Program-made: the position numbers and the translations under genes
Shown here: one piece after another, positions 1-64,000 of the stretch
How the letters are laid out: each line of letters starts with the position of its first letter
How positions within the stretch are numbered: position 1 is the stretch's first letter
Source: Cohnella rhizosphaerae
GTDB lineage: Bacteria > Bacillota > Bacilli > Paenibacillales > Paenibacillaceae
Direction: 5' to 3'
Assembly (NCBI RefSeq): GCF_029525575.1
Contig: NZ_JAPDIA010000001.1
Location: forward strand, 310,001 to 374,000
Length of the DNA: 64,000 nucleotides
The notes under the pieces: generated by a model
Database searches by the model: none
Seen by the model: the letters and a program-made list of their open reading frames with translations, nothing else
What the model was told of the DNA's origin: nothing

Positions 1-2103
<2,103 letters not shown>

Positions 2104-2201
2104 CTAAGAAAGTCGATACCCTTATAATATAAGGACAAGTTTTCATATTAAATGTTAGGTCTGGTAATTCATTTATCCATTTTGGTAGGTGCGGTGACGA
2201 T

Positions 2202-3045
2202 ATGAATTTCGAAGCTATAAAAGAAAACGATGTCGTATACCGGTGTATCGGAGACGATTTCGACCAGGGCATTTTGTCATGCGGCTTTATGAGAAAAAGA
2301 ACGGCAGAGCGCTCCCAGTATGACTTCAGGATCGGATATTACAGCTGTTTGTTGGTCCTGCAAGGCAATGGACGATTTATCTCAAAGGAAGGCACTGTTA
2401 TTACAATGCAAGCAGGGGATCTGGTACAACGTTTGCCCGATCGTATGCACTCCACCGAAATCGAGCCGAATGGGGAATGGATCGAGTTTTATATCAGCAT
2501 AGGTTATCCAGTCTATCATTACCTCAAAACGCTAGGCATCATAAATTCCGACCAAGAGGTGCAGCCGACACGACGACATACAAACGATATTTTGAATGAA
2601 TTTGCCGCCCTGCTTAACTCTCTTAAAGCCGCTGTAGATGAAAGGCTCCCCTATTTGCTGATGAAAGCTCAGGAACTCATTATCCGTTTGCACGGCAGCG
2701 TACATCATACTCAGAGAGAGCACAATGATCATAAAATCTCAAAAGCTTGCCAACTAATCGGTGGCGCCAATGATATCCATTACGATATTAAAGAAGCCGC
2801 AGCAAGCCGTAAATATGGGCTATGAGAATTTCAGGAAGCTATTTAAAGCCACAACCGGAGTTTCCCCTCAGCGGTACCACATTGAACATTTAATGAAACA
2901 GGCCAAAATGATGCTCCTCTCCGGACTCCCCATTAAACACGTAGCCGTTAGTCTTGGTTATGGGGATATTTATTCCTTTACCAAGCAATTTACGAAATCG
3001 GAAGGAATGCCTCCAGGACGTTATATCCGTAACCGCCACAGATAA
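2202..3045 (+). CDS. AraC-family transcriptional regulator, frameshifted
   Basis: DNA-binding regulator of the AraC/XylS type, about 280 residues after repair. The N-terminal half resembles the cupin-like ligand domain (MQAGDLVQRLPD around residue 70), and the C-terminal ~100 residues hold two helix-turn-helix motifs (ENFRKLFKATTGVSPQRY, then IKHVAVSLGYGDIYSFTKQF). The reading frame shifts by one base near 2799-2809, in GCAGCAAGCCG. Removing one A restores IKEAAAAVNMGYENF and makes the length divisible by three. This is one of the few breaks here not in a homopolymer. It is transcribed divergently from the beta-galactosidase with about 140 bp between them, and convergently with the histidine kinase. 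Likely control of the glycoside locus is inferred from position. The ribosome-binding site is weak, so the start is less sure than the rest. Confidence 0.88.
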
Positions 3046-3053
3046 GCAAGAAA

Positions 3054-4796
3054 CTAAGCAAAGGGCATGTCCGCTACCTTCCTTTTCACGATGATAATGC
3101 GCAAGCAGGTTCCTTTGCCCGACTCGCTGAGGATTTCCAGTCGGGATTCTCCTCCGAAGAAGCTTTTGACTCGTTCGTTGACGTTTTTCAAACCTACGCC
3201 GACCCGCTCCTCTGCCTTTCTAGGCTCGTCGTGCCTGGACAGCCGTTCGCGAAGCGCGAGAAGCTTCTCCGGCTTAATCCCGTTGCCGCTGTCGGTAACG
3301 TCGATCGTAATCTCGCTTTCCGTTTCCCTCGCCTGCAGCGAGATATGGACGGGTCGAAGGACGGCGGAAGCTCCATGCACGATCGCATTTTCGATAAGCG
3401 GCTGCAAAAGGAATCGCGGACAAGCCAGCCGTTCGGCATCCAGCGCAACTTGAATTTCAAAAGTCAGCCTGCTTTGGAGCCTCATTTTGTGGATGTTCAT
3501 ATAAAAGGAAACCATCTCGATTTCCTTCGCAAGAACCGTTTCTTCCCGCGCGGACGACAAGCTGTACCGCATCAGTTTCCCGAACCAGAAGGAAATATCG
3601 GCGACTTCCTTGTCGTCGTTTGCCTCGGCGACCATGCGGATCGTCTCGAGCGTGTTATAGAGGAAATGAGGCTTGATCTGCGCTTGCAGCACCTGGTATG
3701 CCGCTTCTTTGTTGCGCATTTCAGCTCGGTGGACGTTGTTGACGAGCTCGTCCATTCGCCGGACCATCGCGTTATAGGTGACGATCAGGAAGCCGATTTC
3801 ATCCTTTTCGAACTTGCCGTTTTTGACCGTCAGCTGCCTGAGGTTATTGTCGTTCAGCGTACGCATATGCCGGGCCAACCGAAGAATCCGTTTGGTAATC
3901 GTCGAAGCCAGCAGGTAATAGGCGATGGATAAAGCGATCAACAGCAGCACGATCATCGTCACCAAGACGATTTCCTTCTTCTTCACGGAACGGAATACGT
4001 CTCCCACCTGACCGGTGACGATGACGCGAACGTCCAGCGGCTCGAGCTTCAGCTGATTGACGATCGTTTGCCGGTTGATAAAAAATTTCCTGTCATCCGC
4101 TTGCAGAAGACGCAATGTCTTCTTGTCCAACGCCGGCGCTTCATTCGTCAACGGATCGCCCTGTCCGGACAACAGCAACGCTCTCCAACTTCCTTCCACA
4201 CCCGCGGCCGCATAGAAGTTATGGATTAAACTTTTGCGTACCCGAATTTCAAGAAGGCCGATTCGCTCCGTAATTTGCGTATTGTAAATGTACTGGTAAT
4301 AGATCAGGTCCGGATCCGACGCCGCGGGATCGGCGCGCAGCCATTTCCCCTGTCCGGCTTTCAGGGACGAGACGGTTTGTTCCGTTTGCGGATCCAGCAT
4401 AGACCGATCGCGAAACAAATTGGTGATGGGCAATACCCGATCCTTCATCTTATAAATGACGATGGATTCGATCTCCGGATTAGCGAACATCGATTGCGTG
4501 TTCAGCGGGAGAATATAGCGGGTCAGCGCGTAGATGCTGTCCGCGTCGGATTCGTATACGCCGTCCAGATAATCGGTCAAGTAAGGATTGTATTGCAGCA
4601 CCCGGTGGACCGACTGAATTCGGGCGAAATCCGTTTTCAGATTGGCGTAAGCCTGCTCCAGGATTTTCTGCCTGCTCTCCACGAATTGTTGCGTCAGGTT
4701 GCCGTAGATTTGCGAGTAATAGTGATAACCGAATGCCAGAACAGGAATAAAGATCATAATCACGTAACCAAGCACGATTTTGCGCATGATGCTCAA
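3054..4796 (-). CDS. YesM-type sensor histidine kinase
   Basis: Membrane sensor kinase of the YesM/LytS class, about 580 residues. A first membrane segment lies at the N-terminus (VLGYVIMIFIPVLAFGY) and a second follows an extracellular sensor region of about 260 residues (IVLVTMIVLLLIALSIAYYL). A HAMP-like stretch comes next, then the His_kinase signature QIKPHFLYNTLETIRM with the phosphorylated His, and a HATPase domain (LIENAIVHGAS, DSGNGI, GVGLKNVNERV). I set the start at TTG 4796 because GGAGGG lies 10 nt before it; ATG 4826 has no ribosome-binding site, and ATG 4787 is an alternative. Such kinases normally sit next to a YesN-type response regulator with an AraC output domain. None is present here: the nearby AraC protein has no receiver domain. 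It lies directly downstream of the GH95 gene. Confidence 0.93.
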   Translation of the reverse strand: MSIMRKIVLGYVIMIFIPVLAFGYHYYSQIYGNLTQQFVESRQKILEQAYANLKTDFARIQSVHRVLQYNPYLTDYLDGVYESDADSIYALTRYILPLNTQSMFANPEIESIVIYKMKDRVLPITNLFRDRSMLDPQTEQTVSSLKAGQGKWLRADPAASDPDLIYYQYIYNTQITERIGLLEIRVRKSLIHNFYAAAGVEGSWRALLLSGQGDPLTNEAPALDKKTLRLLQADDRKFFINRQTIVNQLKLEPLDVRVIVTGQVGDVFRSVKKKEIVLVTMIVLLLIALSIAYYLLASTITKRILRLARHMRTLNDNNLRQLTVKNGKFEKDEIGFLIVTYNAMVRRMDELVNNVHRAEMRNKEAAYQVLQAQIKPHFLYNTLETIRMVAEANDDKEVADISFWFGKLMRYSLSSAREETVLAKEIEMVSFYMNIHKMRLQSRLTFEIQVALDAERLACPRFLLQPLIENAIVHGASAVLRPVHISLQARETESEITIDVTDSGNGIKPEKLLALRERLSRHDEPRKAEERVGVGLKNVNERVKSFFGGESRLEILSESGKGTCLRIIIVKRKVADMPFA

Positions 4797-4904
4797 GGCG
4801 GCGTTTCCCTCCGATGCGGAATCCATATATCGTTAACGTATCATGTACTAAAGAATTCCGATAGAGGCGCATCCCCTCCAGATTTGCAATTCCGCAAACC
4901 CCGG

Positions 4905-7259
4905 TTAACGTGAGAACGGATCAAATTGAAACGATTCGCCAGCCTTCACGGTGTATCGGATCGATCGCTTCTTATAGCGCAGCGTACAAGGCAATCCGCA
5001 AAGGGAACGGATCTCGGCGCCGATTAAGCTTCCTTCCGCCCAAGTCATGCCGACTTCGAATCCCCCTCGGGCGCGAAAGCCCGAGACGGAGCCTTCCGGC
5101 CATGTTTCCGGCAAGGCAGGAAGCAATTCGATTTCGTATTCGGCTTTTCCGTTTCGATAGCGGGATCGGCTTTGCAGCAGCATTTCCGCAATGCCCGCGG
5201 TTCCGCCGAAATTGGCGTCGATCTGCATCGGAAACGGCTCATGTTGATTGAGCAGATTCGGATTGGTCGATCCCGCCAAGAGATCGACGAGCCGCTTGCG
5301 CGCGCTCTCCCCGTCTCGCAATCTGGCGTGCAGCGCTATCCGCCAAGCAGCCGGCCAAGCCAGGATTCGGTCCTTGCTCCGATGGCGAAGCTCGAGGCTT
5401 TTGCGCGCCCCCCTCGAACGTTTCGGGCGTATCCTCGGATATCTGATTGCCGGGATATAAGCCGTAAAGGTGAGAAACGTGGCCGTTCGAATCTTCCGGT
5501 CGATCCCAATCCTCCGGCCATTCCTGCAATTGGCCGAATCGTCCGATTTGCATGGGGGGGATCCGGTCCAGAACCTTTCGGATTTCGTGTTCGAACGCCG
5601 AATTTTCGCCCAGTAGCTCGCTTGCGATCAAACAACGTTCGACCAAGTCTCGGATCAACTGCACGTCCATCGTGGACGAGATCGTGAGATGCCTTCTTCG
5701 ATCGCGGCCGTCCCGATACGCGTTCTCCGGCGAATAGGAAGGATTGGTAATCAGCAGACCGGCGAATTTGACACCTTCGGGAGCCTCCACCAGGAAGTCC
5801 ATCACGAATCGGGCGGCTTCTTTCATGGCAGGGTAGGCCCGTACCCTCAGAAAGTCAAGGTCGGGATTGTATTCGAAGTGATCCCATAAGTGCTGGACCA
5901 ACCATACCCCGCCCATCGGCCATATTCCGGCATGGATGTCGACCGGGGCCGCGGCGCGCCATAAATCGGTATTGTGGTGGACGACGAAGCCCTTCGCGCC
6001 GTAATAGAGTTCCGCCGTGCGCGCGCCGGTGACGCGAAGATCGTCGATCAGATCGAACAGCGGCAGATGGCATTCCGGCAAGTTTCCGACCTCCGCCGGC
6101 CAGTAATTCATCTGGACGTTGATGTTGGTCGTCCATTTGCTTCCCCATTCCGGCCATTCTTCTTCATTCCATATGCCTTGCAAGTTGGAAGGCTGATCGC
6201 CCGGTCTGGAAGACGCAATGAGCAAATACCGGCCGAACTGAAAATATAACGCGGCGAGCGACGGGTCCTACGTCTCCCGAATGTCGAGTACGCGCCGATC
6301 CGTCGGACGCCGCTTGCCGCCAGTTCGCTCGTCCGCCCCGGCCCCCCCCCAGCCTTATCGAGACTCGTTCATACAAGGCTTTATGGTCTTCGACGTGTTC
6401 GTCCAGCAACTCGCGATAAGGTCGTTCGGAGACGCGCGCCATATACCGATTGTTCAATTCCGAAGGATCGCCCCCAATGTCCCGGTAGTTCAAGAAGCTT
6501 GTCGCTCCGGAAAAAACGAGGGTTACGGCACTCGCTTCCGCTATGCGCAAGACGCCGTCGCCGGCCGCGCACGAGCCGCCTTCGCAAAAAGCCGTGAGCC
6601 TTCCTTCGAATCGGAGTCCCGGACCTTCCCAAGAGCCGCTCCAATTTCTTGGACCCTTGCGCGTTCTGGTCCGTCCAGTCAGCCGAATCGCGCGGCTGCC
6701 GTCGGATTGAACGGACGCATCGGGGTGGACGCTGGACAAAGACGCGTCTACCGCGATACTGCCCCGCTCGCCGCACGAAAGCCGAATTACCAGGCAGCCG
6801 CTCGGGCGGGAACAGAAGATTTCGCGCGTGTAGTCGCATCCGTCGGCTTCATAGGATACGGTCGCCACCGCCCGCCGCAGATCCAATTCACGCCGATATC
6901 GCGTAACCTCGCGATGCCCGGGGAACGCCAGATTCAGCTCGCAAAAAGGCAGGTAAGCTTGCAGATGGATCGGCTCCCCCCATCATGCGGTCCAGAAAAA
7001 GCCGCTCCGCCTCCTCGATCCGATCATTGAAAATCAGGCTCCGGACTTCTTGCAAATATTGCCCCGCGTCCGGCCGGTTATAATCGTGCGGCGCCCCCGA
7101 CCACAACGTCTCCTCGTTGATCTGGATTCTTTCCGTTGCCGCTGCTCCGAACACCATTGCTCCCAGCCGTCCGTTGCCAATCGGAAGAGCCTCTTTCCAT
7201 GCCGTACCGGGCGAATCATACGCCAGCTTCATCATTTTCCCGCCTTTCCATTCACCCAT
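4905..7259 (-). CDS. GH95 alpha-L-fucosidase, three homopolymer frameshifts plus an in-frame TAG
   Basis: Inverting alpha-L-fucosidase family, about 783 residues after repair; no signal peptide seen, so probably intracellular. The N-terminal domain starts with WKEALPIGNGRLGAMVFG and INEETLWSG. The (alpha/alpha)6 domain contains SSRPGDQPSNLQGIWN, the paired Asn motif TTNINVQMNYWPAE, ITNPSYSPEN with the general-acid Glu, and QIDANFGGTAGIAEML with the catalytic Asp. Frame breaks sit at C6 6976-6981, C9 6342-6350 and C6 5408-5413; removing one base from each gives a continuous reading. After repair a TAG at 6268-6270 remains, just before DPSLAALYFQFGRYLL. It may be a base-call error or true inactivation. 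The gene follows the binding-protein gene after a hairpin and precedes the kinase. ATG 7259 has AGGTGAAGG upstream; ATG 7235 is possible. Confidence 0.9.
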
Positions 7260-7283
7260 TTGCCTTCACCTGCAATATAGCGT

Positions 7284-7322
7284 GAAAAATCCGTCAGGAA
7301 CGCGCAGCGCTCCTGACGGACC
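7284..7322 (-). terminator. Rho-independent terminator after the solute-binding protein gene
   Basis: On the minus strand a long near-perfect stem (GTCCGTCAGGAGCGC paired with GCGTTCCTGACGGA) is followed by TTTTTC. It lies between the binding-protein stop codon (7328) and the GH95 start. It probably ends most of the abundant upstream transcript, with partial read-through into the fucosidase. Confidence 0.8.
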
Positions 7323-7327
7323 CCGTT

Positions 7328-8896
7328 TTATTTTTTAAACAAATCCTTCTTCTTCTGATAGGTTTGGTTAGCCCAATCCACCAAGCGATCCAGACCCATC
7401 TTCTCGGCGTTCTTCACCATGCTCTCGTAGTTTGCCACGGCTTCTTCCTCCGACTTCGCCAAGTAGATTTTAACCTTCTCGTTTTTGATCATCTCGTCGA
7501 TCTTCGTTTTGATCGTCTTCTCTTCCGAATCCGGCTGCAGTTGGATCAAGCCTAGCTCCGGTTTATACTCCACGAACTCCTTTCTCTCCATCAACGCTTT
7601 CGTCTTTTGCGTCCCGGGCACATAGCTCAGCATCCCTTCCGTGATGCCGTCGTTGTACAGGTACCACCACTTGATTCCGTTGCTGTTGACGAATTCGGAG
7701 TCGGATGGATCGTATTTCAAATTCGGATAGCCTTCGTCGTTCCAGGTCCAATGCTCGCCTTCGACGCCGAACATCGTCAATTTCTTTCCTTCGTCGCTCG
7801 CAAGATACTCAAGGAATTTAATCGACGCCTCGGGATCTTTATTGTTCTTCGTAATGAACGTCCCTGCAAAGCCAAGTCCCGAGCTTACGGATATCGTATT
7901 TTTGGAGATAGCGCTTGGAAGCATCTTGAATGTGTAGGATCCGCCTGCGTTTTTGACCTTGCTATTGTCCGAGTCTGCAATGCTGACCGTATGCATATGC
8001 GCGAATGCCTTCCCGCTGGTCGCATACTGATCGTCGATCTGATCGTTCGTATAGGCGAAGTTCTCCGCCAGAACGTCCCCTTCGCGGTACAGACGGTTCA
8101 TAAACTTGAAGAAATCCAGCATTTCCGGCTGTCTGATCGCATAGTCCACTTTTCCGTCCCGCTCATACCAGCCGTCCAGAAGGCCCTCGACGCCGAACTG
8201 CTGCAGGAAGTATTGCTCGATCCAGTCTTTGTCCATAATCAGCGGAATCATGTCCGGATATTTTTGTTTCACCATACCCAGAACCTTCAAGAAGTCATCG
8301 GTGGACGCGATCGGCGGGTTACCGAGTTCCTGCATAATGTCCTCGCGTACCGCGATGCCGGGATTGCCGTCGCTGCCCAGCGCGTATTTATTTTTCGCCA
8401 TTTCCTCCTGGGTCGCAAAAGAGTTGCGAACCGTGTAGAAATTGCCGTCGTCCATCGAATTGATCGCAACTCGTATCGGATCGATCTTAAAGTCAGGCGC
8501 GTATTTCTCGATCAGCTCGTTCCAGGGATAAGACAGCTTCGAATCGGACATCCGAGCGATATTGGAATTCGTAAAGACCAGATCGGGGAGATCTCCGGAA
8601 GCGATCATGAGCGGAAGTTGCTTATCATCGGTAGCGACCGTCACATTCAGCTTAACGCCCGTCTTTTCGGTAATTTTTTCGGCGACCGGCCCCTTCCATT
8701 CCTTCACTGGATACCAAGACATATCGATAAACAACGACAGTTCTTTTACCTCTTTGTTTTTTGCGGTCATGGACGAGGTGGCGCTGCTGCTTGCGGTGGT
8801 CTGCTGATCGTTGTTGTTCGCGCCGCATGCGGTGACCAGCGTCATCGTCGCGAGCAACGATAGGAGCAGCGTTTTCTTCCCCTTATTTCTCTTCAA
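7328..8896 (-). CDS. Extracellular solute-binding lipoprotein of a sugar ABC transporter
   Basis: Substrate-binding component (family 1, LipO-like) of a carbohydrate ABC transporter, 522 residues, anchored to the outer face of the membrane. The signal peptide ends in a lipobox (LVTACG, Cys about residue 24), followed by a linker rich in Asn, Ser and Thr. The mature part has the usual features of this large Paenibacillus subfamily (ASGDLPDLVFT, LDFFKFMNRLYREGDVLAENF, FLEYLASDEGKKL). The two permease genes lie immediately upstream on the same strand, giving the standard permease-permease-binding protein order. No ATPase gene is present; members of this group usually share a separately encoded MsmX-type ATPase. 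A fucosylated or galactosylated oligosaccharide is a reasonable ligand given the neighbours, but that is inference. Confidence 0.95.
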   Translation of the reverse strand: MKRNKGKKTLLLSLLATMTLVTACGANNNDQQTTASSSATSSMTAKNKEVKELSLFIDMSWYPVKEWKGPVAEKITEKTGVKLNVTVATDDKQLPLMIASGDLPDLVFTNSNIARMSDSKLSYPWNELIEKYAPDFKIDPIRVAINSMDDGNFYTVRNSFATQEEMAKNKYALGSDGNPGIAVREDIMQELGNPPIASTDDFLKVLGMVKQKYPDMIPLIMDKDWIEQYFLQQFGVEGLLDGWYERDGKVDYAIRQPEMLDFFKFMNRLYREGDVLAENFAYTNDQIDDQYATSGKAFAHMHTVSIADSDNSKVKNAGGSYTFKMLPSAISKNTISVSSGLGFAGTFITKNNKDPEASIKFLEYLASDEGKKLTMFGVEGEHWTWNDEGYPNLKYDPSDSEFVNSNGIKWWYLYNDGITEGMLSYVPGTQKTKALMERKEFVEYKPELGLIQLQPDSEEKTIKTKIDEMIKNEKVKIYLAKSEEEAVANYESMVKNAEKMGLDRLVDWANQTYQKKKDLFKK

Positions 8897-8957
8897 TCGA
8901 ATCCCTCCGAAAAGTGTTGTTTATATTAAAGCTAACGCTCTAATATCATGCCGTTCA

Positions 8958-9839
8958 TCAGCCCTTTACAGACCCGAGCATAATGCCTTGAATAAAAAAT
9001 CGTTGAAGGAACGGATAGACGCATACGATAGGCGCGATGGATATGACCATGGCGGCTACCTGAAGCGAGTAGCTGGTAACGCCGGCGGAGGAACTGTTCG
9101 CGATGGCTATGGCGTCCATGGGCGCATTGCTTTTATTGATCACCTCCATCATCCGGAAGGCGAGCGTCCGCAAGCTATCCGACTGCACGAAATAAGCGGA
9201 ATCCAGCCATGAGTTCCATTGACTGACCCCCATGAAAAGCGACATCGTGGCGACCAGCGGCATAGAGACGGGAAGGATGATCCGGTAGAAGATGACCAAC
9301 TCGCTAGCGCCGTCCATATGCGCCGATTCTTTTAATTCAGCCGGTATCTCCTGGAAGAACGAAATGGCGATCAACAGAAAGAACGTGCTCAGCATGGAAG
9401 GAATGACATACACGCCGAACGTATTCAGCAATCCGACGGAACGCAGAACCACATAGTAAGGAATCAAACCGCCGGAAAAATACATCGCGAATATGATGAT
9501 CGTGAAGTAGCTTTTTCGGAAGAGAAGATCGCGGTGTGACAGCCCGTACGCGACCAGACAGGTGAATAAGACGCCTAAAGCGGCACCGGTAAGCGTTCTC
9601 ACGATTGTAACAACAAACGCGCGATACCACTTGGGGTCATCCAGAAACTGCGCGTAGTTTTCTAACGAGAACGTCCGAGGCCATAGATAAACGCCTCCAA
9701 GAAGCGAATCGGTTCCTTTATTAAAGGAAAGAATCAGGACATAATAGAATGGATACAGCATGGATAGCGTCAGAATGGCCAGGATGACATATACCAAAGA
9801 ATCCATGATAAGGTCTTTTCGTTTCTGGCTGAGCGGCAT
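8958..9839 (-). CDS. Carbohydrate ABC transporter permease, YtcP/LplC type
   Basis: Inner-membrane permease of a CUT1 sugar transporter, 293 residues with about six membrane helices. The start is ATG 9839 (MPLSQKRKDLI) because AAAGGGGAA lies just before it; the in-frame extension to 9890 overlaps the upstream gene. Typical landmarks are LTLSMLYPFYYVLILSFN near the N-terminus, the EAA loop around SAHMDGASELVIFYRIILPVSMP that contacts the ATPase, and the C-terminal PFLQRFFIQGIMLGSVKG ending that is diagnostic of this subfamily. It forms a pair with the preceding permease and delivers substrate bound by the following lipoprotein. Confidence 0.95.
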   Translation of the reverse strand: MPLSQKRKDLIMDSLVYVILAILTLSMLYPFYYVLILSFNKGTDSLLGGVYLWPRTFSLENYAQFLDDPKWYRAFVVTIVRTLTGAALGVLFTCLVAYGLSHRDLLFRKSYFTIIIFAMYFSGGLIPYYVVLRSVGLLNTFGVYVIPSMLSTFFLLIAISFFQEIPAELKESAHMDGASELVIFYRIILPVSMPLVATMSLFMGVSQWNSWLDSAYFVQSDSLRTLAFRMMEVINKSNAPMDAIAIANSSSAGVTSYSLQVAAMVISIAPIVCVYPFLQRFFIQGIMLGSVKG

Positions 9840-10841
9840 GTCCGTTCCCCTTTCCTGAGAATAAACTCGATCCCGACGAGCGTTTGGCAATGTAGTTGCT
9901 GGAGAAGATCAATACGACGGAAATGACGGATTGGATCAAATCGATCGCTGCGGCATAGGAAAATCTTCCGTCCCTTAATCCCACCTTGAAGGCATAGGTT
10001 TGCACGATTTCCGAGGTCGGATTGTTGATGCTGTTGCCGAAAAGGAAAGCCTGCTCGAAGTTGGAACCGACCAGTCCGCCGCCCAGTATGCTTCCGATCG
10101 TCAGAATGAGCACGACGACGATCGTTCCTTTCATACCTGGAAACGTAATATGGCGAATTCGAGCCAAGCGACCGGCGCCGTCGATCTGGGCGGCTTCATA
10201 GAGCGAAGGATTGATGCCCGCGATCGCGGCCAGAAAGATAATCGTCCACCAGCCCATTTCCTTCCAGACGGCGCTCCCCGTCGCAAGTCCCCAGAAGTAG
10301 TTAGGGTTCGTCAGGATGTCCAGCGGTTTGTCGATGAATCCAAGCCCCAGCAGCGCCTTGTTGACGATCCCGACGTCCGTCGACAAGAAGGCAAAAGCAA
10401 TGCCGACGACAACGACCCACGAAATGAAGTGGGGCAAGTAGCTGATCGTTTGGACGAATCGCTTGAATCGAACATTTTTGACTTCGTTCAACAGAATGGC
10501 CAGCAGGATCGGAGCCGGAAAAGCGAAAAAAACTTTTAGAAGGCTCAATATCAACGTATTGCGCACGATCATTCCGAATTGATAATCGTTTACGAACTCA
10601 TCGAAATGCTTTAGCCCCACCCACTCGCTTGTAAAAATACCCTTTATTCCGGTAGAGATGGAATACTGCTTAAAGGCCATCAGTATCCCGAACATCGGCG
10701 TGTAGGCGAAGACCAACAAAAAAGATCATGCCGAGTCCGACGAACAGATGCAGCGTTTTTTGTTTTTTTGAATCGCTTCCAAAAATGAGATCGATGTTCT
10801 GTTTTTCCTGTCATTTCTCTTGTCTGCGTACTCAGTTCCAT
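9721..10841 (-). CDS. Carbohydrate ABC transporter permease, LplB type, frameshifted
   Basis: Second CUT1 permease, partner of the YtcP-like gene. The core is clear: PMFGILMAFKQYSI after the first helix, and the EAA loop AAQIDGAGRLARIRHITFPGM. The N-terminus is broken twice, at T7 10763-10769 and A6 10718-10723. Removing one base from each gives MELSTQTREMTG, a Lys-rich stretch and LHLFVGLGMIFLLVFAYTPMFG from ATG 10841, which has GGAGG seven bases upstream. At the other end the frame runs on to 9721, overlapping the next gene by about 120 bp. Family members normally stop soon after SSGSSLF (about 9857), so a lost stop is suspected and the true C-terminus is uncertain. Confidence 0.87.
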
Positions 10842-11088
10842 ATCGGCGCCTCCTTCGTATTCAGTGTACCTTCCGAGACAAAGTCGTCGAAAGCCAACAT
10901 TCTTAAGAAAGCGTTGTCATTTTTGAAGATAGGATGGCAAGGTGACCGGACAATAGCATCCCGTTGCCGCCGTTCAAATCGGTTTGCGATCCGCATAGAA
11001 TGCCGCGATATCGTCCCGCTCTCTTCAGCGTCTCATCGTCATTTTTCCCGCAAAAAGATCGAGGTACCAGATCTGTGTTTTTCCTGGC
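10842..11088. other. Intergenic region upstream of the sugar transporter operon
   Basis: About 245 bp with no convincing gene. It must hold the promoter of the permease-permease-binding-protein operon, read on the minus strand. A TACACT-like -10 near 10858-10863 is possible, but no matching -35 is clear. Confidence 0.4.
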
Positions 11089-11392
11089 TTAATAACTGCA
11101 AGGCACGCGCCATAAGCGCATCTTCCTGTCATCTTCGCCGAGCGCACTGTAGTAGGTCGCATGGACCTGATAATAAACCGATTTTTCTCCGTGAAGATCT
11201 TTAACCATTCCGCCTCTTGAGACGACTGTATCAATGAGCTTCTGTATGCGCTCCTCCGGAATAAGTCCCTTTTCTAATGCGTCAATAACGAGCCCCGGCA
11301 AAAAAGAAATCATACGTCAAATAACCTTTAGATGCGATTGCTTCATAAAAACTTTCACTATAGCTGGCATGAATTCCCTGTCCTTTTTGACG
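11089..11392 (-). pseudogene. Fragment of an unrecognised gene, frameshifted
   Basis: I do not recognise this gene. After removing one base from the A6 run at 11300-11305, one frame reads QKGQGIHASYSESFYEAIAS, then GYLTYDFFLPGLVIDALEKG, PEERIQKLIDTVVSRGGMVK, and ends YYQVHATYYSALGEDDRKMR plus nine more residues. The composition looks like genuine protein (charged helices, regular hydrophobics). There is a stop codon upstream in the same frame and no good start or ribosome-binding site, so it looks like the C-terminal remnant of a longer gene. It lies next to the duplicated tRNA-Ala end, which would suit decay after insertion of a mobile element, but nothing ties it to an integrase. Confidence 0.4.
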
Positions 11393-11494
11393 ATGCGGCA
11401 GGATTCACTTCATACATAATCTTTTACGTCCCCAATTCGTCCCCAAACGCAAATTGTCATCGAGTGATTCACCATTTGCGGGAAATCAAAAAAA

Positions 11495-11521
11495 CAAAAA
11501 AAACCCTTGCTATGCAAGGGT
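11495..11521 (-). terminator. Rho-independent terminator beyond the duplicated tRNA-Ala end
   Basis: The minus strand reads CCCTTGC-ATA-GCAAGGG followed by eight T. It lies about 20 bp after the second copy of the tRNA 3' end. It is probably the original terminator of the tRNA-Ala gene, displaced when the insert at 11558-11742 appeared. Confidence 0.8.
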
Positions 11522-11536
11522 TTGAAGTATTTAATC

Positions 11537-11557
11537 TTTGGTGGAGCCAAGGGGGAT
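11537..11557 (-). repeat. Second copy of the tRNA-Ala 3' end (att-like direct repeat)
   Basis: TTTGGTGGAGCCAAGGGGGA on the plus strand repeats the acceptor and T-stem end of the tRNA-Ala gene at 11741-11761 in direct orientation, about 205 bp away. This copy has five G where the tRNA copy has six, matching the count a normal T-arm needs. No tRNA body is attached. Such displaced tRNA 3' ends usually mark the far attachment site of an element integrated in a tRNA gene. Confidence 0.75.
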
Positions 11558-11742
11558 AACGATATCCCGATTAAACTTGCTGACGAAGCCTATTCATCGA
11601 TGTAGAGCGCTGTGGTAGATATCGATGCCATGCTCGTCCGCCTCCGGCTCCCTGCGCGTGGAACGCCCCCTGGGGTTCGCCCCCTTCGGGGCTCCACCAA
11701 ATGCAAAAAACACGCCTCATCGGCGTGTCTGAAATTTGCATT
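11558..11742 (-). other. Small insert between tRNA-Ala end copies, with terminator and inverted tRNA end
   Basis: About 185 bp bounded by the two tRNA-Ala 3' ends. Read on the minus strand it holds an intrinsic terminator (ACACGCC-GATG-GGCGTGT-like stem then six T, 11705-11728) directly after the tRNA. Next comes an inverted copy of the tRNA end, so GGCTCCACCAAATGCAAA and its complement flank that terminator. A coding-like stretch follows (GAPKGANPRGRSTRREPEAD then EHGIDIYHSALHR and a stop), with a last small hairpin (GGGATA-TCGT-TATCCC). No start codon or ribosome-binding site is convincing. It may be a deleted integrative element or a small repeated unit of this lineage. Confidence 0.5.
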
Positions 11743-11819
11743 TGGTGGAGCCAAGGGGGGATCGAACCCCTGACCTCATCGCTGCCAGCGATGCGCTCTC
11801 CCAGCTGAGCTATGGCCCC
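11743..11819 (-). tRNA. tRNA-Ala (GGC anticodon)
   Basis: A full cloverleaf reads on the minus strand: acceptor GGGGCCA with TGGCTCC, D-arm GCTC-AGCTGGGA-GAGC, anticodon arm CATCG-CTGGCAG-CGATG (loop CTGGCAG, anticodon GGC), T-arm with TTCGATC and encoded CCA. The 3' half of the T-arm has one C too many for a five-pair stem (G6 at 11755-11760 on the plus strand). The nearby partial copy has the expected five. This is best explained as a homopolymer over-call, giving 77 nt instead of 76. It lies between nrdR and the insert described above. Confidence 0.95.
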
Positions 11820-11999
11820 GTATGATCTGTCGTTCGTTGGCGACAAGAATGATCTTATCACAGGAGCAAAAGACATGTCAACAATCTTTTGAATAAACTT
11901 TTGAAAGAAATGGCTTGCTCGTTTCTTCGTTATAATGAAGCATAAAGCTCTGCCCAATCAATGCGAGCAGAGCCTGTCCGCCATCCAACGATCGTTCGG

Positions 12000-12461
12000 T
12001 CAAATCCCGTGCTTATTAATCAATACATTCAACTCTTTAAGGAACATGTTGATGTCCTTGAACTGACGGTATACCGACGCGAAACGAACGTAGGCGACCT
12101 CGTCGACCGGGTACAGCTGCTCCATGACGCTCTCGCCGATCATGTTGCTGTCGATCTCGGCCTGGGCGGTGTTGCGCAGCTCGCGCTCGACGTTGGAGAC
12201 GAGGATCTCGAGCTGTCCGACGGACACCGGGCGCTTCTCGCAGGCGCGCAGCAGTCCGCGCAGCAGCTTTTCACGGCTGAACTCCTCGCGGCTCCCGTCT
12301 TTCTTGATCACGATCAGCGGCGTCTCCTCGACCATCTCGAACGTGGTGAAGCGGCGATTGCACGATTCGCATTCGCGGCGCCGGCGGATCGACTTGTTGT
12401 CGTTCGCAGGACGGGAGTCCAGCACCTTCGTACCGTTGTAGTCGCAATAAGGACATTTCAT
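12000..12461 (-). CDS. nrdR: Transcriptional repressor NrdR
   Basis: Nucleotide-sensing repressor of ribonucleotide reductase genes, 153 residues, normal length. The N-terminus is a zinc ribbon (MKCPYC and [12 protein letters not shown]; four Cys at 3, 6, 31 and 34) that binds NrdR boxes. Residues about 46-136 form the ATP-cone that senses ATP and dATP ([20 protein letters not shown]). In Paenibacillaceae it commonly lies near coaE and the lytic transglycosylase gene, as here. No ribonucleotide reductase gene is in the window. Confidence 0.97.
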
Positions 12462-12578
12462 ATGTCGACGGCTCTCCTTTGACGCGAGAAACTTTTTTTT
12501 AAATTTCCAAGCCTTCCCTTACATGATTCCGGGGATAAGGCACATAATACGTTTACCAACCGCGAGGAGGTGAACAAC

Positions 12579-12797
12579 ATGAGCCAAAACAGCGGCAACA
12601 GCAACAACCTGGTAGTCCCTCAAGCTTACGGTGCGCTTGATCAACTGAAGTATGAAGTTGCTCAAGAACTCGGCATCGCGATCCCGCAAGACGGATACTA
12701 CGGGAACATGGTTACTCGCGATACCGGATCGATCGGTGGCAGCATCACCAAGCGTCTGGTCCAAATCGCCGAGCAACAACTCGCAGGCCGTTTCTAA
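12579..12797 (+). CDS. Alpha/beta-type small acid-soluble spore protein
   Basis: DNA-binding protein of the dormant spore that protects DNA from UV and heat and is degraded at germination, 72 residues. It shows the family's two conserved blocks: the germination-protease region (LKYEVAQELGI) and GGSITKRLVQIAEQQLAG near the end. ATG 12579 is preceded by GAGGAGGTGAACAAC, an ideal ribosome-binding site; the in-frame GTG at 12570 overlaps that site. Transcription is expected from a forespore sigma-G promoter, which I could not pick out with confidence. A terminator follows. Confidence 0.96.
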   Translation: MSQNSGNSNNLVVPQAYGALDQLKYEVAQELGIAIPQDGYYGNMVTRDTGSIGGSITKRLVQIAEQQLAGRF

Positions 12798-12835
12798 GTT
12801 CATGCTCTTCACCTAGGTACTTCAATAACAAGGAG

Positions 12836-12866
12836 TCCTGAAGCTTCGTGCTTCAGGGCTTCTTTT
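12836..12866 (+). terminator. Rho-independent terminator after the spore protein gene
   Basis: CCTGAAGC-TTCGT-GCTTCAGG stem followed by GCTTCTTTTCC, just after the ssp gene and before the convergent transglycosylase gene. Confidence 0.8.
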
Positions 12867-12880
12867 CCATTTTAACGCGC

Positions 12881-13462
12881 TTAAGACCAATTGTCATACA
12901 GTTCGTCGTATTTCTTGCGGTAAAACAGCACCTTTTGCACATAGCGACGGGTCTCTCCGTAAGGAATGTCCGACAGCGTCTCCTCCCGGCCGTCCCAGAT
13001 GCCCTCCCGCAGCCATTGCTTCACCTTGCCCGGCCCCGCATTGTAGGCGGCGAGCGACTTGACCGTGTCGCCTTCGAACTGCCGCAGCAGTTCCTTGAGA
13101 TACCAGGCCCCCAGGCGAATGCCAGCGTCCGCCCGCTCGCCGGCCAGCTTGGTCGTGATGCTGCCGAAGTCGTCCTGCTTTAAAATCCAATCTGCGGTGT
13201 CCGGCATGATCTGCATGATCCCGATCGCGCCCTTCGGGGACACGGCGTCCGGCACGAAGTTGGATTCGACCCGGATGACGGCCGCGATCAGACGCGGATC
13301 GACGGCGTAACGGTCCGCATTCGACTGAATTTCCTTCTGATACTGGATGGGATACACCATCTTGCCCAGCCATTCCGAACGGATGAACAGCAGCGCGACG
13401 ACGATGATGAGCAGCGCGAGAAACCATCGTTTTCGCTTCGGTCTTGTCCGCTTTTTGCTCAT
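12881..13462 (-). CDS. Lytic transglycosylase (SLT domain)
   Basis: Membrane-anchored lytic transglycosylase that cleaves peptidoglycan glycan strands, 193 residues. An N-terminal positively charged stretch leads into one membrane helix (WFLALLIIVVALLFI), and the SLT fold fills the rest. Landmarks are VIRVESNF with the catalytic Glu, SPKGAIGIMQIMP, and SLAAYNAGPGKVKQW. Its start overlaps the coaE stop in an ATGA arrangement, so the two are translationally coupled; the pair is commonly seen together in Bacillales. Length and motifs are complete. Confidence 0.94.
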   Translation of the reverse strand: MSKKRTRPKRKRWFLALLIIVVALLFIRSEWLGKMVYPIQYQKEIQSNADRYAVDPRLIAAVIRVESNFVPDAVSPKGAIGIMQIMPDTADWILKQDDFGSITTKLAGERADAGIRLGAWYLKELLRQFEGDTVKSLAAYNAGPGKVKQWLREGIWDGREETLSDIPYGETRRYVQKVLFYRKKYDELYDNWS

Positions 13463-14067
13463 AACGTCACCGGTCCCGAACGGAGCGACCGCCAGAAGCG
13501 ATCCAACTGCGCTTCCGTCTCCGCGACCGTGCCGCTGTTGTCGATGACGTAATCGGCCAATCGCCGCTTTTCTTCGATATCCATCTGAGCGCCGATTCGC
13601 TTGTCCGCTTCCTCCGGCGATAGCCCGTCGCGCCCGATCAGGCGCGTCCGCTGCACCTCCCGAGGAACGTACGCGACCATGACGCCCTCGTATACATGCT
13701 GAAGCCCCGACTCGTACAGCAGCGGAATATCCGCCACGACCAGCCTGTCGGGCCGCTCCGCTTCCAGCGCGGCGACCCGCTCGCGCATCAGCTCGCGAAT
13801 GGCCGGATGCGTGATCGCCTCCAACGCTTTACGCTCTTCCGCGTCCGCGAATACGATCGTGCCCAACATGCGCCTGTCGAGCGAGCCGTCCGCTTGAATG
13901 ACGCGGTCTCCGAACCGCTCGGCGATCCGGACGAGCGCGGCTTGTCCAGGTTCGACAATTTCCCGGGCAATTCGATCAGCGTCGACGAGCGCCGCTCCGC
14001 GGGCGACCAGCATGCGTGCGACTGTGCTCTTGCCGGTGGCAATGCCGCCGGTCAATCCGATGTTCAT
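13459..14067 (-). CDS. coaE: Dephospho-CoA kinase
   Basis: Last enzyme of coenzyme A synthesis: phosphorylates the 3'-hydroxyl of the ribose of dephospho-CoA using ATP. 202 residues, full length. The N-terminus has the P-loop GLTGGIATGKS, then LVDADRIAREIVEPG and the lid/CoA regions (THPAIRELM, VADIPLLYESG, RLIGRDGLS). Its end overlaps the lytic transglycosylase start. Cytoplasmic and essential. Confidence 0.97.
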   Translation of the reverse strand: MNIGLTGGIATGKSTVARMLVARGAALVDADRIAREIVEPGQAALVRIAERFGDRVIQADGSLDRRMLGTIVFADAEERKALEAITHPAIRELMRERVAALEAERPDRLVVADIPLLYESGLQHVYEGVMVAYVPREVQRTRLIGRDGLSPEEADKRIGAQMDIEEKRRLADYVIDNSGTVAETEAQLDRFWRSLRSGPVTL

Positions 14068-14181
14068 CCTGCATAACCTCCTTGCGGCGGCTTAATAAGC
14101 CGACTTTCGATCCGTTCAAACGGACGGGGACGTTGCGGGCCTCGGCGAGTCGTTCGCCGCCAACCTGTCGCATCGCCCAAC

Positions 14182-14263
14182 CATGCCATTATCCCCTCGG
14201 CTCAGAATCGTGTCCATGTACCGGTTGCCGACCCTGCCGCTGAGTCAATGGGATAATGGCATG
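14182..14263. mobile_element. Miniature inverted-repeat element A (82 bp)
   Basis: Left end CATGCCATTATCCCCTCGGC-TCAG (14182-14205) and right end CTGAGTCAATGGGATAATGG-CATG (14240-14263) are inverted repeats of each other with three mismatches, enclosing 34 bp. The same repeat bounds the transposase element at 44.5 kb and elements B and C. It sits in the coaE-ytaF intergenic region. No target-site duplication is obvious. Miniature-element status is inferred from the shared ends. Confidence 0.7.
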
Positions 14264-14294
14264 AACCAAATAAAGCGCGCATTGCGGCGGACGT

Positions 14295-15068
14295 TCAAGA
14301 GGCGTGCATCAGCTTGAATATGCCCATTACGATCAAAATAATGCCCGGCAATACGGTAAGCCGCTGCACCCAACGCAGACCCGCCGCCAAAAATCCGACG
14401 CGCATGCCCGCCCAAAGAACCATGCCGCTCGCCGCGGCGATCAGAAGAGCCGTCGGCATGGCCGGGAACCCCACGAGCGCCGCCCCGATGCCGGCGCCGA
14501 AAGCGTCCAGCGATAACGCGATGCCGAGCAGCAGCGCTTCTCCCGATGTGATGATGCCCGACCGGTCGACGTCGGCGATCGAAGGCGTCCGCAAAATTTG
14601 AATGATCAGACCGAATACGCGCAGCTCAAGCGTCAGCATCGGCACAGCGCCATCGGCGTCCGCCGCATGCGACGCTTGCTCGACGGTTCTGGCAGCCGGA
14701 TATCCGCCATCCATCGCGCTTGTCGCGTCAGCTTTTTTCTCGCCACCGTCTGCAGTACTGCCGTCCGACGCGCGATTCCCGTCGTCGTCTGCCTTGCGAT
14801 TTCGCGCGAATTGAATTAATGCCCAAGTCCCGATCCCGATCAAGATCGCCGCGCCGACAGCTTTGGATCCATACGGAGACAGCCATCCGGCGATAAGCGA
14901 TCCGACGAGCATGGAAATGAGGATAACCGCGCCCGAGCAGGCCGCGATGATCGCGATCGACGTGAGCGGGATGCGAATCTTGCGCAGACCGTACGTAATG
15001 CCGACACCGAAGCCATCCAGACTGACTGCGAACGCGAGAAACAACAATGATGCCGAATGTGCGAGCAT
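14295..15068 (-). CDS. ytaF: Sporulation membrane protein YtaF
   Basis: Polytopic membrane protein of the YtaF/MntP-like family linked to sporulation, 257 residues. Two repeated halves each contain a small-residue membrane motif, AVSLDGFGVGITYGLRK in the first and ALSLDAFGAGIGAALVGFP in the second. An unusually long hydrophilic segment between the halves (about residues 90-135, rich in Asp, Gly and Ala) is probably cytoplasmic or a variable loop. ATG 15068 has GGAGGTACGGTC directly before it; the longer in-frame start at 15134 has no such site. Transport activity has not been established for YtaF. Confidence 0.9.
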   Translation of the reverse strand: MLAHSASLLFLAFAVSLDGFGVGITYGLRKIRIPLTSIAIIAACSGAVILISMLVGSLIAGWLSPYGSKAVGAAILIGIGTWALIQFARNRKADDDGNRASDGSTADGGEKKADATSAMDGGYPAARTVEQASHAADADGAVPMLTLELRVFGLIIQILRTPSIADVDRSGIITSGEALLLGIALSLDAFGAGIGAALVGFPAMPTALLIAAASGMVLWAGMRVGFLAAGLRWVQRLTVLPGIILIVMGIFKLMHAS

Positions 15069-15182
15069 GACCGTACCTCCTGCATGGCGTAGACATGCCG
15101 ACGAGCCCGGGTAGGGATCGACGGTTCTGTTCATCCTATGCAGAAAGGCAGGCGAATGCCCGCTTCGATTTCAAACAATCGG

Positions 15183-16124
15183 TTACGATTCGCTCGCGAC
15201 GGCGCCGTCCAGCCTGCGCTTAACGGCACTTCCGCTTTCGCGGTACCGTTTGGACGCAGCCGCGCTGACGCCGCTCGCCGGGCCAGCCGCGCCTTTCGGC
15301 GGCTTCTGGCACTTCGCGCACACATGCGTGCCGCGTCCGCCGACGACCGACTTGGCTATCGGATGACCGCAGGCCGGACAGGCCTCGCCGGTCCTGCCGT
15401 ATACGCGCAGCCGATGCTGGAACATCCCCATCTCGCCCTGTCCGTTAACGTAGGACTTGACCGAAGAGCCGCCGGCTTCGACTGCCGCCGTCAGCGTCGT
15501 CACGATCGCCTCGTGCAGCCGACGCCAGTCCTTCGGCTTCAATTCGCCGGCCATCCGCTCCGGATGAATGCCTGCCAGATGAAGCGCCTCGTCTACATAA
15601 ATATTGCCGAGCCCCACGATCCATTCCTGATTGAGGAGCAGCGGCTTGATCTTCGTATTCCGGCGGCCCAGCGAGCCTCGCAGCGCTTCCGCGGTGAAGC
15701 CCGCTTCGAGCGGCTCGAGCCCGAGCTTCGCGAGCGGCGGCGACGCGAGCTCCTCGCCGGCGGGGAACAGATGCATCGTGCCGAATTGACGCACATCCGT
15801 ATACCGCAGCGCGGTGCCGTCCGTAAAGTGGAAAATGACGTGCGTGTGCTTGTCGAGCGGCGCGTCGTCCGCGAACAGGCCGTAGCGTCCTTCCATGCGC
15901 AGATGGGAGACGAGCACGAGTCCGTCCAGCATCAGCCGCAGAAACTTGCCCCGCCGCTCGACGGCCGTGAACGTCCGCCCTTCCAGCATCGCGCCGAACA
16001 GGTCTGGATCGTCCGGCTTTTGCAGAATGCGCGGCAGTCGCACCGTGACCGCCCGAATCCGCTTGCCTACGATCAGTTCGCTCAGCGTACGCCTGACCGT
16101 CTCTACCTCCGGGAGTTCCGGCAT
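15183..16124 (-). CDS. mutM: Formamidopyrimidine-DNA glycosylase
   Basis: Base-excision repair enzyme that removes 8-oxoguanine and cuts the abasic site. 313 residues, about 40 longer than usual. Catalytic Pro2 and Glu3 are in MPELPEVETVRR; the helix-two-turn-helix contains LGNIYVDEALHLAGIHP; the zinc finger has CPACGHP and CAKC (about 246-268). A tail rich in Ala, Ser, Lys and Arg (about 45 residues) follows the finger. It precedes polA in the transcription of repair genes on other Firmicute chromosomes; here it lies just downstream of polA on the same strand with a 63-bp gap, so the two likely share a transcript. Confidence 0.97.
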   Translation of the reverse strand: MPELPEVETVRRTLSELIVGKRIRAVTVRLPRILQKPDDPDLFGAMLEGRTFTAVERRGKFLRLMLDGLVLVSHLRMEGRYGLFADDAPLDKHTHVIFHFTDGTALRYTDVRQFGTMHLFPAGEELASPPLAKLGLEPLEAGFTAEALRGSLGRRNTKIKPLLLNQEWIVGLGNIYVDEALHLAGIHPERMAGELKPKDWRRLHEAIVTTLTAAVEAGGSSVKSYVNGQGEMGMFQHRLRVYGRTGEACPACGHPIAKSVVGGRGTHVCAKCQKPPKGAAGPASGVSAAASKRYRESGSAVKRRLDGAVASES

Positions 16125-16187
16125 TTTCGTTCATCCTTTCTCTAAGGTGACTGTCGATCCGCTGCCGTCCGATCCGGCACGCGACGC

Positions 16188-18891
16188 TTATTTCGCCTCG
16201 TACCAGTTGACGCCCGCGCTGACCTCCGCCTTCAGCGGCACGTCGAGCGGCAGCGCGGAGGCCATCACTTCCGGCACGAGCTTTTTCATCGTATCCAGCT
16301 CTTCCGGCGGCACCTCGAATACGAGTTCGTCATGCACCTGAAGCAGCATCCGGCTTTTCAGCCCCTTGTCCCTGAGCGCCTCGGCCATACGAACCATGGC
16401 AAGCTTGATGATGTCGGCGGCCGTGCCCTGGATGGGCGTATTCATCGCGGTGCGCTCAGCGAACGAACGAAGGTTGAAGTTCGACGAGCGGATGTCCGGC
16501 AGATAGCGGCGCCGCTCGAGCAGCGTCTTGACGTAACCGTCCTGCTTCGCCTGGGCGACGATGTCGTCCATATACCGGCGCACGCCCGGGAAAGCCGCGA
16601 AGTACTGCTCGATAAAGGACGCCGCTTCCTTCCGCGTGATGCCGAGATTCTGGGACAGGCCATAGTCGCTGATGCCGTACACGATGCCGAAGTTGACGGC
16701 TTTGGCGCTGCGGCGCATATTGCCGTCCACCTGCTCGGCGCTGACGCCGAACACGTCCATCGCGGTTTTCGTGTGCACGTCCATTTCCAGACGGAATGCT
16801 TCCTTGAGCCCTTCGTCCCCGGAAATATGCGCCAGCACCCGAAGCTCGATCTGCGAGTAGTCGGCGGCGAGAATCAGCCAGTCCGGCTCGGAGGGCACGA
16901 ACGCCTTGCGAATCTGACGTCCCTCCTCCATGCGGATCGGGATGTTCTGCAGGTTCGGATATTGGCTGCTCAGCCGTCCCGTCGCGGCGATCGTCTGTCG
17001 GTAGTAAGTGTGAATCTTGCCGTCCTCCGGCCGAATTTCCTTCAGCAGGCCCTCGATGTATGTCGACTGCAGCTTGGCGAGCTGGCGGTAGTGCAGGATA
17101 AGCCGCACGATCTCGTGGTAAGGCTCCAGCTTCTCCAATACTTCCGCGTCCGTCGAATAGCCGGTCTTCGTCTTCTTGACGACGGGCAGGCCGAGCTTGT
17201 CGAACAGCACCTCGCCCAGCTGCCGGGTCGAGCCGATGTTGAATTCGAAGCCGGCGATCCGGTAGATCTCGCTTACGATCTGGCCGATTCGCGCCTGGAA
17301 GTCCTTGCCCAGCTCTTCGAGCGCTTCGGCCTGCGCGACGATCCCCTGCTTTTCCATATCGGCAAGGATGATCGCGAGCGGCTGCTCGAGCTCGTAAAAC
17401 AGCGGCTTCATGCCCGCCTCTTCGAGCTCGGCCGCCTGCCGCGAGGCGAGCCGCCGGACCGCGTCCGCCTTGGCCGCCAGATGCGCGGCCAGCGCCTCCT
17501 GCTCCGGCACGCGGAACTTCGCGCCCTTGCCGTAGGCCGCCTCGTCCGATGCGATGCCGGGCAAGCCCGTCTTCGCGAGCAGTCCGGCGAGCGACGGGTC
17601 TGCGTCTGTCGGGTCGAGCAGGTACGCCGCGAGCAAGCAGCAGAACGCCTGGCCGCGCAGCTCGAGTCCGTGACGCGCCAGCACGAGCTCCGCGCGGTGC
17701 AGGTCGTAGCCGGTCTTCGGCGCGCCGGCGTCGGCGAGCCAATCTCTCAGCGGCGCGGCTTCGGGCGCCGAGTGCAGCGCCTCGAACGGCAGCGCGTATA
17801 CCCGCTCTCCCGCGGCGATCGCGATGCCGATGCCTTCGCTCTGATGCGGGTTGTCGCCATTCGCATCAAGGACGAAGCTCTCGGCATGCGGGAGCGCCTC
17901 CGCGAGCGCCGACCAGTCCGCGGCATCGTGCACGCGCACGGTCTCGTAGGCGGCTGCGGCTTGCGGCGACGGACGCCGCGTCCGCTTCGCCCTCGCTCAG
18001 CGCCAGCCGCTCGATGAGCGACTTGAACTCGAGCTTGCGCAGCGCCGCGAGCAAAGCCGGATGCTCCGCGCCTTCCCAGGCAAGCTGCTCCCAGCTCCGC
18101 TCGACCGGAATTTCGCGCAGGATCGTCGCCAGCTCCTTGCTCATTTTCGCCGATTCCATGTTGCCGCGCACGTTCTCGCCGAGTTTGCCTTTGATCTCCC
18201 CGGCATGGGCCAGCACTTCCTCGACGCTGCCGTATTCCGCTAGCAGCTTGAGCGCGGTCTTCTCCCCGACGCCGGGAATGCCCGGAATATTGTCCGAGGC
18301 ATCGCCCATCAGACCCTTCAGATCGATGATCTGAAGCGGCGTGAGCCCGTACTTCTCCCCGATCGCCTCCGGCGTATAGCGCTCCGTCTCGCTCACGCCC
18401 TTGCGCGTGAGGAGCACGCTCGTCCGCTCGGACGCCAGCTGCAGCATATCCTTGTCGCCCGAGACGACGACCGCCTCGATGCCCGCTTGCTCGGCCTGCT
18501 TCGTCAGCGTGCCGATAATATCGTCCGCCTCGTAGCCGGGAATCTCGTAACGGAAAATCGAAAACGCGTCCAAAAGCTCCTTGAGCAGCGGAAACTGCTC
18601 GGACAGCTCCGGCGGCGTTTTTTGCCGTCCGCCCTTGTACTCGGCGAAGCCTTCGTGGCGGAAAACCGTCTTGCCCGCGTCGAACGCCACGAGCAGGTGC
18701 GTCGGGCGCTCCTCCTCGAGTACCTTGAGCAGCATCGTCGTGAACCCGAACACCGCGTTCGTATGCAAGCCGGCGGAATTCGTCAGCGGCGGCATCGCGT
18801 AGAACGCCCGGAATACGATACTGTTGCCGTCGATCAAGAGCAGCTTGTCCCGCCCGCCATCTACTTGAGTGGTTTTCCATCTGTTCGCCAT
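16188..18891 (-). CDS. polA: DNA polymerase I, frameshifted in this assembly
   Basis: Repair and Okazaki-fragment polymerase, about 900 residues after repair. Residues 1-300 are the 5'-3' exonuclease (LLLIDGNSIVFRAFYAMPPL, YEADDIIGTL, GLMGDASDNIPGIPGVGEKT). The central 3'-5' domain shows LDANGDN where an active enzyme has a DTE-type motif, so proofreading is probably absent, as in Bacillus. The polymerase domain has DYSQIELRVLAHISGD, RRSAKAVNFGIVYG and LLQVHDELVFE. The frame shifts by one base near 17955-17970: GCCGCAAGCCGCAGCC should probably read GCCGCAGCCGCAGCC, giving a run of Ala then YETVRVHDAADW. This site is not a homopolymer. Start: ATG 18891, with GTG 18903 as alternative. Confidence 0.95.
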
Positions 18892-19063
18892 CGGTTTACG
18901 CACGCTCCATCCGTTCTTCTTCCATTAACAACAATCATACCATAAACCCCGAAGGCCGGGCGACGACCGGCGCCGATCCCTCATTAAGGAAAGTTTAAGC
19001 ACCCGGCGTCCGCGGGCTGTGTTAAGATGGCTATGAAATTCAAACAGTAAGGAGAGTTCCGCG

Positions 19064-20210
19064 TTGACCCAACCGAGGCGCTACATTCCGGAGATCAACT
19101 TGTTGCGCGCGATGGCGATACTGGCCGTCGTCATGATTCATTCCACGAGCAATGCCCTGGTTCAGCTGCAGACGTCTTCTTCCTTTTACGGCTTATACGT
19201 GTTCCTGCACGAGTTCGCCGTGTTCGCCGTGCCTGCCTTTATTTTTATCAGCGGCTTCGTGCTGACGTACAATTACGCGGGCAAGCCTTTGAACGGCGGC
19301 ACGATCGCGACTTTTTTACCGCAAACGCATTTGGGGAGCCGTGCTCCCGTACGCGATTTTCAGCTTGCTGTATTTTTTTTCTAAAAAAAGGATTTCGCGC
19401 CGCCCCCCGATTCGGCGACCAAATTTCTGGGACAACTGCTCACCGGACAAGCTTACGGACACTTGTACTTCATGTTCGTCATCATCCAGTACTACGTCCT
19501 GTTCCCCATCCTGCTGCTCGCGCTACGCAGCGGCTGGGCGCGCCGCCACATCTGGTGGATCGGCATCGTGCTTCAATTCGCCTACTTTTACTTGAACCGC
19601 GAATACATCGTCCACCAGTCCGGATGGCCGAACGTGCTCCATCGCACCGGGCAGCCTGTTCATCTCGTACTTCGGCATATTCGCCGTCGCGATGTGGATC
19701 GCCATCCACTACGAGCGGATTCTGGCGTGGTTCGCGGACCGTCCCGCCGTTCGCCGGCTGTCCGTGATCCTCGCGTACGCGCTGTGGATTGTGTCCGGCG
19801 CCTATTACGTTTATTTGCGCTATCAAGGCATGGTAAATAAGGACTGGGCCGACGGTCAGGTTTTCGCCTACACGCAGTTTGTGTTCAATCTCATGTCCGC
19901 GATCTCGCTGTTCCTGCTCTCGAACGCGTTGATACGCCGGCCCAAGGCGGTATGGACCCGCACGCTCGGCAATATCGGCGTCTGCTCGTTCGGCATCTAC
20001 CTCATTCATCCCGCCGTGCTGTATTATTACCGCGACATCCCGGTTCCTGGCGGCAGCCTGGCGTTCCACGTTTATTACGCCTGCGAATTCCTGTCCGCGC
20101 TCCTCGTAGCTTGGGGCATCGCTTGGGCGATTCAGCGCAACTTCCGGTGGGCCTGGATCCTGTTCGGCACCTCCTCCGTACCTAAAAAGAAGGCAACGGC
20201 TTCCCGTTAA
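19064..20210 (+). CDS. Membrane acyltransferase (acyltransferase 3 family), frameshifted
   Basis: Integral membrane acyltransferase of the OafA/WecH type that acetylates or acylates surface sugars. About 380 residues after repair, with around ten membrane helices. The start INLLRAMAILAVVMIHSTSN carries the family's Arg and His, and the C-terminal CSFGIYLIHPAVLYY is the typical last motif. Four one-base excesses break it: T6 19312-19317, T8 19373-19380, A7 19383-19389 and GGG before CAGCC at 19649-19651. Correcting all four makes the length an exact multiple of three and restores FYRKRIWGAVLPYAIF and TGSLFISYFGIFAVAMWIA. The start is TTG 19064, with AAGGAGAG before it. Substrate unknown; a terminator follows. 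Confidence 0.86.
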
Positions 20211-20260
20211 AAAATAGAGAGCAGCCTTATTTCATAGCCAATTCCGGCGCAAAAATGGAA

Positions 20261-20288
20261 GGCCGTCCTTGCGGGCGGCTTTTTTGTT
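20261..20288 (+). terminator. Rho-independent terminator after the acyltransferase gene
   Basis: GGCCGTCC-TTGC-GGGCGGC stem followed by six T and G. Confidence 0.8.
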
Positions 20289-20400
20289 CGCCGTTTCTTC
20301 ACGAATTCAACGCAACTTTTGATTGCCGCTTTCGTCTAGAATAGAGTCGAATGCAACCGTAATCGTCGGATTTTATGAAGTAAAAGGAGACTTTGGCACT

Positions 20401-22362
20401 ATGAATTGGAAGCTCGAAAGACAACGCTTGATCAAATGGCTCACCGCGGCCGCGCTCCTCGTCACGCTGCTCGCCCCGACGGCCTCTCACGTCGCTACGG
20501 CGGCCGGCCCCGGCGACAACGTTCTTACGCTCACCCTGAACAAAGCCCAAGTATCGGTCAACGGCACGACGTACGCCTCGCCGCAGCCTGCGCTCATCGT
20601 CAAAGGCGTTACCTATGCGCCCGTATCCATGTTGGCTGCCCGATTCGGCTACAAGATTACGTACAACGCCGCCTCCAGGTCGTATACGATATCGACGGAC
20701 GGCAACGCGGTCGAATTCAAGACAGGCAGCACTGCCTTCTGGCTGAACGGCGCGAAGGTGGCCTCGTCCGGCAAGACCTATATTTACAACGGCAGCCTGA
20801 TGGTGCCGCTGCGCGACTGGGTCAAGGCGACCGGCTCCACGCTGTCGGCTGCGCCCGGCACCGTATCGCTTACCTGGAGCGTCGCGCCGACCGCCGACTT
20901 CAAGGTCGATCAGGACGTGATTTATGCCGGCGAGACGCAGGTCACTTACACCAGCCTCTCCAAAAATCCGAGCAAGATCTGGTCCGAGAGCTGGGACGGC
21001 AATTTAAGCGTATTCCCCGAACCCGGTACATACGTGATCTCCCGCAGCGTGCAGGACATGGCCGGCAACTGGCTTGACCCGTACACGGTCACGATCACCG
21101 TGCTCCCGCCGAACCAGCCGCCGGTCGCGCAGTTTACGACCGACAAGGACACGTATATGATCGGCGAGCCGATCACGTACACGGACCAGTCGTACGACGA
21201 CGAGAACGCGATCGTGTCGACCGAGTGGTCGAACAACAAGCGCGGCTTCTTCGTATCCGGCCCGCAGACGATCTCGCTTCGCGTGACCGACAGGCACGGC
21301 AGCATTTCGGACTTTTCCAAGACGATCAACATCACGACGGACGTCATGTATACGGAGAAGGAATTCAATGAGCGCTTCACCCTCGTGGGCGACAAGTATC
21401 CGATCGTCGGCGCGGACGTCCTCAAGATTCCGACCGTGCCTTATACTTTCTATAATACGAACCGGGCGCTTATCGCCTCCGACAGCCCCGAGGATCTGAC
21501 GGGACCGGGCGTTCTGTATCGCGATACGCTGTCCGGCGACCTCCGCCTGTTCCTGTACCATCAGAATCTCGGCGCCGAGCCGCTCAAGATTTACCTCGCC
21601 GCGACCAACGAGAGCGCGACCGAATCGGCGGCGCTCGATCTCGGCGCATGGGGCAGCGCGGGACCCGAGACGTTCGGCGCTTATACGGGCAAGATGGCGG
21701 CGATCCGCTATCTGGATTCGCGCGACAACCTGTCGACCACGACGACCTGGCTGGCGCCCGGCGCGACCAAGCTGATCGTGCCCGAGCTGAACCAGAAGGC
21801 GCTGTCCAAAGGCCAGACCTTCTCCGCCTACGCGGATCTCAGCACGTCCACGAACGTCAAGTTCACGCTGTTCGCCGTGAAGAGCGGCGACGATCCGCTT
21901 GCCACGCTGCCGACGCTCGGCGTCATGAAGCGCGACGGCAAGCATATCCGCGGCACCTTCCAGGGCGCCGACCGCGAGATCGTCATCAACGACACGCTGG
22001 GCGATACGCCGAAGCGCATCGTGTTCGGCGACCACAGCATCGACCCGGCGCTCGACGGCATCGACCAGTTGAACGGCCAGCCCGAGAACAACTGGGGCAA
22101 CTTCGGCGTCGTCTACCACATGACGGTGCAGGTCAAGGCAAACACTCTCATCTCGCTTAACGCGCGAGGCGGCATTTACACCGGCGCCTTCCTCGTCAAC
22201 GGCGTGAAGGTGCCCGTCACCAACACGAGCATCCTGGAAAATCCGAACGTCGCGACGCCGGTTTATCGCACCGGACAGTACAATGAGACGGTCGAGATCT
22301 CGTACCTGACGGCGCTTGGCTCCAATCTGCCGATCACGCTCATGTTTATTCCGATGAAATAA
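20401..22362 (+). CDS. Secreted protein with copper amine oxidase N-like and PKD-like domains
   Basis: Probably exported, 653 residues. The N-terminus is a signal peptide (WLTAAALLVTLLAPTASHVATAAG). Residues about 40-160 match the copper amine oxidase N-terminal-like beta domain (NKAQVSVNGTTYASPQPALI, VKGVTYAPVSMLAARFGYKI, SLMVPLRDWVK), common in Paenibacillus surface proteins and without oxidase activity. Then come two PKD-like repeats (ADFKVDQDVIYAGE, AQFTTDKDTYMIGE). The C-terminal ~310 residues are not recognised: YNTNRALIASDSPEDLTGPG, LFLYHQNLGAEPLKIYL, GGIYTGAFLVNGVKVP. Start ATG 20401 follows AAAGGAG at 11 nt; an alternative start at 20323 would put residues ahead of the signal peptide. 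No LPxTG or S-layer domain is seen. It is a single-gene unit with terminator. Confidence 0.85.
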   Translation: MNWKLERQRLIKWLTAAALLVTLLAPTASHVATAAGPGDNVLTLTLNKAQVSVNGTTYASPQPALIVKGVTYAPVSMLAARFGYKITYNAASRSYTISTDGNAVEFKTGSTAFWLNGAKVASSGKTYIYNGSLMVPLRDWVKATGSTLSAAPGTVSLTWSVAPTADFKVDQDVIYAGETQVTYTSLSKNPSKIWSESWDGNLSVFPEPGTYVISRSVQDMAGNWLDPYTVTITVLPPNQPPVAQFTTDKDTYMIGEPITYTDQSYDDENAIVSTEWSNNKRGFFVSGPQTISLRVTDRHGSISDFSKTINITTDVMYTEKEFNERFTLVGDKYPIVGADVLKIPTVPYTFYNTNRALIASDSPEDLTGPGVLYRDTLSGDLRLFLYHQNLGAEPLKIYLAATNESATESAALDLGAWGSAGPETFGAYTGKMAAIRYLDSRDNLSTTTTWLAPGATKLIVPELNQKALSKGQTFSAYADLSTSTNVKFTLFAVKSGDDPLATLPTLGVMKRDGKHIRGTFQGADREIVINDTLGDTPKRIVFGDHSIDPALDGIDQLNGQPENNWGNFGVVYHMTVQVKANTLISLNARGGIYTGAFLVNGVKVPVTNTSILENPNVATPVYRTGQYNETVEISYLTALGSNLPITLMFIPMK

Positions 22363-22372
22363 CGCAACAAAG

Positions 22373-22416
22373 AAAGGTTTCGACGTCCTTAAAGACGGCG
22401 AAGCCTTTTTTTTATT
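22373..22416 (+). terminator. Rho-independent terminator
   Basis: AAGGTTTCG and CGAAGCCTT pair around GTCCTTAAAGAC and are followed by a run of eight T; ends the preceding surface-protein gene. Confidence 0.75.
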
Positions 22417-22936
22417 CGGAGACGACTCAATAAAGTATAGAACGAGCTTCTTCGGCCTTTAGATTGCGCATACGCGCGGCTCGGATGGACTGGGGAGCCG
22501 TTATTTTTGTGCAAATCGCGAGTGGCGGGCCGCTCGCGGACCCAGGCGCCGCTATTGCGGGATTTCCTGCCTTTTTCAGCCTCCATCTGCTCGAATAACG
22601 TCCCTACAGTCCTAAACGATCACCATTCGGATAGATTTTAAAGCAATAACGTCTCCTGTGTCCGATAGCCCTTGACTGACTTGCCTTCAGCGGCTGCCCG
22701 CATCTTTTTGGCACAACCGAAATGCGTGAGGTCGACAGCCCAAGCGCCGCCTCGCCGAACGTCAGGATAGCCGCAGAACAGCCGCAGGGCAGCTCGCCGC
22801 GCGAAGTGAGGCGGAACGTATCGTCTGTCCCCCTATATCCGGGCATTCCCCCCGTTCAGTTGCATCTTGCCGCGCCGCATGCTACTATTTTTAAATCGAC
22901 ATATTTGCAGGTCTATAACAGGAGGTTCAAGCGCCG
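22417..22936. other. Intergenic region with no recognised gene
   Basis: About 520 bp upstream of the TetR gene. Open frames occur on both strands but lack plausible ribosome-binding sites, codon pattern or family resemblance. It should contain the promoter for the TetR-map pair; I cannot place it confidently. A decayed gene cannot be excluded. Confidence 0.4.
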
Positions 22937-23521
22937 ATGTGCCCCCGAACGAAAGAACAAAACGAGCTCATCCGCATGCAGCGCAGAGAGCAGATTCTGG
23001 ACGCCGCCGCGCGCGCCTACTTCCGGACGGGCGGCAGCTTCGATATTCGCGATGTCGCGTGCGAGGCCGAGCTCGGCTACGGAACGGTGTACCATTACTA
23101 TCCCAACCGGCATTTATTGATCGAAGACGTGCTGAGCAGCGGCTTCGAGCGATCCGAGCAAGCTTTGGAAAAATGGGCGGACGACTGCGGCGGCAGCCCG
23201 GACGAGAAGCAGCTATTGACGTATTGCAGGACGCTGCTCGCGCTTTGGCAGTCGGACCCCAGAGCGTATCTCGTCTACAAGATGGCCTCCGAGCATTACG
23301 CCGGCCTGCCCGAGAAGGACCGCCACGTCAGCAAGCGACGTTTCATGGAACGGCTGTATACGCCGCTCCAATCGATCGCCCGCCGCGAGGACGACAGCGT
23401 CGACCATATGCTTGCCGTGCTCGTCGGCTGCTGCGGGTTGCGCTACTATGCAGGCACGTCCGACCTGGACGTCGATCGAATCGTCCGGCTCGCCATGCAA
23501 GCTATTACGAAGGAGTCCTGA
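22937..23521 (+). CDS. TetR-family transcriptional regulator
   Basis: One-component repressor, 194 residues. The N-terminal 60 residues are the TetR helix-turn-helix (QRREQILDAAARAYFRTGGS, then IRDVACEAELGYGTVYHYYP); the rest is an all-helical ligand and dimer domain with no identifiable ligand. ATG 22937 follows AGGAGG at 12 nt. It ends eight bases before the methionine aminopeptidase gene, so they form one transcript, an unusual partner for map. The regulated target is unknown; autoregulation is likely for the family. Confidence 0.93.
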   Translation: MCPRTKEQNELIRMQRREQILDAAARAYFRTGGSFDIRDVACEAELGYGTVYHYYPNRHLLIEDVLSSGFERSEQALEKWADDCGGSPDEKQLLTYCRTLLALWQSDPRAYLVYKMASEHYAGLPEKDRHVSKRRFMERLYTPLQSIARREDDSVDHMLAVLVGCCGLRYYAGTSDLDVDRIVRLAMQAITKES

Positions 23522-23528
23522 TACGACC

Positions 23529-24278
23529 ATGATCATCTTAAAAAGCAAGCATGAAATCGAAGCCATCCGCAAGGCATGTCAGGTCGTCGCCGAATGCCAT
23601 CGTAACATCGCGCCGCTGATCCAACCGGGTATCACCACCAACGAGATTAATCGTATATTCGAGGAGATCATGTTGAAGCACGGCGCAAAACCATTTCAGA
23701 TAGGCTACAAGGGCTATCCCTATGCGACCTGTGCCTCCGTCAACGACGTAATCGCCCATGGGTTCCCCAGCGATAAACCGCTTGAAGAAGGCGATATCGT
23801 GACGATCGATACGGTCGCGGAGCTGGACGGCTGGCTGGGCGATTCGGCCTGGACCTATGCGGTCGGGCACATCTCGCCGACGGCCGACAAGCTGATGCGC
23901 GTCACGAAGGAATGCCTGGACCTCGGCATCTCTCAGGCGCAGCCCGGCCATCGGCTGGGCGATGTGACGAGCGCCATCCAGCGGCATGCCGAGTCGAACG
24001 GCTTCGGCGTCGTGCGCGATCTTCTCGCGCACGGCATCGGACGTGACCTGCACGAGGATCCGAACTATATGCACGTCGGCAAACCCGGCAGAGGGCTTCG
24101 CCTCAAGGAGGGCATGGTGTTCACGATCGAGCCGATGATTACCGAGGGGACCTATGAGATGACCATCGATGCGGACGGCTGGACAGCGCGGACGCGGGAC
24201 CGCAAGCTCGCCGCCCAGTACGAGCATACGATCGCCATCACGTCGGAAGGTCCGCAGATTTTAACCGCACAATCGTAA
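23529..24278 (+). CDS. map: Methionine aminopeptidase, type I
   Basis: Cytoplasmic metalloenzyme that removes the initiator Met from nascent proteins, 249 residues. The pita-bread fold ligands are present: TIDTVAELDGWLGDSAWTYA (two Asp), the His in LLAHGIGRDLHEDP, Glu in FTIEPMITEG and the final Glu in YEHTIAIT. A second map copy in the ribosomal-protein cluster is usual in Bacillales, and this stand-alone gene behind a TetR regulator resembles that extra copy (inference). ATG 23529 follows AAGGAG at 13 nt. A terminator follows. Confidence 0.95.
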   Translation: MIILKSKHEIEAIRKACQVVAECHRNIAPLIQPGITTNEINRIFEEIMLKHGAKPFQIGYKGYPYATCASVNDVIAHGFPSDKPLEEGDIVTIDTVAELDGWLGDSAWTYAVGHISPTADKLMRVTKECLDLGISQAQPGHRLGDVTSAIQRHAESNGFGVVRDLLAHGIGRDLHEDPNYMHVGKPGRGLRLKEGMVFTIEPMITEGTYEMTIDADGWTARTRDRKLAAQYEHTIAITSEGPQILTAQS

Positions 24279-24288
24279 CGAGGAAGAG

Positions 24289-24325
24289 GAAGTCGACCAA
24301 TGAACCGGTCGACTTCTTTTTTTGT
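24289..24325 (+). terminator. Rho-independent terminator after map
   Basis: GAAGTCGACC-AATGAACC-GGTCGACTTC perfect stem followed by seven T. Confidence 0.9.
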
Positions 24326-24340
24326 GCGCTGCCATAAACG

Positions 24341-24391
24341 CAAAAAAAGGCGTTCTCCTTGCAGTGTCAAGCTCTGCAAGAGGAACCACCT
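24341..24391 (-). terminator. Rho-independent terminator after phoU
   Basis: On the minus strand CCTCTTGCAG pairs with CTGCAAGGAG through a short loop, followed after AACGCC by seven T. It ends the pst-phoU operon. Confidence 0.7.
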
Positions 24392-24435
24392 TCATCGCGA
24401 AGTTTTACAGCATGCTGCGTCCGCGCGCTTTAAGG

Positions 24436-25095
24436 TTACTGATTCAGATCGGGACGCGTGCCGACGACGAGGAAAACGACGTTCTCGCCGATGTTCGTCG
24501 CATGATCCGCGATCCTCTCGATGTAGCGGCCGACAAAACACAGGTTCATTGCCTGGCCGACGTTTTTTTGGTTCTCGCCGGCCATCTCGAACAACTCGCG
24601 CAAAATCTGGGAGTAAAGCGCATCGATCCTATCGTCGTCCTTGGCCATTTTGTAGGCCAGGTCGACGTTCTCGTCGATGTAGGAACGAATCGACTCGCCG
24701 ATCATCCCTTGCGCCAGCGTCGCCATGCGCGGCAGGTCCACGAGCGGCTTGATCAGCGACTGGCCTTCCAGCCGAATCGCGACTTTGGCGATGTCGACGG
24801 ACAGGTCGCCCATCCGCTCAAGGTCCGAGGAGATTTTGAGCGCCACGAGGATGCGGCGCAGATCCTTCGCCACGGGCTGCTGCGTCGCGATCAGCTTGGA
24901 CCCCAGATCCGCGATGCGCTCCTCGAGCCGGTTCAGCTCAGGGTCGGCTTTGACGATCCGCTGCGCGAGCGGACCGTTCAAGCCCTCCAGCGCCTGCATC
25001 GCGTCGCCGAGCGCCTTCTCCACGCGGTCCCCCATCTCCACCAGCATGTTCTGCAGTTGTACGAGTCCGATATCGAATTCCCTTCTTGCCGTCAT
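24436..25095 (-). CDS. phoU: Phosphate transport/regulation protein PhoU
   Basis: Cytoplasmic helical regulator that links the Pst transporter to PhoR signalling and limits phosphate uptake, 219 residues. Two PhoU three-helix repeats are visible; metal-binding signatures are around DLERMGDLSVDIAKVA in the first and YIERIADHATNIGENV in the second. It is the last gene of the pst operon, 25 bp after the second ATPase gene, and a terminator follows. Complete and typical. Confidence 0.97.
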   Translation of the reverse strand: MTARREFDIGLVQLQNMLVEMGDRVEKALGDAMQALEGLNGPLAQRIVKADPELNRLEERIADLGSKLIATQQPVAKDLRRILVALKISSDLERMGDLSVDIAKVAIRLEGQSLIKPLVDLPRMATLAQGMIGESIRSYIDENVDLAYKMAKDDDRIDALYSQILRELFEMAGENQKNVGQAMNLCFVGRYIERIADHATNIGENVVFLVVGTRPDLNQ

Positions 25096-25120
25096 TAGCC
25101 GATTGCCCCTTCCCGGTCGT

Positions 25121-25871
25121 TTAACCGAATCTGCCGGAGATATAGTCCTCCGTCCTTTGATCGCGCGGCGCCCGGAACAGCTGCTCCGTGTCCGCCGACT
25201 CCACTACCTCTCCGTTCAGGAAAAACACCGTCCGGTCCGAAATTCTGGCTGCCTGGTGCATGTTATGCGTGACCATGACGATCGTATAACTTTTTTTCAG
25301 CTCTCGGGTGAGCTCCTCGATCTTCGTCGTGGAGATCGGATCGAGCGCCGAGGTCGATTCGTCCATCAGCAGGATGTCCGGCTCGATGGCAAGCGCGCGC
25401 GCGATGCAAAGTCGCTGCTGCTGGCCGCCCGACAGGCCCCAGGCCGACTTCTTCAATACGTCCTTGACTTCGTTCCAAAGCGACGCCGAGCGCAAGCTCT
25501 TCTCGACGATGCCGTCCAGCTCGGACTTTTTTGGTCACGCCGTGAAGGCGAGGGCCATAGGCGACGTTATCGTAGATCGTCTTCGGAAAAGGATTCGGCT
25601 GCTGGAACACCATGCCGACCCGCTTCCGAAGAAATTCGACCTCCGTCTGCCCGTCGTAAATGTTGCGGTCCTGGATGACCACTTCGCCCTCGATGTGCAC
25701 GCCGGGGATCGTATCGTTCATGCGGTTGAGCGTCCGCAGCAGCGTCGACTTGCCGCAGCCCGAAGGGCCGATGAACGCCGTGATGCTCTTTTCGGGAATG
25801 GACAGATCCACGTTTTTAAGCGCATGGAACTTCCCGTAGTAAAGCTGCAGCCGTTTGGTCTCGATAATCAC
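25121..25871 (-). CDS. pstB: Phosphate ABC transporter ATPase PstB, frameshifted in this assembly
   Basis: ATP-hydrolysing subunit of the high-affinity phosphate importer, 249 residues after repair. Walker A is [19 protein letters not shown], the Q-loop [19 protein letters not shown], the signature [15 protein letters not shown], and Walker [14 protein letters not shown]. It ends with DYISGRFG, the conserved PstB tail. The frame breaks at a T6 run (25527-25532); with one base fewer it reads [20 protein letters not shown]. Note Glu-Ser after the Walker B Asp where many ABC proteins have Glu-Pro. It follows a second pstB copy, and the two proteins could form a heterodimer. Confidence 0.95.
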
Positions 25872-25969
25872 TTGCGCTCCTCCTCCTCGTTGGGCTTTGG
25901 CTCCGCGGTCCCGTCCCGCGTCCTGCCGGTCGCCGGCGGCCGCCCGTTCATGCGCCGTCGCTCGCGCGA

Positions 25970-26986
25970 TCAGCCGAAACGCCCGGAGATGTAGTCGTCC
26001 GTCGACTTGCGCGACGGGTTGGTGAAAATCTTGTTCGTCTCGTCGTACTCGACCAGATCGCCGAGGAAGAAAAACGCCGTCTTGTCGGATACGCGCGCGG
26101 CCTGGTGCATGTTGTGCGTGACGATGACGATCGTATAGTCCCGCTTCAGCTCGGCGATCAGCTCCTCTACCTTGGCGGTGGACACGGGGTCAAGCGCGGA
26201 GGCCGGTTCGTCCATGAGCAGAATGTCGGGCTTGACCGCGATCGAGCGCGCGATGCACAGACGCTGCTGCTGGCCGCCGGACAACGCGAGGCCGGATTGG
26301 TGCAGACGATCCTTGACCTCGTCCCACAGCGCCGTCTTGCGCAGGCATTCCTCGACGAGCTCGTCGAGCGCGGCTTTGCTTTTCACGCCATGATAGCGCG
26401 GGCCGAACGCGACGTTTTCGTAGATCGACTTGTGAAACGGATTCGGGCGCTGCCATACCATCCCGATCTTCTGGCGGAGCCGCACGACGTCCGTCTTCGA
26501 ATCGCAAATGTTGTGGCCGCCGATCCAGATCTCCCCTTCGATCGAAGCGCCCGGGATCAGATCGTTCATTCGGTTGAGCGACCGCAGAAACGTCGACTTG
26601 CCGCAGCCCGAGGGTCCGATGAGCGCGACGACCTGACGATCCGGGAACGCCATGCTGACTTGCTTGATCGCCTGCTTTTCGCCATAGAAGACGGACAGGT
26701 CCTTGGTGTAAAACGCGGGCGGCGGCGCGGCTTGCGTGCGGGCGGCTCCGCTTGCTTCCGGCTTGGACGGCGCAGGCTTCGGCGTCTCCGCGGACGCTGG
26801 CTTCGATCCGGACGCAGGCGGTGCAGGCGTTGCGGAGGGCGCAGGCGGCAGGACGGTTCCCGTGCCGGCGTTAAGTGCGTTTGCGCCAGGCGAATGGGCC
26901 GGCAAGGTGGCATTTGCCGGATGTTGGCCGGCTGCCGGAGCGGCATTGCGCTGCGTCTCCGTCTTATCGGATGCGATCAAAGTCAC
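25970..26986 (-). CDS. pstB: Phosphate ABC transporter ATPase PstB, second copy with Pro/Ala-rich N-terminal extension
   Basis: Second PstB ATPase, 338 residues. The last ~250 are a complete Pst[66 protein letters not shown], then DYISGRFG. The first ~88 residues form a low-complexity segment rich in Pro, Ala, Ser and Lys (e.g. [18 protein letters not shown]) that normal PstB lacks, with no membrane or signal character. An internal start could shorten it, but the next good Met comes only inside the ATPase. It lies between pstA and the other pstB. Two tandem pstB genes occur in B. subtilis (pstBA, pstBB), so the duplication is known; the extension is not typical. Confidence 0.95.
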
Positions 26987-27032
26987 GATGAATTCCTCCT
27001 TTAGGTTCCAGGCGATCCGGCCGACGCCGGTC

Positions 27033-27921
27033 TTACCGTCCTGCCGTCAGCTTGCGGTACAGCACGCGGCCAAGCCAGCGGGCGCCGAGGTTGAATACGA
27101 GCACGGTAATGATGAGCACGGCCGAAGCGCCAGCCGCAATCTGCGCGGCATCCGGCGCGAGCCCTTCGCTGTTGACCTTCCAGATGTGCACGGCGAGCGT
27201 CTCGGCGGGACGGAAAGGATTCAGCGGCGACGTATGGTGCAGCGGATTCCAGTCCGTGAAGTCGAGCCGCGGCGAGCTCATGCCGGCCGTGAACAGCAGC
27301 GCGGCGGCTTCGCCGAATACGCGGCCGGCGGCGAGGATCGTGCCCGTGACGATGGCGGGCAGCGAGATCGGCAGCATGACCGTCGTGATCGTGCGCCAGC
27401 GGGACAGCCCGAGCGCGAGCCCGGCTTCCTTCTGCTCGCGCGGCACGGCCCGAAGCGCCTGTTCGGTGATGCGAACCATGAGCGGCAGGTTGAACACGGT
27501 CAGCGCGAGCGCGCCGGACATGAGCGACAGCCCGAGGCCGAAGCGGTTGACGATGACCAGAAGGCCGAACAGGCCGACGACGATCGACGGGAACGAAGAC
27601 AGCACCTCGACGATCAGACGGATGAACGCGGTCAGCCGGTTTTGCTTGGCATACTCGCTCATGTAGATGCCCGCGCCGAGACCGAGCGGCACCGTGATGA
27701 TCATCGTCAGCACGAGCAGGAACAGCGAGTTGAACAGTTGGGGTCCGATCCCGCCGCCCGCGCGGATCGATTCGGGCGGCGAGGTGAGGAAGTGCCAGCT
27801 GATATGGCCGAGCCCGCGGATTAGCAGGTAGCCGAGCAGCGCGGCAAGCAGCGCGATGATCAAAAAAGCCGACGCCGACGATGACGCCGGTCATGATGCG
27901 GTCTACGGATTTGGCCTTCAC
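27033..27921 (-). CDS. pstA: Phosphate ABC transporter permease PstA, frameshifted in this assembly
   Basis: Inner-membrane permease of the Pst phosphate importer, about 295 residues after repair, six membrane helices. The EAA loop is [20 protein letters not shown]. The start is GTG 27921, overlapping the pstC stop (GTGA), reading [20 protein letters not shown] and then [15 protein letters not shown]. The frame breaks at A6 27862-27867; removing one base joins the two parts. It is followed by two pstB genes and phoU. Confidence 0.95.
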
Positions 27922-28856
27922 GCGTGCTTCACTCTCCTCTCCAGCAGCCGGACGACGAATACGAACAGGAACGTCATGATCAGCAAAATGAGCGCAAGGC
28001 TCCACAGCGCGTTGTTGTGCAGCGAGCCGCTCGTCGTATTGCCCATCGACAGCGTGATGATGCTCGTCAGCGTCGCTGCGGATTGGGTCAGCGAGTGCGG
28101 GATGTGCGGCGCGTTGCCGATGACCATCTGCACGGCGAGCGCTTCGCCGAACGCGCGGGCGATGCCCAGCACGACGCCGGTCATGAGCGACGGCAGCGTC
28201 GTCGGAATGACGAGCCGCGAGATCGTCTGCCAGCGCGTGGCGCCGAGCGCGTAGGAGCCTTCCTTCAGGCCGGCGGGCAGGCTGCGCAGCGCGTCCGTCG
28301 CGACGGTCGTGATCGTCGGGAGAATCATGACGGACAGCACGATGCCGCCCGCCAGTATGCCGACGCCCTGTCCGGGGAATACGTCCCGGAGGAAGGGCAC
28401 GACGACGCTGAGGCCGACGAAGCCGTAGACGACCGAGGGAACGCCGGCGAGCAGCTCGATCGCGGGCTGCAAAATATTTTTGCCGACCTTGGGCATCATC
28501 TCGGTCATGAAGATCGCGGCGCAGATGCCGAGCGGCGCGGCGATGACGGCGGCGAGCAGCGAAGTCGCGAAGGAGCCGAACAGAAACGGCAGCGCGCCGA
28601 AGCGCGGCGTGTCCGCTTCGGGCGACCACTTCAGGCCGCCGAGCATCTCGCCGACGCTCACGCCCTGGCTCGCGAACGGCGTCAAGCCTCTCGAAGCGAT
28701 AAAGTAGACGATCGAAAAGATGATGACGATCAGCAGCAGCACGCAAAACATCACGTATCCTCTGCCGCGGAGCTCCTCCAGCTTGTGCTTCGGAAATTTG
28801 CCGCGTCCGTCCTTCGCGACGGCATCCGCAGCCGGGCGGGTTTGGGTCAAATTCAT
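27918..28856 (-). CDS. pstC: Phosphate ABC transporter permease PstC
   Basis: Inner-membrane permease partnering PstA, 312 residues, six helices. Characteristic features are the N-terminal cytoplasmic stretch, YFIASRGLTPF before the periplasmic loop, LLAGVPSVVYGFVGLSVVVP, the EAA loop GSYALGATRWQTISRLVIPT, and IGNAPHIPHSLTQSAAT. Its stop overlaps the pstA start. pstS is 80 bp upstream on the same strand. Confidence 0.97.
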   Translation of the reverse strand: MNLTQTRPAADAVAKDGRGKFPKHKLEELRGRGYVMFCVLLLIVIIFSIVYFIASRGLTPFASQGVSVGEMLGGLKWSPEADTPRFGALPFLFGSFATSLLAAVIAAPLGICAAIFMTEMMPKVGKNILQPAIELLAGVPSVVYGFVGLSVVVPFLRDVFPGQGVGILAGGIVLSVMILPTITTVATDALRSLPAGLKEGSYALGATRWQTISRLVIPTTLPSLMTGVVLGIARAFGEALAVQMVIGNAPHIPHSLTQSAATLTSIITLSMGNTTSGSLHNNALWSLALILLIMTFLFVFVVRLLERRVKHA

Positions 28857-28936
28857 GCGAGCCTCTCCTTAACGTGGCAAGAGAGGCGCCCGTTACCAGG
28901 TCCGCCTCTGCCGGCTATTCTCGTGCATTATATTTA

Positions 28937-29863
28937 TTATTTGTTGGATACTTTGCCTTCCACGTCGCGCGTAACCTTCATGTCGCTGACAGGGATGTAG
29001 CCCAGATCCTTCACGTCGGTGCCTTGAATTTCGTCGCTCAGCATGTAGTCGAGGAATGCCTTGACCGCGCCTTCAGGCTCGCCCTTCGTGTACATGTGCT
29101 CGTATGCCCAAACCGGATAAGTGCCGGACGCTACGTTTTCGGCCGTCGGCTCAACGCCTTCGTACTTCAGCGCTTGAATCGAGTCGTCGAGGTAGGAGAG
29201 CGCCAGGTAGCCGATTGCGCCGGGCGTTTCGGAGACGAGCTTGCGAACCGTGCCGGATGCGTCTTCCGTGATCGAGTCGGGCAGATCTTCAGACTTCGCG
29301 CCGAGGGCGAAGTTTTCGAACGTAGCGCGCGTGCCGGAGCTTGCGGGACGGTTGACGAGGACGATTTTTTGATCCTTGCCGCCGACGTCCTTCCAGTTCG
29401 TCACTTTACCGGTGAAGATGTCGACCAGCTGCGCTTTCGTCAGGTTGTCCACGCCTACGTCCTTGTTGGAGACGGCTGCGATCGACACGACCGCGACTTG
29501 GTGGTCGACGAGCTCTTTCGCTTTTTCCGCGTCGGCATCCTTCAGCTTCTCTTCCGCGAACACGTCGGAGTTGCCGATTTGCACGGTGCCTTCCGATACT
29601 TGGGACAGGCCGGCGCCGCTGCCGCCGCCGTTCACGGTGATCGTGACGTCCTTGTTGAGATCCATGAACTTCTTGGACGCTTGGTCGACCAGCGGTTGAA
29701 GCGCGGTGGAGCCCGCTGCGCTGAAGGCGCCGCTTACTGCCGCGCTTGCCGGAGCGCTCGACGATCCGCCTGCGTTCGCGTTATTGGCGTTGTTGTTTTT
29801 TCCGCAAGCGGCAAGCGAGATGCTAAGTGCGAGCGTCGTCAGTACGAGCAGAGATTTTTTCAA
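28937..29863 (-). CDS. pstS: Phosphate-binding lipoprotein PstS
   Basis: High-affinity phosphate-binding protein held on the outer membrane face by a lipid anchor, 308 residues. The signal peptide ends in LSISLAACG (lipobox), followed by a linker rich in Asn, Ala and Ser. The phosphate-binding elements are FSAAGSTALQPL, VNGGGSGAGLSQV, IGNSDVFAEE, and NRPASSGTRATFENF. It is the first gene of pstS-pstC-pstA-pstB-pstB-phoU, and the Pho-box repeats just upstream indicate induction by PhoP-PhoR on phosphate starvation. The six-base A run in the linker is in frame here. Confidence 0.97.
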   Translation of the reverse strand: MKKSLLVLTTLALSISLAACGKNNNANNANAGGSSSAPASAAVSGAFSAAGSTALQPLVDQASKKFMDLNKDVTITVNGGGSGAGLSQVSEGTVQIGNSDVFAEEKLKDADAEKAKELVDHQVAVVSIAAVSNKDVGVDNLTKAQLVDIFTGKVTNWKDVGGKDQKIVLVNRPASSGTRATFENFALGAKSEDLPDSITEDASGTVRKLVSETPGAIGYLALSYLDDSIQALKYEGVEPTAENVASGTYPVWAYEHMYTKGEPEGAVKAFLDYMLSDEIQGTDVKDLGYIPVSDMKVTRDVEGKVSNK

Positions 29864-29955
29864 GGAATAGAGCCCCTTTCAAATTGTGTTTATATGTTTG
29901 CTCTCAAGCACATCTCTGATTCTAGCGGCCAATCGTCAATCTTGTATTCGCGTAT

Positions 29956-29972
29956 TGTTAACGCAATGTTAA
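29956..29972 (-). promoter_or_regulatory. PhoP-binding repeats (Pho box) upstream of pstS
   Basis: The minus strand has TTAACA-TTGCG-TTAACA, two exact TTAACA repeats with 11-bp period, about 95 bp before the pstS start. This is the Bacillus-type Pho box, normally four such repeats. Weaker TTAACG and TTGACG repeats flank the pair. Confidence 0.7.
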
Positions 29973-30001
29973 AAATGTCGTTCGTTAATATTTTTCTTTC
30001 T

Positions 30002-31241
30002 TTAATATTTTTCTTCGGGCGAAGCGTTCATCTGCGCGGCGAGCTTGGCGACCTGCGCGGCGATTTGCTCCGACATGGCCGACGCCTCGCGGGAAGCCGT
30101 CTCGAGATGCTCGGTTCCTTTTGCGTTTACGGAGCTTTGCGCCCAGAGCCGGCCGAACGTCTCTTCCGCCTTGCGCACCTGCAGCATGCCGCGGTCCGCG
30201 CCCTCTTTGCCTTCGCGGACGTGCGCGGCCGCGGCCGCCGCAGAAGCCGCCATGCCGCCCAGCTGTTCGCGGATCTGGCCGGCCTGCGACTTCGTCTCGT
30301 CGGCGAGCTGGCGCACTTCTTGCGCGACGACGGCGAAGCCCAGTCCGTGAGCGCCGGCCCGCGCCGCTTCGATCTGGGCGTTGATCGCGAGCAGGTTGCA
30401 TTGATCCGCCAGCTGCGCGATCATCTTGGCGATGCCGACCGTGTCCGACACGCGGGCGAGCAGCTCGTCCACCGACTTGGCCTGGCGATCCGCGGTCTCC
30501 GTCCAGAGGCGGAAAAGTCCGAGCATCTCGGTCAAATCTTCCTTGCCGTGCTCCGCCAGCTCCGCGATCTCCAGACTCCCCCGCGCGAGACTCCGAAGCC
30601 TCGCCGGCCAACCGATCGACCGCGCCGCGAATGTCGCGCAGCATCCGTTCGGCGCCGCGCACCGTCGCCATCTGCCGTCCGGCGAGCTCCCTGCGAAGCA
30701 GCCGCGAGAGCTGAAGCAGGTCGCTGACCGTCAGCACGCCGTTAAAGACGCCGCCGTTCGTCATAATCACGGCATCGTAGATACGCTCTTCGTCGCGCGA
30801 CATCGCGCGGTCGATCAGCTCCTGCGGCGACAGATCGGTCTCGGCGATCATCGCCATGACGTCCGTCAGCTTCGAGACGGGCTTGTCCGCGAACAGCGGC
30901 ATGCCGTACAGCGAGCCGATTAACTTAAAGAAGCGATGACGCATGACGATGCCCGCGGGCTTGCCGGCCGCATGCACGACGACGACGCACTCGAGCTCCT
31001 GACGCCTGCGGAACAGCTCGGCGATCTCGCCGCAGGATTGCTCCGGCGACACCTGCGGGCAGGACCGGATCCAATCCGCCAGCGCGACCGACGGATAATG
31101 CTTGGGGAGCTCCGCAGGCTCGCTCTCGCGGAATTCGGACGCTGCTTCGGGCTCCGCGATCCGCGCTTCCGCTTTCGAGCGGGACGCCTCCGCGACTTCG
31201 GTTACCCGGGATTTCGCCTTTTCCAATAGAAGCAAACTCAT
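30002..31241 (-). CDS. Soluble CBS-domain methyl-accepting chemotaxis-type protein, frameshifted
   Basis: About 412 residues after repair, with no membrane helix. Residues about 60-185 look like a paired CBS domain (SCGEIAELFRRRQELECVVV, KPAGIVMRHRFF, YDAVIMTNGGVFNGVLTVSD), which binds nucleotides in other proteins. The C-terminal ~180 residues are a chemoreceptor signalling coiled coil with the hairpin tip AINAQIEAARAGAHGLGFAV followed by VAQEVRQLADETKSQA. The frame shifts at C5 30578-30582; one base fewer restores AGSLEIAELAEHGKEDLTEM. It presumably feeds CheA-CheW from the cytoplasm. It lies between the Pho box of pstS and the que operon terminator, on the same strand as pst but with its own unit. 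Ligand unknown. Confidence 0.88.
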
Positions 31242-31372
31242 GCTCCCAACCCCCCTATCCGCTGATCTTGACCCGCTCAGTTTATCAGCGGCTTGTCAAC
31301 CCGGCGTTAGTGGAAGTGCGGTGAAATGTAAATTATGCTATTTTTAACGAAAAGAACGAAAAATGCGAACGA

Positions 31373-31427
31373 CAAAAAAGGAGCCGGCTTCGCGTCGTCT
31401 CTTTTTTCGGACGGTCGAGCCGGCTCT
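31373..31427 (-). terminator. Rho-independent terminator after queF
   Basis: GAGCCGGCT and AGCCGGCTC pair across a long loop on the minus strand and are followed by CTTTTTTG; closes the queCDEF operon. Confidence 0.75.
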
Positions 31428-31457
31428 TGCGTATGGTATGGCCGCTTTCCGTTCAAC

Positions 31458-31961
31458 CTAACGGTTGTCGACCTTTTCCGGATATAGATCGTGGTTCATA
31501 AGCCGGTGCTCCGCCATCGCCTCGTACTTGGTGCCGGGCGCGCCCCAGTTGCAGTACGGATCGATGGAGACGCCGCCGCGCGGCGTGAACTTGCCCCATA
31601 CTTCGATATAACGGGGCGCCATCAGTTCGATCAGGTCGTTCATGATGATATTCATGCAATCCTCATGGAAGTCTCCGTGGTTGCGGAAGCTGAACAGGTA
31701 TAGCTTAAGCGACTTGCTTTCCACCATCTTGACGTCCGGGATATACGAAATATAGATCGTCGCGAAATCCGGCTGCCCCGTCATCGGGCACAGGCTCGTG
31801 AACTCGGGACAGTTGAATTTGACGAAATAATCTCTGCCCGGATGTTGATTGTCGAACGCTTCGAGCACCTCCGGCGCGTACGCGCTCAGGTACTGCGTGC
31901 CTTGATTGCCGAGGAGCGATACGCCCGCCAGCTCTTCCTTGCTTCTGCCCGTCATCATCAT
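31458..31961 (-). CDS. queF: NADPH-dependent 7-cyano-7-deazaguanine reductase QueF
   Basis: Reduces preQ0 to preQ1 in queuosine synthesis, 167 residues (short unimodular type). It shows the [20 protein letters not shown] block with the nucleophilic Cys and, further on, [21 protein letters not shown] with the substrate-binding Glu and the QueF motif. AGGAG precedes three consecutive ATG codons, so the exact start is uncertain by one or two residues. It is the last gene of the queC-queD-queE-queF operon, 10 bp after queE, under the preQ1 riboswitch. Confidence 0.97.
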
Positions 31962-31971
31962 CGTCTCCTAT

Positions 31972-32739
31972 TCATCGTTCTAAACGCCTTTTTTTGTTCC
32001 CCCATATCCACGTATGGAGCTGGGGCAGCACGTGGACGTCCCGCAGCCCCGGATCTGCGACGACCCGATCGACGAGCCATTCGTAGCGCTCGAGCAAATA
32101 CGGCAGCAGCCGCATCCGATCCTGCTCGCCCAGACGATCGTTGCCTGACTGCAAATAAAACGGGATGCCCGGATAGCGCCGATGAACTTCGGATGCGTAA
32201 GCCAGGTCGATCTCGTCAAAAATGACGACCTTCAGGCTGAAGCGGCGCCCGCCCTGCGCGAGGCGCAGGGCGATTCGCTCGAGCGCTCCCCAGTCGGTCG
32301 TCATGCCGGAGCTCGGCGGCTTGGGGGAGAGCGTCAGCTCGTCGATCTCCAAAAACCAGTCCTGCCATTTACTGCCCTGCGTTTCCAGGGCGACGGCCGC
32401 TCCGGCGGCTCGGAGCGCCGCGATCAGCGCCCCGAGCTGCGGCAGCAGCGCGGGATTGCCGCCCGACAGGGTCACGTGATCCGGCGCGGATCCGTCAAGC
32501 GCGGTCAGCTCCCGTATAATGTCGTCCGGCGTCAATTGCCGAATGTCGTCTTTGCCGGTGCCGTCCCAGGTAAACGCCGAATCGCACCAGCTGCAGCGGT
32601 AATCGCAGCCGGCGGTCCGCACGAATCTCGTCTTTCGGCCGACGACCATGCCTTCTCCCTGCACCGTCGGGCCGAATATTTCCATAACGGGAATGCGGGC
32701 TGCGCGGCTCGCCGGATCGTTCGCGGCTTGCTTAAGCAT
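31972..32739 (-). CDS. queE: 7-carboxy-7-deazaguanine synthase QueE
   Basis: Radical SAM enzyme that converts 6-carboxy-tetrahydropterin to 7-carboxy-7-deazaguanine, 255 residues. The iron-sulfur cluster motif is AGCDYRCSWCDSAF (CxxxCxxC form: Cys at DYRCSWC with an earlier Cys). Substrate and SAM regions include EIFGPTVQGEGMVVGRKTRF and HVTLSGGNPALL. ATG 32739 overlaps the end of queD by eight bases, which supports it; longer in-frame readings extend into queD and are not credible. Confidence 0.96.
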   Translation of the reverse strand: MLKQAANDPASRAARIPVMEIFGPTVQGEGMVVGRKTRFVRTAGCDYRCSWCDSAFTWDGTGKDDIRQLTPDDIIRELTALDGSAPDHVTLSGGNPALLPQLGALIAALRAAGAAVALETQGSKWQDWFLEIDELTLSPKPPSSGMTTDWGALERIALRLAQGGRRFSLKVVIFDEIDLAYASEVHRRYPGIPFYLQSGNDRLGEQDRMRLLPYLLERYEWLVDRVVADPGLRDVHVLPQLHTWIWGNKKRRLER

Positions 32740-33196
32740 GAGCGTCACCCGCCGGCCGCCTGGACACTTTCGGCCATGGCCGATAGACGCAGTAGCTGGT
32801 CGGCGTCTCCCGCAGGAACACCTGCAGACAGACGGCATGGTTGGACTTCTCGTCCAGATAGCGCTGCACAAGCTCGCAGATCGTTTTCGCCACGACCTCC
32901 GTCGTCGGGAAGCGATTCGGATCGTCCGCGCCGAAGCTGTCCGTATCGTCGTTCAGCACCGTATGGTCGAAGCGTGCGTGGATGAGCGTCTTTATATCGG
33001 AGAAATTCACGAGAAAACCCGCTTCGTCCAGCGTATCTCCGGCCACGGTCACGTTGGCGAAGTACGTATGGCCGTGCATGCGGCTGCATTTGCCGGCGGA
33101 GACGGCCGGCACGAAGTGCGCCGCGGCGAATTGCAGATCCTTGTTCAGCTCGTAGCGGTAAGGATGCGGGGCCACCGGATAGATCTGCTGCAGCAT
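32732..33196 (-). CDS. queD: 6-carboxy-5,6,7,8-tetrahydropterin synthase QueD
   Basis: Converts dihydroneopterin triphosphate to 6-carboxy-tetrahydropterin, 154 residues. Zinc ligands are the His in FAAAHFVP and HGHTYFANV; the catalytic Cys lies in AGKCSRMHGH. LIHARFDHTVLND and PTTEVVAKTICELV are also typical of the family. Its ATG overlaps the queC stop (TGATG), and its end overlaps queE. A short tail after SYCVYRPWPK is rich in basic residues. Confidence 0.96.
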   Translation of the reverse strand: MLQQIYPVAPHPYRYELNKDLQFAAAHFVPAVSAGKCSRMHGHTYFANVTVAGDTLDEAGFLVNFSDIKTLIHARFDHTVLNDDTDSFGADDPNRFPTTEVVAKTICELVQRYLDEKSNHAVCLQVFLRETPTSYCVYRPWPKVSRRPAGDAHA

Positions 33197-33861
33197 CAGC
33201 GTACGTCCTCCCTTCCGGACTCGCGAAGATAGGTCGCCAAGCCGTTCGCTCGCAGCCTGCAGGCCGGACATTCGCCGCAGCCGGCGGCCGGAATGCCGTT
33301 GTAGCAGGTCAGGGTGCGGTCCCTGACGAATTCGAACGCGCCGAGCCTGTCCGCCAGCTCCCACGTCTGCGCCTTGTTCAGCCACATGAGCGGCGTATCG
33401 ATGACGAACGGATAATCCATTGCCAGATTCAGCGTCACGTTCAGCGATTTGACGAACACGTCGCGGCAGTCCGGGTAGCCGCTGAAGTCAGTCTCGCAGA
33501 CGCCCGTCACGATGTGCTTCGCGCCCACCTGCTTGGCCAGCACGGCGGCGAAGCTTAAGAAGAGCAGGTTGCGCCCGTCCACGAACGTCGTCGGAAGTGC
33601 GCCTTCTTCCTGCTTAATCTCGATATCGCCGCGTGTGAGCGCGTTCGGCGCGAGCTGCCCGAGCAGCGACATGTCGAGCAGATGATGTCTGACGCCCAGC
33701 GCTTCGGAGATGGCGGAGGCGATCTCCGTCTCCAGCGCGTGCCGCTGACCGTATTGAAAGGTTACCGTTTCCACTTCCGCGAAGTTTTCCTTCGCCCAGA
33801 ACAGACAGGTCGTGCTGTCCTGGCCGCCGCTGAAGACGACGACCGCTTTTTCCTGTTTCAT
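33196..33861 (-). CDS. queC: 7-cyano-7-deazaguanine synthase QueC
   Basis: ATP-dependent nitrile-forming enzyme that makes preQ0, 221 residues. The PP-loop is [17 protein letters not shown], and the C-terminal zinc site is [20 protein letters not shown] chose ATG 33861 because GAGGAG lies nine bases upstream; the in-frame ATG at 33885 would place that site inside the gene. It is the first gene of the operon and lies about 140 bp downstream of the preQ1-I riboswitch. Confidence 0.96.
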
Positions 33862-33916
33862 CGCTATACGCTCCTCGTCGGGCATCAGGAGAGCGATCTT
33901 TGAATTCCCGTTGCTA

Positions 33917-33958
33917 AAGAAACGGCGCGAAGCGGGCCTATAGCCGCTTCGCGCCGAA
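33917..33958 (-). other. Second leader hairpin before queC
   Basis: A 13-pair stem (CGGCGCGAAGCGG with CCGCTTCGCGCCG around CTATAGGC) followed by TTTCTTT, lying between the riboswitch terminator and queC. It could be a second intrinsic terminator or a stabilising structure. Confidence 0.6.
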
Positions 33959-33961
33959 CGT

Positions 33962-33994
33962 CAAAAACGGCAGCGCCCGATACGGGCCGCCGCT
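33962..33994 (-). terminator. Terminator of the preQ1 riboswitch expression platform
   Basis: On the minus strand GGCGGCCCG-TAT-CGGGCGCTGCC followed by TTTTTG, directly after the riboswitch. Ligand binding probably favours this hairpin and stops queCDEF transcription. Confidence 0.7.
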
Positions 33995-34000
33995 TTTGCA

Positions 34001-34035
34001 TAGTTTTTTATAGAGGGAGTTCGCGAACCTCTCCC
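34001..34035 (-). promoter_or_regulatory. preQ1-I riboswitch
   Basis: The minus strand reads GGGAGAGGTTCGCGAACTCC and then CTCTATAAAAAACTATG. It matches the class I preQ1 aptamer: P1 AGAGG with CTCT, loop containing the CTCC/preQ1 pairing segment, and the A-rich tail AUAAAAAACUA that forms the pseudoknot. It precedes queCDEF, whose products make preQ1, so negative feedback is expected. A possible -10 (TATAGT) lies at 34105-34111. Confidence 0.93.
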
Positions 34036-34205
34036 GGCGCTGCCGGCCGACCGTACGAATGTATGGCGGCCTTGCCCGGATTTATTCTTTAGTTGTACGG
34101 TAGGTACTATACCACACCTTCGCCGGGCATAGCCAGAGGGTATTATTGTGCGGCGGAATCGATGGGATCGGACGATAGGCGCGCCGGCGTCAGCAAGCGA
34201 TCCGT

Positions 34206-35493
34206 TTAGTCCGTCTCCGGCCCCGACGCAGTCGCGCCCGCAGTCCCTCCTGCTTTCACCGTAGGATCGTCCGCTTTGGCCTGCAAAAATCCGGAAGGCA
34301 GCGCATCCCCCCCAGCTCAGCTGCCGATCCTCCACGAACCGCGACATTTTCGTCTCGAAGAAAGAAGGCTTTGTCTCCCAGACCGACTTGGGCACGGTCA
34401 GAACGAAGCGTCCTTCCTTGTCCGGGATGGTGACGGTATAGACGGTCCCTTGCGGTACGCGAAGTCCCGCCAGCACGCCCATGTACATCGCGCCGGGCGA
34501 GGTGACGCTGACGAGCGTCGGCGGCTTGTCGTCGATGACCGTGCCTTCGTCCGGCAGCGCAATATTGATCTGAACGCTTGTATTCTCGGGAATATGGAAT
34601 ACCCGGTTGTCCGGCAGCGTGTATCGCGTCGTGCCGATCGTGACGCTCAGGTTCGTGCCCTCGTCCTGCTCCGGCAAGTAGAAGAGCTCATACCGGCCTT
34701 CGGCGTCCGTCGGGGTCGACTTGCCGAACCCTTCGCCTTCGTCCCTGTCGATCCACACGACGGCATCCTTTACGGGAGATCCGTCCGCGTTCGTCACCTT
34801 GCCGCCGATCCGGTATTTGTCTACTTGAAAAAACGTGACGACGTCTCCGGGATCGGATACGATCCGCGCATGCACCTCGACCTCGCCTTCCTTGCCCGGC
34901 GCGTCGGCCGTCCGCGTAATCTCGATCGGATAATAGACGCTGTATGAAGCTTCGGCCTGCAGCAGCGCGCCGGCGGTTTGGTCGTCCAGCGACTCGCCTC
35001 CCGCCCGGGCGCGATCGACGGAGACGACCTTGACCGGCGTCTCGGACAGCAGGCTTCGGTCCACGCTCAGTTCGAACGAGCCGTCCTCCGCGGTGACGAT
35101 ATCCCGCTTGCTGGCGCCGGCATGGATGACGGCGCCGGCTACCGGAAGGTCGCCCACCTTGAGCGTTCCGCTCATCGCGGCCATATGCGAGCCGTCTTCC
35201 TTCCACTGACTCAGCGTGAACGATTCTCGTTCGAGCGCAAGCGCCGCGCCCGTACCCGCTTCGGTGACGGTGCCCGCTTCGGCGTCCGATCCCGCTTCTT
35301 CCTTGGTGTCTAAGACGCTGCCGGACTCCCCGCCTAAGCCCTTGGCGCCATCCGCGGCCGCGCTCGCCGAGCCGGCTATCGCCGTACCCGACGATTCTGA
35401 GGCCCGCATGTCGTTCGTATTTGCATGGCCGGAACACCCGGTCAAGCCGACTGCAAGCATGGAACATACAATCAGGGTCCATCGATTTTTCAT
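34206..35493 (-). CDS. Lipoprotein with carboxypeptidase-regulatory-like domains, frameshifted
   Basis: Secreted lipoprotein, about 428 residues after repair. The signal peptide ends in VGLTGCSG (lipobox), followed by a Ser/Ala/Gly/Glu-rich linker of about 70 residues. Two or three beta-sandwich units follow, of the carboxypeptidase regulatory-like kind (GTLKVGDLPVAGAVIHAGAS, TAEDGSFELSVDRSLL, and GKVTNADGSPVKDAVVWIDR with TDAEGRYELFYLP). A final strand-rich part (PDKEGRFVLTVPKSVWETKP) ends in DALPSGFLQAKADDPTVKAG and a few small residues. The frame breaks at C7 34307-34313; one base fewer gives the stop at 34206. It is adjacent to and on the same strand as the quinoprotein gene. Function unknown; adhesion or display is possible. 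Confidence 0.8.
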
Positions 35494-35518
35494 GCGACAC
35501 GCTCCCCCTCTCCAAATG

Positions 35519-35551
35519 CAAACGGGGTGCCGGAGGCACCCCGTCCGTTTC
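35519..35551 (-). terminator. Hairpin terminator after the quinoprotein gene
   Basis: GGGGTGCC-TCC-GGCACCCC on the minus strand, followed by GTTTGCATTTG. The T-run is imperfect. Confidence 0.55.
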
Positions 35552-35566
35552 TAACGGCAACTGCGC

Positions 35567-37399
35567 TTATTTGTCCTCATTGTCGGTTTTTTTTGTCCGT
35601 ATTGTCGCTGTTTTTCGTATTGTCGTCATTGGCGTTGTGCGCGCTGCCCGTATCGGCGGTACCCGCCTTGCCCTGCGTCTTGTCACCGCCGAGACCGAAT
35701 ACATATACCTTCGGCTTCGTGCCGCCGGATGTAAATGTAAGATAAGACTTGCCGTCAACTTTGAAAACGGCGGGAGCGGCTTGAATGTTGTCGCCCGAGG
35801 TTTGGAACGTCCAGATGACTTTGCCCGACTTGATGTCCAACGCATTGATCTTGCCGTCCAGCTCCCCGTAGAAGGCGATGCCGGAATCGGTGCTCGTCAA
35901 GCCGCCGCGCATCGCGTCCTTGGTCTTGACCTGATAGGCTTGCTTGCCCGTATCGACGTTCATCGCCGTAATCGTGCCGTAAGACTCCACGTTTGCGGGC
36001 GTTTCGCCGAGCGACGTTCCGAAGGCTTGGGCGCCTGGCGAATCCGGCGTGGACGCCTCGTCCTGGCTCTTGGCCGATTTGATCAAGGACGGCGATTCAA
36101 TGCCCGGAATCAGGACGTAGTTCGTCTCCGGGTCATAAGTCTCCGGCGCATAGTTCTCGCCGCCGAGCACGCCCGGATAGACGAGTACGCCTTCCGGGGT
36201 CGGCTTCGGATGCTGGATCTTGGCGAAAGGAATGCCGTCCCAGACAACGTCGCCCGTCTTCGCGTCCCAGGCGAACCACTGGCCGGACTTGCCGCCTTCC
36301 ACGACGATCTTTTTCTTCTGCCCTTTGACCGTCGCGTTCAAAATCATCGGGGGAGGCTGCGGCGTCATAGTCCCACAGATCGTGGCTGATCTCCTGCTTC
36401 GCCCAGATCAGCTTGCCCGTGGCGGCTTCGACCGCCACGACGGAGTCCGTGTAGGGATTGTTGCCCGGGCGGTCCGCGCCGTAAAAGTCCGGGGCCGGGT
36501 TGCCGACCGCAAAGTACATGATGCCGGTCTCTTCGTCGATCGCCGGCGGATTCCATACCGCTCCGCCCCCCTGGAATTTGCTGTTCGCCAGCCAGTCCTG
36601 GCCTTTGGGCGGAACCGTCCAGAACGGCGAGTCCCAGGCCGGCGTCAGATCGCTCGCCTTATAGGCGGCGACGAAGCCGCGAACGCCGTTGTCGCCGCCG
36701 CTGCTGCCGATATACACATTGCCCTTGTAGTAGATCGGCGCGGTCGTCTCATAGTAGCCGGCTTCCAGCGTCACGCCCTCGATCGAATCGGAAAGCTTGA
36801 TCATCTTCACCAGGTCGCCCGTCTTCTGATCCAGCGCGACGAGCTGGTTATCGATCGTCAGCATGAATACTTTGCCTTCGCCGACGGCGACGCCGCGATT
36901 GGCGATGATTCCAGCTTTGCTGAAGGTGGCCGCTTGCTCCGCCGGCGGCTTCCAATGCCAGATCTGCCCGCCCGTGACGGCATCGAAGGCAAACACTTGG
37001 TTGCCTGACGTCGTCACGTAGATGACGCCGTCGACGACGACGGGATACGACTGGTTGCCGTTTTTGACATCGGCATCTAGCTTTTTTGAACTCGGCGGAC
37101 CAGATAACCCCTAGCTCCGATACATTGTCCTTGGTAATTTCCGTATACGGCGCATGGCGCGTATTGCCAAGATCGTAGCCGTACGTAGGGAAATTATCGA
37201 ATTGCGTGCCCGTTACCGTTGCCGGGGCCGAGGCGCTCGCGCTTGCCGATGCGGTCGCGGAAGCGGTCGCAGACGCGGTTGCCGAGTTGGCAGCGCTCGC
37301 CGAAGGGGAGGCGCCGGACTTCGAATCGCCTCCGCTGCACGCGCCGAGCGCCAGGCTGGCGGCCAGCAAAGCGCCGGCTGTTGCGTATGACTTCTTCAT
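35567..37399 (-). CDS. Secreted PQQ-binding-like beta-propeller lipoprotein (quinoprotein dehydrogenase family), frameshifted
   Basis: About 609 residues after repair. The signal peptide ends LALGACSG (lipobox) and is followed by a Ser/Ala/Thr linker. The rest resembles PQQ-dependent alcohol dehydrogenases: RHAPYTEITKDNVSELGVIW at the start of the propeller, VIYVTTSGNQVFAFDAVTG, MYFAVGNPAPDFYGADRPGN, and SHDLWDYDAAASPMILN. The tail is Asp/Asn/Lys-rich. Three one-base excesses break it: T6 37082-37087, G5 36349-36353 and T8 35587-35594; repaired length is an exact multiple of three. ATG 37399 follows GGAGG at 10 nt. The adjacent-Cys ring of classical methanol dehydrogenase is not seen, and the catalytic Asp position reads Glu or Ala, so oxidase activity is unproven. 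A divergent CuA lipoprotein lies upstream. Confidence 0.85.
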
Positions 37400-37674
37400 T
37401 CCGTTTAGTCCTCCTTTTTTAGTCAACTTGCTTTTAACGTCAACAAGCCCAAGGCTGCCTTCTCAGGTCGGCAGCCTTCTGCGGGCGTCACTGCTATCTA
37501 CCCTTCGTCGGAGCTTTTAAAGCGGCAACAAGCGCGATTTTTGTCGAAAGGTGCGGAAGGCAAAGATTAAAAGGCCGCCTTAACGGGTAGGAAGGTTTTA
37601 CGCGAACAGCCAGGGAACAATCGCATTCCTCGACTTCGATTTGCGGCATAACATCCTTAGGAGGTTTTCATGCT

Positions 37675-38116
37675 ATGAAAAAGGGAAACAAGAAAACGTA
37701 CTTGTTCTTCGCTCTCGTCGCCATTGCGGCCTTTTTTTGTGCTGAGCGCATGCGGCAATAACGGCAACGACAATGCCGCTTCAAGCTCGGACGCGCCGGC
37801 GAGCGCTTCCTCTTCCGCCTCCGCGCCAGCATCGGGAGGCGCCTCGGGCGGCACGACGCAGGAGATTACCGTGCATGCCAAAAACTTCGAATTTGACAAG
37901 AAAGAAATCAAGCTGCACGTGGGCGATACGGTCAAGCTGACGCTCGAGAACACGGACGGCGTTCACGGTCTTGAGGTCCCAGACTTCAACGTGAACATCA
38001 AAAACGGCGAAACGGCCACCTTCACGGTCGACAAAGCCGGCACCTACGACTTTAACTGCTCCGTTCAATGCGGCTCCGGCCATGACAACATGACAGGGCA
38101 AATTATCGTAGAATAA
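37675..38116 (+). CDS. CuA-type cupredoxin lipoprotein (COX2-like), frameshifted
   Basis: Small copper protein attached to the outer membrane face, about 146 residues after repair. The signal peptide is YLFFALVAIAAFFVLSACG (lipobox), then an Asn/Ser/Ala linker and one cupredoxin domain. The ligand set of a binuclear CuA site is complete: His in GVHGLEVPDF, then the loop DFNCSVQCGSGHDNM with two Cys, His and Met. The frame breaks in T7 37732-37738. ATG 37675 follows AGGAGG at 10 nt. It is transcribed divergently from the quinoprotein gene with 275 bp between. Electron transfer between the two is inferred from position and cofactors. Confidence 0.88.
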
Positions 38117-38158
38117 GAATAAGGTGCCGATTCGAACGCCGATACGCACAAACAAAAG

Positions 38159-38195
38159 AGGACCCTCCCGCCGAAGCGGAGGGCCCTTTTTTTGT
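38159..38195 (+). terminator. Rho-independent terminator after the cupredoxin gene
   Basis: GGACCCTCC-GCCGAAGC-GGAGGGCCC stem followed by seven T. Confidence 0.9.
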
Positions 38196-38200
38196 TTGTG

Positions 38201-38391
38201 CATCCCACTATCCCATTGACTCAGTTTTTCCTTTCCGCTATCCCACTATCCCACCGACTCAGTTTTCGGTTCAGCATCCCACTATCCCATCGACTCAGCG
38301 AGTTTGAGTTTCCGGCATTTTAATAATCGCGGACCTTTGCATGACATTTCGTTTGGAATGATCTTATCTGAGCCGATGGGATAATGGGATG
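38201..38391. mobile_element. Miniature inverted-repeat element B (191 bp) with three tandem left ends
   Basis: Three direct copies of CATCCCACTATCCCAYYGAC-TCAG start at 38201, 38238 and 38275 (37-bp spacing). One inverted copy, CTGAGCCGATGGGATAATGG-GATG, closes the element at 38368-38391. The ends match elements A and C and the transposase element. It lies between convergent genes and has no reading frame. Confidence 0.7.
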
Positions 38392-38466
38392 AACGAAAAA
38401 AAACAATCCCCCGGCACAAAAAGCCGGGGGACCGCATTTCGCGGGCGATACGCCGCAGAAACTACT

Positions 38467-39636
38467 TTAAACTTCTTCGATGCCGACCCACTTGCCACGC
38501 TCGATCGACAGATCGACCGCTTCAAGCACCTCTTGGCAGCGCACGCCGTCCAGGAACGTCGGCGCGAACGGCGAACCGTTCGCCATATGTTGCAGGAATT
38601 CGTAGACAATGTGCACGAAGCCGTGCTCGTAGCCGATGATGTGACCCGCCGGCCACCAGTTACCTGCGTACTTGTGAGACGGATCGGTCGCAAGAATCGT
38701 GCGGAAGCCGGCCAGCTCGGGCTCGTCCTCGCGGAAGTATACTTCGAGCTCGTTCAGGCGTTCCAGATCCCAGCGCAGCGTTCCCTTGCTGCCGTGAATC
38801 TCGAACGTGTTGTGGTTTTTGCGGCCCGCGGCGAAACGAGTGGCGATAAACACGCCCATCGCGCCGTTCTTGAAGTCGGCCAGGAAGCCGGTAGCGTCGT
38901 CTACGGTGACCTCGCCCATCTCGGACGTGCCCTTGCCGGACAGACCGGAAGTCGACGAAGGGATCGGACGCTGCTTCACGAACGTGCGGCTGTGGCCGAC
39001 AACGCGGTCGAACTCGCCGATCAAGAAGCGGGCGAGGTCGATGCTATGGGCGTTCAGGTCGCCATGCGTACCCGAACCGGCGACTTCCTTCTTAAGGCGC
39101 CAGGCCAGCGGCGATTCGGGATCGACGAGCCAGTCTTGCAGATAAGTCGCGCGGTAGTGGTGAATCTCGCCGAGCTTGCCGCTTTCGATGATCTGCTTGG
39201 CCAGCTGCACGGCCGGCAGGAAGCGATAGTTGAAGCAGATGGCATGCTTGACGCCCGCTTTTTCGGCGGCGTCGAGCATTTCGCGCGCATCCGCCAGGTT
39301 CAGCGCCAGCGGCTTCTCGCAAAAAACGTGCTTGCCTGCGGCAATCGCGGCCAGCGCGATTTCTTTATGCGCGTCGCTTGGCGCGTTGATGTCGATGAAG
39401 TCGATATCGTCGCGCGCAACGAGTTTTTTCCAATCGGTCTCGTAGCTCTCCCAACCGAATTTGTCGGCCGCTTCCTTAACGCCCTGCTCGTCCCGTCCGC
39501 AGATCGCCTTCATGACGACCGGCGCTTCGAGATCGAAGAACATACCGACATCCTTGTAGGCATGGCTATGGGCTTTGCCCATGAACTTGTAGCCGACCAT
39601 GCCGACGTTTAACGTCTTTTGATTTACGCCCACCAC
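38467..39636 (-). CDS. Gfo/Idh/MocA family oxidoreductase
   Basis: NAD(P)-dependent sugar or inositol dehydrogenase-like enzyme, 389 residues, cytoplasmic. The Rossmann start is NVGMVGYKFMGKAHSHAY, followed by the family signature AGKHVFCEKPLALNLADARE, where Lys of EKP is catalytic. In the second half, VAGSGTHGDLNAHSIDLARF holds the conserved Asp and His. Its start overlaps the end of the isomerase gene by 13 bases, so GTG 39636 is reasonable though no strong ribosome-binding site is seen. It is part of a three-gene minus-strand group with the isomerase/epimerase and a second Gfo/Idh/MocA gene. The substrate is unknown. Confidence 0.93.
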   Translation of the reverse strand: MVGVNQKTLNVGMVGYKFMGKAHSHAYKDVGMFFDLEAPVVMKAICGRDEQGVKEAADKFGWESYETDWKKLVARDDIDFIDINAPSDAHKEIALAAIAAGKHVFCEKPLALNLADAREMLDAAEKAGVKHAICFNYRFLPAVQLAKQIIESGKLGEIHHYRATYLQDWLVDPESPLAWRLKKEVAGSGTHGDLNAHSIDLARFLIGEFDRVVGHSRTFVKQRPIPSSTSGLSGKGTSEMGEVTVDDATGFLADFKNGAMGVFIATRFAAGRKNHNTFEIHGSKGTLRWDLERLNELEVYFREDEPELAGFRTILATDPSHKYAGNWWPAGHIIGYEHGFVHIVYEFLQHMANGSPFAPTFLDGVRCQEVLEAVDLSIERGKWVGIEEV

Positions 39637-40601
39637 ATTTCACCCGCGCTTTCCTTCAGTATGAGGCCGTTCAGGAAGCCCGCGGCTTTGGTGAAACCTT
39701 CGTTCACGCTCATGATGCCGTCCTCGTGCTCGATGCTGATGACGCCGTCGTAGCCGACCAGGCGCAGCGTGCTGACGAGGTTCTTCCAGAACTCGTCGTC
39801 ATGCCCGTAGCCGACCGTGCGGAAGACGAAAGAACGGTTCAGGATGTCGCCATAGTGCTTCGTGTCGAGAACGCCGTTCAGCGCGGTGTTGCGCGCGTCG
39901 ATCTTCGTATCCTTGGCGTGCACGTGGAAGATCGAATCGGCAAGCGCCTTGACGCACTCGATCGGATCCATGCCTTGCCAAAACAGGTGAGACGGGTCGA
40001 AGTTGACGCCGATGTTGTCGCCCGCTTCGCGGCGCAGACGCAGCGCGGTCTCGGTGTTGTAGACGAGGAAACCCGGATGGGATTCGATCGCGACGCGCAC
40101 GCCGTGCTTGCGGCAGAATGCGGATTGCTCTTTCCAGTATGGAATCGCGATTTCGTTCCACTGCCACTCGAGAACGGTGAGGAAGTCCGGCGGCCAAGGG
40201 CAAGTGACCCAGGACGGATATTTGGAATTCTCCGATTCGCCGGGACAGCCGGAGAAGGTAATGACGGTGTCGACGCCCAGCTTTTCAGCCAGTTGGACGG
40301 TAGCGACGAAGTCTTCGTGATCGGATTTGGCAACGCTTGCATCGGGGTGCAACGGATTGCCGTGCACGCTCAGCGCGCTGATCGTCATGCCGCGGGAATC
40401 GACCGCATTTTTAATGCGCGCGATCGCAGCTTCGTCATTCAGCACTTCACGCGCATTAACGTGCGCGGTGCCGGGAAAACCGCCGCAGCCGAGCTCGACG
40501 GCTTCGAGACCGGCGGCTTTGGCCGTATCCAGCGCGGATTCGAGGTCCTGCTGACCGAACAATACGAGAAATACTCCCAATTTCACGAGCGCTTCACCCA
40601 A
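39624..40601 (-). CDS. Sugar phosphate isomerase/epimerase (TIM barrel)
   Basis: Xylose isomerase-like TIM-barrel protein, about 320 residues. Typical features are AGLEAVELGCGGFPGTAHVN near the start, VRVAIESHPGFLVYN, VNFDPSHLFWQGMDPIECV, HVHAKDTKID, and ISIEHEDGIMSVNEGF, which carry the metal-binding Glu, Asp and His of this family. The start is TTG 40601 or, more likely, GTG 40586 (VKLGVFLVLFG). It pairs with two dehydrogenases in an arrangement seen in inositol or keto-sugar pathways, where the dehydrogenase makes a keto sugar that the barrel enzyme isomerises. The specific reaction cannot be read from the sequence. Confidence 0.92.
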   Translation of the reverse strand: MGEALVKLGVFLVLFGQQDLESALDTAKAAGLEAVELGCGGFPGTAHVNAREVLNDEAAIARIKNAVDSRGMTISALSVHGNPLHPDASVAKSDHEDFVATVQLAEKLGVDTVITFSGCPGESENSKYPSWVTCPWPPDFLTVLEWQWNEIAIPYWKEQSAFCRKHGVRVAIESHPGFLVYNTETALRLRREAGDNIGVNFDPSHLFWQGMDPIECVKALADSIFHVHAKDTKIDARNTALNGVLDTKHYGDILNRSFVFRTVGYGHDDEFWKNLVSTLRLVGYDGVISIEHEDGIMSVNEGFTKAAGFLNGLILKESAGEMWWA

Positions 40602-40746
40602 CCTTTCAAAATTAGAGGTCCATGATTTCTTTGTTTATCCAGCAAACTTAGTTTACAGGAACGGCCGCCGAAAGTCATCTCCGATTTGCGAGAAATTGGA
40701 GAGGTGTTCCGGCGACGCGTCCAAACGATACGCGGATGCCGAAGGC

Positions 40747-41817
40747 TTAAGCGAAAGAGACCGCTTGTCCCTTGTTGGCGGATTCATAGATCGCTTCGAG
40801 AATTTGCTGCACGACGTAGCCTTGGCGGGCGGTAACGACCGGCGCTTGATCGCTTAGAATCGCGTCGATCCAGGCGCGCGCTTCGCGCTCGGCCGAATCG
40901 TTCGGCATCGACGGATCGAACTGGTTGCCGAGCAGAATCTCTTTGGTGTACAGCTGGCCGTGCTCCTCGCCGTTGACGCGCAGGCCGCCCTTCATATCCG
41001 CGCCGGCCTTGGAGCCGTGAAGCGTCACCTTCGCCTCGTCGACGTCCAGCGTGTTGAGCGCCCAGCTCGATTCGACCCATACGGTCGCGCCGTTTTTCAT
41101 CGTGATCATCGCGAACGCCGAATCCTCGACGGTGAACGACTCCGGATTCCAGTTGCCCCAGGCGTTGGCCGGGCTGCCCTGCTCCGCGAGCTTGCGGTAA
41201 GTGGTCCCGAGTACCGTCTTCGGCTCATAATTGTCCATCATCCACAGCGCCAGGTCGAGCGCATGCGTGCCGATATCGATCAGCGGACCTCCGCCTTGCT
41301 TTTCCAGATCGAGGAATACGCCCCAGGTCGGCACCGCGCGGCGGCGGACCGCGTGGGCCTTGGCCAGATAAACCTCTCCGAGTTCGCCGCCGCGGCAGGC
41401 CGCGTACAGCCAGCGGCTATCCGCGCGATAGCGGTTCTGATAGGCGATGCTCAGCTTGCGGCCGGTACGTTCGGACACCTCGAGCATGCGCTGGGCGTCG
41501 GCGGACGTCTTCGCCATCGGCTTTTCGCAGAGCACGTGCTTGCCCGCTTCCATCGCGGCGATGGAAATCTCGGCATGCGTATCGTTCGGCGTGCATACGT
41601 GCACGACATGAACGTCGGGATCGTGGAGCAGCGCCTGCACGTTGTCGTAGACGCGCGCGTCCGGCGTGCCGAACTTATTCTTGGCGTCGTGCGCCCGTTC
41701 CTGGGAGACGTCGAAAAACGCGGTTATTTTAGCCTCGGGGATCTTGGCGAGCGACGGCAGGTGCTTGCCGAAGGCGATGCCTCCGCAGCCGATCATGCCC
41801 ACGTGCACTTGACTCAA
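40747..41817 (-). CDS. Gfo/Idh/MocA family oxidoreductase
   Basis: Second NAD(P)-dependent oxidoreductase of the locus, 356 residues. It begins VHVGMIGCGGIAFGKHLPSL and has AGKHVLCEKPMAKTSADAQR, with the catalytic Lys. GGGPLIDIGTHALDLALWMM carries the conserved Asp and His. The start is TTG 41817 with AAGGAGG ten bases before it. It is divergent from an AraC regulator, with about 125 bp between, suggesting that the regulator controls this group. A 145-bp gap separates it from the isomerase gene. Confidence 0.94.
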   Translation of the reverse strand: MSQVHVGMIGCGGIAFGKHLPSLAKIPEAKITAFFDVSQERAHDAKNKFGTPDARVYDNVQALLHDPDVHVVHVCTPNDTHAEISIAAMEAGKHVLCEKPMAKTSADAQRMLEVSERTGRKLSIAYQNRYRADSRWLYAACRGGELGEVYLAKAHAVRRRAVPTWGVFLDLEKQGGGPLIDIGTHALDLALWMMDNYEPKTVLGTTYRKLAEQGSPANAWGNWNPESFTVEDSAFAMITMKNGATVWVESSWALNTLDVDEAKVTLHGSKAGADMKGGLRVNGEEHGQLYTKEILLGNQFDPSMPNDSAEREARAWIDAILSDQAPVVTARQGYVVQQILEAIYESANKGQAVSFA

Positions 41818-41942
41818 AAGGTTGTCCTCCTTGAATGTTCGCGCTGATAGAACTACAATTCAAGTATATCATTCATCCAACGGATTCCCATGTGCAATGG
41901 TGCGCGGTCGTTATGCGATTTTGGTCAGGGAGGCCACCCGGC

Positions 41943-42814
41943 ATGCAGGCAAGACAAGAAAAAATCGAATACGAGAACCCGCTGCTCTCGATAAAGGTAT
42001 GGCAGGCGATACGACAGGCCGATCTGCTCTACAGCTGGCATCATCATCCCGAATGCGAACTGCTGCTCGTCCAGAGCGGCCGTCTCGACGTCGAAGTGAA
42101 CGGCGAGACGCATGTGATGCGCGAGGGGGGACGTCGTCGTTCTCGGCAGCTCGCAGCTGCACCGCGACCGAAGCTACGGCGACGCCCAAGTGCATTACCT
42201 CGTGCTGCAGTTCGATCTTCAGGCCTTTTTCGACCAGAGCACGATCTCGTATTTGCAATACTTCAACGAGACGAAGGTTCCTTTAAGCGCGATGAACTAT
42301 TTGTTTAAGGAAAACGCCGTCGCCAGGCGAGAGGCGGCCGCCTGCATCGCCGAGATCTACGAGGAGGCGCGGCGCAAGGAAGCTGGCTACGAGCTCGCGG
42401 TCAATCTGCTGATTAAAAAAATATTGCTCGTCATGATCCGTCACGACAAAATGGGGCTGCTCGCGGGACAGGACCGCGTAGAACGTATTCGGCTGAAGCC
42501 AGTGCTCGACTATGTTGAATCCGGCATTACCGGGCGCGTCACCGTCGAAGACGCCTGCCGGCTGGCGAATATGAGCTACTATTATTTCGTCAAGTTTTTC
42601 AAAAAAAGCGATGGGCATTTCGTTCACCGAATACGTCAACTTCCGCAAGATCAAGACCGCCGAGCAGTTGCTGCTCACCCGCGATCTCAGCGTCAGCGAG
42701 GTGGGCGACCGCATCGGCATGCCGAACATGGCCCATTTTTACAAAATGTTCAAGCGGTTCAACCACTGCTCGCCCAAGGAGTTCCAACGCAAGATGCTGG
42801 CTTGGGGAAGATAA
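41943..42814 (+). CDS. AraC-family transcriptional regulator, two homopolymer frameshifts
   Basis: About 289 residues after repair. The N-terminal cupin-like sensing domain includes LLYSWHHHPECELLLVQSGR and a run of beta strands ending REGDVVVLGSSQLHRDRSYG. The C-terminal DNA-binding domain reads VEDACRLANMSYYYFVKFFK, then FTEYVNFRKIKTAEQLLL and DRIGMPNMAHFYKMFKRFN. Breaks sit at G6 42125-42130 and A7 42601-42607; removing one base from each gives a single frame. ATG 41943 follows GGGAGG at nine bases. It is divergent from the oxidoreductase group, its probable target. Confidence 0.9.
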
Positions 42815-42906
42815 CCGAAGCTTGACGACAAGTCTCCGCCGGAAGCAGCCGCGCGGAGACTTATTCGTTTATCGTATAGAGCCTCTTGGGCCCGCCCGCC
42901 GTAATT

Positions 42907-44031
42907 TTAGTCTTCGTCCTCGAATATTGCCACTCTCCACTGTCTCCTGGCGCCCGCTGCCGGTTTCGCGCCTCGCGCAGCCTCTCCCTTGGCGAGGCGT
43001 TTGCCTGCGCGCTGTTCCTTCAGCGCCAGACGCGCCAGTTCTCGCTCCGTCTTGCGATAATTCGCGTAGCGCGCCGGATCGAGGGCCCCGCTGTTTAGCG
43101 CCTCCCGCACGGCGCAGCCTTGTTCGGACTCGTGCCTGCAATCGCGGAACCGGCATGAAGATGCCAAGGCTTCGATATCGGAAAACGTCGCTTGCCAGCC
43201 GTCCTCCGCCTCCCAGAGCTGGAGCTCTCGCATGCCCGGCGTGTCGAGCCACACTGCGCCCGACGGCAGCACGAACAGTTCGCGATGCGTCGTCGTATGG
43301 CGGCCCCGGGCATCGTCCTCGCGGATGCCTTGCACGGATTGCCGCGGTTCGCCTGCCAGCCAATTGAGCAGCGTCGACTTGCCTACGCCCGACGATCCTG
43401 TCGCGCCTACAGTCTTTCCCGGCGACAGAAATGGCGCTAGCGCTTCGCGTCCTTGGTCCGATCGCGCGCTTACCGGAATGACGGGTACTTCGGGCGCGAT
43501 CGATTTCGTTTCCCGGACATACCGTTCGGGATCATCGCACAAATCGGCCTTCGTCAACAGCAGCACCGGCTCCGCGCCTCCCTCCCGCACGGCGATCAGA
43601 TAGCGTTCGATACGGCGCAGATTCCAATCTTCGTTAAGCGATGCGACGATAAAGACGGTGTCGATGTTCGCGCCGATCAGCTGTTCGTCCGGACGGCTGC
43701 CGGCCGCCCGGCGCATGATCTTCGTCCGTCTCGGCAGTAGCGCATGGACGATGGCGTGCGAGTCGCCGTCCGGCATCTCGGCAGCCACCCAATCTCCGAC
43801 TGCCGGGTAGTCCCCAGGCGTCGCCGCCGCAAAGGCAAATTTTCCCGACACCTCTGCCAGCCTGTCTCCCCAAGGAGTCGCAATACGGTACTGATGACTG
43901 AATTGCGCAACGACGCGAGCCGGCGCAAGCTTTTTGCCAAAGGGCGGGATGGCCGCATAGTCCTTGTCCCGCTCCTCGTCCCAGCCGTAAGACTCCATTT
44001 CCGGCCAAGCTGTTTTTTCATATTCGTTCAT
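42907..44031 (-). CDS. rsgA: Ribosome small subunit-dependent GTPase A
   Basis: Circularly permuted GTPase that helps late 30S maturation, 374 residues. An N-terminal OB-fold (HQYRIATPWGDRLAEVSGKF) precedes the G domain, which reads G4 LLTKADLCDD, G5-like VSARSD, G1 GATGSSGVGKSTLLNWL and G3 DTPGMRELQL in permuted order. The zinc knuckle is CRFRDCRHESEQGC. A basic Ala/Lys/Arg-rich tail follows (GKRLAKGEAARGAKPAAGA), longer than in the usual ~300-residue protein. It resembles the second, stand-alone RsgA-like copies found in many Bacillales rather than the one near rpe (inference). Confidence 0.96.
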   Translation of the reverse strand: MNEYEKTAWPEMESYGWDEERDKDYAAIPPFGKKLAPARVVAQFSHQYRIATPWGDRLAEVSGKFAFAAATPGDYPAVGDWVAAEMPDGDSHAIVHALLPRRTKIMRRAAGSRPDEQLIGANIDTVFIVASLNEDWNLRRIERYLIAVREGGAEPVLLLTKADLCDDPERYVRETKSIAPEVPVIPVSARSDQGREALAPFLSPGKTVGATGSSGVGKSTLLNWLAGEPRQSVQGIREDDARGRHTTTHRELFVLPSGAVWLDTPGMRELQLWEAEDGWQATFSDIEALASSCRFRDCRHESEQGCAVREALNSGALDPARYANYRKTERELARLALKEQRAGKRLAKGEAARGAKPAAGARRQWRVAIFEDED

Positions 44032-44117
44032 TCGTGCGAAAACCCCTTAAAAGTTATTTTTGGTTAAACAACAAGCAATCCATACAAAATCAATCCACAA
44101 AACACAAAAAGCCCCAG

Positions 44118-44190
44118 GTTCCCCTGCGGCCGGACGGACCTCCCCTAGAGCGAGAAGGATCCGTTCAAAAAATAAACCGCGGGGGACCTG
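44118..44190 (-). other. Large imperfect hairpin downstream of the small peptide gene
   Basis: On the minus strand AGGTCCCCCGCGG and CCGCAGGGGAACCT are complementary with a loop of about 45 bases, then GGGGCTTTTTG. It could be a terminator for the small ORF at 44231-44308 or part of a structured RNA. The rest of 44047-44480 shows no other gene. Confidence 0.4.
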
Positions 44191-44230
44191 TCGGTCTCCG
44201 CGGCAGCCGGCCGTGATGGCCGAAAAAGGC

Positions 44231-44308
44231 TTAGTCTCCCAAGCCGGCTCCGTTCGAGACCGATGAATACGCGACGAACGACAAAGCAATCAGCTTAATG
44301 CTCGACAT
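44231..44308 (-). CDS. Putative 25-residue hydrophobic peptide
   Basis: An unrecognised short reading frame: MSSIKLIALSFVAYSSVSNG then AGLGD. GGAGG lies ten bases before the ATG, a strong ribosome-binding site for an otherwise empty 430-bp region, and a hairpin with a T-run follows. The N-terminal half is hydrophobic and could be a membrane or secreted peptide. No family match is claimed. It may also be chance. Confidence 0.35.
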   Translation of the reverse strand: MSSIKLIALSFVAYSSVSNGAGLGD

Positions 44309-44494
44309 ATTACATCAGCCTCCTTCTCAATATTTGTTCATAGTATAGGCATCTCGGCCACAATTGTCAATCATCAGCAGCTCTCCTAGCCACTTCTTTT
44401 AATCGCGTCCGGCTGCTTGGACAGAACAGTGCACAGGAATAAATTATCCATTTTTTTACATACCAATAACTGTAACTCCCCCTTTTGCCCTCCA

Positions 44495-45595
44495 ACCCAT
44501 TATCCCATCGAATCAGCTTGACCATGCAAAAAGTACTATTGAAATCGGAACACATGTTCGATATAATGAAAAAAATGAACCTCGGGAGGCGCGTCATGTC
44601 AGTTGAAGCCGATACTTATGAACGGTTTTGCCAACGATTTGATTCCGACGCCGCATGCGCGCAAGCTTTGTTCGCGCTTCGTTGGCCCGCAGGTTTTCGT
44701 TGTCCAGCCTGCCATTGCTGCAGCTTCTCTATCATCAGCACACGCAGACTTCCTCTTTATCAGTGCGCATCCTGTCGTCGTCAGACCTCCATTATTTCCG
44801 GCACGATCATGGAAGGCAGCCGGACGCCTCTGCCGAAGTGGTTCCAGGCGATATTCCTGCTCTCGCAATCCGCCGGCATCAGTGCGCTTCGTTTATCCGA
44901 CCTTATTATGGTCACCTACAAGACGGCTTGGCACATCGCGCATAAGATCAGGTTTGCCCTTCAAGCCGCTGAGACTTCTGAGCTTATCGACGCCGACTAT
45001 AGGCTCGATGCTTTTTATTATGGTTCGCCTGTCTTTCAGGACGCTCAACAGCCGTTACTCATCGGCGCCCCGTTGAACGAACGGGAGCGGCCTGACCGCG
45101 TCGTGCTTCATCAACCGGAGCCCAGGCATGTCGATCCGGTTAATCGGAGAGTGCTGGCATCGGGCTACCATGCGTTCGACCGCAAGCATGCCGAGGCGCA
45201 TGTTGTCCCCACGACAGGCCGCTACGGGAAGATGCATAACGCTATATTTCCAATTGCGAAAACCGTGTGCATCTGGCTGAACGATACCTTTAATGGGATC
45301 GGTGCTAAGCATTTGCAAGCGTATCTGGACGAGTTCGCCTTCCGACTGAACAAACATTTGCGATCCGAGTCTGCGCTGCATTCATTGCTGCGCTGGTGCT
45401 CGGTCACGCGCGCTATTCAATACGACGAACTTACCAGGTCGAGGGCGGTGCTCGCCGTGCCATGGATTTATTTCGGCAGCAGGTCGCGATGGAAGGGCCG
45501 CCATATGAGCAGTTGGGGTGCATAATTCTTTTAATCTCTAAAAAAAACGCCCCCTCCTTCGTGCCCAAAATCTGAGTCGATGGGATAAAGGCATG
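44495..45595 (+). mobile_element. IS1595-like insertion element
   Basis: About 1.1 kb bounded by inverted repeats: ACCCATTATCCCATCGAATCAG at 44495-44516 and CTGAGTCGATGGGATAAAGGCATG (last four bases to 45595) at 45572-45595. It encloses a single transposase-like gene. The same ends bound elements A, B and C, which lack genes. No target-site duplication was found at either side. Confidence 0.7.
44596..45525 (+). CDS. IS1595-family (ISXO2-like) transposase, divergent
   Basis: 309 residues. The N-terminus has the zinc ribbon typical of IS1595 transposases (FRCPACHCCSFS and LYQCASCRR), then MEGSRTPLPKWFQAIFLLS and MVTYKTAWHIAHKIRFAL, both characteristic of the ISXO2 group. The C-terminal HLQAYLDEFAFRLNKHL also matches. 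In the catalytic region only the first Asp is plausible (ELIDADYRLDAFYYG). The usual DE/DG-W-Y block is replaced by VLASGYHAFD, so the second acidic residue is doubtful. ATG 44596 follows CGGGAGG at seven bases. Whether it is active, or a domesticated or decayed form, is open. Confidence 0.8.
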   Translation: MSVEADTYERFCQRFDSDAACAQALFALRWPAGFRCPACHCCSFSIISTRRLPLYQCASCRRQTSIISGTIMEGSRTPLPKWFQAIFLLSQSAGISALRLSDLIMVTYKTAWHIAHKIRFALQAAETSELIDADYRLDAFYYGSPVFQDAQQPLLIGAPLNERERPDRVVLHQPEPRHVDPVNRRVLASGYHAFDRKHAEAHVVPTTGRYGKMHNAIFPIAKTVCIWLNDTFNGIGAKHLQAYLDEFAFRLNKHLRSESALHSLLRWCSVTRAIQYDELTRSRAVLAVPWIYFGSRSRWKGRHMSSWGA

Positions 45596-45766
45596 AAATA
45601 AGAAAAATCGTATATAACCCCGTCTGTCCGATTCACTTGATCCTTATCATGAGAATGACGTTAAATAAGTCGTACTTTCGACCCGATTTCGTTTTCTTGC
45701 GAAACCTTTTCATGCGAGCAGGCGTTTAACCTAGACGTACTAGAACAACATGGATGAGGTGGAGAA

Positions 45767-47258
45767 TTGAAACAGATCGGCTTCTTTGTATTGCTCGCAG
45801 CTTTATTCTTCTGTTTTTCGTTCGCCGGACAAGCCAGCGCCCAATCCTCCGGGGCAACCATCATACTGGACGGACAAGCTTTGTCACTCCAGAAGAAAGA
45901 CAAGGTCGAAATCGTCAAAGGGAGCGTCATGGTCCCGATCCGCTTCATTGCCGAAAATCTGGGCCTGCTCGTCACCTGGAATCAAACCGACAAACAGGTA
46001 AAAATTTGGTCGGGCAACGGCGACATCATGCTGACGATCGGCCATTCGACCGCCAGCGTCGGCGACGCGAAGGTCAAGCTAAACGCGGCTCCAGTCAATC
46101 GTTCGGGCACGACGCTCGTTCCGCTACGATTCGTCGGCGAATCCGCCGGCATGGACATCGGCTGGGACAATGCCAGGAAGATCGTCACCTTGACGACGTC
46201 CGAGCCTTCGGAGCCCTGGCTGCCGCCTTCGCCCACGCCATCGCCATCGCCTTCGACCGAACCAACGCCGACGCCGGCTCCCGGCACGCCCTCAACCCCA
46301 TCGCCTTCTCCTACTCCTGCTGCCGGCGGGCTCATTAAAGGGATCGGCTGGAGCGACGGCAGGCTGGCTATTTCCTTTACCGGAAGCCTGATCCCTAAAA
46401 CGTACGCGGACGCCGATCCTTCGCGTATCGTCGTCGAGCTCCCGAACACGGCGTTCGACCCCGCCTTCTCGACGCTGCAGCCGTACGATGCCGCAACCCA
46501 ATCGGGCGAGTTCGCGATCTCCGACGGCTCTGGCGCGACCCATGTCGATTATGCCGTCACGGACGCTGTCTCCAAGACCGTGACCATCACGCTGGACTTG
46601 GCTGCCGACAAGCCTTTTTCCGCCTATCAAGAGGCCGACGTCGAGTCGAACGTATACGTCGTCGATCTGAAGCCCTCCGCGACGCCGACGCCGCCTCCGG
46701 TCAATCCGAACAACGGCAAAAAAAATCGTCGTCATCGATCCTGGACACGGCGACGGAGACCCGGGCGGCATAGGCGCCACCAAAAAGCAGGAAAAATCTT
46801 TTAACCTGTCGCTTGCGCTTAAAGTGGAGCAACTGCTTAAGAAGGAATCGGCCTTCCAGGTCGTGCTGACCCGCCATGACGATACTTTTATCCCGTTGTC
46901 AGACCGTGCGACGATCGCGAATAAAGCCGGAGCGGACGCATTCGTATCGATTCATGCCAATATCGCGCCCGGCAAACCGACCGTTCGCGGCACGGAGACC
47001 TATTATTACACAGGAAGCGGCAAGACGCTCGCGAACGTCATGCACAAGCATCTGGTTCAAGCGACCGGCTTCACCGATCGCAAAGTCAAGTACGCAAGCT
47101 ATAAAGTGCTGCGCGAGACGGCCATGCCCGCCACGCTGCTCGAAGTCGGATTTTTGTCGAACGCCACGGAAGAATCGATTTTGTTCAGCGACAGCTTTCA
47201 GAATCGCGTCGCTCAGGCCATCGTGGACGGATTGAAAGAATATTTCGGCGTCAAGTGA
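45767..47258 (+). CDS. N-acetylmuramoyl-L-alanine amidase with copper amine oxidase N-like and AMIN domains, frameshifted
   Basis: Secreted cell-wall hydrolase, about 496 residues after repair. It has a signal peptide (LAALFFCFSFAGQASAQ) and a copper amine oxidase N-like domain (GSVMVPIRFIAENLGL, TTLVPLRFVGESAGMDIGWD). A Pro/Ser/Thr linker leads to an AMIN-like beta domain (VVELPNTAFDPAFSTL), a second Pro-rich linker and a C-terminal Amidase_3 domain. Zinc and catalytic residues are in VVIDPGHGDGDPGG, RGTETYYY, SIHANI and LLEVGFLSN. The frame breaks at A8 46718-46725; one base fewer joins NGKK to IVVIDPGHG. Start: TTG 45767, preceded by GGTGGAG. It cleaves the bond between muramic acid and the stem peptide. 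Confidence 0.93.
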
Positions 47259-47398
47259 CGCCGTCCCTCAGCAACGACCTACCGGCTAGCGCTCACTTTT
47301 TCTTCCGGAAATAGGCGTATGGACAGTCCGAATCGTCGACGGCACATATATTAGGGGTGTGGAAGTGACCACAATCCAACAACCCGGAGGTGTAGCAA

Positions 47399-47500
47399 AT
47401 GAGCGGAGTAGCTTGCGGTTATGGCGGCGGCGCAGCGTTCGTCCTTGTCCTCTTCATTCTTCTCGTGATCATTCTCCGTGCGGGCATCGGCCTGTACTAA
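47399..47500 (+). CDS. YjcZ-family sporulation peptide
   Basis: 33 residues: MSGVACGYGGGAAFVLVLFI followed by LLVIILRAGIGLY. It matches the YjcZ family of tiny spore-associated proteins, with a Gly-rich head including CGYGGG and one hydrophobic helix that probably lies in a membrane. CCGGAGGTG precedes the ATG by about seven bases. A strong terminator follows. Promoter control by a sporulation sigma factor is expected but not identified. Confidence 0.9.
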   Translation: MSGVACGYGGGAAFVLVLFILLVIILRAGIGLY

Positions 47501-47532
47501 CCGACTCTTGCCTCTAGCAATTCCTCCTACTG

Positions 47533-47565
47533 TCCCGCTGCGCGTTGCGCAGCGGGCTTTTTTTA
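47533..47565 (+). terminator. Rho-independent terminator after yjcZ
   Basis: CCCGCTGCGC-GTT-GCGCAGCGGG perfect stem followed by CTTTTTTTA. Confidence 0.9.
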
Positions 47566-47602
47566 CGCTGGGCGGTCCGCGGCCCCAACCTTTTCCCGCC
47601 AA

Positions 47603-48911
47603 TCAGCCGGCTCTGCTGCGCGAATTGCGCGCGCTTCTGAATACGAACGGCGCGACCGCTACCGCAGGCACGAGCAAGGCCACTCCGGTCAGTCCAACGA
47701 TGCCATAATCCTGCAGCCATGCCGGCGCATCGTTCGCCGCCTTAAACAACCAGCCCCCGATATTCGGTCCGACGAATCCGGCAATGCCGGTCAAGGCGGA
47801 AAAGACGGCGATGTAAATCGGCCTGTCCGACTTCGGCGTATCCCCGATCAAAAAAGTTGAACACGAGCAAATTGTAACCGCCGAGCCCGATGCCGAGCAG
47901 GATGTGAGACAAGCCCAAGATAAGCAGGACGGGCAGCGCGGACATGCCCAACCACACGATGCAGGCGAGCGAAATGATCGGAAACGTCCAAGTGAGCAGT
48001 TGGCGAGCGGAAAATCGGGCGTTCAAGTTTCCCCAGAATATGTAGCTGACCATCATCACGATATTTTGTATCATCGTGATCAAAGTGACGCTGCTGTAGC
48101 TTAAATTCAGCAGGTTCAGCATCGCATAGGCGTAAAGCGGAACGACGACGTTCTGAATCAAAATGAATAAAGTGATAAAACAAGCCGCGGATAGAAAAGG
48201 GCGATCGCGGAATGGCTTTAGAATAAACCCGGCCGACAGCTTGCCGCCCGCGCTCTCGAAGGGCGGGTTCGCATAACGGGACAGTTCGATGCCGTTCCAG
48301 ACGACGCAAAGCGCGCAGACCGCGAACAAGATCGTGAAGCCCCGTCCGCCAGGCAGCCACTCCATCAGTTGGCCGCCGATCAGCAGCGTCAGACTGGCCA
48401 CGGCCCAATGAATCGTATTGCGGATGCCGAAGTAGCGCCCTCGGATCGGTGGCGGGACAATATCGGCCATGAGGGACGTCCAGATCACGCCGCCGGCTTG
48501 CGTCAGCGTAAAGGAACAGAGGAAAACGATAATATAAAGCGGCGCCCATGCCGCCTCGGGGAACAAGAGGGGAATCAATCCCGTACCTACCCATAATGTA
48601 CGGTGACCGACGCCGAGTATCGTCGTGACCTTGCGACGGTCTCTCCATCGTTCCATGGCAAACGCCATGAAGATCTGGGCTAGGAGAGTCAACGATGGAA
48701 TAGCGGCGATCAACCCGATCTGCTCGGAATGGAAGCCCAAATACAATAAAAACGCCGTCTGCAAGGGTCCGCCCAGCAAATTGGCGATGATCGTAGCGGG
48801 GATGCCTTCAATCAGGGACGCTCGCAATCCGCGTCTGATCTCTGAATCGTTAAACCGGCTTCGCAGCAGTCTCTGAATATCCAGCCCCGCGAATCTCGTG
48901 CGCTTGGTCAT
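47603..48911 (-). CDS. MFS transporter, frameshifted
   Basis: Twelve-helix major facilitator protein, about 435 residues after repair. Family features include MERWRDRRKVTTILG in the loop between helices 2 and 3, IRGRYFGIRNTIHWAVASL, and long hydrophobic segments throughout. The frame breaks at A6 47850-47855; with one base fewer, FNFLIGDTPKSDRPIYIAVF runs into a normal last part with two more helices. Such MFS proteins with a YfnC- or UMF1-like loop are common in Paenibacillus. Substrate not determinable. It is a single gene on the minus strand, convergent with yjcZ. Confidence 0.87.
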
Positions 48912-48976
48912 CGGCAGTTCCCCCCATGATGGTCGACTCTATCGAGCGCTTCCCCGCAGCTATCGCTACCGGCGTA

Positions 48977-49009
48977 TTAAAAAGCTTCGCGACGGAGCCG
49001 TCGCGAAGC
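48977..49009 (-). terminator. Rho-independent terminator after the sporulation-type kinase gene
   Basis: GCTTCGCGACGG-CTC-CCGTCGCGAAGC perfect stem on the minus strand followed by TTTTTAA. Confidence 0.9.
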
Positions 49010-49030
49010 GCGCTTTCGTTTAATCCGATT

Positions 49031-50410
49031 CTACTCTCTTTCCCCTACGTATGGCAAATAAATCATGAACGTCGTACCTTCGCCGAGCCGGCTGTCGACC
49101 TGCACCGTCCCGCCGTGATTCCGGATGATCCGGTAGCTCACCGATAGCCCGAGTCCGGTGCCTTCGGACTTCGTCGTAAAGAAGGGATCGAACAGTCTGC
49201 TCAGCGTCTCCCGGTCCATCCCTCGTCCGTTGTCGGCAATGCTGATGACGGCGTAACCGCGTTCCTTGCGCGCCGACAACCGAATGTTGGGCCTGCGTTT
49301 GTCGGCGACGTGTGCAACCGCATCCAAAGCATTTTTCACCATGTTCAAAATCACTTGCTTGATCTGCTTGACGTCGATCGAGATCGTGAGGTAAGGATCG
49401 AAAATCTCGCACGTCAATTCGACGCCTTGCATGTGCGCCTCGCTCTCGGTCAGAAGGATCGTCTCTTTGAGCAGCAAGCCCACCAACACGGTCTGGGTCA
49501 TCGGCGCGGAAGGTTTGGACGAATTGAGAAATTCGTAAATAATGTCGTTCGCTCTATCGATCTCGGATAAAATGATTCGCGCGTATTCCTGCTTGCCGAT
49601 CGACTCCAGGTACGGCTTCAATAGTTGGATAAAGCCGCGGATGCTGGTCAGCGGATTGCGGATCTCGTGCGCGATCGCCGCCGCGATCTTGCCAAGCATG
49701 GCCAGCTTGTCGTTCTGGAAGGCGCTCTGCTCGATCTGCTTGTGCTCCGAGACATCCTTGATGCTGACCAAGATGTCGCCATCGAGTTCTTCGATCTGGG
49801 AGATGCTGATCAGCAAATATCGGCTGCCGTCCTGAAATTCGCCCTGCGCGCGCCGATCGTACTTCAATTGCCTGTACATACGAATAAAAATAAGCCGCAG
49901 AGAACGGCTCAAGCTGGGGTGGAACAATAATTGGCGGAGACTCTGGCCGATCAATATGCGCCTTGGCGCCTGCAGCAACCGAGCCATCGGCACGTTCAGA
50001 AACCGAAGCGTCCCGCCAGGCTCGAACAACGCGATTCCGCTGTCCAGATGCTGAAGTACCGTCTCGAAGCGGCTCGGACGTTCTTCCTGGAGCGGGATCG
50101 CCTTCGCCGCGGCCTGTCTCAAATCTTCGGGCAGCTGCTCTTCCTTCGCCGCGGCCGATTCGGAACAGGTATGACTGCCTAGAATCTCGTGAAGAAACAA
50201 TAGACTTCGATGCATGAGCGCCAGCCTGTCCTCGCTATCCGCATGCGAGACGAGCAGGCGAACGTTCTCCTCGTGATGCTCGAAAATGTGCTCTGCCGGA
50301 ACGCCGTTCAGCAGGTCGAGCAGCTCGCTCAGATCGTATCCCTCCCTCGTGTCCTCGTGAAGCACGTACTCCACGAGAACCGGGAAATATCTCGTTCTCC
50401 ATTTCTCCAT
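49031..50410 (-). CDS. Soluble PAS-domain sensor histidine kinase, sporulation-kinase type
   Basis: Cytoplasmic kinase without membrane helices, about 459 residues from ATG 50410, which has GGAGG eight bases upstream. The in-frame start at 50548 lacks one. An N-terminal helical region is followed by a PAS domain (VLQHLDSGIALFEPGGTLRF), then the phosphoacceptor AAIAHEIRNPLTSIRGFIQL, N-box MVKNALDAVA, and G-boxes SIADNGRGMD and GTGLGLSVSYRI. The architecture resembles the KinA/KinE kinases that feed the Spo0 phosphorelay. No response regulator is adjacent, as is usual for such kinases. Role in sporulation is inferred. Confidence 0.92.
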   Translation of the reverse strand: MEKWRTRYFPVLVEYVLHEDTREGYDLSELLDLLNGVPAEHIFEHHEENVRLLVSHADSEDRLALMHRSLLFLHEILGSHTCSESAAAKEEQLPEDLRQAAAKAIPLQEERPSRFETVLQHLDSGIALFEPGGTLRFLNVPMARLLQAPRRILIGQSLRQLLFHPSLSRSLRLIFIRMYRQLKYDRRAQGEFQDGSRYLLISISQIEELDGDILVSIKDVSEHKQIEQSAFQNDKLAMLGKIAAAIAHEIRNPLTSIRGFIQLLKPYLESIGKQEYARIILSEIDRANDIIYEFLNSSKPSAPMTQTVLVGLLLKETILLTESEAHMQGVELTCEIFDPYLTISIDVKQIKQVILNMVKNALDAVAHVADKRRPNIRLSARKERGYAVISIADNGRGMDRETLSRLFDPFFTTKSEGTGLGLSVSYRIIRNHGGTVQVDSRLGEGTTFMIYLPYVGERE

Positions 50411-50588
50411 GCCGTATTCCTCCAGGCTCGCCCTTGCGTCAAGTTCATCATAGTAAAAGACTGGGAAACCTGTCAATCGGAGAAGTTGTCGAATAAAAAC
50501 GCGAAAAACGCCGCTCTCGGACTGATGACTTGTGTAAAAAAGTCGCATATCCGGAAACGGCGTCCACGCCTGCTCTATATGTCGAAAA

Positions 50589-51014
50589 CTACAGCGCTCC
50601 GCCCGTCGTCCGTTTGAGACGGAGTTTGTGCCTGCGCTGGCTCAGCACGCCGAGCCTGCGCTTGAGCTGCCGCTCCCACTCTTCGTCTCCGATCTTCTTG
50701 GCGAAGGTAAGCAGGTCCAGCCCCATGTCGATCTGATTCTGCACCATGAGGAGCGGATCCTCCTCCTCGTTGTTGACCGAATTCTCGTGCAGATCCTTTT
50801 CCGACTCGTCCACATAGTCCTGGAAGTCTACTTCGGACGCGCCGTCGCCGTGCGCGTAGTCGGCCAAAATCTCGTATTCGTTCTCGACCAGATAATGCAC
50901 CTCGACCCGGTGGCATACCGGACAGAACAGAATCGGGACGTTGTGAATTCGCGTGCGATAGTGCTTCAGCGTCCCCTTCGTCCCGATCATGCTGGCTCCG
51001 CAACAGAATGACAT
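50589..51014 (-). CDS. Hypothetical acidic zinc-ribbon protein
   Basis: 141 residues, not recognised. The N-terminus has SFCCGASMIG and ILFCPVCHRVEVHYLVENEY, a CxxC pair plus two adjacent Cys that could bind zinc. The middle is strongly acidic (ASEVDFQDYVDESEKDLHEN), and the C-terminal third is a charged helix ending LGVLSQRRHKLRLKRTTGGA. It resembles small YgiT/YokU-like zinc proteins only in the CxxC part. The gene has its own unit between the kinase gene and the peroxiredoxin gene, all on the minus strand. Confidence 0.7.
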   Translation of the reverse strand: MSFCCGASMIGTKGTLKHYRTRIHNVPILFCPVCHRVEVHYLVENEYEILADYAHGDGASEVDFQDYVDESEKDLHENSVNNEEEDPLLMVQNQIDMGLDLLTFAKKIGDEEWERQLKRRLGVLSQRRHKLRLKRTTGGAL

Positions 51015-51138
51015 CGACTTCCCCCTCCCTTATGGACGTGTATGGCTTTGCCGGATGCTTCACTATATTCTCCTCTAAAACGGCAAATTCCTGCCGCGAT
51101 CCCAAAAGTCAATAAAAGGGCAGCCGTCTAAAGGATGC

Positions 51139-51170
51139 CAAAGGCGCATGCGGGTGCATGCGCCTTCGGC
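51139..51170 (-). terminator. Hairpin after the peroxiredoxin gene
   Basis: A symmetrical stem AAGGCGCATGC-ACCC-GCATGCGCCTT lies 15 bases past the peroxiredoxin stop. A T-run is weak, so termination is likely but not certain. Confidence 0.55.
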
Positions 51171-51184
51171 TGAGCGATATTCAA

Positions 51185-51733
51185 TTACTTGGCGACCAGG
51201 TTCTTGTCGCCCGGCTTCCAGTTGATCGGGCACAGCCCGCCGGATTGGAGCGCCTGGAGCACGCGAAGCGTCTCTTCGACGCTGCGGCCTACGTCGTTGT
51301 GATTGACGACCTGGTACTTGAGCACGCCGTCCGGATCGATGATGAACAGGCCGCGCAGGGCGATGCCTTCTTCTTCGATCAGCACGCCGTAATCGCGCGC
51401 CGCTTGCTTCGTGATGTCCGCAGCCAGCGGGAAGTTCAGTTGGCCGAGACCGTTGTCGTTCTTAGGGGTGTTGATCCAAGCCTTGTGGCTGTGGACGCTG
51501 TCCACGCTGACGCCGAGAACTTCGGTGTTCAGCGCCTTGAACTGATCGTAAGCTTCGGAAAGCGCGACGATCTCCGTCGGGCATACGAAGGTGAAGTCCA
51601 GCGGATAGAAGAAGAATACGAGCCACTTGCCCTTATAATCCGTAAGGGACGCTCTGCCGAATTCCTTGCCGTCACCGGATACCGTCTCCAGGTTAAAGTG
51701 CGGGGCCTCGCGGCCGACCAAACGCTCTGCCAT
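51185..51733 (-). CDS. 2-Cys peroxiredoxin
   Basis: Thiol peroxidase of the AhpC/Prx1 class that reduces hydrogen and organic peroxides, 182 residues. The peroxidatic Cys lies in DFTFVCPTEIVALS and the resolving Cys in SGGLCPINWKPGD, making it a typical 2-Cys enzyme. SVDSVHSHKAWINT is also family-typical. GGAGG lies about eight bases before ATG 51733. Its reductase gene (ahpF-like) is not in the window. A palindromic stretch before the gene (TTGATTTTGATTCTCAGTC) faintly resembles PerR/Fur boxes, but I do not call it. Confidence 0.96.
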   Translation of the reverse strand: MAERLVGREAPHFNLETVSGDGKEFGRASLTDYKGKWLVFFFYPLDFTFVCPTEIVALSEAYDQFKALNTEVLGVSVDSVHSHKAWINTPKNDNGLGQLNFPLAADITKQAARDYGVLIEEEGIALRGLFIIDPDGVLKYQVVNHNDVGRSVEETLRVLQALQSGGLCPINWKPGDKNLVAK

Positions 51734-51916
51734 TGACCATTACCTCCTGTAATTCCGACTGCAAAGCCGGGCCTTATTTGCTATTTACGATAGTATCATA
51801 GACTGAGAATCAAAATCAAGCTGTAGTCATTACTTCTTTGAAGTTATTCTAATCTACTACCCGCCATCTTTCAGCGCGTAAGACCCGGATTGCTCGCCCG
51901 CGGCTTTTGTCGCGAT

Positions 51917-52996
51917 TTAGCGAACCATTGCGGCTACGATCAGATCGCCCATCGCCGTGGTGCCGATCGCCTGGCTCTTGTCCACCGCGATATCGCCCGT
52001 ACGGTGACCCGCGTCAAGCACTTGCTTGACGGCGCGCTCGATCACTTCCGCCGCTTCGGCATAGCCGAACGTCAGCTGGAACATGAGCGCGACGGACAGG
52101 ATCGTCGCGATCGGGTTGGAAATGCCTTGGCCCGCGATGTCCGGCGCGGAGCCGTGAACCGGCTCGTACAGGCCGAAGCTGCCTTCGCCCAGCGAAGCGG
52201 ACGACAGCATGCCGATCGATCCGGTCAGCATGGCGGCCTCGTCGCTCAGAATATCGCCGAACATGTTCTCCGTCACGATGACGTCGAAGCTGGACGGACG
52301 GCGCAGCAGCTGCATCGCGCAGTTGTCGACGAGGACGTGCTCGAGCTCGACGTCCGGATATTCCGGCGCGATCTTGTTGACGGTCTCGCGCCACAGGCGG
52401 CTCGTCTCGAGGACGTTCGCCTTGTCGACCGAAGCGAGCTTCTTGCGGCGCTTCTGCGCGATCTCGAAGCCTTGGCGGACGATGCGCTCGATCTCCTGAA
52501 CGTTGTAAACGCAAGTATCGACGGCTTCCTGACCGCCCGCGCCTTCGCGGCGGAACTTCTCGCCGAAGTAGATGCCGCCGGTCAGCTCGCGCACGACGAT
52601 CAGGTCGGTGCCTTCGAGCACTTCGGGCTTCAGCGTCGAGGCGTCCTTCAGGCAGTCGAACACGACGGCCGGACGGATGTTGGAGAACAGGCCGAGCGCC
52701 TTGCGGATGCCGAGCAGGCCCGTCTCCGGACGCAGCTCCTTCGAATTGTTGTCCCACTTCGGGCCGCCGACGGCGCCGAGCAGCACGGCGTCCGCGCGCT
52801 GGCAAATGTCGAGCGTCTCTTGCGGCAGCGGCGTGCCCTTCTCGTCGATGGCGATGCCGCCGAACAGGCCGTGCTCGAGCTCGAACTTATAACCGAACAG
52901 CTCTTCCGTTTTTTTCAGTACCTTTATCGCTTCGCCGACGACTTCCGGGCCGATGCCGTCGCCGGCGATGACCGCTATCTTCTTCACTTCTGCCAT
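51917..52996 (-). CDS. leuB: 3-isopropylmalate dehydrogenase
   Basis: Leucine pathway enzyme that oxidises and decarboxylates 3-isopropylmalate with NAD, 359 residues. [19 protein letters not shown] starts the fold; [12 protein letters not shown] and [20 protein letters not shown] carry substrate and metal residues; [20 protein letters not shown] and [20 protein letters not shown] close it. ATG 52996 (AEVKKIAV) is chosen over 53056 because the family starts there and GGGAG precedes it. leuA lies 4 kb away, with moeA-mobA-mobB and a repeat element between, so the leu genes are not contiguous here; leuC and leuD are absent from the window. Confidence 0.97.
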
Positions 52997-53159
52997 AATC
53001 TTAAAGTTCACTCCCGACTTAGGTTCCATTCCGATTGCTATGTTTATTTGTAGCACATATCGCGGGTCACGTCCAAAACATAAAAACTATGTCATTAATA
53101 GCTGAGAACTATGAGCGCGCCGCATATCCGCCGTTTTGCGCTGCTAAGCTGCCGAATAA

Positions 53160-53679
53160 CTAGGTTCGCGCAGCGGCGATCGTCAATGCCGCGATCCGCA
53201 CGACATCGTTCCGGTCCACGACCGGCAGACTGGGATGCGAAAAGGGAAAACAGGCGGAAACGCCAACGACGTTGACGAGCGCATCAAGGAGTTCGGCATC
53301 GCGCGGTTCCCGCAGCAGCACCCATTTGGCATAAGGCGCGCGTTTGAATCCTTCGGCCAGTATGACATCTGCCGGCGGCAGCCGCCCAGCCAGTTCCTCC
53401 AAAGACGCTTCGCCCGGCGTCCATATGCCCGATAGGGCAGCCGATGAAGCGCCGGTCCCTGCAGCGCCGGCCGCCAGATGTAGCCAGGTATCCTTGTCGG
53501 GCAGATCGAGCGAGGCCGTGCCCTCCGAAACATTTCCCCCCGGGAGGATGACCGTGATGCTTGAGCGTGGCGACGGTCATGCCCAAGCTGGTCAGATGCC
53601 TGACGAGCGCGCAGAGGAGCGTCGTTTTGCCGCTGTCGGCGTAACCTACGATTTGAATAACGGGAGGTAAAGCAATCAC
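53160..53679 (-). CDS. mobB: Molybdopterin-guanine dinucleotide biosynthesis protein MobB, frameshifted
   Basis: GTP-binding partner of MobA in guanylation of the molybdenum cofactor, about 172 residues after repair. The P-loop is QIVGYADSGKTTLLCALVRH, followed by ATLKHHGHPPGG. After removal of one base in C6 53536-53541 it reads NVSEGTASLDLPDKDTWLHL and continues to ADVILAEGFKRAPYAKWVLL, a typical MobB C-terminal region. The start is GTG 53679, overlapping the mobA stop (GTGA). It forms moeA-mobA-mobB with two overlapping junctions. The molybdoenzyme it serves is not in the window. Confidence 0.92.
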
Positions 53680-54302
53680 GGACGCAAACGCTCCTTCGCA
53701 AGCCGGTAATCGTCCGGCGTATTCATGTTCATCAGCCGATCGGCTGCTTGATCGCCGGGCAGCCATTTGACGAGGCGCATCCGTTGCGTAGCCGCCATCA
53801 CCCGCCGGTTCCCGCTTGCCATCGCGTCCGCCCATGCGCCAATCGTGCGCTGGCGGTATAAGGCGCATAGCGGATGAAGCTTTCCGCCGGCTTCGGGCAG
53901 GACGGCGTCCGCCTCCGGATACCGGGCCAGAGTGTCCGCCAACGCCCGCCAAACGAAGGACCCTGCGAGCGGGTAATCGCAGGCGACGACAAGCTGCAGG
54001 GGTAAGTCGGACACCCTCATTCCCGCGCAAATGCCGGCGATCGGACCGAAATCCGCAACTTCGTCCGCGATCGCGCGGACGCCGTCCGGCAGAAAGGCGT
54101 ATTCGCGCTTGCGGTCCGCTACGACCGTTATCCGTTCGGCGATCCCCGACAGGCTTCTGCACAGTCGCAAGAGCAGCGGCTCGCCGTTGAATTCGAGCAG
54201 TTCCTTGCGGCCGCCCATCCGCCGCCCCTCCCCGCCGCACAAAACGATGGCATGACAGCCGGGCCTCGCATCGTTAAATTTCCCGTTTTGTCCGGATATC
54301 AT
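53676..54302 (-). CDS. mobA: Molybdenum cofactor guanylyltransferase MobA
   Basis: Transfers GMP to molybdopterin, 208 residues. The N-terminal nucleotide site is IVLCGGEGRRMGGRKELLEF, and VVACDYPLAGSFVWRAL carries the metal-binding Asp. HPLCALYRQRTIGAWADAM and MNTPDDYRLAKERL near the end are family-typical. ATG 54302 overlaps the moeA stop (ATGA), so a longer in-frame reading through moeA is excluded. The gene lies between moeA and mobB, as in many Gram-positive genomes. Confidence 0.94.
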   Translation of the reverse strand: MISGQNGKFNDARPGCHAIVLCGGEGRRMGGRKELLEFNGEPLLLRLCRSLSGIAERITVVADRKREYAFLPDGVRAIADEVADFGPIAGICAGMRVSDLPLQLVVACDYPLAGSFVWRALADTLARYPEADAVLPEAGGKLHPLCALYRQRTIGAWADAMASGNRRVMAATQRMRLVKWLPGDQAADRLMNMNTPDDYRLAKERLRP

Positions 54303-55557
54303 TGCCATGCGCGATCCGCCCAGCCCGGAAGCAGCCGGACGTCGATCAGCGTCCCCGCTCGCGTCTCCTCGGCCGAAGGCGGTATGGCCAGCAGCGCGTT
54401 GGCTTCCCCGATCGAGATGAGACCCGACGAGCTGTTCTCTTCGCAAGGACGGGCGGTCAGCATGCCGTCCTCGACCCGCACGACGCCACGCAAGAACCGC
54501 GGGTTGGCATTGCTCTTTATGCCGCTTTCCGCCAAGCGGGCCCGGCACCATTCGAGTTTGCCGCTGCCTCCGCCCATCCGCTCGATCGCCGGCCGCGCCA
54601 ACAGCTCGAATCCGGCGAAGCAAGCGCCCGGATTGCCCGACAGTCCGATGAGCAGCTTGCCTTCCATGACGATGGCGCCGGATGCGCTGCCGGGCCGAAT
54701 GGCCAGCTTGGAAAATAAGAGATCGGGACCTGCATCGCGGAACAACGCGCCCATGACATCGCTGTCGCCGACGGAGATGCCGCCCGACACGACGACCAAA
54801 TCGGCTTCGGCTAGCGCCCGCAGGAGCGTTTGCTTCGCTTGTCCCGGCTCGTCCGGCACATGCGCATCCCCTACCGGTTCTCCCCCCCGCCGATTCGATC
54901 AATGCCCGCAGCATCGGCATATTGCCGTTGCGTACCTGCCCGATGCCCGGCTCGGCCTCGACGGGCACGACATCGTCGCCTGCGGTAACGACGATGACCC
55001 TGGGCCTGCGATATACGCGGGGCTTCGCTATGCCCAGGGAAGCCAGCAGCGCGGCCTGGCCCGGCCCGATTCGCGTTCCCGCAGCGATCAGCGCGCTCCC
55101 TGCCGCTGCCTCGGCGCCAGCCGCGGTCACATGCCTGCCCTTTGTCTCCGGCCGCAAAAAAGACAGCTTGCCGAATGCCGTCGCCGCCTTCCTTTATAGC
55201 CACCGCTTCCTGCATCACGACCGTATCCGCGCCTTCGGGCAACGGCCCCCCCGTCCCGACGCGCATAGCCTCGCCCGGACGAACGCGGTGCGTCACGGCG
55301 CCGCGAGCGTCTCCTTGCAACAGCCGAAGCATGACAGGGCTCTGCGGCGACGCCGAGGCCAGATCCGCCGCGATGACCGCATAGCCGTCCATGCCGGAGC
55401 GCGCAAACGCCGGTATCGGCGCATGCGTCCGCACCGGCTCCGCCAATCGGAGGCCGTTCGCTTTGAGCAGCGGCATCCCTTCGGCAACGGTCGGTACGGC
55501 CCAAGCTAAGATGCGCCGCTGCGCTTCATCAAGGGGGGATCGCGTCCCGACGTCCAT
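54299..55557 (-). CDS. moeA: Molybdopterin molybdenumtransferase MoeA, two homopolymer frameshifts
   Basis: Inserts molybdate into adenylylated molybdopterin, about 418 residues after repair. The start MDVGTRSPLDEAQRRILAWA leads to FARSGMDGYAVIAADL and VGTGGPLPEGADTVVMQE. The central MPT-binding fold shows VVTAGDDVVPVEAEPGIGQV and SGGISVGDSDVMGALFRDAG; SGNPGACFAGFELLARPAIE is followed by the C-terminal beta domain. Breaks sit at A6 55156-55161 and a C7 run at about 54883-54889; one base fewer at each joins the three parts and makes the length a multiple of three. It is first of moeA-mobA-mobB, and its stop overlaps the mobA start. Confidence 0.92.
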
Positions 55558-55648
55558 TCATTTTTCTCTAGGCCCCTTAATTATTCAATATAAAATCAAC
55601 GAATTCCAAATAATTACATCCGCAATATGAATATCGATTTTCTGATTG

Positions 55649-55976
55649 CATCCCATTATCCCATCGGCTCAGAACGGCCTCTCGCCACGGCACTCCATCG
55701 AACGGAAGCGAAAGCGTCTGCGAGGTACGACTGCTCCATCAACGACTGCTCCATCAACGAGTGCATTATCACCGACTGCTCCATCGACGTGACAATTCCA
55801 TCGACATGACAATTCCATCGATGCGAAGGCTCCATCGGCGTGACGTCTCCATCGAGGCGATTGCTCTACCGACGTGACGGATAATCGCAACCGTCATGTT
55901 AACTATTTTATCATTTCTACCCGACTCGAAATAGTGCGCAGGACGTTCAGCGCTGATTCAATGGGATAATGGGATG
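55649..55976. mobile_element. Miniature inverted-repeat element C (328 bp)
   Basis: Left end CATCCCATTATCCCATCGGC-TCAG at 55649-55672, right end CTGATTCAATGGGATAATGG-GATG at 55953-55976. These are the same 24-bp ends as in elements A and B and the transposase element. It fills the gap between moeA and the aminotransferase gene. It contains a degenerate tandem repeat (see the separate entry) and no credible gene. Confidence 0.7.
55726..55880. repeat. Degenerate tandem repeat within element C
   Basis: Nine or so units of 15 to 17 bp share the core CTCCATCRA or close variants (CGACTGCTCCATCAA twice, CGACTGCTCCATCGA, CGTGACAATTCCATCGA, CATGACAATTCCATCGA, CGTGACGTCTCCATCGA). Unit length drifts from 15 bp on the left to 17 bp on the right. 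Confidence 0.8.
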
Positions 55977-55983
55977 CGTATCT

Positions 55984-56034
55984 AAAATAAAAACGCACCG
56001 TCGCCGGTTTCCCGACCGGACGATGCGTTCACTT
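55984..56034 (-). terminator. Rho-independent terminator after the aminotransferase gene
   Basis: AACGCATCGTC and GACGGTGCGTT pair on the minus strand with an inner CGGT-CGGGAA-ACCGG stem, followed by TTTATTTT. Confidence 0.85.
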
Positions 56035-56048
56035 GTTCAGCGCTGAAA

Positions 56049-57248
56049 CTATACGCCCACGCCGACGTGCGCCAGCGCCTTGGACAGCCTGGCGATGCCT
56101 TCGCGCGCGCGCTCCTCGGCCGTGTACGAGAAGTTGAAGCGCGCTTTGTTAAGCTCCGGCTGCTCCGCGTAGAAAGAGACGCCGGGCACGAAGGCGACGC
56201 CGTGCTCGACGGCGGTCTTCAGCAGTTCGGCCGTGTTCACCGCGGACGGGAACTCGATCCAGATGAACATGCCGCCCTTCGGCACTTCCCATTTGACGCC
56301 CGGCCATGCTTCCTGCTCGAGCAGACCGACCATATTTTCCATCCGCTTCTCATACTCCGAGCGGACGAATTCGATGTGGCCGTCCAGATCGAAGTGCGTC
56401 AGCAACTGGTACAGCGTCTGCTGATCCAGCGTGCTGGACTGCAGGTCGGCCGCCTGCTTGGCGCGCGCCATGTTGCGAATGATATCCGCGTCGGCCATGA
56501 CCCAGCCGGTACGAAGACCGGGCGCGACCGTCTTGGAAAAGGTGCTCGTATATACGACGCAAGAGCCCGCGACGGACGGCGCCAGCGAGAAAATCGACGG
56601 ATACGTCAGCGACGCGTCGCCGAACTTCAACTCGCCGTACGGATCGTCCTCGAGGATAAGCGTGTCCGTGCGTTGGCAAAGCTCAAGCACGGCTTTGCGG
56701 CGCTCAAGATTCCAGGCCTTGCCCGTCGGATTCGAGAACGTCGGAATGACGTAGAGCATCTTGGGCTTGTGCTTCAGCAGCTTGGCTTCCAGGTCCGCAA
56801 GGTCGAGGCCGTCGCTGTCGCCTTCGACGGACACGGTCTCCGCGCCGTAGGAACGGAACACCTGCAGCGCGGACAAATAGGTCGGGCGCTCGACCAGGAT
56901 CGTGTCGCCCGGATCGATGTAGATGCGCGTAAGCAAGTCGATCGCCTGCTGCGAACCCGTCGTGAGCAGCATGTCGTCGGGCGTGACGGCGCAGCCCTTG
57001 CGCGCCATGCGCGCGCAGAGCGCCTCGCGCAGCGGCAGATAGCCTTCGGTCAGGCCGTACTGGAGCGCCTTGTTGCCTTGGGCCATCACGCGCTGGAACG
57101 CTTCGGACACCGCGGCGACCGGGAAGTGCTCTTCGGCGGGCAGCCCGCCGGCGAAGGAGATGATCGAATCCCCTTGCGTCAGCTTCAAAATTTCCCGGAC
57201 TGCCGAGGAGGAGAAGCTCCCGAGTCTGGAGGAGTATCGATAGTTCAT
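56049..57248 (-). CDS. PLP-dependent aminotransferase (class I/II, 2-aminoadipate-type)
   Basis: Cytoplasmic transaminase of the LysN/MocR-catalytic group, about 399 residues. ISFAGGLPAEEHFPVAAV opens the fold, TTGSQQAIDLLTRIYIDPGD is the cofactor phosphate region, and STFSKTVAPGLRTGWVMADA contains the PLP-binding Lys. YVIPTFSNPTGKAWNLERRK and FNFSYTAEERAREGIARL are also typical. ATG 57248 is preceded by GGGGAA; the in-frame start at 57314 reads an untypical extension. It follows leuA by 78 bp on the same strand, so it may act as the branched-chain aminotransferase of the pathway, but the subfamily has broad specificity. Confidence 0.93.
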   Translation of the reverse strand: MNYRYSSRLGSFSSSAVREILKLTQGDSIISFAGGLPAEEHFPVAAVSEAFQRVMAQGNKALQYGLTEGYLPLREALCARMARKGCAVTPDDMLLTTGSQQAIDLLTRIYIDPGDTILVERPTYLSALQVFRSYGAETVSVEGDSDGLDLADLEAKLLKHKPKMLYVIPTFSNPTGKAWNLERRKAVLELCQRTDTLILEDDPYGELKFGDASLTYPSIFSLAPSVAGSCVVYTSTFSKTVAPGLRTGWVMADADIIRNMARAKQAADLQSSTLDQQTLYQLLTHFDLDGHIEFVRSEYEKRMENMVGLLEQEAWPGVKWEVPKGGMFIWIEFPSAVNTAELLKTAVEHGVAFVPGVSFYAEQPELNKARFNFSYTAEERAREGIARLSKALAHVGVGV

Positions 57249-57325
57249 ACGGGGTTCCCCATTTCTCAAATGACGTCGGTCCGTAGCTTTGAAGCGGCGG
57301 GCCTCCGCCTTCATATTCGATAGCT

Positions 57326-58882
57326 TTAGATCAAAGTGACGTTGTCGCGGTCACGTTTGGTGCGAGGCGGCTCCTGCCGCTTCTCGACGAGACGGTTGAG
57401 CGCGTCCACGTAGGCCCGCGCGCTCGCCTCGAGAATGTCGGTGCTGACGCCGCGGCCTTGCGCGCTGTACTCGCCCTGCTTCAGCACGACGTGAACCTCG
57501 CCGAGCGCGTCCGTGCCGTCCGTCACCGACTTGATCGTATAGTCGTCCAGCTCGACGACCTCGCCCGTCTGGGCGTTGATCGCATGGTAGATCGCGTCGA
57601 CGGAGCCGTTGCCTTCGGCAGTATGCGATACGATGCCGCTTGGCGTCTTCAGCCTGACCGTCGCGCTCGGACCCTTATGGCTGTCGAACGAGACGATAAG
57701 CTGTTCAAGCGCGAACACTTCGGGCGTCTCGATTATTTTCTCCTCGAGCAGCGCCAGAATGTCCTCGTTGGACACGTCCTTCTTGCGGTCGGCCAGGTCC
57801 TTGAACTTGCCGAAGGCCGCATTGACCTGCTCCTCGGACAAGCCTTCGAAGCCAAGATCCACGAGCTTCTCGCGGAAGGCGTGACGGCCGGAGTGCTTGC
57901 CGAGGACAAGCTTGCTGTCCTTCATGCCGATCGTCGCGGGAGAAATGATCTCGTACGTCGTCTTCTCCTTCAGCACGCCGTCCTGATGGATGCCCGACTC
58001 GTGCGCGAAAGCATTCGCGCCGACGATCGCCTTGTTGCCCGGCACGGGCATGCCGGTCAGCTTGCTGACGAGGCGGCTCGTCTTGGCGATCTCCTGCAGG
58101 TTCAGGCCGGTGGTCGCCTGGAAGAACTCTCCGCGCGTGTAAAGCGCGAGCGCCACTTCTTCAAGCGCGGTGTTGCCCGCGCGCTCGCCGATGCCGTTGA
58201 TCGTGCCTTCGATCTGATCGGCGCCGTTCTGGATCGCCGCCAGCGCATTGGCCGTCGCAAGGCCCAGATCGTCATGGCAGTGCGCCGACAGCTGCACCTT
58301 CTCGATGCCGGGCACCTGCTCCTTCATCGTCTTGAAAATGTTGCCGTATTCGTAAGGCGACAAATAGCCGACCGTGTCCGGCAGATTCACGACGGATACG
58401 CCGAGCTTGACGGCAAGCGCTGTCACTTCGACGAGGAAGTCGATCTCCGTGCGGCCCGCATCCTCTGCCGAAAACTCCACTTGGGAAAAGTGCTTCTTCG
58501 CGTACTTGATCATCGCTTCCGCGGCTTCGAGCACCTCGTGCTTTTCCATGCGCAGCTTGTGCTTGCGGTGGATCGGCGAGGTGGCGAGGAAAATGTGGAT
58601 GCGCGGATCCTGGGCGCCCTTCAGCGCTTCGACGACCGCGTCGATATCCTTCTCGCGGGAACGGGCCAGGCCGGTGACGGACGCGTTCTTGACGGCGCGA
58701 GCGACCGCATTGACCGCGGCGAGGTCGCCGGGCGAAGCGATCGGAAAGCCGGCTTCGATCCGGTCGATGCCGAGCTTTTCGAGCTGCAGGGCGATTTCGA
58801 CTTTTTCCTGCGTATTCAGGTTGACCCCCGGGGATTGCTCACCGTCGCGGAGCGTCGTGTCGAACATATAAATTTTGCGCAT
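57326..58882 (-). CDS. leuA: 2-isopropylmalate synthase
   Basis: First committed step of leucine synthesis: condenses 2-ketoisovalerate with acetyl-CoA. About 518 residues. IYMFDTTLRDGEQSPGVNLN carries the metal-binding Asp and catalytic residues, and VQLSAHCHDDLGLATANALA the HxH metal site. GAGNTALEEV-like residues and AFAHESGIHQDGVLK close the barrel. The C-terminal ~130 residues form the leucine-binding regulatory domain. ATG 58882 is the family start; the extension to 58921 covers an apparent GGAGG site. It belongs to the ilvB-ilvN-ilvC-leuA group. Confidence 0.97.
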   Translation of the reverse strand: MRKIYMFDTTLRDGEQSPGVNLNTQEKVEIALQLEKLGIDRIEAGFPIASPGDLAAVNAVARAVKNASVTGLARSREKDIDAVVEALKGAQDPRIHIFLATSPIHRKHKLRMEKHEVLEAAEAMIKYAKKHFSQVEFSAEDAGRTEIDFLVEVTALAVKLGVSVVNLPDTVGYLSPYEYGNIFKTMKEQVPGIEKVQLSAHCHDDLGLATANALAAIQNGADQIEGTINGIGERAGNTALEEVALALYTRGEFFQATTGLNLQEIAKTSRLVSKLTGMPVPGNKAIVGANAFAHESGIHQDGVLKEKTTYEIISPATIGMKDSKLVLGKHSGRHAFREKLVDLGFEGLSEEQVNAAFGKFKDLADRKKDVSNEDILALLEEKIIETPEVFALEQLIVSFDSHKGPSATVRLKTPSGIVSHTAEGNGSVDAIYHAINAQTGEVVELDDYTIKSVTDGTDALGEVHVVLKQGEYSAQGRGVSTDILEASARAYVDALNRLVEKRQEPPRTKRDRDNVTLI

Positions 58883-58926
58883 GGCAGAGCCTGTCGGCCC
58901 GCACCTCCGATCGTCATGCATATGAG

Positions 58927-58962
58927 AGAAAGAGAAGGCCGAAATGCTCCGACCTTCTCCCG
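58927..58962 (-). other. Hairpin between ilvC and leuA
   Basis: GAGAAGG and CCTTCTC pair around 14 bases on the minus strand and are followed by TTTCTC. It could be a weak terminator reducing leuA expression or an RNA-processing site. Confidence 0.5.
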
Positions 58963-58987
58963 ATTATAACATAGGGTTAGCTTGTTC

Positions 58988-60190
<1,203 letters not shown>

Positions 60191-60679
60191 TTAACGCGCG
60201 CTGCCCCGCGCCATCGCCGTCACGCCCGTCCGCGACAGCTCGCGGATGCCGTACGGCTTGAGCAGCTCGATCATGGCGTCGATCTTGTCGGTGTCGCCGA
60301 CGACCTGAACGATCAGGCTGTTCGGGCTGATGTCCACGACGGCCGCCCGGAACGTATCGACGATGCCCAGAATCTCAGGCCGCGCAGAAGGATCGGCGCC
60401 GATCTTGATCAGACCGAGCTCGCGGGCGACCATCGGACTGCTTCCGATATCGACGACTTTGATGACGTCGATAATTTTGTAAAGCTGCTTTTCGATCTGC
60501 TCGAGCGTATGGTCGTCGCCCTTCGTGACGATAACCATGCGGGACAGGCCCGGCTCTTCGGACGATCCGACGGTGATGCTCTCGATATTGAAGCCCCGGC
60601 GTCCGAACAGGCCGGACACCCGCTGCAGCACGCCGGGCTGGTCGTTCACGAGAATGGCGATCGTATGTCTGGTGCTCAT
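60191..60679 (-). CDS. ilvN: Acetolactate synthase small (regulatory) subunit
   Basis: Regulatory subunit that confers feedback inhibition by valine, 162 residues. The N-terminal ACT domain is HTIAILVNDQPGVLQRVSGL, then GRRGFNIESITVGSSEEPGL; a second ACT-like domain follows (FRAAVVDISPNSLIVQVVGD). Its ATG overlaps the ilvB stop (ATGA), so the subunits are co-translated. Full length. Confidence 0.98.
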   Translation of the reverse strand: MSTRHTIAILVNDQPGVLQRVSGLFGRRGFNIESITVGSSEEPGLSRMVIVTKGDDHTLEQIEKQLYKIIDVIKVVDIGSSPMVARELGLIKIGADPSARPEILGIVDTFRAAVVDISPNSLIVQVVGDTDKIDAMIELLKPYGIRELSRTGVTAMARGSAR

Positions 60680-62421
60680 TCGTCATCCCCCATCAGCATT
60701 TGATCGATGGTGCTGCCCTGCGTAACCATCGGATAAACGTTCTCGCCCTTGCGGACGACGAACTCGACGACGGCCGGACCGTCGTGCGCGAGCGCCGCTT
60801 CCCAGGCGGTGCGGGCTTCGTCCTTGTTGGTCGCGCGGAAAGCCTTCACGCCGTACGCTTCGGCCAGCTTGACGAAATCCGGGCTGCCTGCCAGGTCGAT
60901 GTGGCTGTAGCGATTGTCGTAGATAAGCTCCTGCCACTGCCGGACCATGCCGAGCACCTGGTTGTTCAGGATCGCGACCTTGACCGGAATGTTGTTGATC
61001 GCGCAGATCGCCAGCTCCTGCGAGCACATCTGCATGCCGCCGTCGCCGTTGATCGAGACGACCGTGCGGTCCGGGTTGCCCATCTGCGCGCCGATCGCCG
61101 ACGGGAAGCCGAAGCCCATCGTGCCGAGGCCGCCTGAGGTGACCCAGGAGCGCGGCTGATTGAACGGATAGTACTGCGCGGCCCACATCTGGTGCTGGCC
61201 GACGTCGGTCGTGACGATCGCGTCGCCGTGCGTCGTCTCGTGAATCATCGATACGACCCATTGCGGCTTAAGCTCCTCGTCCGAATCCCTGTACGCGAAC
61301 GGCTTCGCCGCCTTGCGCTCGGCGATCAGCGCCCGCCAGGCATCGGCCTTGGAGGCATACTTGGCGCCGGCGACCGCCTGCTGCAGCACGGCCTTGACGT
61401 CGCCGACGATCGGGATGTCGGTCGGCACGTTTTTGCCGATCTCCGCCGGGTCGATGTCGACGTGCACGATCTTCGCGTTCGGCGCGAAGCCGTTGAGCTT
61501 GCCCGTCACGCGGTCGTCGAAGCGCGCGCCGATGTTGACGAGCAGATCCGACTCCTGGATCGCCATGTTGGCCGTCCACGTGCCGTGCATGCCCGGGAAG
61601 CCCATGTGCAGCTCGTGTCCGCTCGGGAAAGCCCCGAGGCCCAGCAGCGTCGTCGTGACCGGGATGCCCGTCTTCTCGGCGAAGGCAAGCACTTCCTCGT
61701 GGGCGCCGGAGTAGACGGCGCCGCCGCCGACCAGCAGCACCGGACGCTCCGCCTGCTCGATCGCGCGCAGCATCTTGTCGACCTGCTGCTTGTTCGGCTG
61801 CACGGTCGGGTTGTAGCCGCGAAGCTTCACTTCGGTGTGCGGCTTGAACAGCGCCTTCTCGTTGGAGACGTCCTTCGGAATGTCGATCAGGACGGGGCCC
61901 TTGCGGCCCGAATTGGCGATATGGAACGCCTCGTGAATGATGCGCGGCAGATCCTCGGCCTTGCGCACCAGATAGCTGTGCTTCGTGATCGGCATCGTGA
62001 TGCCTACGATGTCGGCTTCCTGAAAGGCGTCCGTGCCGATCAGCGACGTCGCGACGTTGCCGGTGATAACGACGAGCGGCACGGAGTCCATATAGGCCGT
62101 CGCGATGCCGGTGACGAGGTTGGTCGCGCCCGGGCCCGACGTCGCGATGCATACGCCGACCTTGCCCGTGCTCCGCGCATAGCCGTCGGCCGCGTGGATC
62201 GCGCCCTGTTCGTGACGGGTCAGCAGGTGATTGAAATCCTCGAAGCCGTACATCGCGTCGTAAATATACAGAACGGCGCCGCCCGGATAGCCGAATACGC
62301 AGTCGACACCTTCGAGCAGCAGGCTGCGCAGCAGCATCTCGGATCCCGAGATGACCTCTTGCTTGCCCCATTTCTCGATCAATTGTTCCTTGGACTTGAG
62401 CGTGGCACTGTTCGCGACCAT
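60676..62421 (-). CDS. ilvB: Acetolactate synthase large (catalytic) subunit
   Basis: Thiamine diphosphate and FAD enzyme that condenses pyruvate with pyruvate or 2-ketobutyrate, 581 residues. The catalytic Glu lies in LLTRHEQGAIHAADGYAR, the central FAD domain shows GARFDDRVTGKLNGFAPNAK, and the TPP site reads INGDGGMQMCSQELAICAIN then KVAILNNQVLGMVRQWQELI. It is the first gene of ilvB-ilvN-ilvC-leuA. Expression is controlled by the T-box leader immediately upstream. Full length, no lesions. Confidence 0.98.
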   Translation of the reverse strand: MVANSATLKSKEQLIEKWGKQEVISGSEMLLRSLLLEGVDCVFGYPGGAVLYIYDAMYGFEDFNHLLTRHEQGAIHAADGYARSTGKVGVCIATSGPGATNLVTGIATAYMDSVPLVVITGNVATSLIGTDAFQEADIVGITMPITKHSYLVRKAEDLPRIIHEAFHIANSGRKGPVLIDIPKDVSNEKALFKPHTEVKLRGYNPTVQPNKQQVDKMLRAIEQAERPVLLVGGGAVYSGAHEEVLAFAEKTGIPVTTTLLGLGAFPSGHELHMGFPGMHGTWTANMAIQESDLLVNIGARFDDRVTGKLNGFAPNAKIVHVDIDPAEIGKNVPTDIPIVGDVKAVLQQAVAGAKYASKADAWRALIAERKAAKPFAYRDSDEELKPQWVVSMIHETTHGDAIVTTDVGQHQMWAAQYYPFNQPRSWVTSGGLGTMGFGFPSAIGAQMGNPDRTVVSINGDGGMQMCSQELAICAINNIPVKVAILNNQVLGMVRQWQELIYDNRYSHIDLAGSPDFVKLAEAYGVKAFRATNKDEARTAWEAALAHDGPAVVEFVVRKGENVYPMVTQGSTIDQMLMGDDE

Positions 62422-62475
62422 CCTTCATCCTCCTTAAGTAGAATCTTCTATAAAGCCAGTATGCTGCAAATCAAA

Positions 62476-62810
62476 ATAAAAAAGCCCTTCGTCCGAACGT
62501 CTGCTAGACGTTCAGGGACGAAAGGCTGTTCCTTCCGCGGTACCACCCGGATTCGCGCGCGATCTCGCGATCGGCGCCTCATCAAGTATGCCGCCGATCC
62601 GAGCGCTCGGAGGACGACCATACTTCAGGCGCGATAACGTGCGCCATCCCGAGACTCCTTAATAAGCCGCATGCAGCCGTTCGGGAGACCAGCTCCGAGG
62701 AGACCTTGCGTACAGGGTTATCGGCATCGGTCTCAGCAATCCCGACGCTCTCTGAGCGATAGTGCCCACCCGCATCTTCCTCTTCAACGCTGTTCAAGAT
62801 GAATCAATGT
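62476..62810 (-). promoter_or_regulatory. T-box leader of the ilv-leu operon
   Basis: The conserved T-box GGGTGGTACCGCGG reads on the minus strand at 62535-62548. The terminator follows (CCTTTCGTCC ... GGACGAAGGGC then six T, 62476-62530) and shares its 5' arm with the antiterminator. Upstream, a long stem I is visible (GAGGA paired with TCCTC, GCGGGT with ACCC plus CGC, and an AGAGAG distal loop region). Uncharged tRNA bound to stem I and the T-box would block the terminator. The specifier codon is not assigned with confidence; Leu would fit the operon. Confidence 0.92.
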
Positions 62811-62972
62811 AGTACCCATTATATGCTCCGGTGAAGCGTTAGTCAAGACAAGGATTAAAGGCTCCGGATAAATCCGTTTTCACCCAAGCGCGGAGAGCCT
62901 TCCGCCCCTCCCCTTCATATGATAGTGCAGGAAACGCGCTTCGGATGCGGACCGCTCTGGAGGTGATGGCTT

Positions 62973-63407
62973 ATGTTGCGCTGGCTGAGGCGCGGCGATC
63001 TGCCCGCGATCGTCCGGATCGTCCGGCGGGAGCTGATCCCGATCTCTCCCCATCCGCAGCCGGGCGGCCGGCAGCTTCGCAAGGACATGAAGGCGCGCCT
63101 GGCGCAAGGATCGACGCTGATCGCATCGGAGAACGGCAGGGTTTGCGCGTTTCTCCATCTTATTATGCAGCACGGCACGCTCTTCGTCGATCTCCTCGCC
63201 GTGGACCGTTCCTGCCAGGGCAAGGGGTACGGCTCGAGGCTGATGAACCGCGCGGAACGCCATGCGAGGAACCTGGGCTGCCGTCGCGCGATGCTGTACG
63301 TCGACGAGGGGAACGAGAACGGCGCGCGGTTTTACGGGCGGCTCGGCTATTCGGTCGCGGCGCATCATGAAACGTTGAAGTGTTATGAAATGCATAAATG
63401 GCTCTAA
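62973..63407 (+). CDS. GNAT-family N-acetyltransferase
   Basis: Acetyl-CoA-dependent acetyltransferase of unknown substrate, 144 residues, full length. The core has motif A (VDLLAVDRSCQGKGYGSRLM with the pyrophosphate-binding QGKGYG), and ENGARFYGRLGYSVAAHHET is motif B. ATG 62973 follows GGAGG at nine bases. It is divergent from the ilv operon leader and convergent with the next gene. Confidence 0.94.
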   Translation: MLRWLRRGDLPAIVRIVRRELIPISPHPQPGGRQLRKDMKARLAQGSTLIASENGRVCAFLHLIMQHGTLFVDLLAVDRSCQGKGYGSRLMNRAERHARNLGCRRAMLYVDEGNENGARFYGRLGYSVAAHHETLKCYEMHKWL

Positions 63408-63413
63408 TGCGGA

Positions 63414-64000
63414 CTATTCTCTCCGCTCCAGTCGGATCGGCATCGCCTGCAGCGGGATGCTTCCCTCTCTGACGCGGACGGTCTCGGCCTGGAATGCGCC
63501 TTTGTAAGCGAATATTTGGCCCATCAGCGAGTTGCGGACCGACACGGCGATGCGGTAGCAGTCGTCGTCGTCGTCGTACCATTCGCACACGTCCGCGCAG
63601 CCGGTGAGCGGCGCCGGAAAACGGAATCCGAGCGGGCCTTCGTAAAAGCGCTGCTCGCCCGAGCGGATCTGAATGCCGCCGTTCGGCGCCGTCCAAACGT
63701 CCAGATCGACCGCAAGATGCTGTTTATTTCCCAGGTAATCGACGATTCGTCCGCGACGGCCGCTGTATACCATCGTCGCGTCGAAGCGCCGAATCGACCG
63801 TTCGAAGCGAAACGTGCGGTTGATGGTCAGCGTCTCTCTGCCGAGCGCGTCGCGGTAGGCGTAATTTTCGATGGAAAACGGAACCTGGCGGCCGCCCTGG
63901 GGAAACATGATATGCCGGGCGGCGCCGACCGCGAGCGGCAGCGCCGCCCACTTCGCGTATCGGACCTCCTCCATCACGCCGCGCCCGATCGAAGCGATCC
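63414..64000 (-). CDS. DUF4166-like protein, 5' end beyond window
   Basis: About 195 residues are in the window; the frame is open to the right edge (IASIGRGVMEEVRYAKWAA), so the start lies outside. Features of the DUF4166 family are RHIMFPQGGRQVPFSIENYA, YRDALGRETLTINRTFRFER and FRFPAPLTGCADVCEWYDDD. The Met at 63977 is internal, since family members have about 40 more residues before it. Function is unknown; in related genomes it lies near epimerase or NAD-binding genes. It is convergent with the acetyltransferase gene, with seven bases between. Confidence 0.75.
   Translation of the reverse strand, partial: IASIGRGVMEEVRYAKWAALPLAVGAARHIMFPQGGRQVPFSIENYAYRDALGRETLTINRTFRFERSIRRFDATMVYSGRRGRIVDYLGNKQHLAVDLDVWTAPNGGIQIRSGEQRFYEGPLGFRFPAPLTGCADVCEWYDDDDDCYRIAVSVRNSLMGQIFAYKGAFQAETVRVREGSIPLQAMPIRLERRE

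Follow-up and report, generated by a model that had tools for sequence, protein, structure and literature searches.

Insertion sequences of the IS1595 family carry, except in the IS1016 group, an N-terminal zinc-finger domain in their transposases (PMC8101967). Eukaryotic Merlin-related proteins share the DDE_Tnp_IS1595 domain superfamily, and some that have been preserved lack the DDE motif, for which domestication has been suggested (PMC8101967). In REPIN/RAYT (TnpA-REP) systems, a single-copy, vertically inherited, transposase-derived gene is accompanied by inverted repeats placed around a short variable spacer, with 69-235 REPINs per E. coli genome (PMC8049555). Prokaryotic MITEs, including the terminator-like SPRITE, are gene-less intergenic elements with inverted repeats (PMC10969869).

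The Cohnella locus described here resembles each of these systems in part and lies in a window of 64 kb, the whole stretch of DNA that was analysed. Its features are the following:

14182..14263, no strand: satellite without a gene, 82 bp, with arms at 14182-14205 (+) and 14240-14263 (-), between the 3' end of the Mntp gene and the start of coaE
38201..38391, no strand: satellite without a gene, with three left arms (38201-38224 and those starting at 38239 and 38275) and one right arm (38368-38391)
44493..44516, + strand: left arm of the gene-bearing element
44539..44567, + strand: promoter-like TTGAAA-17-TATAAT, assigned from sequence, its spacer holding the LexA/SOS box GAACACATGTTC (44548-44559)
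44596..45525, + strand: P0001, 309 aa, IS1595-derived, without the transposase active site
45572..45595, - strand: right arm of the gene-bearing element
55649..55976, no strand: satellite without a gene, with arms at 55649-55672 (+) and 55953-55976 (-), in front of a MoeA_N gene

The four inverted pairs (for the second, 38201-38224 with 38368-38391) were confirmed in the window and are real, far above chance: an 18-nt arm core had 10 matches at up to 3 mismatches, compared with a mean of 0.10 and a maximum of 1 in 100 shuffles. A sequence-only reading of this DNA had already reported inverted pairs at these four places, and we adjusted only the left arm of the gene-bearing pair, which starts at 44493 rather than 44495. 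That reading was also right that one gene-bearing and three gene-less elements have common ends, the 1.1-kb pair alone enclosing a gene, and that all are intergenic, as judged by the surrounding genes identified by Pfam. The gene-less satellites share with MITEs their paired inverted repeats and their kinship to a coding element. The reported lack of canonical IS1595 ends and target duplications held as well: no GG-type end was seen on the window elements, and no 8-bp duplication was found at the four sites, where the longest words common to the 30-nt flanks were 4-5 nt. The suggestion of an undescribed group agrees with the open-access literature (PMC), in which we found no description.

The proposal that these elements form a high-copy miniature family did not survive in this genome. 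A pattern search of the 8.5-Mb assembly (9 contigs, 91.5% complete) gave 13 matches at up to 2 mismatches, 10 of them inside the window, and the genome searches led us to reject a high-copy MITE family here. The sequence-only reading had called for such a search and had named two outcomes that would speak against it, confinement of the repeat to these sites and conserved positions: the repeat is nearly confined to the window sites, its copies there being local and mostly conserved in position, and sister species have the gene and most satellites in matching locations. The names used for relatives are inferred (Cohnella sp. GbtcB17, G005; C. xylanilytica, G007; C. ginsengisoli, G012; Cohnella sp. 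JJ-181, G018; C. fermenti, G020). The 14182 satellite has an orthologous site in four other species, and in the alignment 45 of 48 arm columns were invariant, compared with 8 of 34 inside. The 55649 satellite, whose right side is faced by a terminator, has its arms at the same location in four other species; they bracket a promoter-like block (about 55897-55918) that is kept in four of five species and is weaker in JJ-181. The 38201 satellite is flanked on both sides by intrinsic terminators facing it; a pair was found in JJ-181, a single arm in G013 and GbtcB17, and none was seen in C. ginsengisoli. When two satellites were aligned, one from each of two lineages, the arms were kept and the DNA inside and outside them had turned over. 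Unlike MITEs and SPRITE, the window sites are old, conserved in position and in their arms, and associated with a transposase gene that is inactive and has a LexA box.

P0001 is a member of a large Paenibacillaceae family of IS1595-derived proteins. It scored 44.3 bits with Zn_ribbon_IS1595 (PF12760, cut-off 25.4) and 23 bits with DDE_Tnp_IS1595 (PF12762, cut-off 27), and its NCBIfam IS1595 score fell below that model's cut-off; a Foldseek search of the PDB gave no match at E 0.001 or better, and the fold assignment rests on sequence. The likeness to IS1595 lies in the retained N-terminal zinc ribbon, the TYKTAW and KHLQxYLDE-type blocks (KHLQxY in P0001) and perhaps the single gene between inverted repeats. 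The difference lies in the active site, the DDE motif that IS1595 transposases carry in their C-terminal domain: D1 and D2 occurred together in none of 97 aligned family rows, and the segment bearing the second catalytic Asp (D2) is missing from the family. Among 28 canonical rows (a G002 protein plus 27 viral-contig proteins with long matches, taken from 80 kept at 22-43% identity), 27 had D, D and E and the remaining one had H in place of E. Two other residues, Y142 and K117, were present in 97/97 family rows vs 2/28 and 5/28 canonical rows, respectively. The IS1595 likeness read from the sequence alone is upheld, but the gene no longer encodes a transposase active site; both this loss and the LexA box had been overlooked. 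A broken DDE motif within the same superfamily recalls the Merlin-related proteins, which differ in being eukaryotic and in lacking a zinc ribbon and a LexA box, and for which the accessible part of the source reports no such satellite arms (PMC8101967).

The sequence GAAC-N4-GTTC, the LexA operator consensus (PMC4234289), is found at the P0001 promoter, and the same box lies upstream of the genome's own lexA. Across named relatives, the exact box occurred at the gene start in 53 of 80 vs 5 of 3301 controls, and within one mismatch in 77 of 80 vs 275 of 3301; without the C. silvisoli copies, the counts were 36/63 and 60/63. Among the genome's own 12 paralogs, 10 had the exact box and all 12 came within one mismatch. 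The P0001 gene is apparently under DNA-damage (LexA) control, as far as its promoter sequence indicates. The genes for integron integrase and IS50 transposase are LexA-regulated mobile-element genes that, like the gene here, have an SOS box at their promoters; the product here differs in having no transposase active site.

Inward-facing arms of the pattern TATCCC-N7-CAG, whose outer half is lineage-specific, flanked the gene on both sides at 66 of 80 named loci vs 0 of 312 controls (49 of 63 when 17 C. silvisoli copies were excluded). These arms depart from IS1595 ends in several ways: they do not begin with GGGG, unlike those of ISApl4 (PMC12561309), their number varies among family elements, and no 8-bp target duplication was found beside them. 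With flanks taken at the outer arms, none of 70 sites (66 named loci and 4 window sites) shared a word of at least 8 nt in the 30-nt flanks, and target duplications were rejected as none rose above chance. Moreover, in both C. silvisoli and G025 the unit that was amplified reaches beyond the arms, which in C. silvisoli are not its ends.

In these relatives the family has been amplified. The complete genome G025 holds at least 9 dispersed gene-bearing copies and 11 derivatives without most of the gene, and C. silvisoli contributed 17 copies among the kept loci. The family has therefore probably been mobile elsewhere, and "domesticated" may fit only some lineages; this Cohnella lineage holds an old, stably inherited version. 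In G025, all 9 testable gene-bearing copies (15 loci given) had a host terminator facing the right side of the unit, as had 7 of 11 derivatives (control 11/150); in C. silvisoli the same held for 14 of 17 copies (control 36/408), with search ranges of 190-230 nt that were fixed after the sequences had been read: a narrow 40-nt range in C. silvisoli had given 0/17 upstream and 0/17 downstream before it was widened. A Y1 transposase as the mover was rejected, since PF01797 was not found in G000, G007 or G025; one partial match (28.4 bits) occurred in the C. silvisoli genome G040. A search for congeners of G025 in which empty sites might be seen matched G025 alone.

Six ortholog pairs gave dN/dS of 0.07-0.15, values that are rough because dS was 0.7-2.8, and by these sequence comparisons the P0001 gene is under purifying selection. 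Higher values came from a C. xylanilytica pair (0.63, the compared stretch of 389 codons exceeding the shared coding region) and from the genome's own C6 duplicates (0.33, in sequences that hardly differ). In 15 C. silvisoli copies, pN/pS had a median of 0.25 and a maximum of 0.49. Simple decay of an insertion sequence was rejected, as dN/dS and arm conservation speak against it.

Our preferred reading, held with about even confidence, is that P0001 is a LexA-controlled, cleavage-dead IS1595 derivative that binds paired arms and has been largely domesticated in Cohnella. DNA damage would lead LexA to permit production of P0001, which would bind the arms and bring inverted ones together, much as a transposase does with the two ends of its element; because P0001 cannot cut, the outcome would be a local protein-DNA loop rather than a jump. 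Where the element has been amplified, DNA breakage would be the work of a factor other than a P0001-type protein. When satellite arms were compared with those of 12 genes, the local gene gave the best match in 9 of 15 satellites. Against this reading, another gene's arms matched better in the other 6, 14 of 25 group-2 satellite sites are over 50 kb away from the nearest paralog, and conservation is weaker at the 38201 satellite than at the rest. In C. ginsengisoli the gene is split between frames, and 3 of the 12 own paralogs are in pieces, which makes the function dispensable. Some family members also sum above the NCBIfam IS1595 cut-off, such as C9:74k of this genome, which reaches 88.2 once neighbouring stretches are added. 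A broader account is possible but on balance doubtful: SOS-controlled elements descended from IS1595 but without a catalytic centre would still be multiplying, settling next to intrinsic terminators through a non-DDE route; in Cohnella they would have become a selected host system, each paralog maintaining its own cluster of paired binding sites.

It is unlikely that these are ordinary non-autonomous elements, with the units, gene-bearing and gene-less alike, being old copies of passengers that a canonical IS1595 or another transposase formerly mobilised in trans. G025 derivatives do retain both ends, some of them with the start of the gene and its LexA box still in place, and long canonical-scoring IS1595 genes are found in G001, G002, G008, G024, G036 and G037 (195-223 bits) and once in C. 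silvisoli (214 bits). However, no pair of arms was seen flanking that canonical-scoring gene in C. silvisoli, and neither G000 nor G025 had a canonical-scoring NF033547 stretch among the matches listed, where the best reached 61 and 65 bits; passengers should also show decaying genes and, at old satellites, decaying arms, yet even recent copies are selected and the arms conserved, and no target duplication of 8 nt was found beside the arms. Quite unlikely, in our view, is a self-moving non-DDE element that inserts next to intrinsic terminators, its protein either driving movement itself or enlisting host enzymes of recombination or replication. Multi-copy protein families that lack an active site and yet stay under selection would suit it, as would the terminators at the unit's right side in G025 and C. 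silvisoli, where both have a similar-looking end sequence; Y142 and K117, invariant in the family and rare in canonical rows, make a new site conceivable. However, the conserved residues revealed no nuclease motif of a known kind, a helper may have been lost or gone unseen, and the terminator ranges were chosen post hoc. More improbable still is a local transcription regulator, with the arms as operators of adjoining promoters that two-arm looping shuts or opens: the 55649 pair does bracket a promoter-like block and the left arm of the P0001 gene lies just upstream of its promoter-like hexamers, but the neighbours named by Pfam have no evident common function and the 38201 pair is at no promoter, having a terminator facing it from either side.

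With the domesticated, arm-binding derivative as the preferred reading, the Cohnella system is best read as REPIN/RAYT-like by another route: paired inverted repeats around a variable spacer and a vertically inherited gene are found here too. RAYTs are tyrosine (Y1) transposases, whereas P0001 matches IS1595 models and has no active site, and here three satellites lie near the gene. If true, this would add to RAYT/REPIN a second and independent example of a bacterial transposase retained alongside its repeat sites, in this instance with the cutting centre lost and SOS control added, and many genes of Cohnella and Paenibacillus annotated as IS1595 family transposases would not deserve that name in its ordinary meaning. 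Amplification in relatives raises the question of how an element is moved if its protein lacks a DDE centre. Finally, duplicates of recent origin, in this genome as in C. xylanilytica, have the coding region in common and not the arms, which is best read as gene conversion confined to the coding region.

Inspection of the window confirmed the four inverted pairs of arms claimed in the sequence-only reading, three of them gene-less satellites (at 14182, 38201 and 55649) and a single pair that encloses a gene:

44596-45525, P0001 gene, 309 aa, between the arms of the pair 44493-45595

An 18-nt arm core had 10 matches in the window at ≤3 mismatches, against 0.10 expected. The suggested high copy number was not borne out in the source genome (8.5 Mb, 9 contigs, 91.5% complete), where a genome-wide search at ≤2 mismatches gave 13 matches, 10 of them inside the window, two on contig C9, 19 kb from a paralog 53% identical to P0001, and one isolated on contig C5.

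The proposed mobility likewise found little support in this lineage when conservation of position was tested in four sister genomes, G013 and the probable Cohnella sp. GbtcB17, C. ginsengisoli and Cohnella sp. JJ-181. The P0001 gene occupied the same genomic place in all four, and it and the satellites at 14182 and 55649 were fixed in the sister species. The gene itself was 68-82% identical between species; among the matches listed, several neighbors were 96-100% identical and others 63-86%. The C. ginsengisoli copy was divided between frames; six pairs among the four intact orthologs gave dN/dS of 0.07-0.15 (dS 0.7-2.8). At the 14182 satellite, present in all five species, invariant columns made up 45/48 in the arms, 8/34 inside and 17/90 outside, a count that leaves out 70 further positions at the start of coaE (32 invariant). 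For another satellite, located 19 kb away from the second paralog, the arms likewise aligned across five species and the remainder hardly did. The 55649 arms lay at the matching place in all four other species and flanked a promoter-like block that was distinct in four of the five species and weaker in JJ-181. The 38201 satellite was less stable: JJ-181 had a pair next to the corresponding gene end, G013 and GbtcB17 one arm each, and no arm was seen at the corresponding place in C. ginsengisoli. Together, these data favor, for the lineage of the window, a domesticated putative binding protein that has been retained along with its sites.

The description of P0001 as an IS1595-like transposase held in part: its zinc ribbon scored above the Pfam cut-off, but scores for the DDE domain and for NCBIfam's IS1595 model fell short of the respective cut-offs. 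An alignment was built from 28 canonical proteins (27 from viral-contig loci and one from the same-genus genome G002) and 97 family rows, namely P0001, 74 named loci, eight paralogs of the source genome and 14 copies from G025, the complete genome of a relative. Of the canonical rows, 27/28 carried D, D, E and K and the remaining one D, D, H and K, whereas no family row (0/97) had D at both the first and second catalytic positions, and the segment bearing the second was absent from the family rows displayed. Four zinc cysteines, TYKTAW, H239, L240, Q241 and Y243 were each conserved in at least 96/97 family rows; Y142 and K117 were invariant there (97/97 each), compared with 2/28 and 5/28 canonical rows. 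The best stretch matching the IS1595 model reached 61 bits in the source genome and 65 bits in G025 among the matches listed, against 195-223 for canonical genes elsewhere. An AlphaFold2 model of P0001 was confident (pLDDT 89.2, pTM 0.85); Foldseek returned no PDB match at E ≤0.001, and weak matches to IstA (E 0.09) and MuA (E 0.7) had low TM-scores. Two G002 loci, L053 (G002:C56) and L109 (G002:C59), encode an IS1595-type protein with both aspartates intact, the top-scoring canonical protein against P0001 (146 bits) and possibly close to the family's ancestor.

The P0001 family occupied 12 loci (15 matches) in the source genome, three of them in pieces; the loci other than P0001 were 35-53% identical to it. 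Inverted repeats spanned the gene at 12/12 loci (≤4 mismatches in 20; chance matches in shuffled flanks reach 13-16 of 20), with TATCCC in both arms at 11/12 and TATACC in one arm at the twelfth, C9:1472k. A species-genome scan found 398 relatives, of which the best 80 (Cohnella, Paenibacillus, Ammoniphilus; 17 from C. silvisoli) were retained. Among these 80, inward-facing arms lay upstream in 73, downstream in 70 and on both sides in 66 (shifted controls, 0/312; 49/63 without C. silvisoli), and 4 arms faced the wrong way. The core TATCCC-N7-CAG was common to the family and the outer half lineage-specific. We found no description of this IS1595-derived group in the open-access PMC literature.

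A second arm type in the source genome had 74 matches at ≤3 mismatches (reversed pattern, 0), grouped into 7 gene-flanking and 25 satellite sites. A paralog lay within 50 kb of 11/25 satellites (3.5 expected, P 0.00026) and farther from 14/25. When 15 satellites close to a paralog were compared with the arms of 12 genes, the local gene's arms ranked best in 9 and 2 to 8 in six. The sites displayed were single arms or direct-arm arrays facing inverted arms. Paralogs L034 and L037 (C6:524k and C6:758k), like L127, L128 and L133 of C. xylanilytica, were near-identical over a stretch starting at the promoter or the first codons and ending near the stop codon, with dissimilar arms and flanks; gene conversion of the coding region is the probable cause.

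A candidate signal for SOS control was the Bacillus subtilis LexA operator, given as GAAC-N4-GTTC in PMC4234289. Within -170 to +30 of the gene, 53/80 named loci had an exact box and 77/80 had one with at most one mismatch (36/63 and 60/63 without C. silvisoli), compared with 5/3301 and 275/3301 control windows; within -200 to +30, own-genome loci gave 10/12 and 12/12. The P0001 box lies between TTGAAA and TATAAT hexamers spaced 17 bp apart. Boxes of this type also precede the source genome's lexA, and two precede L277 (C4:575763-575954), a small LexA-like HTH gene distinct from it.

The wider family shows amplification in the past. The 17 C. silvisoli loci within the best 80 of 398 were all copies of a single type, identity being 90.9-93.8% across the top 45 of 136 pairwise comparisons, and their common sequence extended beyond the arms. 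G025 carried at least nine gene-bearing copies, the query copy and eight others 83-89% identical to it across at least 1.2 kb, and 11 derivatives without most of the gene. Median pN/pS was 0.25 for 15 C. silvisoli copies and 0.31 for 14 G025 copies, old ones included, indicating that amplified copies are still under selection. One canonical-scoring IS1595 gene was present in C. silvisoli, and no arm pair was found around it. Using ranges of 190-230 nt outside the outer arm, chosen after the sequences had been read, a host terminator faced the unit's right side in 9/9 testable gene-bearing copies and 7/11 derivatives of G025 (control 11/150) and in 14/17 C. silvisoli copies (control 36/408). 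At 40 nt, C. silvisoli gave 0/17 on each side, and other named loci 2/56 upstream and 9/53 downstream (control 64/4000). In the window, terminators faced the 38201 site from both sides and the 55649 site from the right; none scored at 14182 or the gene-bearing pair. The domesticated and amplified forms appear to represent alternative states of a single family, and we infer the step between them.

Some satellite spacers (window 55720-55880; L097 1400-2250; L044 16870-17100) were filled by short repeats in tandem that differed among species; part of these repeats derived from TCAG, the inner end of the arm. The JJ-181 satellite L051:9433-9541 looked like a fusion product, its left half matching that of one G013/GbtcB17 satellite and its right half that of a second (compared with L049:7364-7461 of G013 and L045:2208), the pattern expected had two satellites been joined through their arms by a deletion of ~15 kb. 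Separately, long direct repeats at 25175-25778 and 26024-26626, 848-849 bp apart and 73-78% identical, are presumably two paralogous ABC transporter ATPase genes.
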